In this document: piece after piece, positions 1 through 22,351 of the stretch
Numbering within the stretch: position 1 is the stretch's first letter
Layout of the letters: each line of letters starts with the position of its first letter
Source of the DNA: a virus
Strand: one strand, 5' to 3'
Length of the DNA: 22,351 nt
Virus record (IMG/VR): IMGVR_UViG_3300025769_000932
Coordinates: 1-22,351 of that record
Position numbers and translations under genes: made by a program
The notes under the pieces: model-generated
What the model was told of the DNA's origin: nothing
What the model saw: the letters and a program-made list of their open reading frames with translations, nothing else
The model's database searches: none

Positions 1-6
1 AAAATA

Positions 7-276
7 ATGACAAAAGAAATACAAGAGTACTACTCTAGAATGACTAAGGCAACTTTATTGCTACAATCGGTGCTACACCAACTTGACGAGGTTAACGATG
101 CATCACTTCATAAACACAACATCAAACGATTTACGAAGATGTTTACAAACGAAGTGGAGAAGATAGTAGATGTGTTCTCAAGCGACCTACCAGAGGAAAC
201 GCTTAACTCGTACACCTCGATAGTACAACAGGTTGACGACCTTATTAACCAACTTCAAATTCAGGTAAAAGAATGA
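7..276 (+). CDS. Hypothetical 89-residue protein
   Basis: I do not recognise this protein. It is small, soluble, rich in charged and polar residues and probably all helical: two helix-like stretches (about residues 5-30 and 38-85) are separated by a short polar link, with no cysteine motif, signal peptide or membrane segment. The start ATG follows an A-rich tract, as expected in Bacteroidetes. Its TGA stop overlaps the ATG of a 23-residue ORF in an ATGA arrangement, so the two are probably translationally coupled. It lies before the host-type promoter at 320-352, so it probably belongs to a transcription unit coming from outside the window rather than to the sigma/terminase unit. Confidence 0.7.
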   Translation: MTKEIQEYYSRMTKATLLLQSVLHQLDEVNDASLHKHNIKRFTKMFTNEVEKIVDVFSSDLPEETLNSYTSIVQQVDDLINQLQIQVKE

Positions 277-344
277 TACTAGCTAGATGGATATTATTTT
301 TAATTATTTTTATACTTTCTTGTTGTATGTATTATTATAATTAG
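273..344 (+). CDS. Tiny ATGA-coupled membrane peptide, 23 residues
   Basis: A 23-codon ORF starts inside the stop codon of the preceding gene (ATGA) and reads MILARWILFLIIFILSCCMY plus YYN. It has one basic residue near the N-terminus, a hydrophobic run at about residues 6-16, then Ser-Cys-Cys. The layout resembles a single membrane span or a minimal lipoprotein signal whose Cys could be lipidated. The -33 part of the downstream promoter lies inside its 3' end, which could also explain the base composition. The tight coupling and hydrophobic pattern favour a real peptide, but AT-rich DNA readily yields Ile/Leu/Phe codons by chance. No function is assigned. Confidence 0.4.
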   Translation: MILARWILFLIIFILSCCMYYYN

Positions 345-352
345 TATATTTG
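320..352 (+). promoter_or_regulatory. Host-type Bacteroidetes promoter upstream of the sigma-like gene
   Basis: TATATTTG at 345-352 is an exact match to the Bacteroidetes -7 consensus TAnnTTTG. It is preceded by TTGTTG at 320-325, leaving 19 bases after the second TTG, which is the normal spacing to the -33 element. Transcription would begin near 358-360, giving a leader of about 60 bases that contains the hairpin at 377-412 before the sigma-like gene. This is the best host-type promoter in the window. Confidence 0.65.
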
Positions 353-376
353 AGTCCATATTGTTAATACTTAAAA

Positions 377-412
377 AAGGAGGTAGTCGGCTTAACGTAG
401 CGTTGCCTCCTT
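377..412 (+). promoter_or_regulatory. Leader hairpin before the sigma-like gene; possible minus-strand terminator
   Basis: AAGGAGG (377-383) pairs with CCTCCTT (406-412), extended inward by a wobble and an A-T pair, around a loop of about 18 bases. On the plus strand it is followed by ATTAAAAT, a poor U-tract. On the minus strand the stem is followed by a T-run, so it would work better as a terminator for leftward transcription, yet no leftward gene is nearby. Ten bases separate it from the ATG at 422, so in the plus-strand leader it could control translation or transcription of the sigma-like gene. Confidence 0.55.
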
Positions 413-421
413 ATTAAAATT

Positions 422-892
422 ATGGATACACTTGACATACTAGCAAAACATCACGATGAATGGCTTTCAATAGCCTTATCGTTCGGTGCAACAGAGGACT
501 TGGTACAGGATATGTACATCAGAGCGTACAAGTACAAAGGTTTTCTCAACCAAGACAAAACTCCAAATAGAGCCTTCATTTGGATAACTATGCGTAACTT
601 GTTTTACGATTCAATCAAAAAAAATCAACATCATATAGAACTAGATACTACGTATCATTCTATCCCAGAAACTCCAGACGAGTATCTTAAAGAAGCCTTA
701 GAGCTAGTGGATAAAACAAAAAAAGAATGGCATCACTTCGACTCCATGATGTTCGACCTTTACCTTCACTCTGGAATGTCAATGCGAGATATCGAGAAGG
801 AAACAGGGATATCTTTATCTACTATTTTTCTTACAATTAAACGATGTAAGGATAGACTTAAACAACAAAACGACAAAATAAAAGTTATATAG
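422..892 (+). CDS. Phage sigma-70-family (ECF-like) RNA polymerase factor
   Basis: A 156-residue protein with the two-domain plan of small group-4 sigma factors. Residues 21-68 resemble region 2: an acidic segment with EDLVQDMYIRAYKY, then an aromatic- and Trp-containing helix ending near MRNLFYDSIKK, the part that binds the -10 element and core polymerase. After a linker, residues 105-148 resemble region 4, with a helix-turn-helix around SMRDIEKETGISLSTIFLTI. It is expected to redirect host RNA polymerase to phage promoters. The adjacent terminase genes fit a late-gene switch. A host-type promoter precedes it, and its own last codons overlap a copy of the repeated AGTTATATA motif. Region 2 is divergent, so a sigma-like regulator without true sigma activity is possible. 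Confidence 0.75.
   Translation: MDTLDILAKHHDEWLSIALSFGATEDLVQDMYIRAYKYKGFLNQDKTPNRAFIWITMRNLFYDSIKKNQHHIELDTTYHSIPETPDEYLKEALELVDKTKKEWHHFDSMMFDLYLHSGMSMRDIEKETGISLSTIFLTIKRCKDRLKQQNDKIKVI
861..891 (+). promoter_or_regulatory. Composite motif copy 1 (candidate late promoter)
   Basis: AACAACAAAAC at 861-871 is followed 11 bases later by AGTTATATA at 883-891, four bases or fewer from the ATG at 895. It overlaps the end of the sigma-like gene, whose TAG stop lies at its edge. It would serve the cysteine-motif protein and terminase genes. See the finding on the six copies. Confidence 0.5.
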
Positions 893-894
893 TT

Positions 895-1269
895 ATGGAG
901 AAGTTAAAACAACCTAGAAAGAAACAATCCAAAGGATTAGGAGATACTATCGAGAAGATAACCGAAGCTACTGGAATCAAGGCAGCGGTTAAGTTCATTG
1001 CAGGAGAAGATTGTGGTTGCGATGAGCGTAAGGATAAGTTAAACGAATTGTTTAGATATAAGACACCTAAGTGTTTGACAGAGAGCGAGTATGAGCAATT
1101 AGATATCGTTCTAAATAGACAAAGAAAAACGGAGATATCACCAGTAGAGCAATATGCAATGATTAAAGTATACAATCGTATCTTTGACGCTAAGGAAACA
1201 TTTACTACTTGTGGATCTTGTTTACGAGATTTAGAACAAAAACTTAAGAAGGTATATGATTTATATTAG
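895..1269 (+). CDS. Conserved cysteine-motif (possible zinc-binding) protein
   Basis: A 124-residue protein with a basic N-terminus (residues 1-13), a CxC motif at Cys40/Cys42 within EDCGCDERKDKLNELF, a lone Cys60, and a CxxC at Cys106/Cys109. The pairs Cys40/Cys42 and Cys106/Cys109 could together hold one zinc ion. I recall similar proteins with a GEDCGC signature next to terminase genes in Bacteroidetes phages, without a known function. It follows the sigma-like gene by two bases and precedes the small terminase. A DNA-binding or packaging-accessory role is plausible from the basic tail and position but is inference. No membrane segment is seen. Confidence 0.75.
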   Translation: MEKLKQPRKKQSKGLGDTIEKITEATGIKAAVKFIAGEDCGCDERKDKLNELFRYKTPKCLTESEYEQLDIVLNRQRKTEISPVEQYAMIKVYNRIFDAKETFTTCGSCLRDLEQKLKKVYDLY

Positions 1270-1348
1270 TGGGGTTATTTACTACGAAATATTGACTGAT
1301 AACTTTCATTATGTTATTTATCTAAATTAATTAATTAAAACAAAAATA

Positions 1349-1639
1349 ATGGATAACAGAAGGAATAACGGAGGACATTCTACTAAGGGAAAAGCTGGTA
1401 GAAAACCTAAAGACGAGGAGAATAGAATACGGGATTTAATGTCGCCTTATTCGTTAGATGCTATACAATGCTTGGCTAATATAGTTATATCGGAGAAGGC
1501 TAGAGATAGTGATAAAATTAGTGCAGCTAAGTTGATAATCGAGTACACTTATGGTAAGCCTAAAGAGACTATCGATAATAACATTACGGTATCCGAAACT
1601 AATATAAAAGAGTTATTAAGCTTTGGTGGATCTAAATGA
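1349..1639 (+). CDS. terS: Probable terminase small subunit
   Basis: A 96-residue protein directly upstream of, and overlapping by about 16 bases, the large terminase gene. The N-terminus is basic and Gly-rich (NGGHSTKGKAGRKPKDEE), followed from about residue 28 by a helical domain (SPYSLDAIQCLANIVISEKA) and a segment KISAAKLIIEYTYGKPKE, a pattern typical of small terminase-like proteins, where the C-terminal part contacts the large subunit. It would recognise phage DNA for packaging. The call rests on size, position and the AAKxxxEYxYGKP signature. It is short for the family, so the DNA-binding part may be reduced. Confidence 0.7.
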   Translation: MDNRRNNGGHSTKGKAGRKPKDEENRIRDLMSPYSLDAIQCLANIVISEKARDSDKISAAKLIIEYTYGKPKETIDNNITVSETNIKELLSFGGSK

Positions 1640-2831
1640 TAAGTATAGAGCATTTGGAAGTGATAGTAGGTACTTTATTGTTACTGGTGGCCGTGGTTCT
1701 GGTAAATCATTCTCGATCAACATACTTCTACTATTTCTTACTTACGAGAGAGGACATATTATTCTTTTCACTCGCTATACTCTTACTTCTGCTCATGTAT
1801 CTATCATACCAGAATTTCTAGAGAAGATAGATATACTTGATAAACATAGTGACTTTCACGTTACTAAAGACGAGATAGTAAACCTAAAAACAGGGAGTAA
1901 GATATTATTTAAGGGTATCAAAACAAGTTCTGGAACTCAGACGGCTAATCTTAAATCACTAGCTGGAGTTACAACATGGGTATTAGATGAAGCTGAGGAG
2001 TTAACCGATGAAGATACTTTCGATAAGATAGATTATTCTATCCGTTCTAAGGACAAAGATAATAGGGTTGTGTTGATACTTAACCCTGCTACTAAAGAAC
2101 ACTTTATCTATCAAAGGTTCTTTGAATCGAAAGGAGTAGAGGCAGGAAGTAATATAGTCAAGGGAGATACTACGTATATTCATACTACCTACTTAGATAA
2201 TATAGATAATCTTTCTGAATCGTTTCTAACACAAATAGAGACAATGAAAATACACCGACCAGAGAAGTATAAACATACTATTCTAGGAGGGTGGCTCGAT
2301 AAAGCCGAGGGGGTTATATACACCAATTGGTCGATAGGTAAATTTAATGAAGATATACCTAGCGTATTTGGACAAGATTATGGATTTAGTAACGATCCAA
2401 GCACTTTAGTCGAAACTGCAATAGATAAATCTAAGAAGATTATTTACGCAAGGTTACACGTATATCAACAAGGGTTAACTACTTCTCAACTTGCTAATCT
2501 TAATATCCGATTTGCTGGCAAAAAGTTAATAGTAGCAGATAATGCTGAGCCTAGATTGATAGCTGAACTTTCTAACTTAGGATGTAATGTTGCACCTTGT
2601 GTTAAGTACAAAATAAACGAAGGGATAGCTACTATACTAGATTACGATTTGGTAATAGACGAGGAGTCAATAGACTTGATTAAGGAATTGAACAACTATT
2701 GTTGGCTGGAGCGTAAGAGTGAAACTCCAATCGATAAATACAATCATGCTTTGGATGCTCTTAGATATGCGGTTACTTATCAACTTGAGAATGCACATAA
2801 AGGAAACTATAAAATAAGCTTCATTCGTTAA
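1623..2831 (+). CDS. terL: Terminase large subunit (packaging ATPase and nuclease)
   Basis: A 402-residue PBSX/Terminase_3-type protein that pumps DNA into the prohead and cuts concatemers. Walker A is TGGRGSGKS at 21-29; Walker B is WVLDEAEE with Asp122/Glu123; a motif III-like ILNPAT is near 152-157. The RNase H-like nuclease domain starts near residue 248, with acidic residues Asp252 (GQDYGFSND), Asp306 (IVADNAEP) and Asp378 (HALDALRYA). All expected residues are present, so it looks functional. No ATG is available near the N-terminus: the start is TTG at 1623 or GTG at 1626, both inside the small-subunit gene, implying coupled translation. Confidence 0.93.
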   Translation: MVDLNDKYRAFGSDSRYFIVTGGRGSGKSFSINILLLFLTYERGHIILFTRYTLTSAHVSIIPEFLEKIDILDKHSDFHVTKDEIVNLKTGSKILFKGIKTSSGTQTANLKSLAGVTTWVLDEAEELTDEDTFDKIDYSIRSKDKDNRVVLILNPATKEHFIYQRFFESKGVEAGSNIVKGDTTYIHTTYLDNIDNLSESFLTQIETMKIHRPEKYKHTILGGWLDKAEGVIYTNWSIGKFNEDIPSVFGQDYGFSNDPSTLVETAIDKSKKIIYARLHVYQQGLTTSQLANLNIRFAGKKLIVADNAEPRLIAELSNLGCNVAPCVKYKINEGIATILDYDLVIDEESIDLIKELNNYCWLERKSETPIDKYNHALDALRYAVTYQLENAHKGNYKISFIR

Positions 2832-2861
2832 CAACAAAACAATGCTAAAATAAGTTATATA
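2830..2861 (+). promoter_or_regulatory. Composite motif copy 2 (candidate late promoter)
   Basis: AACAACAAAAC at 2830-2840, starting at the last base of the large terminase stop codon, is followed 12 bases later by AGTTATATA at 2853-2861, four bases before the ATG at 2866. This copy lies in true intergenic DNA and matches copy 1 over about 35 bases with a one-base spacing change. Confidence 0.5.
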
Positions 2862-2865
2862 AGTA

Positions 2866-3543
2866 ATGAAGATAGAGATTAATATTCCAGAAAGTTTAAA
2901 GGAGATAAAGCTCAAAGACTATCAGAAGTTTGTTAAGACTTGTAAAGATAGTAACGATGAGATGTTTGTAAAACAGAAGATGATAGAAATCTTTTGTGGT
3001 GTGCCTTTGCTTTCTGTTTTAAAGATGAAGTTCTCAGATGTTGAGGATATAACAAATCATCTAAACAACCTATTCACTAAACAACCTAACTTAATACGTA
3101 AATTCGATATAGTTGGCTTAGAGTTTGGATTTATTCCTAACCTAGAGAAGATAACGTTTGCTGAGTATATTGACTTAGATACTTATATTGCTGACTTCGA
3201 TAATATGCACAAAGCAATGGCAGTATTATACAGACCAATAGTAGACAAACGAAAAGATACTTACTCTATTGAGGAGTACACTGGATCGGATGCGTACTCC
3301 GAGATAATGGAGCATGTTAGTATGGAGGTTGTGATAGGAGCAAGGGTTTTTTTTTGGAATTTAAGCAACGAGTTATTGACGGCTATCCCAACTTATTTGG
3401 AGAAACAGGTGAGCAAAATGAATACTCGGAAAGCTACCAATTTGGGAGCAAATGGGGATGGTATCAATCAATCTATTCACTTGCTAAAGGAGACGTTACA
3501 AGACTTGATGAAGTTACAGAGGTTGGATTATTTAAAGCTTTAA
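2866..3543 (+). CDS. Tail-assembly-chaperone-like protein, frame-0 product
   Basis: The 225-residue unshifted product. Residues 1-163 look like a soluble mixed fold (MKIEINIPESLKEIKLKDYQ at the start, acidic middle) and end at a run of nine T residues at 3347-3355 coding for Val-Phe-Phe-Trp. After the run, frame 0 stays open for another 62 codons and ends 60 bases before the next gene. The -1 frame instead stays open to an 8-base overlap with the next gene and looks more protein-like. A short and a shifted product from one gene, upstream of the tape measure, is the hallmark of tail assembly chaperones (lambda gpG/gpGT). No family is recognised from the sequence itself, so the role is inferred. 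A sequencing error in the T-run is the main alternative. Confidence 0.65.
   Translation: MKIEINIPESLKEIKLKDYQKFVKTCKDSNDEMFVKQKMIEIFCGVPLLSVLKMKFSDVEDITNHLNNLFTKQPNLIRKFDIVGLEFGFIPNLEKITFAEYIDLDTYIADFDNMHKAMAVLYRPIVDKRKDTYSIEEYTGSDAYSEIMEHVSMEVVIGARVFFWNLSNELLTAIPTYLEKQVSKMNTRKATNLGANGDGINQSIHLLKETLQDLMKLQRLDYLKL
3348..3354 (+). other. Slippery heptamer T TTT TTT for -1 frameshifting
   Basis: In the frame of the gene starting at 2866 the run reads GTT TTT TTT TGG, placing a T TTT TTT heptamer at 3348-3354. Both tRNAs could re-pair perfectly after a -1 slip, and decoding would resume at TTG 3354. The fused product would be 163 + 85 = 248 residues. I saw no obvious strong downstream pseudoknot by eye. 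Confidence 0.55.
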
Positions 3544-3611
3544 CGATGCTTAGTTTTGAGAAAGAAAAACACGATATAGAAATGATGCAAATACAAAGAC
3601 GAAATGGCTAA
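3354..3611 (+). CDS. -1 frame extension of the chaperone-like gene
   Basis: Eighty-five codons, entered from TTG 3354 after the slip rather than by independent initiation. It contains an aromatic-rich core, FGSKWGWYQSIYSLAKGD at about residues 31-48, then TRLDEVTEVGLFKALTMLSFEKEKHDIEMM. This resembles a compact domain I associate with Bacteroidetes phage virion proteins (WGWYxxIYxLAxGDxxxLDEVTE). It ends in TAA overlapping the ATG of the next gene by eight bases, the tight packing seen elsewhere here, whereas the frame-0 stop leaves a gap. Both points suggest this frame is translated. It cannot be an ordinary gene: there is no ATG near its 5' end. Confidence 0.6.
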   Translation: MEFKQRVIDGYPNLFGETGEQNEYSESYQFGSKWGWYQSIYSLAKGDVTRLDEVTEVGLFKALTMLSFEKEKHDIEMMQIQRRNG

Positions 3612-4062
3612 CTATTACGATATAACTAAACAAATACACGATTTCTTTATAACTAATCCGATGTGTAATTACGTTACTAAAGGTAGCCTTGACGAGCTTA
3701 TGAATGCAAAGCATGACATGTACCCATTGGCACACGTTCAGATTAACAACGCCACTATACAAGGTCATTCTATTACTTATAACGTATCTGTATCTGTAAT
3801 GGACTTGCTAGATTATTCTAAGGAGCAACCAGCAGATATTTATGTAGGGAATAGTAATGTAGATGACGTTCTAAACGCAAGCCTATTGTTACTAAACAAC
3901 TTCCACGAGCACTGCATTAGAGGTAATATGTGGGATGATGACTATCGTATCGAGGATAGCTCTGGAAGCATAGAGTTCTTTGAGGAACGGTTCATAGATA
4001 ATGTGGCTGGAGCTACTATGACTTTTGATTTGGTAACAGGAAATACAATGACTAAATGCTAG
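3604..4062 (+). CDS. Neck or tail-completion-like structural protein
   Basis: A 152-residue soluble protein, probably alpha/beta. Its N-terminal half (ITKQIHDFFITNPMCNYVTKGSLD) precedes a beta-rich core with PLAHVQINNATIQGHSITYNVSVSVMD and the acidic segment KEQPADIYVGNSNVDDVLNASLLLL. I recall similar proteins in Bacteroidetes phages beside HK97 gp10-like genes, where tail-terminator and head-completion proteins are usually encoded. The role is inferred from position and fold pattern, not from a recognised motif. It overlaps the -1 extension upstream by eight bases and the next gene by seven, so it belongs to the same transcript. Confidence 0.5.
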   Translation: MANYYDITKQIHDFFITNPMCNYVTKGSLDELMNAKHDMYPLAHVQINNATIQGHSITYNVSVSVMDLLDYSKEQPADIYVGNSNVDDVLNASLLLLNNFHEHCIRGNMWDDDYRIEDSSGSIEFFEERFIDNVAGATMTFDLVTGNTMTKC

Positions 4063-4604
4063 ATAGAAGCTATGTACAGAAGGAGCTTGATAATTTCAAG
4101 AAATACGTTATACAACAAAGTAGGAGCAATCTAACTAAGGGAGGAAAGAACGTAAATAAGAAGCTATACAACTCTATTAATGGGGAGGCTATCTCTAGCA
4201 AGAACAGTTTACGTCTTGCATTTGAGATGGAGGACTATGGTACCTTTCAAGATTTAGGGGTAAAGGGTAAGGACCCGAGTAAAGTATCTAAAGGTTCAAA
4301 GATAAGAGGGCAGCAAGCGCCGAATAGCCCTTATAGTTTTAAGGATAAAGCACCTCCAGCAAGTGCGTTACTTCCATGGGTTAAGGCAAGAGGTATAAAT
4401 CCTAGATTCCGAGATGCAAAAGGTAAATTTCAGAAAGGAAGTCATTTAGGGTTTGCTAGGTTAATATCTTTAAATATATTCTACAGAGGAATAAAACCTA
4501 GTTTATTTTTTACTAAGCCTTTTGAGAAAGCATTTGAAAGATTACCAGATGATATAATCGAGGCTTACGGATTAGATGTTGAATCTTTAATTAAATTGAA
4601 ATGA
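4056..4604 (+). CDS. HK97 gp10-like head-tail connector / neck protein
   Basis: A 182-residue basic protein. Features typical of the gp10-like family are an N-terminal helix with basic residues (LDNFKKYVIQQSRSNL), a KLYNSI segment near residue 37, a beta motif FEMEDYGTFQDLGVKG (about 56-71), a Pro/Ala-rich segment PPASALLPWVKARGI (about 100-114), and a C-terminal KPFEKAFERLP like the family's P-F-x-x-A-F end. These proteins act in the neck, joining head to tail or ending tail tube growth. Its stop overlaps the following start as ATGA. It is somewhat longer than usual because of an inserted basic loop (about 115-150). Confidence 0.6.
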   Translation: MLDRSYVQKELDNFKKYVIQQSRSNLTKGGKNVNKKLYNSINGEAISSKNSLRLAFEMEDYGTFQDLGVKGKDPSKVSKGSKIRGQQAPNSPYSFKDKAPPASALLPWVKARGINPRFRDAKGKFQKGSHLGFARLISLNIFYRGIKPSLFFTKPFEKAFERLPDDIIEAYGLDVESLIKLK

Positions 4605-5635
4605 GTAACATATTTGCAAGGTCACCTTATGTGATAGAGATAGACGAGGCTAGTCAGTTAGCTACTAAGTTAGAGTTGTTTATTTGGAATGGTACAGGAT
4701 CTATTCCTTCATCTCCACAATACACATTTAGTAAGTCAATCCCAGCTAGCAACAACACTGCTACGAACTACAATGTGTCTCCATACATTAGAGAGTACTT
4801 TAGTTTCTTAACTGCTCAGAATCCTACTAGCACTACTGCTACCACAACATCGCATTGGTGCAACGTAACAGTAAAGAGATACAAGGACATAGGTGCTGGC
4901 TATGTACTCGTAGACACAACGAACTATTACGCTTTTGACGGCTTTGGGTTCTTTGGGGATGGTTACAATTACGATAACGGAAATTACTTAAGAAGGCAAA
5001 AGGACTACGTTTATTCTAGTGGTACTTATGCTGGTTATGTTGTAGCTTATTTGGGGGTTAATTGGCACGTAGAATGGAATGACGGCACGACAAACCACGT
5101 TGATAGCTCGATAGTGACTGCTGGCTGGTATTCAATACCTTTAATCTATTTAGGAGGTACGACAGGAGATTGGACTTTAACGATTATAGATAATGGAGAT
5201 GCAACGCAAGCTACGTATACAACTACCGAAAAAACCGAATGTAAATACACTCCTATTGCTTGTGATTTTATCAATAAATATGGATCGTGGCAACGTGAGT
5301 TTTTCTTTAAAGCCTCGAATGATAGCATAGAGATAAGTTCGAACGATTATAATGTAATGCCTTCATCCTTCCCTAATTATTCAACAAGCGAAGGTCAAAA
5401 AAGAAGTTTCAATACAAACGGGAAAGAATCAATCAAGGTCAACACGGATTGGGTAGATGAGGATTGGAGCGATAACCTAAAGGAGTTAATGTTAAGTGAG
5501 CGAATATTGATCAACGGAAAGCCAGCAAGTTTGAGGACTAAATCTACCGAACTATTCAAACATATAAACACTAAACAAATAAACTACACTTTGGAATTTG
5601 AATACAATTATAACACTATTAACAACGTAATGTAA
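4601..5635 (+). CDS. Tail structural protein, 344 residues
   Basis: A beta-rich protein with many Thr, Ser, Asn, Tyr and Gly residues and no membrane segment. Its N-terminus (FARSPYVIEIDEASQLATKLELFIWNG) and the segment NVSPYIREYF resemble a family I associate with Bacteroidetes phages, located just before a larger tail-tip protein. The C-terminus includes KSTELFKHINTKQINYTLEFEY. Cysteines are few (one in HWCNV; two near CKYTPIACDF). It is probably part of the tail tip or baseplate-like hub. It overlaps both neighbours (ATGA upstream, TAATG downstream), so it is made together with the 779-residue protein, a likely binding partner. No enzymatic motif is seen. Confidence 0.5.
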   Translation: MSNIFARSPYVIEIDEASQLATKLELFIWNGTGSIPSSPQYTFSKSIPASNNTATNYNVSPYIREYFSFLTAQNPTSTTATTTSHWCNVTVKRYKDIGAGYVLVDTTNYYAFDGFGFFGDGYNYDNGNYLRRQKDYVYSSGTYAGYVVAYLGVNWHVEWNDGTTNHVDSSIVTAGWYSIPLIYLGGTTGDWTLTIIDNGDATQATYTTTEKTECKYTPIACDFINKYGSWQREFFFKASNDSIEISSNDYNVMPSSFPNYSTSEGQKRSFNTNGKESIKVNTDWVDEDWSDNLKELMLSERILINGKPASLRTKSTELFKHINTKQINYTLEFEYNYNTINNVM

Positions 5636-7974
5636 TGGAGAGAAAGGTAGACATTTGGATTGAAGGAAACACAATAGGTGACTATTCAAAACTAGAGTTA
5701 TTTAAGGATGAAAAGATAGTAATTAATTCTTCTATACAAAATATAAATGACATATCAAAGGTATACACAGACTTTTCTCAATCATTTACTATACCAGCAT
5801 CTCCAATTAACAACGCTGCTCTTCATCACTTCTATCAATCGGACGTAGACATTGAACTAGACGTTGATAACAATCCTTTATGGAATCCGAACTATAGACG
5901 TAAAGCATTTATAGAAGTTGATTTAACACCTTTCAAAACAGGGTTTATATCAATCGAAAAATCTAATATAGTAAACGGAAACGTAGAGAGTTATTCCATT
6001 ACTTTTTACGGCGACTTAATAAGCCTTAAGGATAAGTTTGGAGATGACATGTTAAGAGATTTAGATTTCTCTAGCTATGAACACGACTATACAGGTGCAG
6101 AGGTACAAGCAAGGGTGGAGACCGATACGGATGAGGATGTTTGTTATCCTTTAATTTGTAATAAATCTGCAGCGTGGACATACGACGATGCAAGTAGTAC
6201 GGATATAACAACAACAACAGGGAGGATAGAATGGACTGAGTTATTTCCAGCGTTGAAGGTTGCGAGAATTATGGATGCTATCGAGGCAAAATATGATTTG
6301 ACTTTCAATAGTGCGTTTTTTCAAAGTGCTAATCTAAGATGGGAGAAGTTATACATGTTATTCAAGAATCAAGAAACAAACGTAACTACTTCACAGACCA
6401 GAACGGTAAGATTGTTGCAGACCAACATGAACACTAATACCTATAACATTGTTGACTTAACCAATCATAGGATAATATTTGTACCAGAGCTGAATTGTAC
6501 GAAAATTAAAGCTAACATAACTTTTCAAGTAGTTTCAGGTTCTGGCAACTATTACTTAGATGTATACATTAATGGTGCGTTCAATCGTACACTAGAGGGT
6601 GATGCTACTAAGTTATTTACTGCTTACTCTAATTCCAATCCTCCGTTAAGTAATGAGGAGATAAGCTTTAAGGTTAGAGCAGATGCAGCGATAACATACA
6701 CTTGTTCTATATCTATGATAAGGGGTTATAGTGCGAGTGAGAAACAACAAACGGTTGTGGTTGGTTACGTAGATACTTTGGCTCTGAAAAGTGGGTTAAG
6801 CTACAAAGCACCAGATATTAAGGTTACAGATTTTTTCACAGGGATTTTGAAAATGTTCAACTTAACCTGTTACGCTGTTTCAGTTGATAGCTTTATCGTA
6901 GAGCCGTTGGACGATTGGTATTCGCAAGGTAGGGTTGTTGATGTATCTAGTTACGTTGACACGGATAGCATAGAGATAGGCAAACATTCTTTGTACAAGA
7001 ACTTAGTGTTTAAATATTCGGAGTGCAAATCGACTATTAACAATGGTTATTTAGACTTAAACAATAGAGAGTTCGGTAATATAGTTCAGTCAAACACGTA
7101 TGAGGGAGGGGAGTATAAAGTAGAGCTACCATTCGAGAATTTATTGCCTAGTAGATTCACAGGGGAGAATTTGCAAGTAAGTTACTTAGTAGATAAGGAT
7201 TTAAAGACTTACGTACCAAAACCAGTGTTATTATATCGAGGTGATCAAACAAATCACAATGGATTAGAGTTCTGGAATGGTACAACGCAAGACAATATAA
7301 CGACTTATGTGCCTTTTGGAAATGAGGTAGGATATAATAATAACTTGTACTCACTAAATTTTAGTGTTGAGTATTCAAGCTTATACGCAGATACACAATT
7401 AAACAATAGTCTGTATAACGTGTACTATGATAGCTATTTAAAAAACTTATTCAATCCTAAAAATAGACTAACAAGCCTAAAAACACATTTACCAATTTCT
7501 TTATTAACACAAATAAAACTTAATGATAGGCTAATCATAAGAGACAAAAGGTATATAATTAACGACATAAAAACAGACCTAACCACAGGAGACGTTGACC
7601 TTTCTCTAATTAACGATTTTAGAAGTGTAATTAATGTTAACCAAGATTTAGGTATTGGTTCGGGAGGTGGCACGGTGGTTATTGGTATTCCTGTACCAAC
7701 TGGTACGACGGTGACTGTATCTAGTGGTACACCAGGTGTGGGAATTACTCCTACCGTTTTTACAACACCCGGCACTACAACGGTAACAGTGCCTACGAAT
7801 CCAGACATTGCTGGTTATCTACTTGCTGAGAATGGAGACTTCTTAATAAGTGAGGAGTTGTACAGCATAATAACCGAGGAAACGAATGAGCAATATATAG
7901 ATATAAACGTACTAACAACGTGGCCAGATGGCACAACTAATGACAATACATTATATATAATTCAAGAACCATGA
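5635..7974 (+). CDS. Large tail-tip / tail-associated protein, 779 residues
   Basis: The largest protein in the window. The N-terminal 130 residues are beta-rich (ERKVDIWIEGNTIGDYSKLE; IPASPINNAALHHFY; FKTGFISIEKSNIVNG), followed by several beta domains with polar and aromatic residues. Residues of about 680-725 form a low-complexity linker of Gly, Pro, Thr and Val (IPVPTGTTVTVSSGTPGVG). A short C-terminal segment begins at AGYLLAENGDFLISEELYS. The linker followed by a small terminal piece suggests a flexible, exposed tip. Position between neck genes and the tape measure, and coupling to the 344-residue protein, suggest a tail-tip or host-recognition hub. No protease or lysozyme motif is visible. 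Assignment is by context. Confidence 0.55.
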   Translation: MERKVDIWIEGNTIGDYSKLELFKDEKIVINSSIQNINDISKVYTDFSQSFTIPASPINNAALHHFYQSDVDIELDVDNNPLWNPNYRRKAFIEVDLTPFKTGFISIEKSNIVNGNVESYSITFYGDLISLKDKFGDDMLRDLDFSSYEHDYTGAEVQARVETDTDEDVCYPLICNKSAAWTYDDASSTDITTTTGRIEWTELFPALKVARIMDAIEAKYDLTFNSAFFQSANLRWEKLYMLFKNQETNVTTSQTRTVRLLQTNMNTNTYNIVDLTNHRIIFVPELNCTKIKANITFQVVSGSGNYYLDVYINGAFNRTLEGDATKLFTAYSNSNPPLSNEEISFKVRADAAITYTCSISMIRGYSASEKQQTVVVGYVDTLALKSGLSYKAPDIKVTDFFTGILKMFNLTCYAVSVDSFIVEPLDDWYSQGRVVDVSSYVDTDSIEIGKHSLYKNLVFKYSECKSTINNGYLDLNNREFGNIVQSNTYEGGEYKVELPFENLLPSRFTGENLQVSYLVDKDLKTYVPKPVLLYRGDQTNHNGLEFWNGTTQDNITTYVPFGNEVGYNNNLYSLNFSVEYSSLYADTQLNNSLYNVYYDSYLKNLFNPKNRLTSLKTHLPISLLTQIKLNDRLIIRDKRYIINDIKTDLTTGDVDLSLINDFRSVINVNQDLGIGSGGGTVVIGIPVPTGTTVTVSSGTPGVGITPTVFTTPGTTTVTVPTNPDIAGYLLAENGDFLISEELYSIITEETNEQYIDINVLTTWPDGTTNDNTLYIIQEP

Positions 7975-8123
7975 TAAAGCATATACTAGCATTGCTTAAG
8001 TTAAGTGATTTTTACGGAGTATCCGAGAACGTAGATATAGCTAAAGGAAAATACGAGTATAATAATTCGTTTAGACAAACAACAAAACAAGCGAAAAGGA
8101 AGTTATATAGTTATGGCAATTAA
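7971..8123 (+). CDS. Small 50-residue protein before the tape measure
   Basis: A 50-codon ORF starts inside the stop of the preceding gene (ATGA) and overlaps the tape measure start by 11 bases. It begins MIKHILALLKLSDFYGVSEN and ends in a basic segment, FRQTTKQAKRKLYSYGN. Coupling at both ends and a sensible composition (hydrophobic N-terminal helix, basic C-terminus) support a real gene that accounts for the otherwise empty 138 bases before the tape measure. Its last codons coincide with a copy of the repeated AGTTATATA motif. A role in tail assembly is possible from position; none is recognised. Confidence 0.6.
   Translation: MIKHILALLKLSDFYGVSENVDIAKGKYEYNNSFRQTTKQAKRKLYSYGN
8078..8109 (+). 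promoter_or_regulatory. Composite motif copy 3 (candidate late promoter)
   Basis: AACAACAAAAC at 8078-8088, 12 bases, then AGTTATATA at 8101-8109, three bases before the ATG at 8113. It lies inside the 3' end of the 50-residue ORF yet keeps both blocks and the spacing. Confidence 0.5.
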
Positions 8124-10053
8124 AAAGGTTATAGAGGTAGAAATAAAGGATAATGCTGTTGCAACACAGGATCATTTCAACGATTTACGTAATGAAATAA
8201 AAAAAACAGAAAAAGAAGTTGAAGAACTATCTAAGACCTACGGGACTAATTCCAAAGAGGTAAAGGAGAGCGTTAAACAACTTAACAAGCTACAAGATGC
8301 GTATACCAACTTATCAAAAGAGGCTACCGATTTAAACGCAACTTTTGAGGACATATACGGTGATATGAAGCCACTTACGGCTCGTATGGGTGAGGCTGAG
8401 GATAGATTATATGAACTTGCTTTGGCTGGTAAAACAGGCACTCAAGAGTATAGAGATTTACTTGAAGCGACTGGTAATTACAAGCGAGTGCAACAGCAAA
8501 CAGATTTAGTAGTTGATGCTGCTGCTACAACTCTAGGGCAAAAACTAGGTGGAGCGTTACAAGGCGCAACGTCTTCCTTTGCTGCCGTACAGGGGGCTAT
8601 GGCTACAATGGGAGTGGAGAGCGAGAAAATAAACGAGGCATTACTGAAAGTACAGGGCGCTATGGCACTTAGCGAGGGTGTACGTGGTGTTCGTGAGGCT
8701 ATTCCGATATTTACCTTGTTAGGTACAACAATAAAAACAAAGGTAGTTACTGCATTTAGTACCTTAAAAGGTGCAATAATAGCAACTGGAATAGGTGCTC
8801 TAGTTGTGGCTATTGGCTTTGCTATCCAAGCATGGATTGAATATAATAATAGCATAGAGGAGGCAGCCGAAAAACAAGCTAAATTAAACGAAGAGCAGAA
8901 AAAATCCTTAGAGATTATAAACGAAATAATAAATGCCAGCGAACAATTAAGGAATAAAAAACAAGGGGGACTAAACGACTTAAAAAGGGAGATAGATTTA
9001 CTTAAAGCTAAGGGTGCAACTGAGAAAGAAATATTCGAAAAGTCAAAAGAAATCTTAAAGCAAGAGTTATTTAATCAACAGGTTAGATACGAAACCCTGA
9101 AAATGGGAAGTGCCTTAGAGCGTGAGGAGGCAAGGAAAGTTAAAGAGGAGATAAAGAACACTAGAAATGATATTCGAGTTCTAGAGGCTGAGTTTTATAG
9201 AGGTAGAAGGGAAAAAAGGGAAGAGGATAACAAGGACGCAAGAGAGAAAGCAAAACAAAGAAGGTTAGACGAATTAAAAGCTATTGAAGAGGCAAACAAT
9301 CAAAGAATAGCTTTAGAGGATGCGCAATTCAAACTATTACAAGAGGCTACATATTCCAATAAAGAATTGGAGATTGCAAGACTTGTAGAGGCTTATGACC
9401 AAAAGTTCGCTATTGCTAATGGAAATGCTGAGTTAGAGAAAGCATTAATGGAAAAGCAAAAGCAAGAGCTTGCAGAGATAGAGGGCAGATACGCCACTCA
9501 TTCCGTAGAAACAACTCAAGCTACGGAAGAAAAGAAAGCCGATATTATTAAAGCTACGGAAGAGCAAAAATATCAGGCAGTACAAGATGGACTAACAAGC
9601 ATTGCTAACCTATCTTATTTATTCGCTAATAAGTCCGAAAAGCAACAACGTAGAGCTTTTGAGATACAGAAGGCAGCTAACATCTCTAGCACATTAATAG
9701 ATACTTATCGTAGTGCTACTGGGGCCTTTAAATCTCTTGCTGATATTCCTGTTGTCGGTCCAGTGTTAGGTGGGTTCGCTGCTGCCGCTGCAATTACCAA
9801 CGGACTTGCAAACGTAAAGAGAATACAATCGCAACAATTCGGAGGAGGCGACACTGGTGGGGGATCAACTCCTTCAATCGGGGGTATTAGTGGTGGCGAA
9901 TCAAGAGCACCGCAATTCAACATTGTTGGTCAAGGAGGGGTGGGACAAGCACAATTTTTAGAGCAAAAACCTGTACAAGCATTCGTTGTTAGTGGGGAGG
10001 TAACAAGTCAACAGGCTTTAGATAGAAACAGATTAAGAAATGCAACTTTATAA
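8113..10053 (+). CDS. Tape measure protein
   Basis: A 646-residue protein that sets tail length and passes through the tail tube. It has a long coiled-coil N-terminus (about 20-90), a hydrophobic segment at about 218-244 (AIIATGIGALVVAIGFAIQAW), extended charged helices (about 245-480), a second hydrophobic Gly/Ala segment at about 545-566 (VVGPVLGGFAAAAAITNG), a Gly-rich linker (about 575-600) and a short polar end. This is the standard tape-measure plan. At about 1.5 angstroms per residue it predicts a tail roughly 95-100 nm long. A near repeat of ATEEKKADIIKATEEQK occurs near 470-490. It heads a block that continues into the prohead protease two bases downstream. Confidence 0.85.
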   Translation: MAIKKVIEVEIKDNAVATQDHFNDLRNEIKKTEKEVEELSKTYGTNSKEVKESVKQLNKLQDAYTNLSKEATDLNATFEDIYGDMKPLTARMGEAEDRLYELALAGKTGTQEYRDLLEATGNYKRVQQQTDLVVDAAATTLGQKLGGALQGATSSFAAVQGAMATMGVESEKINEALLKVQGAMALSEGVRGVREAIPIFTLLGTTIKTKVVTAFSTLKGAIIATGIGALVVAIGFAIQAWIEYNNSIEEAAEKQAKLNEEQKKSLEIINEIINASEQLRNKKQGGLNDLKREIDLLKAKGATEKEIFEKSKEILKQELFNQQVRYETLKMGSALEREEARKVKEEIKNTRNDIRVLEAEFYRGRREKREEDNKDAREKAKQRRLDELKAIEEANNQRIALEDAQFKLLQEATYSNKELEIARLVEAYDQKFAIANGNAELEKALMEKQKQELAEIEGRYATHSVETTQATEEKKADIIKATEEQKYQAVQDGLTSIANLSYLFANKSEKQQRRAFEIQKAANISSTLIDTYRSATGAFKSLADIPVVGPVLGGFAAAAAITNGLANVKRIQSQQFGGGDTGGGSTPSIGGISGGESRAPQFNIVGQGGVGQAQFLEQKPVQAFVVSGEVTSQQALDRNRLRNATL

Positions 10054-10055
10054 AT

Positions 10056-10634
10056 ATGGAATTACAAGACATTGAAATGAAAATTACTGATGAAATGGAT
10101 GAGGGAGTATTCGCTATTTCGTTAGTAGATAAACCAGCAATCGAGGAGGACTTCATTAAGTTATCCGCTGAGGAGGTGCAACTAAAAGTATTAGACGAGG
10201 AGAAACGAATAGTAGTAGGATTTGCTCTAGTGCCAGAGAAACGTATTTATAGACGTGTAAAGGATAAAGAGTTTAACATATATTTTACTAAAGAAACGAT
10301 AGCAAAAACGCAAGAGCTATTTATGAGAAAACTTAATCTATCAAACTTTACTATCGATCACGAGAAAGAAATACAAGGTGTATCTGTTATCGAATCTTGG
10401 GTGGTAGAAGATCCGAGAAATGATAAGTCAAACATATACAACCTAAACGCTAAAGGTGGCGAATGGGTGTTGATGAGTAAGATATATAACGATGAGATTT
10501 GGAAGGAAATAAAAGAGGGTAAATTCAAAGGGTATTCTATCGAGGGCAAATTTGATGGGTTTGACGAGTTGAAACAAAGTGATGATAACGAGGAGTTAAT
10601 TAACGAGATAAAAGAGTTTTTGAGAAATGCCTGA
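10056..10634 (+). CDS. XkdF-type prohead maturation protease
   Basis: A 192-residue protein resembling the XkdF family (Peptidase_S78_2), which cleaves scaffold and capsid proteins during head maturation. The N-terminus has the typical SLVDKPAIEEDF segment, then VVGFALVPEKRIYR. The likely catalytic His102 lies in FTIDHEKE and Ser161 in GYSIEGKF; Glu113 in IESWVV could be the third residue. The protein ends after the catalytic core with a short acidic tail, so it is a stand-alone protease. Its position before scaffold and capsid genes fits. It overlaps the following gene by eight bases. Confidence 0.8.
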   Translation: MELQDIEMKITDEMDEGVFAISLVDKPAIEEDFIKLSAEEVQLKVLDEEKRIVVGFALVPEKRIYRRVKDKEFNIYFTKETIAKTQELFMRKLNLSNFTIDHEKEIQGVSVIESWVVEDPRNDKSNIYNLNAKGGEWVLMSKIYNDEIWKEIKEGKFKGYSIEGKFDGFDELKQSDDNEELINEIKEFLRNA

Positions 10635-11928
10635 GATACCATACTACGTACGAACGTCTACGGTAACTACTCTATCGGATACAGACTATATAATAGCTGA
10701 TAATCCTAATAGTGATGTAGCTAAAAAAATTACTTACTCAGACTTTGTGTCTTTGATAGGATCGGATGTAACCATAGATTTAGGTAATATAGTATTCGTA
10801 TCTTCTAAATCCGAACTACCAACAGCGGTAGAAGGGGTTATAACACTAGCTGCGAATATTACCTATTATTTCACTACCACCGTAGACTTGACAGGAGATA
10901 GATTAGTAGGAGGTTCTAATACGGTTATATTGGGTAGTTCTTCAGAGAATAGTAGAATAACGTCTACTGGTTTAGGGGTTGGTGTACCTTTGTTTTATAC
11001 TGAATGGACTACTCCAATAAGACACGTAACATTTCAAGACGTAGATACTGCGATACATATTGTTGGGGATGTAAATCCTCCAGTAGCATTGGATTGGACT
11101 GGTGTGAATTTTCTAAACGTAGATAACGTAGGATTAATAGATACTTGTGATAACTTCATATATTCTAAAGGTGCTATTCTAAATAGTCAAAATTTACAAT
11201 TTAGTGGCACGATAGGAACGGTTGGTATAGACAATTCTATATTTGTTGGTGGCGGTGGTGTGGGTAATATACTAGACATCCTTTCAACGTGTACAATTAC
11301 ACGTAGATTTAGATTGATTTACTCGTCTATGGTTGTATTTGGATCAACGGTTGGAATAAATGTAGATGTTAGTGCTACTATACCTACGGAGGGTTATATA
11401 TTAGATACCATTAATTTTAGTGCTGGAGGTACTTATTTAAGTGGTGTTAGCTATACGGATAACAAAACAAGGTTTGTAAATAGTAAAGGAATAGAGAATA
11501 CAGCAGAGATAGGTAACTACTATATGACTAATAACGCAACAGCGACCACTATATCAGCCACAGACACTCCAGTAAAGGTGTTAGGTACGACATCACCAAA
11601 CACTATAAACCAAAAGTTTACACACTCGGATAATAGACTTACTTATGTAGGTGCTTTAATTCGTGATTTTCAAGTAACCGCTACAACTTCTTTATCTAGT
11701 GGAAATAATAACGTGATTGGCGTATATGTCGCTAAAAATGGAGTTGTAATAACCTCTAGTGAAATGTATTCAACTACTTCTAGTGGTGGGAAAGCTGAAA
11801 GTATAACGTGTCAAACAATACTCGAGTTAAATGAGAATGACTACATAGAAATATGGGTGGAAAATAGCACTGCGGTTACGGATGTTACGGTGGAATACTT
11901 GAATGTTATTTGCAAGTCTTTGAACTAA
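10627..11928 (+). CDS. Fibre- or spike-like beta-rich virion protein
   Basis: A 433-residue protein in three parts. Residues 1-45 (TSTVTTLSDTDYIIADNP then KKITYSDFVSLIG) resemble the short anchoring domain often found at the start of phage fibre proteins, and match the start of the 151-residue protein at 18170. Residues of about 60-290 contain Gly-, Val- and Thr-rich short strands consistent with a right-handed beta-helix. Residues of about 295-433 look like a beta-sandwich of the jelly-roll or C1q/TNF-like type, ending DYIEIWVENSTAVTDVTVEYL. The place between prohead protease and scaffold favours a head fibre or head decoration over a tail fibre. No catalytic residues of a depolymerase are identifiable by eye. 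Confidence 0.6.
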   Translation: MPEIPYYVRTSTVTTLSDTDYIIADNPNSDVAKKITYSDFVSLIGSDVTIDLGNIVFVSSKSELPTAVEGVITLAANITYYFTTTVDLTGDRLVGGSNTVILGSSSENSRITSTGLGVGVPLFYTEWTTPIRHVTFQDVDTAIHIVGDVNPPVALDWTGVNFLNVDNVGLIDTCDNFIYSKGAILNSQNLQFSGTIGTVGIDNSIFVGGGGVGNILDILSTCTITRRFRLIYSSMVVFGSTVGINVDVSATIPTEGYILDTINFSAGGTYLSGVSYTDNKTRFVNSKGIENTAEIGNYYMTNNATATTISATDTPVKVLGTTSPNTINQKFTHSDNRLTYVGALIRDFQVTATTSLSSGNNNVIGVYVAKNGVVITSSEMYSTTSSGGKAESITCQTILELNENDYIEIWVENSTAVTDVTVEYLNVICKSLN

Positions 11929-11936
11929 TTTAACCC

Positions 11937-11972
11937 AAAAACAAAACAAACGCAAAATAAATAAGTTATATA
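11937..11972 (+). promoter_or_regulatory. Composite motif copy 4 (candidate late promoter)
   Basis: An A/C-rich block (AAAACAAAAC and AAAACAAAC within 11937-11951) is followed by AGTTATATA at 11964-11972. Unlike most copies it lies 19 bases before the start codon (11992), which favours a promoter over a ribosome-binding role. It heads the scaffold, decoration and capsid block. Confidence 0.5.
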
Positions 11973-11991
11973 ATTAAACTTAAATTTTATT

Positions 11992-12573
11992 ATGAAAGAC
12001 GAAGTAAAACAAGCATTAAAAACTCTAAAAACATTTCTAGGGATGGAGGTGAAATTAGAGCAAATGATGTTGGCAGATGGTCAAACAAAAATCGAGGCTG
12101 ATTCTTTCGAGGCGGGACAACCTGTTTTTGTAGTAGTACCAGAAGGCGAGCCTATTGCTCTGCCTATGGGGGATTACGAACTAGAGGATGGTCGTATCTT
12201 AACTGCTAACGAAGCGGGTGAAATCGTTGAGGTGAAAGATGCTGAGCCAATGGAGGAAGAAAAAGAAGAAGAACTTCCAGCAGAGGTACCAGTAGAGGCT
12301 GAGGCAACTCCAGAACGTGAGCCAAAGAAAACAGTTGAGATTAAAGAGGTACATTTCTCTAAAGAGGAAATGGAATCTAAAGAGGCTGAAATTTTAGCAT
12401 TGAAAGCTGAGATTGAATTGTTGAAAGCTCCAAAAGTTGAGGAGGTAGTAGAATTAGAGGAAACTCCAAAACCTATTTCTTTCAATCCAGAGAACGAGCA
12501 ACCAGTTGAGATGTTCAAAATTGGTAAAGGAGAAAGCTCTTTAGATAGAATTTTTAAACAAGTTTATAAATAA
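11992..12573 (+). CDS. Probable capsid scaffolding protein
   Basis: A 193-residue, strongly acidic protein. Residues 20-75 form a small beta domain (MMLADGQTKIEADSFEAGQPVFVVV and DYELEDGRILTANEAGEIVEV), a module I recall from Bacteroidetes phage scaffolds. It is followed by a Glu/Pro/Ala-rich linker (about 85-110), a coiled coil around MESKEAEILALKAEIELLK (about 127-145) and a basic C-terminus (LDRIFKQVYK) of the kind that binds capsid protein. Scaffolds guide shell assembly and are cut by the protease encoded upstream. Position directly before the decoration and capsid genes supports the call. Confidence 0.7.
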   Translation: MKDEVKQALKTLKTFLGMEVKLEQMMLADGQTKIEADSFEAGQPVFVVVPEGEPIALPMGDYELEDGRILTANEAGEIVEVKDAEPMEEEKEEELPAEVPVEAEATPEREPKKTVEIKEVHFSKEEMESKEAEILALKAEIELLKAPKVEEVVELEETPKPISFNPENEQPVEMFKIGKGESSLDRIFKQVYK

Positions 12574-12587
12574 ATAAAAAATAAAAA

Positions 12588-13016
12588 ATGGCTACATTTT
12601 ATTCTAATGACGTAAAAAGAGCATTCGAGGAAGTAGAGGTGCTTTCTGCTGCTCAAACATTAACGGCTGCTGATTCTGGAAAGGTATTTATCCTTGATGC
12701 TGCTGCGGGTGCAACTATCACACTTCCAGCTTTGGCTGAAGGGTTAAAATTCAAGTTCGTAGTAGGTGCAAACTTCGCTACATCTAACTGGGTGATTGAT
12801 TCTGCTGAGGGAGATAACATTAACGGAATCATTTCCGACATGGGTTCTACTGTTGCTGGTGTTCCTGCGGTTGGTGAGGATCAAATCAACTTCGTTAACT
12901 CTGCTGAATCTATCGGTGATTGGGTAGAGCTTGTATGTGATTACTCTAACTCTCAATGGTTGGTATCTGGTGCTTGTGCTTTAAACGGAGGTATTACTGC
13001 AACTGATCCATCTTAA
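12588..13016 (+). CDS. Probable head decoration / small capsid-associated protein
   Basis: A 142-residue beta-rich protein without cysteine motifs except two C-terminal cysteines (ELVCDYS; VSGACAL). The core LTAADSGKVFILDAAAGATITLPALAEGLKFKFV is a repeated strand pattern typical of small phage decoration and fibre-head domains, where IT(L/I)P strands form a compact barrel; the end has DWVELVCDYSNSQWLVSG. The 151-residue protein at 18170 has a similar core (DKIIPIDTYSGAVNININ...DSWVLAGNL), so the two may be distant paralogues. It sits between scaffold and major capsid, the usual place for decoration genes, and 29 bases separate it from the capsid gene. Confidence 0.6.
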   Translation: MATFYSNDVKRAFEEVEVLSAAQTLTAADSGKVFILDAAAGATITLPALAEGLKFKFVVGANFATSNWVIDSAEGDNINGIISDMGSTVAGVPAVGEDQINFVNSAESIGDWVELVCDYSNSQWLVSGACALNGGITATDPS

Positions 13017-13045
13017 TCTATTAACTAATAAATTTTAAATAACAA

Positions 13046-13996
13046 ATGGCAACTACAACTAACATTACTACAACTTATGCTGGTGAATCAGCAAATAAGT
13101 GGGTAGCAGCAGCTTTATTATCTGCACCAACTTTGGCAAACAATCTTATCGAGATTATGCCAAACGTGAAATACAAGGCGGTTATGCACAAACTAGCTAC
13201 AACTGGTTTATTAAAAGACCAATCTTGTGATTTCGATCCTACTTCTACTGTAACTATCACTGAGCGTATCTTAACTCCAAAAGAATTAAGTGTTAACGTA
13301 CAATTGTGTAAGAAAAATTTCATCGATACATGGCAAGCTATGGAGATGGGATATTCTGCACACGATGTACTTCCAAAATCTTTCGCTGATTACCTTTTAG
13401 GGTACATGGCTGACAAGGTAGCTGCTGCTAACGAGGCTTCTATTTGGGCTGGTGATGCTACTAACTCTGGAGAGTTTGATGGATTTGCTACATTGATGGC
13501 ATTAGATGCTAGCTTACCAGCTGCTCAAGAGGTAACAGGAACTACTTTAACTGCTGCCAACATCATTACAGAGTTAGGAAAAGTAGTAGACGCTACTCCA
13601 GATGAGGTTTATTCTCAACCAAACTTTAGAATATACATTTCTCAAAATGCTTATAGACTTTACCTAAGAGCTTTAGGAGGTTTTGGTTCTTCTGGTTTAG
13701 GTGCTAACGGATACGACAATAAAGGTAACAACCAAAAATTAGACTCTTTGTTATTCGATGGTGTTCCATTAGTAGTGGTAAACGGATTAGGTGCTAACCA
13801 AATGATTGCTACATACAAAGAGAATTTAACTTTTGGTACTTCTTTAATCGGAGATTTTTCAGAAGTTAAGTTGCTAGATATGAGTGAATTGGATGGTTCA
13901 GACAACGTAAGAATCATTATGAAAATGAACGCAGGTGTGCAATACGCTTCTATCGAAGATTGTGTTACTTACGGAATCGTTAACGGAGCTAACTAA
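13046..13996 (+). CDS. Major capsid protein
   Basis: A 316-residue protein that should form the icosahedral shell. It begins with Thr/Ala-rich polar residues (ATTTNITTTYAGESANKWVA), contains the segment FADYLLGYMADKVAAANEASIWAGD (about 112-136) typical of the long helix and adjacent loop of HK97-fold coat proteins, a QPNFRIYISQNAYRLYLRAL strand-helix (about 190-210), and a C-terminal strand region ending VRIIMKMNAGVQYASIEDCVTYG. Position after scaffold and decoration genes, the adjacent protease and the strong terminator immediately downstream all fit. The absence of an obvious N-terminal delta domain agrees with a separate scaffold. Confidence 0.8.
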   Translation: MATTTNITTTYAGESANKWVAAALLSAPTLANNLIEIMPNVKYKAVMHKLATTGLLKDQSCDFDPTSTVTITERILTPKELSVNVQLCKKNFIDTWQAMEMGYSAHDVLPKSFADYLLGYMADKVAAANEASIWAGDATNSGEFDGFATLMALDASLPAAQEVTGTTLTAANIITELGKVVDATPDEVYSQPNFRIYISQNAYRLYLRALGGFGSSGLGANGYDNKGNNQKLDSLLFDGVPLVVVNGLGANQMIATYKENLTFGTSLIGDFSEVKLLDMSELDGSDNVRIIMKMNAGVQYASIEDCVTYGIVNGAN

Positions 13997-14016
13997 TAAC
14001 TAGCTAATTAATATTA

Positions 14017-14045
14017 GGGGAGGGGATTGACTCCTCCCTTTTTTT
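14017..14045 (+). terminator. Rho-independent terminator after the major capsid gene
   Basis: GGGAGGGG (14018-14025) pairs with CTCCTCCC (14031-14038) with one G-U pair and a five-base loop, followed by seven T residues. It would end or reduce transcription after the capsid gene, giving capsid excess over downstream genes if leaky. Confidence 0.88.
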
Positions 14046-14069
14046 ATAAACTTTAAAAATTAAATAATT

Positions 14070-14618
14070 ATGTCATGTGATATAGCTAACGGTAGAGCTT
14101 TAGTTTGCAAAGACCAAATCGGAGGGCTCAAGGCAATCTACTTTATCAATAATCAAATTGCAGCAACGGATATTACTTACGATGTAACGAATACCGACCT
14201 AATTACTGCTATTACAAACGTAGATAGTTTGTACAAATATGAGTTGAAAGCTACAGTAAACACGTATGTAGAAACTATTACATCTTCTCGTGATAATGGT
14301 ACTGCTTTCTTCCAACAAGTTCTATCTATCCAACTTCCTAAATTAACAACTGCTGACCACAAGATAGTTAAGTTGTTGGCTTATGGTAACCCACACATCG
14401 TAATACAAAACAACAACGACCAATTCTTCATTGCTGGATTGTTACGAGGCATGGATGTTACTGGTGGTTCTATCGAAACAGGAGGTGGTTTAGGAGATTT
14501 CTCTGGATATAAACTTACATTTACTGGTGAGGAAGGAAAACCAGCTTCTTTATTGAATGCTTCTGCTGAGGCTGCAATGGTTACATTGTTTACTTCTGCA
14601 ACATTGGTTACTTCTTAG
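14070..14618 (+). CDS. Probable major tail tube protein
   Basis: A 182-residue beta-rich protein beginning MSCDIANGRALVCKDQIGGL. It contains YKYELKATVNTYVETITSSRDNGTAFFQQVLSIQLPKL (about 55-92), then HKIVKLLAYGNPHIVIQNNNDQFFIAGLLRGMDVTGG and GYKLTFTGEEGKPA. I recall this family in Bacteroidetes phages, often named only as a structural protein. The NxxTYxExI and LTFTGEE strands, size and single-copy place beside the capsid gene fit a tail tube subunit. It lies between two terminators, so it can be expressed at its own level, as expected for an abundant protein, although no clear promoter precedes it; read-through from the capsid block is likely. Confidence 0.6.
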   Translation: MSCDIANGRALVCKDQIGGLKAIYFINNQIAATDITYDVTNTDLITAITNVDSLYKYELKATVNTYVETITSSRDNGTAFFQQVLSIQLPKLTTADHKIVKLLAYGNPHIVIQNNNDQFFIAGLLRGMDVTGGSIETGGGLGDFSGYKLTFTGEEGKPASLLNASAEAAMVTLFTSATLVTS

Positions 14619-14640
14619 TAAGTTACCGAGCAGTAAAAAA

Positions 14641-14676
14641 TTAAGGGTAGTTATTAATTTAGCTACCCTTTTTTAT
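14641..14676. terminator. Bidirectional rho-independent terminator
   Basis: AAGGGTAG (14643-14650) pairs with CTACCCTT (14663-14670). On the plus strand a T-run follows the stem and ends the tail tube transcript. On the minus strand the A-run at about 14636-14641 becomes a T-run, ending transcripts of the leftward cassette genes. It thus insulates two converging units. Confidence 0.85.
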
Positions 14677-14680
14677 TTCA

Positions 14681-14724
14681 TAACACCACATAAACAACAT
14701 AAAACGTAGTTTATTTGTGTGTTA
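14681..14724 (-). repeat. TAACAC...GTGTTA imperfect hairpin after the minus-strand cassette
   Basis: TAACACCACATAAAC (14681-14695) is complementary, with one insertion and one mismatch, to GTTTATTTGTGTGTTA (14709-14724), around a loop of about 13 bases containing ACGT. It lies nine bases past the stop of the minus-strand zinc-motif gene. The TAAC/GTTA ends recall the elements near the right end of the window. Confidence 0.6.
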
Positions 14725-14733
14725 GCAACAATA

Positions 14734-14907
14734 CTAATCAAGGTCGTTTAACTTTTGTTCAGTATAGCACATTTCACAAATTCCTTTATAATTTATTTCA
14801 GTATTGCATTCCGTACAGTTGCTAACATCAGATAAAATTAATTTTAATTTCTCTAATTCTTCGGGTGTTAGTTTTTTTAAATGGTCACATACTAATTTAA
14901 AACTCAT
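14734..14907 (-). CDS. Small zinc-ribbon-like protein, 57 residues
   Basis: A leftward ORF of 57 residues: a helical N-terminus (FKLVCDHLKKLTPEELEKLK) and a C-terminal four-cysteine motif, Cys31-x2-Cys34 (NCTECN) and Cys44-x2-Cys47 (GICEMCY), nine residues apart, which would form a compact zinc ribbon. Such knuckles occur in small phage and bacterial regulators and nucleic-acid-binding proteins. It is downstream of the 157-residue gene on the same strand, 57 bases away. The segment before the first cysteine (EELEKLKLILSDVSNC) resembles one in that neighbour (EELTELKKLRVGDVSNC). Orientation against the virion genes marks it as an accessory insertion. Regular cysteine spacing makes it a convincing gene despite its size. 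Confidence 0.65.
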   Translation of the reverse strand: MSFKLVCDHLKKLTPEELEKLKLILSDVSNCTECNTEINYKGICEMCYTEQKLNDLD

Positions 14908-14964
14908 ATCTTATTTTTTTAATATTAAAACTAATCTTATCTGTGGCACGTTATATACTATAGC

Positions 14965-15438
14965 TCAGAACGTAACCTTAGTCCCATCTAAATTAGTTGC
15001 AGGTTCTAAAAAGTCATTCATTTCAAATGGCACAAAATGAACTCCCATTTTGCCACCTTCTATATTTGTATTACGGTAAACAGTACCCAACTTTAGATTT
15101 TTATAAGCCAAGTAAGATTTATCAAATTCTCCTTCCTTTTGAAATCTATGCAAGTCTTTTGCATCCTCTAAAGTTGGTTCACGGTTTAGTATTTGTCTCA
15201 ACACTTCTTTTATTACATTTTCCTCCGCATCCACAAAGTTCTTAGTAATTTGTGCCATCACATCCGATAAAGCACAGTTACTAACATCACCTACACGCAA
15301 TTTTTTTAACTCAGTTAGTTCTTCGCTTATCAGTTCTATCAAAACTCCGAATCGTTGTTTATAATTATCTGGGCAAGTTTCCCAATATGTTATGTCTTCT
15401 AAAACATCTTTCAAGTATTCTAAATCTTCTTTCTTCAT
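14965..15438 (-). CDS. Minus-strand accessory protein, 157 residues
   Basis: I do not recognise this protein. It is acidic and mostly helical in its first 115 residues (KKEDLEYLKDVLEDITYWE; LIELISEELTELKKL; NVIKEVLRQILNREPTLEDA), then has a short beta-rich end (LKLGTVYRNTNIEGGKMGVHFVPFEMNDF). No membrane segment, enzyme signature or DNA-binding motif is evident. It is the first gene of a leftward pair inserted between the tail tube and portal blocks, with a plausible host-type promoter of its own at 15470-15503. A gene read against the virion genes from a host promoter is typical of a moron, meaning an accessory gene that may be expressed outside the late programme; lysogenic expression or phage exclusion is possible but unproven. 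Confidence 0.7.
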   Translation of the reverse strand: MKKEDLEYLKDVLEDITYWETCPDNYKQRFGVLIELISEELTELKKLRVGDVSNCALSDVMAQITKNFVDAEENVIKEVLRQILNREPTLEDAKDLHRFQKEGEFDKSYLAYKNLKLGTVYRNTNIEGGKMGVHFVPFEMNDFLEPATNLDGTKVTF

Positions 15439-15469
15439 CTAGTCTTTGTTAATCGTTAAAAAATCTTCG

Positions 15470-15503
15470 TAAATCTAACAATTTTAAATATATAAACAAC
15501 AAA
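15470..15503 (-). promoter_or_regulatory. Host-type promoter for the minus-strand cassette
   Basis: Reading leftward, TTTGTTG (complement of 15497-15503) is followed after 19 bases by TAGATTTA (complement of 15470-15477), one base off the Bacteroidetes -7 consensus TAnnTTTG. Transcription would start roughly 25-30 bases before the ATG at 15438. It overlaps the rightward composite motif copy 5, so the two could interfere. Confidence 0.5.
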
Positions 15504-15525
15504 TGCAAAAAAAAAAAGTTATAAT
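15495..15525 (+). promoter_or_regulatory. Composite motif copy 5 (candidate late promoter)
   Basis: AACAACAAATG at 15495-15505, 11 bases of A-rich DNA, then AGTTATAAT at 15517-15525, a two-base departure from the other copies. The ATG is at 15529. A terminator and two opposing genes separate this block from upstream rightward transcription, so the portal genes need a promoter here, and this is the only candidate I see. Confidence 0.5.
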
Positions 15526-15528
15526 AGT

Positions 15529-15900
15529 ATGACTATCTTAACAACAGATACAGGAGTGCAGAATATAACGGTTAAGCCTAGAGCAATAGGTAATAACTTA
15601 GCTAATAAGGTTTTTTTAATAGACGAAGAAACCAACGTGACTACTTCCTATAATGTTAGTGGCTACACGGAGTACGACTTATATGATAACATAAACGCTT
15701 CTTTCCCTGATTTAATAGAAGGAAGAAGGTATAAAATGCTTATATGTAGAGATGTGATTACAGATGTTAGATACTACGGGATAGCAATGTGCACGGATCA
15801 AGTTAGTACTTCTTTAGGCTTCAATGATTATAGAGATTATACGATTAATGAAGGACAATACACAGAGAACACAACAACCAACGATTTTATATTATTATGA
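15529..15900 (+). CDS. Small virion-associated protein, 123 residues
   Basis: I do not recognise a named family. The protein is soluble and beta-rich: strand-like segments NITVKPRAIGNN, KVFLIDEETNVTTSYNVSGY and RRYKMLICRDVITDVRYYGIAMCT are followed by an acidic, Tyr/Asn-rich end (INEGQYTENTTTND). The segment SGYTEYDLYDNINASFPDLIEGRRYKM is well ordered in appearance. Its stop overlaps the portal start as ATGA, so the two are translated together, suggesting a portal-associated, head-completion or minor virion role. This is positional inference. Confidence 0.55.
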   Translation: MTILTTDTGVQNITVKPRAIGNNLANKVFLIDEETNVTTSYNVSGYTEYDLYDNINASFPDLIEGRRYKMLICRDVITDVRYYGIAMCTDQVSTSLGFNDYRDYTINEGQYTENTTTNDFILL

Positions 15901-17615
15901 TAGTAGAATTAAGCAGATACACAGCACCAACAATTACCGAAGATAAACGTAATGACTGGGTGAATTATGGGGATGAAAACAACTACTACCAGTTTTTGAT
16001 TGATAGATACATTCATTCAGCAACGCACAACGCCGTAATCAATAATATATGTAGACTTATTCTAGGTAAAGGAATTAGCGCCTTAGACGCAAGCAAGAAG
16101 CCTAATGAGTACGCTCAAATGTTGACATTATTTGCAGAGGAAGACCTAGAGCGAGTAATTAAAGACTTGTACTTACTCGGAAGTGCAAGTATACAAGTAC
16201 ACTACGACAAGCCACACAAAACAATTATTAAAGCTTATCATATCGAAGAAAGACTTCTAAGACCAGAGAAATGTAATAAGGATGGGGAGATAGAGGCTTA
16301 CTACTATTCCGACAATTGGGATGACGTAAGAAAATTTGAGCCAAAGAGAATACCTTCTTTTGGATATTCAAACAAAGAGGTAGAGATACTACGTATAATG
16401 CCTTATTCCGTAGGAATGAAGTATTTTGCTTATCCAGACTATGTTGGTGCGTTGGATTACACAGTGCTAGAAGAGAAGCAATCCGAATACTTAATTAATG
16501 AGGTTAGCAACTCGTTCTCTCCAACTACTATAATAAATTTCAATAACGGCACACCTACGGAAGAGCAAATACAACAAATAGAAAGAAACGTACAAAACCA
16601 ATTAACAGGCTCAACAGGTAAAAAAGTAATCGTATCGTTCAATAAGAACCAAGACGAAAAAACAACAATAGACAGCGTGCCTTTGAACGATGCACCAGAG
16701 CACTACCAATATTTAAGTGAGGAATGTAGAAGCAAAATATTAGTAGGTCACAACGTAACGTCGCCTCTATTATTTGGTATAAGCTCAACTAATGGGTTCA
16801 GCTCAAATGCCGATGAGCTTAAAAATAGTGCCATACTATTTGACAACATGGTTATCCGCCCGAAACAACAATTAATAGTAAATGCGTTAAATAAAATACT
16901 TTCGTTTAACGGAATTTCTTTGAAATTATTCTTTAAGACTTTACAACCTTTAGAATTTACGGATTTAGAGAATGCACAAAGTGAGGAGCAAGTACAGGAG
17001 GAAACTGGAGTAGAGATGAGTTCTCATATTAATTTGAGTGATTATGGGCACGAGCTAGACCCTTCATGGATTCTAATAGATGACTTTGAGGCTACTGATT
17101 TGGATGATGAAACAGAAGAGCTAAACAATGTTAGATTGAGCGTATTAGAGTTGGTCAAAACAGGTATCTCTAAGGCTTTGTCTAGAAGTGAACAAGACAA
17201 GGTTGTTAAGGATATTAAATTCATGACTAGATATAGATACACCGGTAAGCTAAGAGAAAATACAAGACCGTTCTGTAAAGCAATGCTAGAGGCGAATAAG
17301 GTATATAGAAAAGAGGACATAATAGCAATGAGTTCAGACCCTTTGGTCAATCCTGGATGGGGACCAGAAGGTGCTGACACATACGATTTATTCCTATATA
17401 AAGGAGGAGGAGCTTGTAGACACGTGTGGAGAAGGGAAGTGTACGCAAGTGCTAATGCCGATGTGATAAGCCCATTCAATAAAGACGCTAGAAAAATAGC
17501 AACTGGAATAGCAGAAAAAAGAGGGTATAAAGTTAGGAATCCATACCAAGTTAACGTACAGCCTAACAACCTACCTAACAACGGATTTTTACCAACAAAT
17601 AAAAGGTTTCAATAA
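15897..17615 (+). CDS. Portal protein with C-terminal extension
   Basis: A 572-residue protein that forms the DNA entry ring at one capsid vertex and docks the terminase. Residues 1-400 have the features of portals: an N-terminal helical and beta wing (HNAVINNICRLILGKGIS), the stem and clip region with GSASIQVHYDKPH and KAYHIEERLLRPEK, and a long helical region near NVTSPLLFGISSTNGFSSNADELKNSAILFDNMVIRPKQQLI, where many portals carry PxxxxGI...xxxNAEE-like sequence. Residues of about 405-535 form an extra domain, with FMTRYRYTGKL, TRPFCKAML, GPEGADTYDLFLYKGGGACRHVWRREVY. Its Cys/Trp/Arg pattern recalls Mu gpF-like minor head domains, suggesting a portal-MuF-type fusion. It is ATGA-coupled upstream and TAATG-coupled downstream. 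Confidence 0.8.
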   Translation: MIVELSRYTAPTITEDKRNDWVNYGDENNYYQFLIDRYIHSATHNAVINNICRLILGKGISALDASKKPNEYAQMLTLFAEEDLERVIKDLYLLGSASIQVHYDKPHKTIIKAYHIEERLLRPEKCNKDGEIEAYYYSDNWDDVRKFEPKRIPSFGYSNKEVEILRIMPYSVGMKYFAYPDYVGALDYTVLEEKQSEYLINEVSNSFSPTTIINFNNGTPTEEQIQQIERNVQNQLTGSTGKKVIVSFNKNQDEKTTIDSVPLNDAPEHYQYLSEECRSKILVGHNVTSPLLFGISSTNGFSSNADELKNSAILFDNMVIRPKQQLIVNALNKILSFNGISLKLFFKTLQPLEFTDLENAQSEEQVQEETGVEMSSHINLSDYGHELDPSWILIDDFEATDLDDETEELNNVRLSVLELVKTGISKALSRSEQDKVVKDIKFMTRYRYTGKLRENTRPFCKAMLEANKVYRKEDIIAMSSDPLVNPGWGPEGADTYDLFLYKGGGACRHVWRREVYASANADVISPFNKDARKIATGIAEKRGYKVRNPYQVNVQPNNLPNNGFLPTNKRFQ

Positions 17616-18121
17616 TGGCAGAAGCGCTAATGATAAGCAAGGCAGACATAACTAAGTTCACTGCCTTAGACGGTAACATCGACCCTGATAAATTTGTACA
17701 ATGGGTTAAGGTAGCTCAAGATATACATATACAAACATTTTTAGGTACAGATTTATTTAACAAAATAAAAGCTGATATAGTAGCTACTACGTTAACTGGA
17801 GCTTATCAAACTTTGGTAGAGACATACGTAAAGCCTACGCTCATTCATTTCGCTATGTGCGAGTTCCTTCCATTTATGGCTTATAGCTTAACGAATAAAG
17901 GAGTATTTAAAAAGACTGCCGAGAACAGTGAATCGGTACAAAAGAACGAAGTAGATTATTTGGTAGAGAAAGAAAAGGTAATAGCTAACCATTATGCTCA
18001 AAGAATGATAGATTATATTAACTACAACATTTCGAGCTTTCCAGAGTATACGACAAATACAAATAACGACATGAATCCACTTAACAATAATGACTTTTTA
18101 TGGAAAATCGCAAAAAAATAA
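17615..18121 (+). CDS. Head-tail connector (adaptor-like) protein
   Basis: A 168-residue, mainly helical protein: LMISKADITKFTALDGNID at the start, DKFVQWVKVAQDIHIQTFLGTDLFNKI (about 24-50), then a helical bundle with LVETYVKPTLIHFAMCEFLPFMAYSLTNKGVFKK and a final helix with DYLVEKEKVIANHYAQRMIDYI. The pattern, in particular the IHIQTFLGTDLFNKI segment and the later hydrophobic helix with NKGV, resembles the adaptor proteins next to portals in Bacteroidetes phages (I associate it with DUF6712). It starts in the portal's stop codon. It would attach below the portal as the first ring of the connector. The last 20 residues are Asn-rich and probably disordered. Confidence 0.65.
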   Translation: MAEALMISKADITKFTALDGNIDPDKFVQWVKVAQDIHIQTFLGTDLFNKIKADIVATTLTGAYQTLVETYVKPTLIHFAMCEFLPFMAYSLTNKGVFKKTAENSESVQKNEVDYLVEKEKVIANHYAQRMIDYINYNISSFPEYTTNTNNDMNPLNNNDFLWKIAKK

Positions 18122-18131
18122 ATACACCTAA

Positions 18132-18163
18132 GCAAAACAATATCATCAAATTAAAGTTATATA
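18132..18163 (+). promoter_or_regulatory. Composite motif copy 6 (candidate late promoter)
   Basis: GCAAAACAA at 18132-18140 precedes AGTTATATA at 18155-18163, with a longer gap of about 14-16 bases than the other copies. The ATG is six bases further on at 18170. It heads the fibre, LamG and lysis block. Confidence 0.45.
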
Positions 18164-18169
18164 TAGAGA

Positions 18170-18625
18170 ATGGCAAACGTAAAGATATCAGCACTAACGG
18201 CAAAGGCAGCAACCTTAGAGACTACGGACAGACTAGCAATAGCTGATTATAACGGAACAACTTACGACACGAAGTATGTAACAGGGCAAGAGGTAAAGGA
18301 CTTGTCTACATTGGTAGGAATAGGAACAACAATAACTGCAACTCGTGACATCCTAGAAAGTGATAGAGATAAGATAATTCCTATTGACACTTATTCGGGT
18401 GCTGTTAACATTAACATTAACACAAACGCAACCAACGCCATAACAATTGGAGCGCAAATGATGTTTTATGTACTTGACGATACAAATGCCGTTACTGTCA
18501 CGGCTACTGGAGGTGTAGCGTTATTAGCACAAGGAAGTAAGGTTACAGCAAATGGACTATACGCTTGCTTTACACTTATCAAGATAGCAACAGATAGTTG
18601 GGTACTTGCTGGAAATTTAATTTAA
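18170..18625 (+). CDS. Fibre- or decoration-like virion protein, 151 residues
   Basis: The N-terminal 45 residues (VKISALTAKAATLETTDRLAIADYNG followed by KYVTGQEVKDL) match, in pattern, the start of the 433-residue protein at 10627: both have an LxxTD(R/Y)xxIAD core followed by a K-x-x-T segment that probably anchors the chain in the virion. The remaining part, with DKIIPIDTYSGAVNININT and DSWVLAGNLI, has the same strand order as the decoration-like protein at 12588. It therefore combines two modules present elsewhere in this window. A head or tail appendage is likely; which is unclear. No catalytic motif is seen. Confidence 0.5.
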   Translation: MANVKISALTAKAATLETTDRLAIADYNGTTYDTKYVTGQEVKDLSTLVGIGTTITATRDILESDRDKIIPIDTYSGAVNININTNATNAITIGAQMMFYVLDDTNAVTVTATGGVALLAQGSKVTANGLYACFTLIKIATDSWVLAGNLI

Positions 18626-18638
18626 TAAAATAAAAAAT

Positions 18639-18908
18639 ATGAGTTTACCAAGATTGGATCAATTAGTAGCGAGCAAAGGTGTATATATATGCAACGATAC
18701 TACGGAGGTTACAAAGACAATTAGTGCGATAGCGGTGTTAGAAGATACTGTTTTTTCAGCAATTAAAGTAGGAGGTATAGATGCAAAGGCTTCGTATATT
18801 TCAACTCCAGCAACAGCAGTTAAGGCTGGTGCAATAATAACTGGAATAGGTGTAAACTTTAGTGGAGTAACACTTACTAGTGGAAGTGTGGCACTGATAT
18901 TAGGGTAA
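18639..18908 (+). CDS. Small putative virion protein, 89 residues
   Basis: A short, Ala/Val/Ile/Gly-rich beta-type protein: LPRLDQLVASKGVYICNDT, then alternating small-residue strands VFSAIKVGGIDAKASYISTPATAVKAGAIITGIGVNFSGVTL. The alternation of hydrophobic and small residues suggests a compact barrel or fibre-tip domain, of the kind seen in small appendage proteins. It lies between the 151-residue appendage protein and the LamG protein, which it almost touches, so it may belong to the same structure. I do not recognise a family. The start codon follows AAATAAAAAAT, the usual A-rich initiation context. Confidence 0.45.
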   Translation: MSLPRLDQLVASKGVYICNDTTEVTKTISAIAVLEDTVFSAIKVGGIDAKASYISTPATAVKAGAIITGIGVNFSGVTLTSGSVALILG

Positions 18909-18912
18909 TATA

Positions 18913-19626
18913 ATGATGTACGGATACGGAAATTCTATGTTTTTATTCAATAACGGAATTATAGCAACTCCAGCAGCTAACCCTTTATGGGATAGCTTAT
19001 ACGCTGCATATAAAGCAGAATCTAATGCTGATGATAGTCTAGGCGTGTACAATGGGACAGCACAAGGAGGCTTAACTTACGGTACTGGTGTTAGTGGCTC
19101 TGACTTTGTATTCAATGGAACAAATGCCTATGTATCATTGGCTAACAACTCACTTAATTTTACTACGGATTTTTCAGTTAGTGCATGGATTAACCTGGCA
19201 AATATAACAGGGACTAAGGTAATAATAGGGAATTTATTACAGACACCAATAACAAGAGGTTGGAGGTTCGAGGTTAGTGCAGACACTCTAGGCTTGTACA
19301 TTTTCGATGCTTCATCTAATACATTTTTACAAGCTGGAGGAAGTCCATTATCTGCGAGTACATGGTATCACGTTGTATTCACAAGATTAGGATCAACAAG
19401 AACACGAATATACGTTAACGGTTCGTCGTCTATAAGTAATTCCGATACAAGAAATCCTGTTAATGATACTACTATGTACACTACAATAGGTGTTAATCAA
19501 TTCGGCTCATCTAATTTTTCTGGGTATTTCAACGGTAGTATAGATGAAGTGTATGTGTGGAATAGAGAAATAACGGCAGATGAGGTAACAGAATTATACA
19601 ATAGTGGTTCGGGCACGTTTTATTAA
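18913..19626 (+). CDS. LamG / concanavalin A-like domain protein (probable adhesin)
   Basis: A 237-residue protein whose residues of about 30-232 form one LamG-like (Laminin_G_3-type) jelly-roll domain. Landmarks are WDSLYAAYKAESNADDSLG, the DFVFNGTNAYVSLANNSLNFTTDFSVSAWINL strand series, STWYHVVFTRLGSTRTRIYVNGS, and the typical end GYFNGSIDEVYVWNREITADEVTELYNSG. The domain family binds sugars or proteins. A short N-terminal 20 residues (MYGYGNSMFLFNNGIIATPA) may attach it to the virion. It would display a receptor- or glycan-binding domain on the particle, helpful for adsorption to host polysaccharides. Two ATG codons in tandem (18913 and 18916) are equally possible starts. No catalytic residues are evident. 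Confidence 0.75.
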   Translation: MMYGYGNSMFLFNNGIIATPAANPLWDSLYAAYKAESNADDSLGVYNGTAQGGLTYGTGVSGSDFVFNGTNAYVSLANNSLNFTTDFSVSAWINLANITGTKVIIGNLLQTPITRGWRFEVSADTLGLYIFDASSNTFLQAGGSPLSASTWYHVVFTRLGSTRTRIYVNGSSSISNSDTRNPVNDTTMYTTIGVNQFGSSNFSGYFNGSIDEVYVWNREITADEVTELYNSGSGTFY

Positions 19627-19635
19627 AAATAAATT

Positions 19636-19866
19636 ATGACAGTTAGACAATTAACAACAGAACAAAAAGACCTTTTGGTAGGTCAAAAATGGGGTTACGA
19701 GAATCAATACTTTAACCCAATTCAAGATAATAACGGAGTGTGGATAATCTCCAATGAAGAAGTAAACGGATGTACGCTATCACAAGCTATTGCAATAGGG
19801 TGTGATAGTTGGTTGATTACTTTGCCAGAGATTACATTTGTACCAAAACCTGATGTTTTACCGTAA
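19636..19866 (+). CDS. Small conserved phage protein, 76 residues
   Basis: A 76-residue protein: VRQLTTEQKDLLVGQKW, then YFNPIQDNNGVWIISNEEVNGC and a Pro-rich end DSWLITLPEITFVPKP. The FNPxQDxxGxWxISxEEVxxC segment is a motif I recall from Bacteroidetes phages near tail-appendage or lysis genes, with no known function. It lies directly before the holin gene (TAATG overlap), so it is translated with the lysis proteins; an appendage chaperone or lysis regulator are both conceivable. No membrane segment. Confidence 0.6.
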   Translation: MTVRQLTTEQKDLLVGQKWGYENQYFNPIQDNNGVWIISNEEVNGCTLSQAIAIGCDSWLITLPEITFVPKPDVLP

Positions 19867-20273
19867 TGAAGGCAAGCATTGTAAGTTTTTTTAAATATAT
19901 AGGTGTAAGCTTGATAGGCTTTTTCGCTCCTTTGAAGGTTGCATTTATTCTTATTGTTATCCTGGTTGTTACGGATACCGTGACAGGAATAATGAGGGCG
20001 GGGAGGAAAGACGTTGAGAGAATAACAAGCCGTAAAGCATTTGCGATAGTGCCTAAACTTACTTTCTATTTCTTGCTTGTAATAGTTGCTCATGGGTTAT
20101 GCTTGGTAGAACCACAACTACCTTTCGTTAAGTTTGCTTTGATTGGCATCGGTTGGATAGAGGTTAAGTCAATAGACGAGAACTTTAGAGGGTTATTTGG
20201 GTTTAGCTTTATTGATAAGACGTTAACGGCAATCAAACAAGTAAATCAAATCAAAAGACATAAGGATGCGTGA
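19866..20273 (+). CDS. Holin, phage_holin_4-like
   Basis: A 135-residue inner-membrane protein with hydrophobic segments at about residues 8-20, 24-41, 58-79 and 87-100. The motif ILVVTDTVTGIMRA (about 34-47), with paired D-T and TG, is the signature of the phage_holin_4 (toxin secretion/phage lysis holin) family. It would open the inner membrane at a set time and let the endolysin, which has no signal peptide, reach the cell wall. A charged C-terminus (KQVNQIKRHKDA) fits cytoplasmic holin tails. It is TAATG-coupled to the gene before and overlaps the gene after by eight bases. Confidence 0.85.
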   Translation: MKASIVSFFKYIGVSLIGFFAPLKVAFILIVILVVTDTVTGIMRAGRKDVERITSRKAFAIVPKLTFYFLLVIVAHGLCLVEPQLPFVKFALIGIGWIEVKSIDENFRGLFGFSFIDKTLTAIKQVNQIKRHKDA

Positions 20274-20661
20274 GTGGTTGCCTTTAATATGCTTTGTATT
20301 TATTGCTTTCATTATTGGAATTGTAGGAGTTTACAAGAAGAAAGCTGCTCCAGAATTTGTAGTAAATACAGTTGAGGTAGTTAAGCTTAAGGATAAGCTT
20401 ATTACTATTAAAGATACGGTAACAAAGATTGAATATAAGCTACAAAAGGCTAAGGAAATTCACGATACTATCACGATAATTAAACAACAAGACACTTTAA
20501 TTAAGATTTTGAAGGTTGAGGTTAAATTACAGGACACTATAATTAAGAAACAAGATACTATTATAGCAAGTTGCGAGAAGGAGGTAAAGAAAGAAAAGAG
20601 AAAGAAACTACTAGCAATCGGTAGTGCGGTGTTATTAGGAATCGGATTAATCGTTAAATAA
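20266..20661 (+). CDS. Spanin-like membrane protein with a repeat-rich coiled coil
   Basis: A 131-residue protein between holin and endolysin. An N-terminal membrane segment (LICFVFIAFIIGIVGVY, about 6-22) precedes a long polar helical region (30-105) containing repeated DT(I/V/L) units: DTVTKIEYK, DTITIIKQQ, DTLIKILK, DTIIKKQ, DTIIASCEK. A second hydrophobic segment (LLAIGSAVLLGIGLIVK, about 115-131) ends the protein. Position and N-anchored coiled coil match an inner-membrane spanin (Rz-like), which links inner and outer membrane and completes lysis in Gram-negative hosts. A second C-terminal membrane segment is not standard for Rz and may make it a unimolecular spanin or a different lysis helper. 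No Rz1 ORF was noticed inside it. Confidence 0.6.
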   Translation: MREWLPLICFVFIAFIIGIVGVYKKKAAPEFVVNTVEVVKLKDKLITIKDTVTKIEYKLQKAKEIHDTITIIKQQDTLIKILKVEVKLQDTIIKKQDTIIASCEKEVKKEKRKKLLAIGSAVLLGIGLIVK

Positions 20662-21092
20662 TGGAAATTTCAAGAAAAGGTATAGACTTAATAAAGAAGT
20701 TCGAAGGATGCAGATTGAAAGCGTATAGATGTAGTGCTGGTGTGCCTACAATTGGATATGGCAACACTTATTACGAAGATGGCAGTAAAGTAAAGATAGG
20801 TGATATGATTACACAAGAGCGTGCTGAATCGCTTTTAAAGGAGTTGGTAAAGAAATACTACCACCAACACAAAAACATTACGCAAAATCAATTTAATGCT
20901 ATTACTTCATTCTGTTACAACGTAGGGAATGGTAATTATAACAAATCAACTTTAAAGAAAAAGCTTTTAATTAATCCAAACGATCCAAGTATTCGCAATG
21001 AGTTTATGAAATGGAACAAGGCTGGAGGAAAAGAACTACTAGGACTAACAAGACGTAGGAAAGCGGAAGCAGATTTGTACTTCTCAAAATAA
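20661..21092 (+). CDS. GH24 endolysin (phage lysozyme)
   Basis: A 143-residue phage lysozyme that cleaves the beta-1,4 bond between N-acetylmuramic acid and N-acetylglucosamine. The catalytic triad has the lambdoid spacing E-8-(D/C)-5-T: Glu15 (KKFEG), Cys24 (YRCSAG) and Thr30 (VPTIGYG). The central residue is Cys, an accepted family variant of the Asp of T4 lysozyme. The family's C-terminal part is visible as ITSFCYNVGNGNY, FMKWNKAGGKELLGLTRRRKAEADLY. There is no signal peptide or SAR segment, so export depends on the holin two genes upstream. It starts in the stop codon of the spanin-like gene and is followed by a strong terminator. Confidence 0.93.
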   Translation: MEISRKGIDLIKKFEGCRLKAYRCSAGVPTIGYGNTYYEDGSKVKIGDMITQERAESLLKELVKKYYHQHKNITQNQFNAITSFCYNVGNGNYNKSTLKKKLLINPNDPSIRNEFMKWNKAGGKELLGLTRRRKAEADLYFSK

Positions 21093-21099
21093 CTAATTT

Positions 21100-21130
21100 A
21101 TAGCACTCGTAAAAAAAGTGCTATTTTTTT
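21100..21130 (+). terminator. Rho-independent terminator ending the lysis block
   Basis: ATAGCACT (21100-21107) pairs perfectly with AGTGCTAT (21117-21124), around a nine-base A-rich loop, followed by a seven-base T-run. It lies eight bases beyond the endolysin stop and marks the end of the late transcription unit. Confidence 0.88.
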
Positions 21131-21138
21131 ATCTAATA

Positions 21139-21171
21139 TATAACGTATATTAATAATAAGTGTTATATTTG
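21139..21171 (+). promoter_or_regulatory. TATAAC...GTTATA inverted repeat with a -7-like box
   Basis: TATAAC at 21139-21144 and GTTATA at 21162-21167 are perfect inverted repeats around 17 A/T-rich bases. TATATTTG at 21164-21171 exactly matches the Bacteroidetes -7 consensus, 23 bases before the ATG at 21195, but no TTG is seen 19 bases upstream. The repeat could be an operator on the promoter of the first accessory gene. It may also be related to the TAAC/GTTA elements further right. Confidence 0.45.
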
Positions 21172-21194
21172 TGTATAATTAAAAACTAAACACT

Positions 21195-21398
21195 ATGAAA
21201 ATTTTAAGCACAAAAAGATTTAACAAGGCACAACAAGAGAAGTTTGAATTTTTAAATTCAGTTGTTGTTAAATGCGTGAAAGACATGAATGACGATTTTA
21301 CTGTTTATCATAACATTATAAATAGCATAATAAGAGCTATAAAAAATAATGATTTCCAGTTAGCAGACGAAAGAACAATCAATTACACTCAAAGATAA
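21195..21398 (+). CDS. Hypothetical accessory protein, 67 residues
   Basis: I do not recognise it. The protein is basic and helical in appearance (KRFNKAQQEKFEFLNSVVVKCV, then FTVYHNIINSIIRAIKNNDF), without membrane segments or motifs. It is the first gene after the lysis terminator, and its ATG lies 23 bases past the -7-like box at 21164-21171. The next small ORF begins after only four bases, so the two probably form a short operon separate from the late genes. Composition and length are like those of other accessory genes in the right-hand region. Confidence 0.55.
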   Translation: MKILSTKRFNKAQQEKFEFLNSVVVKCVKDMNDDFTVYHNIINSIIRAIKNNDFQLADERTINYTQR

Positions 21399-21402
21399 CA
21401 CT

Positions 21403-21537
21403 ATGATTTTATTTATTTCGGGCTTAATATTAGCCTACGTATGCAACCATTTCGACAATGAAATGAAGATTAAAAGAAGGTTAAAGAAAGCTAAAGAGGA
21501 GTTGTTCTCGGATGATAGAGAAAAGTATTGGCATTAA
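21403..21537 (+). CDS. Small single-span membrane protein, 44 residues
   Basis: A 44-residue ORF four bases after the preceding gene. The first 14 residues (MILFISGLILAYVC) are hydrophobic and could span the membrane or act as an uncleaved anchor. The rest is strongly charged (HFDNEMKIKRRLKKAKEELF and DDREKYW), as expected for a cytoplasmic helix attached to the membrane. It has no recognised family. Its TAA stop begins TAACG, a feature shared with the next two ORFs. The regular amphipathic pattern and the operon-like spacing favour translation. Confidence 0.5.
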   Translation: MILFISGLILAYVCNHFDNEMKIKRRLKKAKEELFSDDREKYWH

Positions 21538-21568
21538 CGTATGGTGGTATGGTGTCGTTGCGACCTTA
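21535..21568 (+). repeat. TAACG-type half element after the 44-residue ORF
   Basis: The stop codon opens TAACGTATGGTGG and continues to TGGTGTCGTTGCGACC, with only a four-base-pair GTCG/CGAC stem. The long right arm seen in the two later elements is missing, so this looks like a left half or decayed copy. Confidence 0.35.
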
Positions 21569-21607
21569 CACAACTAAATTAATTAATAACACAAAAAAAA
21601 TTGAACA

Positions 21608-21820
21608 ATGAATACAGATAGCAAAAAAACAGAAACCGAGCAATGCACTATACCTATTGTTAGGCGTAGTTTTTCTCATACCAAAGTTAATTTAAGAAAT
21701 GAAGATATTGAGGATATGATAAGCACCTATGAGTTTCTTGTTTGGAATAATGAAGGTGAAGATAAAAAACATTGCCAAAGGGCACTAAGACAATTAAAAA
21801 AGGCTATAAATTACGCCTAA
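21608..21820 (+). CDS. Hypothetical accessory protein, 70 residues
   Basis: I do not recognise this protein. It is polar and mixed in charge, with a disordered-looking N-terminus (NTDSKKTETEQCTIP), then VRRSFSHTKVNLRNEDIEDM, a short helix EFLVWNNEGEDKKHCQRALRQLKKAINYA. Two cysteines (13 and 56) are far apart. There is no membrane segment or enzyme signature. Start context is A-rich (ACACAAAAAAAATTGAACAATG). Its TAA stop is the first part of a TAACGG element that opens the hairpin at 21818-21901, the same arrangement as the next ORF. It sits alone as a one-gene cassette. Confidence 0.5.
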   Translation: MNTDSKKTETEQCTIPIVRRSFSHTKVNLRNEDIEDMISTYEFLVWNNEGEDKKHCQRALRQLKKAINYA

Positions 21821-21901
21821 CGGTTTGCAACTAGCTATTGGGCGTTCTGGAATATGTACGTTTCAAGCCTAATTGCTAATTGCTGTTATATGCCGTTTTT
21901 T
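21818..21901 (+). repeat. TAACGG...CCGTT hairpin after the 70-residue ORF
   Basis: AACGG (21819-21823) pairs with CCGTT (21893-21897), and between them AGCTATTGGGC (21833-21843) pairs with GCCTAATTGCT (21867-21877), with one mismatch and one G-U pair. CAACTAGC and GCTGTT add more pairing. AATTGCT is repeated in tandem (21871-21884), which disturbs the register. A T-run follows the closing CCGTT. The stop codon of the upstream ORF lies in the first bases. Confidence 0.6.
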
Positions 21902-21926
21902 ATTTACAAACTTAAAAATCAATTAA

Positions 21927-22133
21927 ATGATATACGAAGAAAAATTTTTTAAACATAAACCGACTAAATATAGGGATGGTTTTATTGAGATAGTTGCTAG
22001 ATTGGAACTTTCAGAAGGTGATTTACTTAGCTTGAGAATGGTTTTAAAAGAAAGTAAAAACGAATGGAGTAAAGAACTTTTAAAGAATATAGAAGAATCT
22101 TTTAGACGCAAGAGTATTCAAAATGGCATATAA
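21927..22133 (+). CDS. Hypothetical accessory protein, 68 residues
   Basis: I do not recognise this protein. It is small and highly charged, with an aromatic start (IYEEKFFKHKPTKYRDGF), a helix-like middle (FIEIVARLELSEGDLLSLRMVLKES) and a basic end (ELLKNIEESFRRKSIQNG), without cysteines or membrane segments. The pattern could fold as a small helical bundle. It is flanked on both sides by TAACGG-type hairpins: the preceding one ends 26 bases before its ATG, and its own TAA stop opens the next one. This makes it a discrete ORF-plus-element unit. Confidence 0.5.
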   Translation: MIYEEKFFKHKPTKYRDGFIEIVARLELSEGDLLSLRMVLKESKNEWSKELLKNIEESFRRKSIQNGI

Positions 22134-22232
22134 CGGTTGGGTATATGTGTTGTACGCCTAACCACAAATTTTAAAATTAAGTACGACACTTCATTGGCGT
22201 ATAACATATATACCGTGTTATTCCCCGTTTTT
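22131..22232 (+). repeat. TAACGG...CCCCGTT hairpin after the 68-residue ORF
   Basis: GGTATATGTGTTGTACGCC (22140-22158) pairs over all 19 positions with GGCGTATAACATATATACC (22196-22214), two of the pairs being G-U when read as plus-strand RNA. The loop is 37 bases. Outer AACGG (22132-22136) can pair with CCGTT (22225-22229), and TAAC with GTTA (22217-22220). A T-run follows CCGTT. It has the same plan as the element at 21818-21901. Confidence 0.75.
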
Positions 22233-22241
22233 ATTTGAATT

Positions 22242-22351
22242 ATGAATCACGAATTTGCACAAGATAAAATAAATAAATCAGACGAATTTTATACGCTTGA
22301 ATATGCTATAAAACCATTATTGAAATACATAACAAGTGGTAAAACTATATG
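22242..22351 (+). CDS. Start of a probable phage/bacterial DNA methyltransferase (partial)
   Basis: The ORF runs off the right edge; 36 complete codons are visible. After a short polar start (NHEFAQDKINK) comes SDEFYTLEYAIKPLLKYITSG, closely like the DEFYTPxYAIxPIlkYl segment that opens a family of Bacteroidetes SAM-dependent DNA methyltransferase-like proteins found in phages and mobile elements. The SAM-binding and catalytic motifs, which would lie further on, are outside the window, so activity cannot be judged. It begins 12 bases beyond the T-run of the preceding hairpin, in line with the layout of the other accessory ORFs. Confidence 0.6.
   Translation, partial: MNHEFAQDKINKSDEFYTLEYAIKPLLKYITSGKTI

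Follow-up and report, generated by a model that had tools for sequence, protein, structure and literature searches.

Six candidate late promoters, placed at or near start codons, in an uncultured phage that encodes an ECF-type sigma factor

The window analysed here, an IMG/VR virus record taken at its full length of 22,351 b, contains six copies of a two-block element upstream of genes, and these are best read as late promoters of an ECF sigma factor encoded by the phage itself, with transcription starting at or near the start codon. A probability of roughly 0.75 is assigned to this reading; recognition by the sigma factor, the start sites and the late timing are all predictions from sequence. 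In the proposed mechanism an A/C block (consensus A[AC]AACAAA, core AAC) would act as the -35 element and [A/C]GTTATA or GTTAATA, 13–14 nt further on, as the -10 element (AAC-N16/17-NGTT overall), and the sites would be read by host core RNA polymerase together with the phage ECF sigma factor (422-892). Transcription would begin about 12 nt after the first -10 base. For four window copies out of six, and for the majority of relatives, this position would coincide with the first base of the ATG or the one preceding it; promoter 4 would yield a 16-nt leader and promoter 6 a leader of ~3 nt. Host-type TAnnTTTG promoters with ordinary leaders would serve the early genes and probably the sigma gene too, and the sigma factor would constitute the early-to-late switch.

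The closest isolates are the Nonlabens phages P12024L and P12024S, whose TerL is 58–59% identical to that of the window and which were the only phage records found with a related portal. A TerL scan of viral contigs revealed numerous related contigs, at least as many as the matches listed. The window is ordered as ECF sigma, a small gene, probable terS, terL, several genes without assignment and tape measure, followed by protease-like, fibre-like, capsid block, portal, lectin-like, holin and lysozyme genes, with terS and some others assigned by position only.

Exact copies of the -10-like block AGTTATATA are found on the + strand at 883, 2853, 8101, 11964 and 18155, with zero exact copies on the - strand of the window, and a sixth copy on the + strand, at 15517, has the form AGTTATAAT. 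All six are preceded by an A/C block and followed by a gene, as had been described in a preliminary description of this DNA. Candidate promoter 1 (862..891) combines a -35-like ACAACAAA at 862-869 with AGTTATATA at 883-891 and has its predicted start at the A of ATG 895, and promoter 2 (2831..2861; ACAACAAA 2831-2838, AGTTATATA 2853-2861) has its predicted start at 2865 and serves ATG 2866 of the gene after terL. Promoter 3 (8079..8109; ACAACAAA 8079-8086, AGTTATATA 8101-8109) is predicted to start at the A of ATG 8113 of the tape measure gene, which in relatives has a related element ~24 nt before its ATG. Promoter 4 (11943..11972; AAAACAAA 11943-11950, AGTTATATA 11964-11972) has a predicted start at 11976, with the 16-nt leader running to ATG 11992 of a capsid-block gene. 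Promoter 5 (15496..15525; ACAACAAA 15496-15503, AGTTATAAT 15517-15525) is predicted to start at the A of ATG 15529, in the gene that precedes portal, and the orthologous site is present in ~30 relatives. Finally, promoter 6 (18134..18163; AAAACAAT 18134-18141, AGTTATATA 18155-18163) has its predicted start at ~18167, just before ATG 18170.

From copy 1 to copy 6 the distances between the -10-like block and the ATG are 3, 4, 3, 19, 3 and 6 nt, in agreement with the earlier figures, whereas the 11–12 bases previously given between the blocks have to be corrected to 13 or 14 nt once the 8-base A/C block is placed in register. The statement that the copies precede the first gene of a block holds in that all lie upstream of genes, but gene 895 starts 2 nt past the sigma gene, within a run of co-directed genes. 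Three of the six copies overlap ORFs, namely that at 862 (the 3' end of the sigma gene), that at 8079 (a 50-aa ORF, 7971-8123) and that at 18134 (a small ORF, 18100-18246). The A/C block contains AAC in all six, as at the -35 of ECF-type promoters, and the -10 block begins AGTT rather than the canonical CGTT. The TAnnTTTG -7 element is absent from the sense strand at every one of the six sites, which are predicted to be promoters distinct from the Bacteroidota primary sigma class.

For AGTTATATA itself ~0.45 exact matches are expected per strand, giving a Poisson P(>=5) of ~1e-4, and with one mismatch allowed the 9-mer is mildly enriched, at 30 matches against 19.9 +/- 5.0 (2 of 100 shuffles reach 30). 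As the 9-mer alone is only mildly enriched, the strength of the motif resides in its two-block form. The pattern A[AC]AACAA[AT]-N12..15-[ACG]GTTA[AT][AT], derived from window and Nonlabens phage sequences together, matches the six sites and one further position in the window, 16865 inside the portal gene, against a mean of 0.08 and a maximum of 2 in window shuffles. Each Nonlabens phage also has six matches (shuffle means 0.08–0.24, the window included) and phage RAP44 has zero; the two-block form stands far above shuffled DNA. It is highly improbable that the element is a product of chance or of coding, or an operator, packaging or recombination repeat. The sequence is short and AT-rich, chance matches do occur (16865, and one in RAP44, a sigma-less control, 12 nt from an ATG) and some copies lie within conserved coding sequence, but the element is found only in gene-sense orientation, at a constant spacing to the ATG and far more often than in shuffles, and its two conserved blocks flank a spacer of variable sequence.

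Several other candidates were set aside. A scan for sigma70 promoters gave no more hits than shuffled DNA (58 against 70), and AACAACAAAA repeats in TerL relatives mostly reflect coding conservation. Exact IMG/VR matches to AACAACAAA-N8..18-AGTTATATA, in 79 stretches, mostly look coding-like or due to chance; only L145 among them has the full arrangement and, being 99.3% identical, it is the same phage. The 150-kb contig G031 (L087/L161) was considered as a parallel, but its two copies belong to an upstream block that is duplicated, and the 12-nt rule does not hold for its remaining genes, despite the presence of a sigma gene.

The layout is not confined to the window but is found again in two isolates and widely in a large family of uncultured phages. 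Seven late genes of P12024L, namely gp01, gp05, gp08, gp37, gp42, gp45 and gp46, start with an AAAACA-type block, a 12–14-nt spacer and CGTTA, the C of which lies 11 or 12 nt ahead of the ATG; in P12024L/S these seven late-gene copies of the window layout carry CGTTAATA. The search of related phages proposed earlier returned late-gene copies in both isolates and in uncultured relatives. Of 1773 upstream regions taken from related contigs, 64 have the motif beginning at a distance of exactly 12 nt from the ATG, although these are not independent, since filtering for near-identical sequence went no further than the 40-nt level and many contigs are close kin; the next class contains 17, and in the reversed control no distance was ever represented more than 4 times. 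The 64 are spread over several deep lineages: the window, Nonlabens, L005/L036/L058, L026/L032/L043, L060, L079/L081 and G019/G028. In 58 sites, columns -31..-29 are A (0.90), A (0.86) and C (0.84). The -10 block is CGTT in Nonlabens, L060 and L079/L081, AGTT in the window and AATT in G019/G028, and it is nearly uniform within a genome but differs between lineages, even at the orthologous pre-portal site. A shared trans-acting reader would predict just this combination of uniformity per genome and variation among lineages.

Some late blocks have no clear copy of the motif, for instance that at 14070, behind a terminator. The hairpin in that region, within 14016-14070, precedes the gene after the capsid gene, is terminator-like and may be a partial terminator; the relative G006 (L244, before gene 3202) likewise has a terminator-like hairpin and no clear late promoter. 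In one clade (L009, L012, L026 and others) ACAACAAA-N13-AGTTATA is conserved inside the sigma coding sequence (codons ENNKTYEIELYY), which may represent coding conservation or an internal promoter.

The proximity of the element to the ATG had been counted against a promoter, but the argument is reversed if transcription starts at the A of the ATG, which would put the blocks at -33..-26 and -12..-4, the ordinary -35 and -10 places, with the conserved columns of the second block at -12..-6. Their geometry, AAC-N16/17-NGTT, matches that of known ECF promoters. The base at -1 is a pyrimidine in 63 of the 64 motif genes, as opposed to 48% elsewhere (Fisher P 8e-19, for sequences that are not independent). 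A pyrimidine at -1 is the usual start-site preference. In copies that lie farther from the ATG (window 11964-11976, L191, L195 and L205) the two blocks still stand together, and t|A is still found where the start is predicted.

Placement points in the same direction: the element often follows directly on a terminator or an opposing gene. Upstream of the pre-portal gene a hairpin (threshold, below -5 kcal/mol) with a T-run is present in 29 of 35 contexts, mostly ending 35–44 nt before the ATG, and the motif fills this gap, in which there is room for it only. In the window the capsid block ends at an intrinsic terminator-like hairpin (14643..14670, + strand), so that the portal block needs a start of its own; two small opposing genes (14734..15438, - strand) also lie between the hairpin and promoter 5, and the need for new initiation at this copy, claimed previously, is upheld.

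These same features bear on the possibility that the element works in the mRNA as a translation-initiation signal, either a phage-specific ribosome-binding site or an A-rich enhancer. A fixed 12-nt distance from the ATG would suit such a role, and A-rich sequence ahead of the start codon, including A at -3 and -6, is known to aid initiation in Flavobacterium (PMC6847099). Against this, internal genes of the same blocks lack the element yet must be translated, in copies set 16–19 nt farther from the ATG neither block is lost and the start-site signature persists, the element occupies the short terminator-to-ATG gap just where a new start is needed, and the first two letters of the -10 block change together within a genome. 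A role in translation instead of transcription is therefore considered quite improbable.

With the sites taken as promoters, the late mRNAs would be leaderless or nearly so, beginning, except at promoter 4, at the start codon or within a few bases of it, and this is supported indirectly by the 12-nt spacing, the -1 pyrimidine and the 35–44 nt that separate terminator from ATG. In these phage genomes host-type TATATTTG elements mostly lie 32–47 nt before the ATG, which makes the short spacing special to the late-motif class. In the window TATATTTG occurs on the + strand at 21164..21171, 31 nt before ATG 21195, where it is probably an early-gene promoter, and at 345..352, 77 nt before the sigma ATG. 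In P12024L (L001), at 2997, 5389 and 24749 on the - strand, TATATTTG overlaps the A/C block of three late promoters and points at a small opposing gene, an arrangement of back-to-back early and late promoters.

The preliminary description had also noted a sigma-like factor, and the gene at 422..892 (+ strand, 156 aa) does encode one of ECF type. The protein matches PHROG 1740 (RNA polymerase sigma factor, E 1.7e-10) and, above the cut-off, Sigma70_r2, and TIGR02937 (sigma70-ECF) covers residues 24-149 and is matched in 37 of 37 homologues, the window protein scoring 41.5 against a cut-off of 42.9. In a structural model, which matches ECF sigma factors, residues 1-72 superpose on sigma2 of Bartonella RpoE (Z 9.2, 2.2 A) and residues 87-154 on region 4 of E. 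coli sigmaE (Z 8.5, 3.2 A), the orientation of the domains being uncertain at a pTM of 0.43. Only the sigma2 and sigma4 domains are present, as in ECF (group 4) factors, and with region 2 ending at ~residue 72 and region 4 starting at ~87 the linker is shorter than 50 residues. Positive autoregulation, a usual ECF hallmark with named exceptions rather than a criterion of the protein family, is not indicated, as no late motif precedes 422 and TATATTTG is found there instead. All nine of the near-complete relatives checked carry the gene, and so do both isolates, in P12024L as gp35. Pfam Sigma70_r2 detected it in 0 of 11 records of the portal clade, where divergent sigma genes were recovered with a family profile, and a scan of bacterial genomes found no close relative. 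The sequence of region 2.4 tends to vary with the -10 block: AG occurs with [LM]RN, CG with LRS (L060, L079) or IYN (Nonlabens) and AA with LKN (G019, G028), a pairing that comprises few independent changes on long branches and that the single-site labels L038 and L066 do not fit.

The promoters might instead be read by a host ECF or primary sigma factor, or by host polymerase helped by a phage activator that binds the A/C block. Bacteroidota own many ECF sigma factors, which lends this some weight. However, TAnnTTTG is missing from the six sites, the phage sigma factor is conserved in every near-complete relative checked, and the sigma-less relatives RAP44, Harreka_1 and BS-TP2 have no repeated motif, so that another reader is considered unlikely. 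The phage sigma factor remains the favoured reader, and the earlier proposal of a phage-specific promoter class separate from TAnnTTTG is strengthened by the late-gene copies in isolates and relatives, the fixed ATG distance and the ECF sigma gene.

The sigma gene itself has a leader hairpin in the window (within 345-421, -18.2 kcal/mol, z -3.05). The upstream regions concerned in relatives are those of L012, L028, L035, L050, L021, L059, L043, L049 and L032, in six of which TATATTTG likewise stands 77 nt upstream. Several relatives carry a terminator-like hairpin and T-run, placed either after TATATTTG and ahead of the sigma start codon or finishing just short of that codon. Such leader and terminator hairpins could gate synthesis of the sigma factor via read-through.

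Among known systems, Salmonella phage 7-11 is similar in having a phage sigma factor and bipartite promoters in several copies before late genes. Its late promoters, GTAAtg-16-aCTA, are read by SaPh711_gp47 and start 6–9 bp from the element (PMC8948821), in a source that does not describe placement relative to start codons. Unlike in phage 7-11, which has an enterobacterial host, the window has a -35 core of AAC and a -10 of GTTA, an unrelated sequence. With phiEco32 gp36 the likeness is that a phage sigma factor serves multiple middle and late promoters (PMC8948821), but phiEco32 uses a single element, tAATGTAtA, and a sigma factor without region 4, whereas the window has two elements and a sigma factor with region 4. 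ECF promoters have AAC at -35 and CGT at -10 (PMC8103513), and EcfG-type promoters, GGAAC-N16-CGTT with TGTT, CATT and GGTT variants (PMC7083833), share the AAC core, the N16 spacing and an NGTT/NATT -10 core in which the first two letters vary. EcfG, though, controls a chromosomal stress regulon in alphaproteobacteria, with no phage and no placement at the ATG. The Bacteroidota primary-sigma promoters (TTTG/TAnnTTTG; PMC6847099) are present in the same phage genomes, probably at early genes, but differ in sequence and are mostly leadered. TA-led leaderless bacterial genes (PMC3160421) resemble the window in having a -10-like signal ~10–12 bp before the start codon, theirs being a sigma70-type box and that of the window an ECF-type two-block element. 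For phage sigma factors and late promoters in Bacteroidetes the open-access papers searched yielded only a jumbo-phage overview, and they yielded no transcriptome papers on Flavobacterium phage sigma factors.

Of the transcripts predicted for Flavobacterium johnsoniae, 87% carry leaders of >10 nt (PMC6847099), and leaderless genes were detected in only one of 37 Bacteroidetes/Chlorobi genomes (PMC3160421). It is conceivable, though rather doubtful, that an entire Bacteroidota phage family has come to express its late genes from leaderless mRNAs, transcribed with an ECF sigma factor of its own, thereby escaping leader-dependent host initiation. If true, phage proteins would be favoured late in infection, in a phylum that has few leaderless genes. 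More generally, leaderless or near-leaderless late mRNAs are predicted in a phylum of unusual translation initiation, and a readable promoter code, with a likely transcription programme, becomes available for a large and mostly uncultured phage family. The early/late switch becomes testable in two cultured phages, the lineages offer natural sigma/promoter pairs in which letters change in parallel, and the motif, by marking start codons, aids gene calling.

Two related contigs showed further features, both recognised by eye. In L145, at the place matching window 1567-1750, the terS-terL gap holds an ORF resembling a GIY-YIG homing endonuclease (MIGIYKITNPKGKVYIGQS...), beside which the start of terL has diverged. 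In L077, near 11165-11270, an intein-like start (KGDVRIDSIKVGDYVLTSEGYKKV) follows the TerL match.

Follow-up and report, generated by a model that had tools for sequence, protein, structure and literature searches.

Directly downstream of the terminase gene in a virus record of 22,351 bases (the window, by which we mean the whole stretch of DNA that was analysed) lies a gene whose sequence, compared with those of its relatives, marks it as a programmed frameshift gene that tailed phages of Bacteroidota have conserved. It is built around a run of nine T, at which one N-terminal domain would be joined to either of two C-termini. The most far-reaching interpretation, to which we assign a probability of about 0.45, is that a large group of Bacteroidota phages relies on RNA polymerase slippage at this run, rather than on ribosomal frameshifting, to fix the proportion of two tail-assembly proteins, and that slippage exchanges one selected C-terminus for another instead of only adding one. 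The assignment to phages of Bacteroidota is based on the cultured phages P12024S and P12024L and on contigs of Flavobacteriaceae. No earlier report of a frameshift in this gene was found in the literature covered by our search, from which subscription journals are mostly absent.

Results

The frame-0 ORF (2866..3543, plus strand) encodes 225 aa and matches phrog_32199 (E 5.8e-12). Its product consists of an N domain (approximately residues 1-152), a long helix spanning the slip site and, at the C-terminus, a short helix. The slip site is the nine-T run at 3347..3355, the first T of which occupies codon position 2 of frame 0, and the heptamer T TTT TTT pointed out in the earlier note can be read directly from the sequence, in frame 0, at 3348..3354. 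Any run of nine or more T holds a frame-0 T TTT TTT whatever its register. From the run onwards the -1 frame is open for 85 codons (3354..3611, plus strand), as had been noted and as the ORF list confirms; the C domain that it encodes would, when fused to the N part, give a protein of 248 aa. The eight-base overlap with the next ORF (3604..4062, plus strand; phrog_30964, function unknown) is likewise real. Frame 0 continues for 62 residues beyond the second TTT, such that 3355..3543 is read in both frames, and a TAA stop in the +1 frame lies at 3362..3364, six bases past the run. The predicted tryptic peptides that span the junction in the window phage are VFFWNLSNELLTAIPTYLEK for frame 0 and VFFLEFK for the -1 product.

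The gene for the terminase large subunit (1623..2831, plus strand) lies directly upstream, and the same order of terminase and frameshift gene is found in P12024S and in prophage G218. Two nested products encoded upstream of a tape measure gene had been proposed for this locus. At the sequence level the predicted products are nested, sharing their N domain, and the gene for the tail length tape measure protein (8113..10053, plus strand; phrog_9483, E 1.5e-17) is indeed downstream, but four ORFs intervene between the end of the frameshift gene at 3611 and its start at 8113 (the spacing is equal in prophage G218). Moreover, frame 0 has a selected C-terminus of its own (see below), and the pair is therefore not merely a short product and an extended one.

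The wider surroundings have several features of their own. The modules between 1349 and 17615 stand in an unusual order (terminase, frameshift gene, tape measure, protease, capsid, portal), and prophage L253 has a gene order and gene sizes similar to those of this region. A Sigma-70 region 2-like protein (PF04542, E 2e-5) is encoded at 422-892, a few genes before the terminase, with a similarly placed Sigma-70-like counterpart in P12024S (P12024S_33); a phage transcription factor of this kind could bear on polymerase slippage. Further downstream, an ORF of 157 aa without a Pfam match (14965-15438) lies on the minus strand amid plus-strand structural genes, and an eleven-A run (15507-15517) sits between ORFs, just upstream of the one at 15529.

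The queries used to collect relatives were the N part and various forms of the -1 part, and none of them requires the T run. The viral sets comprised 7, 80, 60, 80 and 2 loci, one of the sets of 80 being the best 80 of at least 598 IMG/VR stretches coding for relatives of the -1 part and the other the best 80 of 122; three genome-contig loci and a few whole-genome loci were added. Across the 230 loci of the resulting census the junction run is T9 in 219 and T10 in 11 and is shorter in none, and in all 230 frame 0 and the -1 frame stand in the same relation as in the window. Removal of near-copies left 81 loci (T9 in 74, T10 in 7). Many census loci are close kin, most come from metagenomes and at least two entries are repeats (L036 and L150 are one contig; L159 and L161 are apparently one). 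The census omits L107, where the junction is too close to the contig end, L154, L156 and L157, whose genomes were already counted, and L160 and L246-L252; of these, L160 and L246 seem to be matches by chance. A T9 run was also seen in L002 and L004-L008, which lie outside the census. An order-1 Markov model predicts 1.6 A/T runs of at least nine per window of such composition, so that T9 alone would be unremarkable by chance, and what chance does not account for is its retention in 230 of 230 loci.

The phrog_32199 profile matches all 76 of the 76 frame-0 proteins compared with it, with E values no higher than 0.01. The family includes the cultured Nonlabens phages P12024S (gp38-gp39) and P12024L (gp40-gp41), which share the T9 junction and the place after the terminase and differ in that the gene is annotated as two separate hypothetical proteins and in a shorter frame-0 tail of 24 codons. 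The run is also conserved in L158, a locus on a chromosome contig of 3.9 Mb, for which a search with L158 as query found no viral relatives. Genomes in the family and phylum of G001 hold few relatives (A1, 3/397 and 2/395; A2, 1/395 and 5/397), and one relative, L092, belongs to a bin that carries the label Epsilonproteobacteria.

In a directed search for shorter runs, 2.9 million viral contigs were scanned for six to eight T in a set sequence context, one that is matched by 87 of 248 loci with a gap of up to four allowed; the scope of the scan was that context alone, with runs uninterrupted to the seventh base. It returned four places, of which one, L252, is a relative with T8 (near 1789-1817, minus strand). 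There the N frame stops directly after the run and both C-terminal frames are off by one base, as if one T had been lost, which may reflect either an assembly error or a natural off-variant. A different irregularity is seen in L062 (junction near 1618): among the non-redundant relatives it alone has a frame-0 stop as early as six codons past the run.

The length of the run is conserved independently of how it is read. Codon position 2 holds the first T in 200 loci, whereas 27 have it at position 1 and 3 at position 3. An N-domain tree of 81 rows implies at least eight changes of register, and its well-supported branches force at least four changes for register 1. As far as can be told from comparison of the sequences, the codon register is thus mobile but the length of the run is retained. 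For T TTT TTT to be in frame, eight Ts are needed in register 2, nine in register 1 and seven in register 3, and nine therefore exceeds the need in 203 loci. In register 2 the codon that follows the second TTT begins with T in 200 of 200 loci, even though its amino acid is variously Y, S, W, L, F or C, and in register 1 it begins with a base other than T in 26 of 27. Judged by codon usage, a run of at least nine would be expected in 25% of cases given the heptamer alone. Phenylalanine is encoded by TTC in 144 of 654 N-domain codons, yet TTC never occurs in the run. Because the census loci are related by kinship and dual coding limits the sites, constraining the flanks of the run so that they are not free to vary, we give no overall probability for its conservation.

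Beyond the run the same DNA appears to be selected in both frames. When the -1 frame was resampled synonymously, frame 0 remained open for at least 20 codons in 33% of draws, compared with 80 of the 81 loci observed, and a frame-0 stop within the first 20 codons after the anchor was seen in 1 of 80 loci against an expected 49. Conservation of frame 0 over the first seven codons is 1.90 versus an expected -0.26 (sd 0.075, 200 draws); over the next seven it is 1.02 versus 0.71 (sd 0.07), a modest excess. The strongest conserved columns of the frame-0 tail are L..EL, and conserved residues farther along (a GxG motif) may be by-products of a KWGWY motif in the -1 frame. Tail length ranges from 23 codons (L168) to 66 (L158) and is 60 in most of the L100-L144 group. 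On this evidence the overlap is dual-coded, with one N domain and two alternative C-termini that are both under selection.

The AlphaFold2 model of the frame-0 protein (pLDDT 87.5) has a helix at residues 153-192 that spans the slip point (residues 162-163), and the -1 domain is modelled as all helix (pLDDT 78). The frame-0 model had no significant match among PDB folds, the VIA-align rows being short helical stretches only; the -1 model was compared with the viral structure library alone. In this library single viral proteins of 226-267 residues, including A0A516L5A8, A0A6J5N0W0, A0A516L611 and A0A6J7WDG4, match both models, with weak matches (E 0.01 and up) for the -1 model. This agreement suggests that in-frame fusions may exist. 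Named tail chaperones appeared in the library at ranks 49-50 with E values of 0.7-0.9, which are meaningless, and were discarded. A distant relative in genome G120 (L247) is a single ORF of 290 aa whose N part matches (hhalign 91%, E 1e-6), and hhalign of its C part against A4 was not significant, which is why a likeness of the C parts judged by eye is given no weight. The Pfam chaperone family PF10109 remains below threshold (E 0.013, a score of 16 bits where 25 are required) and matches 2 of 76 members at E 0.1.

Discussion

The earlier note suspected a programmed -1 frameshift and named the retention of both frames and of a slippery run among homologues as one of the points to check. Both are retained throughout the census, which lends the proposal strong support, and the -1 product is very probably made. 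The mechanism is less settled, and we lean somewhat towards slippage that is mainly transcriptional. Standard expression of the nine-T mRNA would yield the 225-aa protein, in which the N domain is followed by the helical C-terminus of frame 0. Slippage of RNA polymerase on T9 would leave some of the transcripts with one extra U (or two fewer), bringing the -1 frame into register; these would encode the 248-aa protein, whose N domain is unchanged but whose helical C domain is another one. A transcript that deviates by the other amount would meet a +1-frame stop right past the run. According to Baranov et al., 2005 (PMC1088944), a 9A or 9T run very likely serves for transcriptional slippage when homologues keep its length, and A/T runs are avoided from length nine upward in a large share of genomes. 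The conserved run of nine seen here fits the signature as described there, which favours slippage by RNA polymerase and leaves the ribosome as the main rival.

Two further observations bear on this choice. Stops in the +1 frame within eight bases past the run are found in 211 of 230 loci (72 of the 81 non-redundant ones) compared with a background of 29%, although some of the excess may come from dual coding of the TTTAR stretch. Furthermore, folding of single strands from the 81 loci, pseudoknots aside, revealed no excess structure of the kind expected of a stimulatory stem-loop beside the run (mean z of +0.13 downstream and +0.12 upstream, with -0.35 and -0.45 for control stretches). A conserved length with a mobile register, no flanking structure and nearby +1 stops together favour polymerase slippage over a heptamer used by the ribosome only.

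Phage tail chaperone genes are the textbook case of ribosomal frameshifting, and a stimulatory RNA structure is not always needed for a -1 shift. A programmed -1 shift of the ribosome on U UUU UUU, like that of lambda G/GT, is one rival, which we consider rather unlikely here. All census loci have the heptamer in frame, albeit by necessity, and PMC5009743 gives the -1 ribosomal shift as the documented mechanism for this class of gene. In register 1, nine T is also the ribosomal minimum. Extra Ts could in principle be accommodated, by offering more slip positions or through a 3′ context effect on the ribosome that favours the additional T. The difficulty is that eight Ts in register 2 or seven in register 3 would suffice, and runs that short are found in 0 of 200 and 0 of 3 loci, respectively. 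In addition, the last slip codon is never TTC, and the folding analysis, pseudoknots aside, found the site without flanking RNA structure. A combination, in which polymerase and ribosome both slip on the same run, strikes us as less probable still: the U9-U10 run holds both kinds of site, and the ribosome could slip here too since T TTT TTT is in frame in any run of nine, but its share has no positive evidence.

The idea that the -1 domain forms an independent gene, translated from a start of its own, is highly improbable. It takes its support from P12024S, where gp39 is annotated from an internal ATG; however, that ATG sits within the conserved domain, and a separate gene would leave the conservation of the run without a reason. 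The earlier statement that the -1 ORF has no start codon of its own holds for most relatives, as the -1 frame near the junction lacks ATG and GTG in 69 of 81 loci and lacks ATG, GTG and TTG in 51 of 81, but it needs qualification for the window, where a TTG inside the run is the only listed start. Least probable of all is a homopolymer sequencing or assembly error in a gene that is simply continuous, since, error-prone as homopolymers are and much as the T8 of L252 resembles a lost T, the run is T9 or T10 in 230 of 230 loci (including cultured P12024S and the 3.9-Mb contig L158), T9 recurs in L002 with an identical frame-0 protein, and both frames are selected past the run, unlike in a continuous gene; as a general explanation it is excluded.

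What the two proteins do is best approached by comparison with lambda, where the two products, present at about 30:1, connect the tape measure with the tail tube (PMC5009743). Our preferred reading shares with lambda G/GT a common N domain to which a -1 shift gives a second C domain, here known from sequence, in a tailed-phage gene upstream of the tape measure. It departs from lambda in its all-T run of conserved length and mobile register, in a frame-0 C-terminus of some 23-66 codons that is itself selected, in the four genes that stand between it and the tape measure gene of the window, and in the lack of a significant profile match to known chaperone families. In lambda-type G/GT pairs the N part binds the tape measure, the C part binds the tail tube and the proteins are absent from the virion. 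The two-product layout within a structural gene block, as in lambda, is the reason why we regard a role in tail assembly as the likelier one: the proteins would most likely be a tail assembly chaperone pair with one member in excess, like lambda gpG/gpGT. The chaperone identity proposed earlier draws on this layout and on the sub-threshold match to PF10109; adjacency to the tape measure gene does not support it.

Genes with transcriptional slippage at 9A or 9T runs include Shigella mxiE, Thermus dnaX and IS elements (PMC1088944 and PMC5009743). As these sources describe them, they resemble the present gene in having a homopolymer run of nine that is kept among homologues; mxiE also resembles it in the fusion of two ORFs, and dnaX in a stop in another frame near the run. 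Unlike those examples, the gene described here is a phage gene, apparently for assembly, in which both frames past the run are selected. The same DNA is selected in both reading frames over some tens of codons, and the current annotations of P12024S and P12024L miss the fusion protein. If slippage by RNA polymerase does operate on this run, the ratio of two products would be settable at a level of gene expression other than the ribosome, and the gene would provide a natural probe of polymerase slippage in Bacteroidota.

Follow-up and report, generated by a model that had tools for sequence, protein, structure and literature searches.

Palindromic elements and small genes in the window

The window, by which we mean the whole 22,351-bp stretch of DNA that was analysed, is a virus fragment carrying portal and tape-measure genes, and its final 816 bases are occupied by three units, each combining a palindromic element with a small ORF. 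A first-pass annotation had pointed here to small ORFs with TAACG at their stops (21535, 21818, and 22131) and to two hairpins, all of which were present. When the window was searched with R1, a covariance model for which 35 elements from other phages, and none from the window, served as training set, the top three matches were exactly the three elements of this array, all of them on the plus strand. Element 1 (21536-21661; 42.6 bits, E = 6e-6) begins with AACG, continues as an imperfect palindrome and ends with GTT; it shares 83% identity over 127 bp with an element of Polaribacter phage Freya. Its loop holds the start codon of the first cassette ORF (21608-21820, plus strand, 70 aa), the N-terminus of which reads through the hairpin's right arm and takes GTT as an in-frame Val codon. 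This copy had been thought to have lost its right arm, which was a misreading; the arm, ACCGAGCAATGCACTATACCTATTGTT, is coding sequence for part of that N-terminus.

The bases that flank these elements pair across the intervening ORF. AGGCGTA, directly after the GTT of element 1 (21662-21668, plus strand), pairs with TACGCCT, which the sequence places directly before the AACG of element 2 (21812-21818, plus strand). Element 2 (21819-21887; R1 36.0 bits, E = 9.3e-5) is a short form of 69 nt with a DNA fold of -11 kcal/mol (z -2.0). It is followed on the plus strand by the boundary repeat ATATGCC (21888-21894), the second cassette ORF (21927-22133, 68 aa), and, as placed by sequence comparison of neighbouring elements, the right boundary repeat GGCATAT (22125-22131); the two repeats pair at 7/7 positions, after which comes a recurrent G/A mismatch. 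Element 3 (22132-22219, 88 nt; R1 41.4 bits, E = 1e-5) has a DNA fold of -15.3 kcal/mol (z -2.3) and precedes a third ORF on the plus strand (22242-22351) that is truncated by the contig end. From 22272 to 22351 this ORF has 80% nucleotide identity with gp17 of Flavobacterium phage morran9-1, the record of which cites Pfam PF13651. The ORFs of cassettes 1 and 2 had no match in Pfam or PHROG, and Rfam and tRNA searches were negative. CCGTT had been proposed as the close of the hairpin; the functional right end is instead GTT plus 7 variable bases complementary to the last part of the ORF that follows. Counting TAACG was rejected as evidence, since the motif is frequent by itself in the window (72 observed vs 44 expected) and alone proves nothing; it is the structure that exceeds chance.

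A close relative of this virus, L204, matches the window up to position 21519, about 15 bp before element 1, and then continues with other genes and no element, so that the array is an accessory region. The 22-kb window record contains no tyrosine recombinase, and the contig ends inside the array, with three sites present. The recombinase of the window phage probably lies beyond the contig end, or is supplied by the host or another phage.

A fourth, solitary unit was found on the minus strand at 14721-14952. Its element (14824-14952; R1 35.5 bits, E = 1.2e-4) is AT-rich (bias 16.3), and its ORF (14734-14907) has its start in the hairpin loop, again reads GTT as an in-frame Val codon, and encodes 57 aa that include CxxC pairs. 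The unit ends at a core AAC (14721-14723), and GTT-AGCAAC(TG)TAC pairs with GTA(TT)GTTGCT-AAC; the anatomy is thus that of the array units, with AGCAAC as the repeat. The hairpin near 14681, to which related ends had been ascribed, does adjoin a unit with array anatomy, namely this one. It is a short hairpin, AACACACAAATAAAC...GTTTATGTGGTGTT, located at 14682-14723 at the end of the solitary unit, and it may represent a relic or serve as a target site.

The inverted repeat at 21139, to which related ends had likewise been ascribed, was rejected as an element (R1 11.1 bits, E 2.8). It overlaps a promoter-like motif, TATATTTG, and is read as promoter-like because L204 keeps it without any array. 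The intergenic region that holds both the repeat and TATATTTG (21118-21210), likewise kept in L204, has 76% identity with Tenacibaculum phages PTm1/PTm5 and is probably a phage promoter/operator of Bacteroidota type.

Unit anatomy and exchange in related phages

Related viral loci were gathered by pattern; the phage units considered numbered 128, at 47 loci. The unit consists of AACG, an imperfect palindrome (mostly about 124 nt), GTT, 7 bases, a small ORF, and the same 7 bases inverted before the next AACG; the medians were 124 nt for the element, 444 bp for the unit, and 99 aa for the ORF, and arrays reached up to 17 candidate elements. When neighbouring elements were compared across their ORF (80 pairs from related viruses), a mean of 4.1 leading bases matched, and at least 5 matched in 55% of pairs, compared with 5.6% for both ends of a single element, 7% for elements two positions apart (n+2), and 3% for elements of different loci; the G/A mismatch recurred right after the 7 boundary bases in this set. 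Because the bases after GTT return inverted before the next AACG, each inverted repeat belongs to an ORF, that is, to a cassette. In an integron, a cassette opens with bases complementary to the beginning of its own attC, and the phage units have the same property. Elements chosen by their cross-ORF repeats only still had a stem in 77 of 82 cases, while arms dealt to other elements paired in 3%; palindrome and boundary repeat are thus independent of each other, and both are real. Element sequence was poorly conserved (mean column identity 44%), with the stems kept.

The ORF started inside the hairpin in 54 of 119 phage units, and in 31 of these 54 GTT was an in-frame Val codon. Translation frequently begins within the loop, so that a start site and a short leader are supplied by many units themselves. 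Many phage units also have a T-rich run after GTT and the 7 bases. Among sampled ORFs, cargo matches included DNA methylases, YopX, and GNAT, and most ORFs had no known match.

Two near-identical phage contigs, L028 and L029, have 960 and 1434 bp in common at 100% identity, and L029 contains one extra 756-bp unit (hairpin plus ORF) located exactly between copies of GGTAACGT, the only 8 bp that are in common at the junction. A second pair, L081 and L083, is 100% identical for 4353 bp from the TAACG core onward and unrelated before the core, while L040 and L053 have a single 352-bp unit in common, core to core. Over all arrays, 19 of 251 homology endpoints fell within 6 bp of an AACG core (4.0 expected), and 1 fell at a GTT end. 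These unit differences and the endpoints at cores define the phage unit as AACG-hairpin-GTT-ORF, with exchange at the left core. The first-pass annotation had taken the unit to be an ORF plus the hairpin behind it; a cassette unit does exist, but in phages the hairpin goes with the ORF that follows. Sequence comparison thus showed presence or absence of a unit with both limits set precisely at AACG cores, which corresponds to the gain or loss of single cassettes at the core in integrons and is seen in L028/L029 and L081/L083. L028/L029 was the only clean one-unit insertion found, and a comparison of Freya strains gave no clean one-unit difference within the stretches examined.

Conserved ORFs in a conserved order with divergent hairpins would have spoken against cassettes. 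The opposite was found: among 26 pairs of near-identical hairpins, which often had the 7-base flank in common as well, 25 stood before unrelated ORFs. This suggests that new genes enter existing hairpin shells, which whole-unit exchange does not account for. A hairpin with the arm GCAACTACACGTCTGTTGCG recurs nearly unchanged in L014, L015, L020, L028, L033, L039, L043, and L051; its flank is often ATAACTC, and the ORFs behind it are unrelated.

The adjacent recombinase, its attI-like site and bacterial relatives

A tyrosine recombinase, the type of enzyme anticipated near such arrays, was found beside those of relatives: a protein of 267-271 aa adjoins arrays in several viral records. A protein scan for it returned 59 viral loci, and in most relatives with at least 44% identity and enough upstream sequence, an array lay immediately upstream on the same strand; the distant relatives L112 and L113 had no array. 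The catalytic residues R, K, H, R, H, and Y were invariant. The flank of the last element had its inverted partner 46-56 bp ahead of the recombinase start codon at 25 of the 32 phage loci, and a conserved, TAAC-TATTATATATAAACA-like sequence without a hairpin came next (e.g., TAACTATTATATATAAACAAGTATAG or TAACTACTATATGTAAAAACC). Most of the exceptions had the same conserved sequence, with an undetected unit in between. We read this conserved non-palindromic site upstream of the recombinase as a putative attI-like site, and we infer that the adjacent recombinase performs the exchange. Morran9-1 and some other array-bearing phages carry no tyrosine recombinase. In the cultured phage morran9-1 (L020), about 12 candidate elements were found in one small-gene region (349-6080); if active, this long array must rely on the enzyme of another genome.

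The phage recombinase scored 148 bits against TIGR02249, for which the IntI cut-off is 265, and 173 bits against NF040815 (cut-off 220). Profile A1 aligned with IntI4 at positions 9-177 and 211-256, leaving a gap of 33 aa compared with 81 in IntI4. By the available tests, the phage recombinase has no counterpart of the IntI4 insertion and is not an IntI. When a tree was built, in which the position of one IntI row (L364), whose translation was out of frame, was disregarded, IntI1, IntI3, and two others formed a clade of their own (support 96/99). The best PDB matches of the recombinase were of XerA type (4a8e and 5hxy), with end-to-end alignment, and XerC/D-like genes of Bacteroidota fell outside the clade of array recombinases. 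Within that clade, phage and bacterial array recombinases were sister groups.

A genome scan gave 80 recombinase relatives, nearly all in Bacteroidota. A search of Bacteroidetes genomes for the elements themselves, as the first-pass annotation had proposed, had a divided outcome: scanning bacterial genomes for the pattern of a single hairpin found nothing, because the arms vary too much, whereas R1 did find bacterial arrays, with phage-trained scores of up to 98 bits. Paired elements were located 3' of the bacterial recombinase, with 57 cross-ORF pairs downstream in 296 kb and none upstream in that orientation in 511 kb. Twenty of the 80 contigs ended within 350 bp of the recombinase 3' side, as repeats would cause. 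The bacterial R1 elements were always on the strand opposite to the recombinase; the orientation of the site relative to the position of the recombinase is thus constant, and it is ORF direction that is flipped between the two branches. An attI-like region, ending in TATATACAAGTT, was present after the stop codon of the bacterial recombinase. Among 296 sampled Bacteroidota genomes, 100 contained a relative of the bacterial recombinase, about 30 of them at 55% identity or more.

Two plasmids carry related features. On the Chryseobacterium plasmid NZ_CP041688 (L366), a bacterial-type array at 6947-11562 has three near-identical 140-nt palindromes behind its recombinase. On the Acinetobacter baumannii plasmid NZ_CP104343 (L365), the 'xerD' gene (region 5983-8004), a known neighbour of tet(X3), is a relative of the recombinase described here, with 47% identity, and falls inside the array-recombinase clade. 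After tet(X3) there is a piece like the left arm of a bacterial-type element, but the boundary repeats do not match; tet(X3) may once have been a cassette.

Relation to integrons and competing explanations

Like integrons, these arrays consist of tandem small-gene cassettes with palindromic sites that have AAC/GTT ends and ORF-specific complementary ends, and a single non-palindromic attI-like site appears to stand beside a tyrosine recombinase gene in both phage and bacterial loci. Unlike integrons, the phage site precedes its ORF, and the ORFs read toward the recombinase, whose co-oriented gene begins about 50 bp downstream of the attI-like site. Because the phage array reads toward attI and the recombinase, a Pc promoter in the usual place is not expected. 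IntI defines integrons, and its additional domain is reported to be essential (PMC8138268, PMC9024848); the phage recombinase has no such domain and forms a branch separate from IntI. In a survey of tyrosine recombinases, the IntI insertion was described as essential to integron function though not fully conserved in an integron-like subgroup (PMC8138268). The Bacteroidota proteins named 'site-specific tyrosine recombinase/integron integrase' (NF040815) are the sister clade of the phage recombinases and adjoin the same site family; they differ from the phage branch in that the array lies on their 3' side and its ORFs point away.

It had been stated that no such elements were described in phage, which is incorrect: Qi et al. 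2023 (PMC9892861) reported attC clusters, 17 in all, from phages that include Polaribacter phage P12002L. Two P12002L sites were tested in that study, in which no recombinase or attI was reported, and recombination of attC2 with attI1 under IntI1 occurred at a frequency not different from a control. Given that IntI1 acts on a P12002L site, the presence of a cassette site in a flavobacterial phage is not new. In P12002L, R1 found one weak element (35.8 bits, E = 0.0015), and our scan gave four candidates. The P12002L cluster, a CALIN, resembles the present arrays in that it, too, lies in a flavobacterial phage and combines attC-like sites with DNA methylase genes; the present arrays differ in that cassette boundaries, a recombinase, and an attI-like site are described for them and the candidate elements number as many as 17. 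Within the literature searched, which did not extend to preprints and most subscription journals, neither the non-IntI recombinase nor the attI-like site was found described, nor were the cassette boundaries or a Bacteroidota-wide counterpart, and the novelty of the recombinase, the attI-like site, and the Bacteroidota-wide system is therefore provisional.

Given the activity of P12002L attC2 with IntI1 and an identical cassette anatomy, the strongest competing explanation is that the arrays are ordinary integron fragments (CALIN), with canonical attC sites mobilised by a host IntI. The first-pass annotation was right that the ends are attC-like, but they are not canonical: the integron R boxes GTTRRRY and RYYYAAC occurred in only 4 and 3 of the 128 phage units, respectively. 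The adjacent recombinase falls far short of the IntI cut-off (148 vs 265 bits) and has no IntI insertion, 11 of 12 genomes bearing recombinase relatives had no IntI above cut-off, and IntegronFinder 2 recorded one complete integron only in Bacteroidetes proper (PMC9024848). We therefore consider this explanation improbable. A slightly smaller chance is given to the shuffling of repeats by homologous recombination or phage mosaicism with no dedicated recombinase. Phage genomes are indeed mosaic, hairpins recur with unrelated ORFs, and arrays lacking an integrase exist; however, the L028/L029 junction offers only the 8 bp of GGTAACGT as common sequence, and the elements keep their stems despite a mean column identity of 44%. 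That the hairpins terminate transcription or act as RNA elements located between the small genes of the phage, with common ends arising by coincidence or regulation, is very improbable, for although T-rich runs follow many units and every hairpin comes after an ORF, a hairpin and T-run as the sole conserved feature would not predict ORF-specific inverted repeats, insertions exactly at AACG, hairpin-internal start codons (54/119 units), or the link with a recombinase and a fixed site. A secondary terminator role for the hairpins is possible.

Taken together, the ORF-specific inverted repeats, the precise presence or absence of single units, and the recombinase beside the arrays of relatives support the cassette-array reading put forward at the outset. 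It is highly probable, as judged from sequence comparisons, that the end of the window is the upstream part of an integron-like cassette array, in which folded palindromic sites would be recombined at AAC/GTT. In such a system, the recombinase would excise a unit as a circle, with the two 7-base repeats extending the palindrome to N7-AACG...GTT-N7; the circles would integrate at the attI-like site or at another element, with exchange in the TAACG core; and, by analogy with attC, the recombinase would recognise the folded hairpin and not a fixed sequence. Such an array would allow phages to gather small accessory genes and swap them with one another; these comprise DNA methylases, YopX, and GNAT, but for the most part genes without known match.

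The phage and Bacteroidota arrays have the look of a branch of the integron gene-capture machinery that has gone unnoticed. We incline, with some reserve, toward the further proposal that they constitute a second, separate class of integron across Bacteroidota and their phages, with an attI and a family of sites peculiar to it and an Xer-like recombinase that lacks the IntI domain; bacterial ORFs would point away from the recombinase, phage ORFs would be flipped relative to the sites and run into it, and phages would shuttle cassettes between bacterial arrays. Were arrays of folded sites to depend on a recombinase lacking the IntI domain, the evolution of hairpin recombination would become directly testable. 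The system appears to be common (100 of 296 genomes) in a phylum thought to be nearly integron-free, and it would give phages a site-specific route by which to collect methylases and other small accessory genes.
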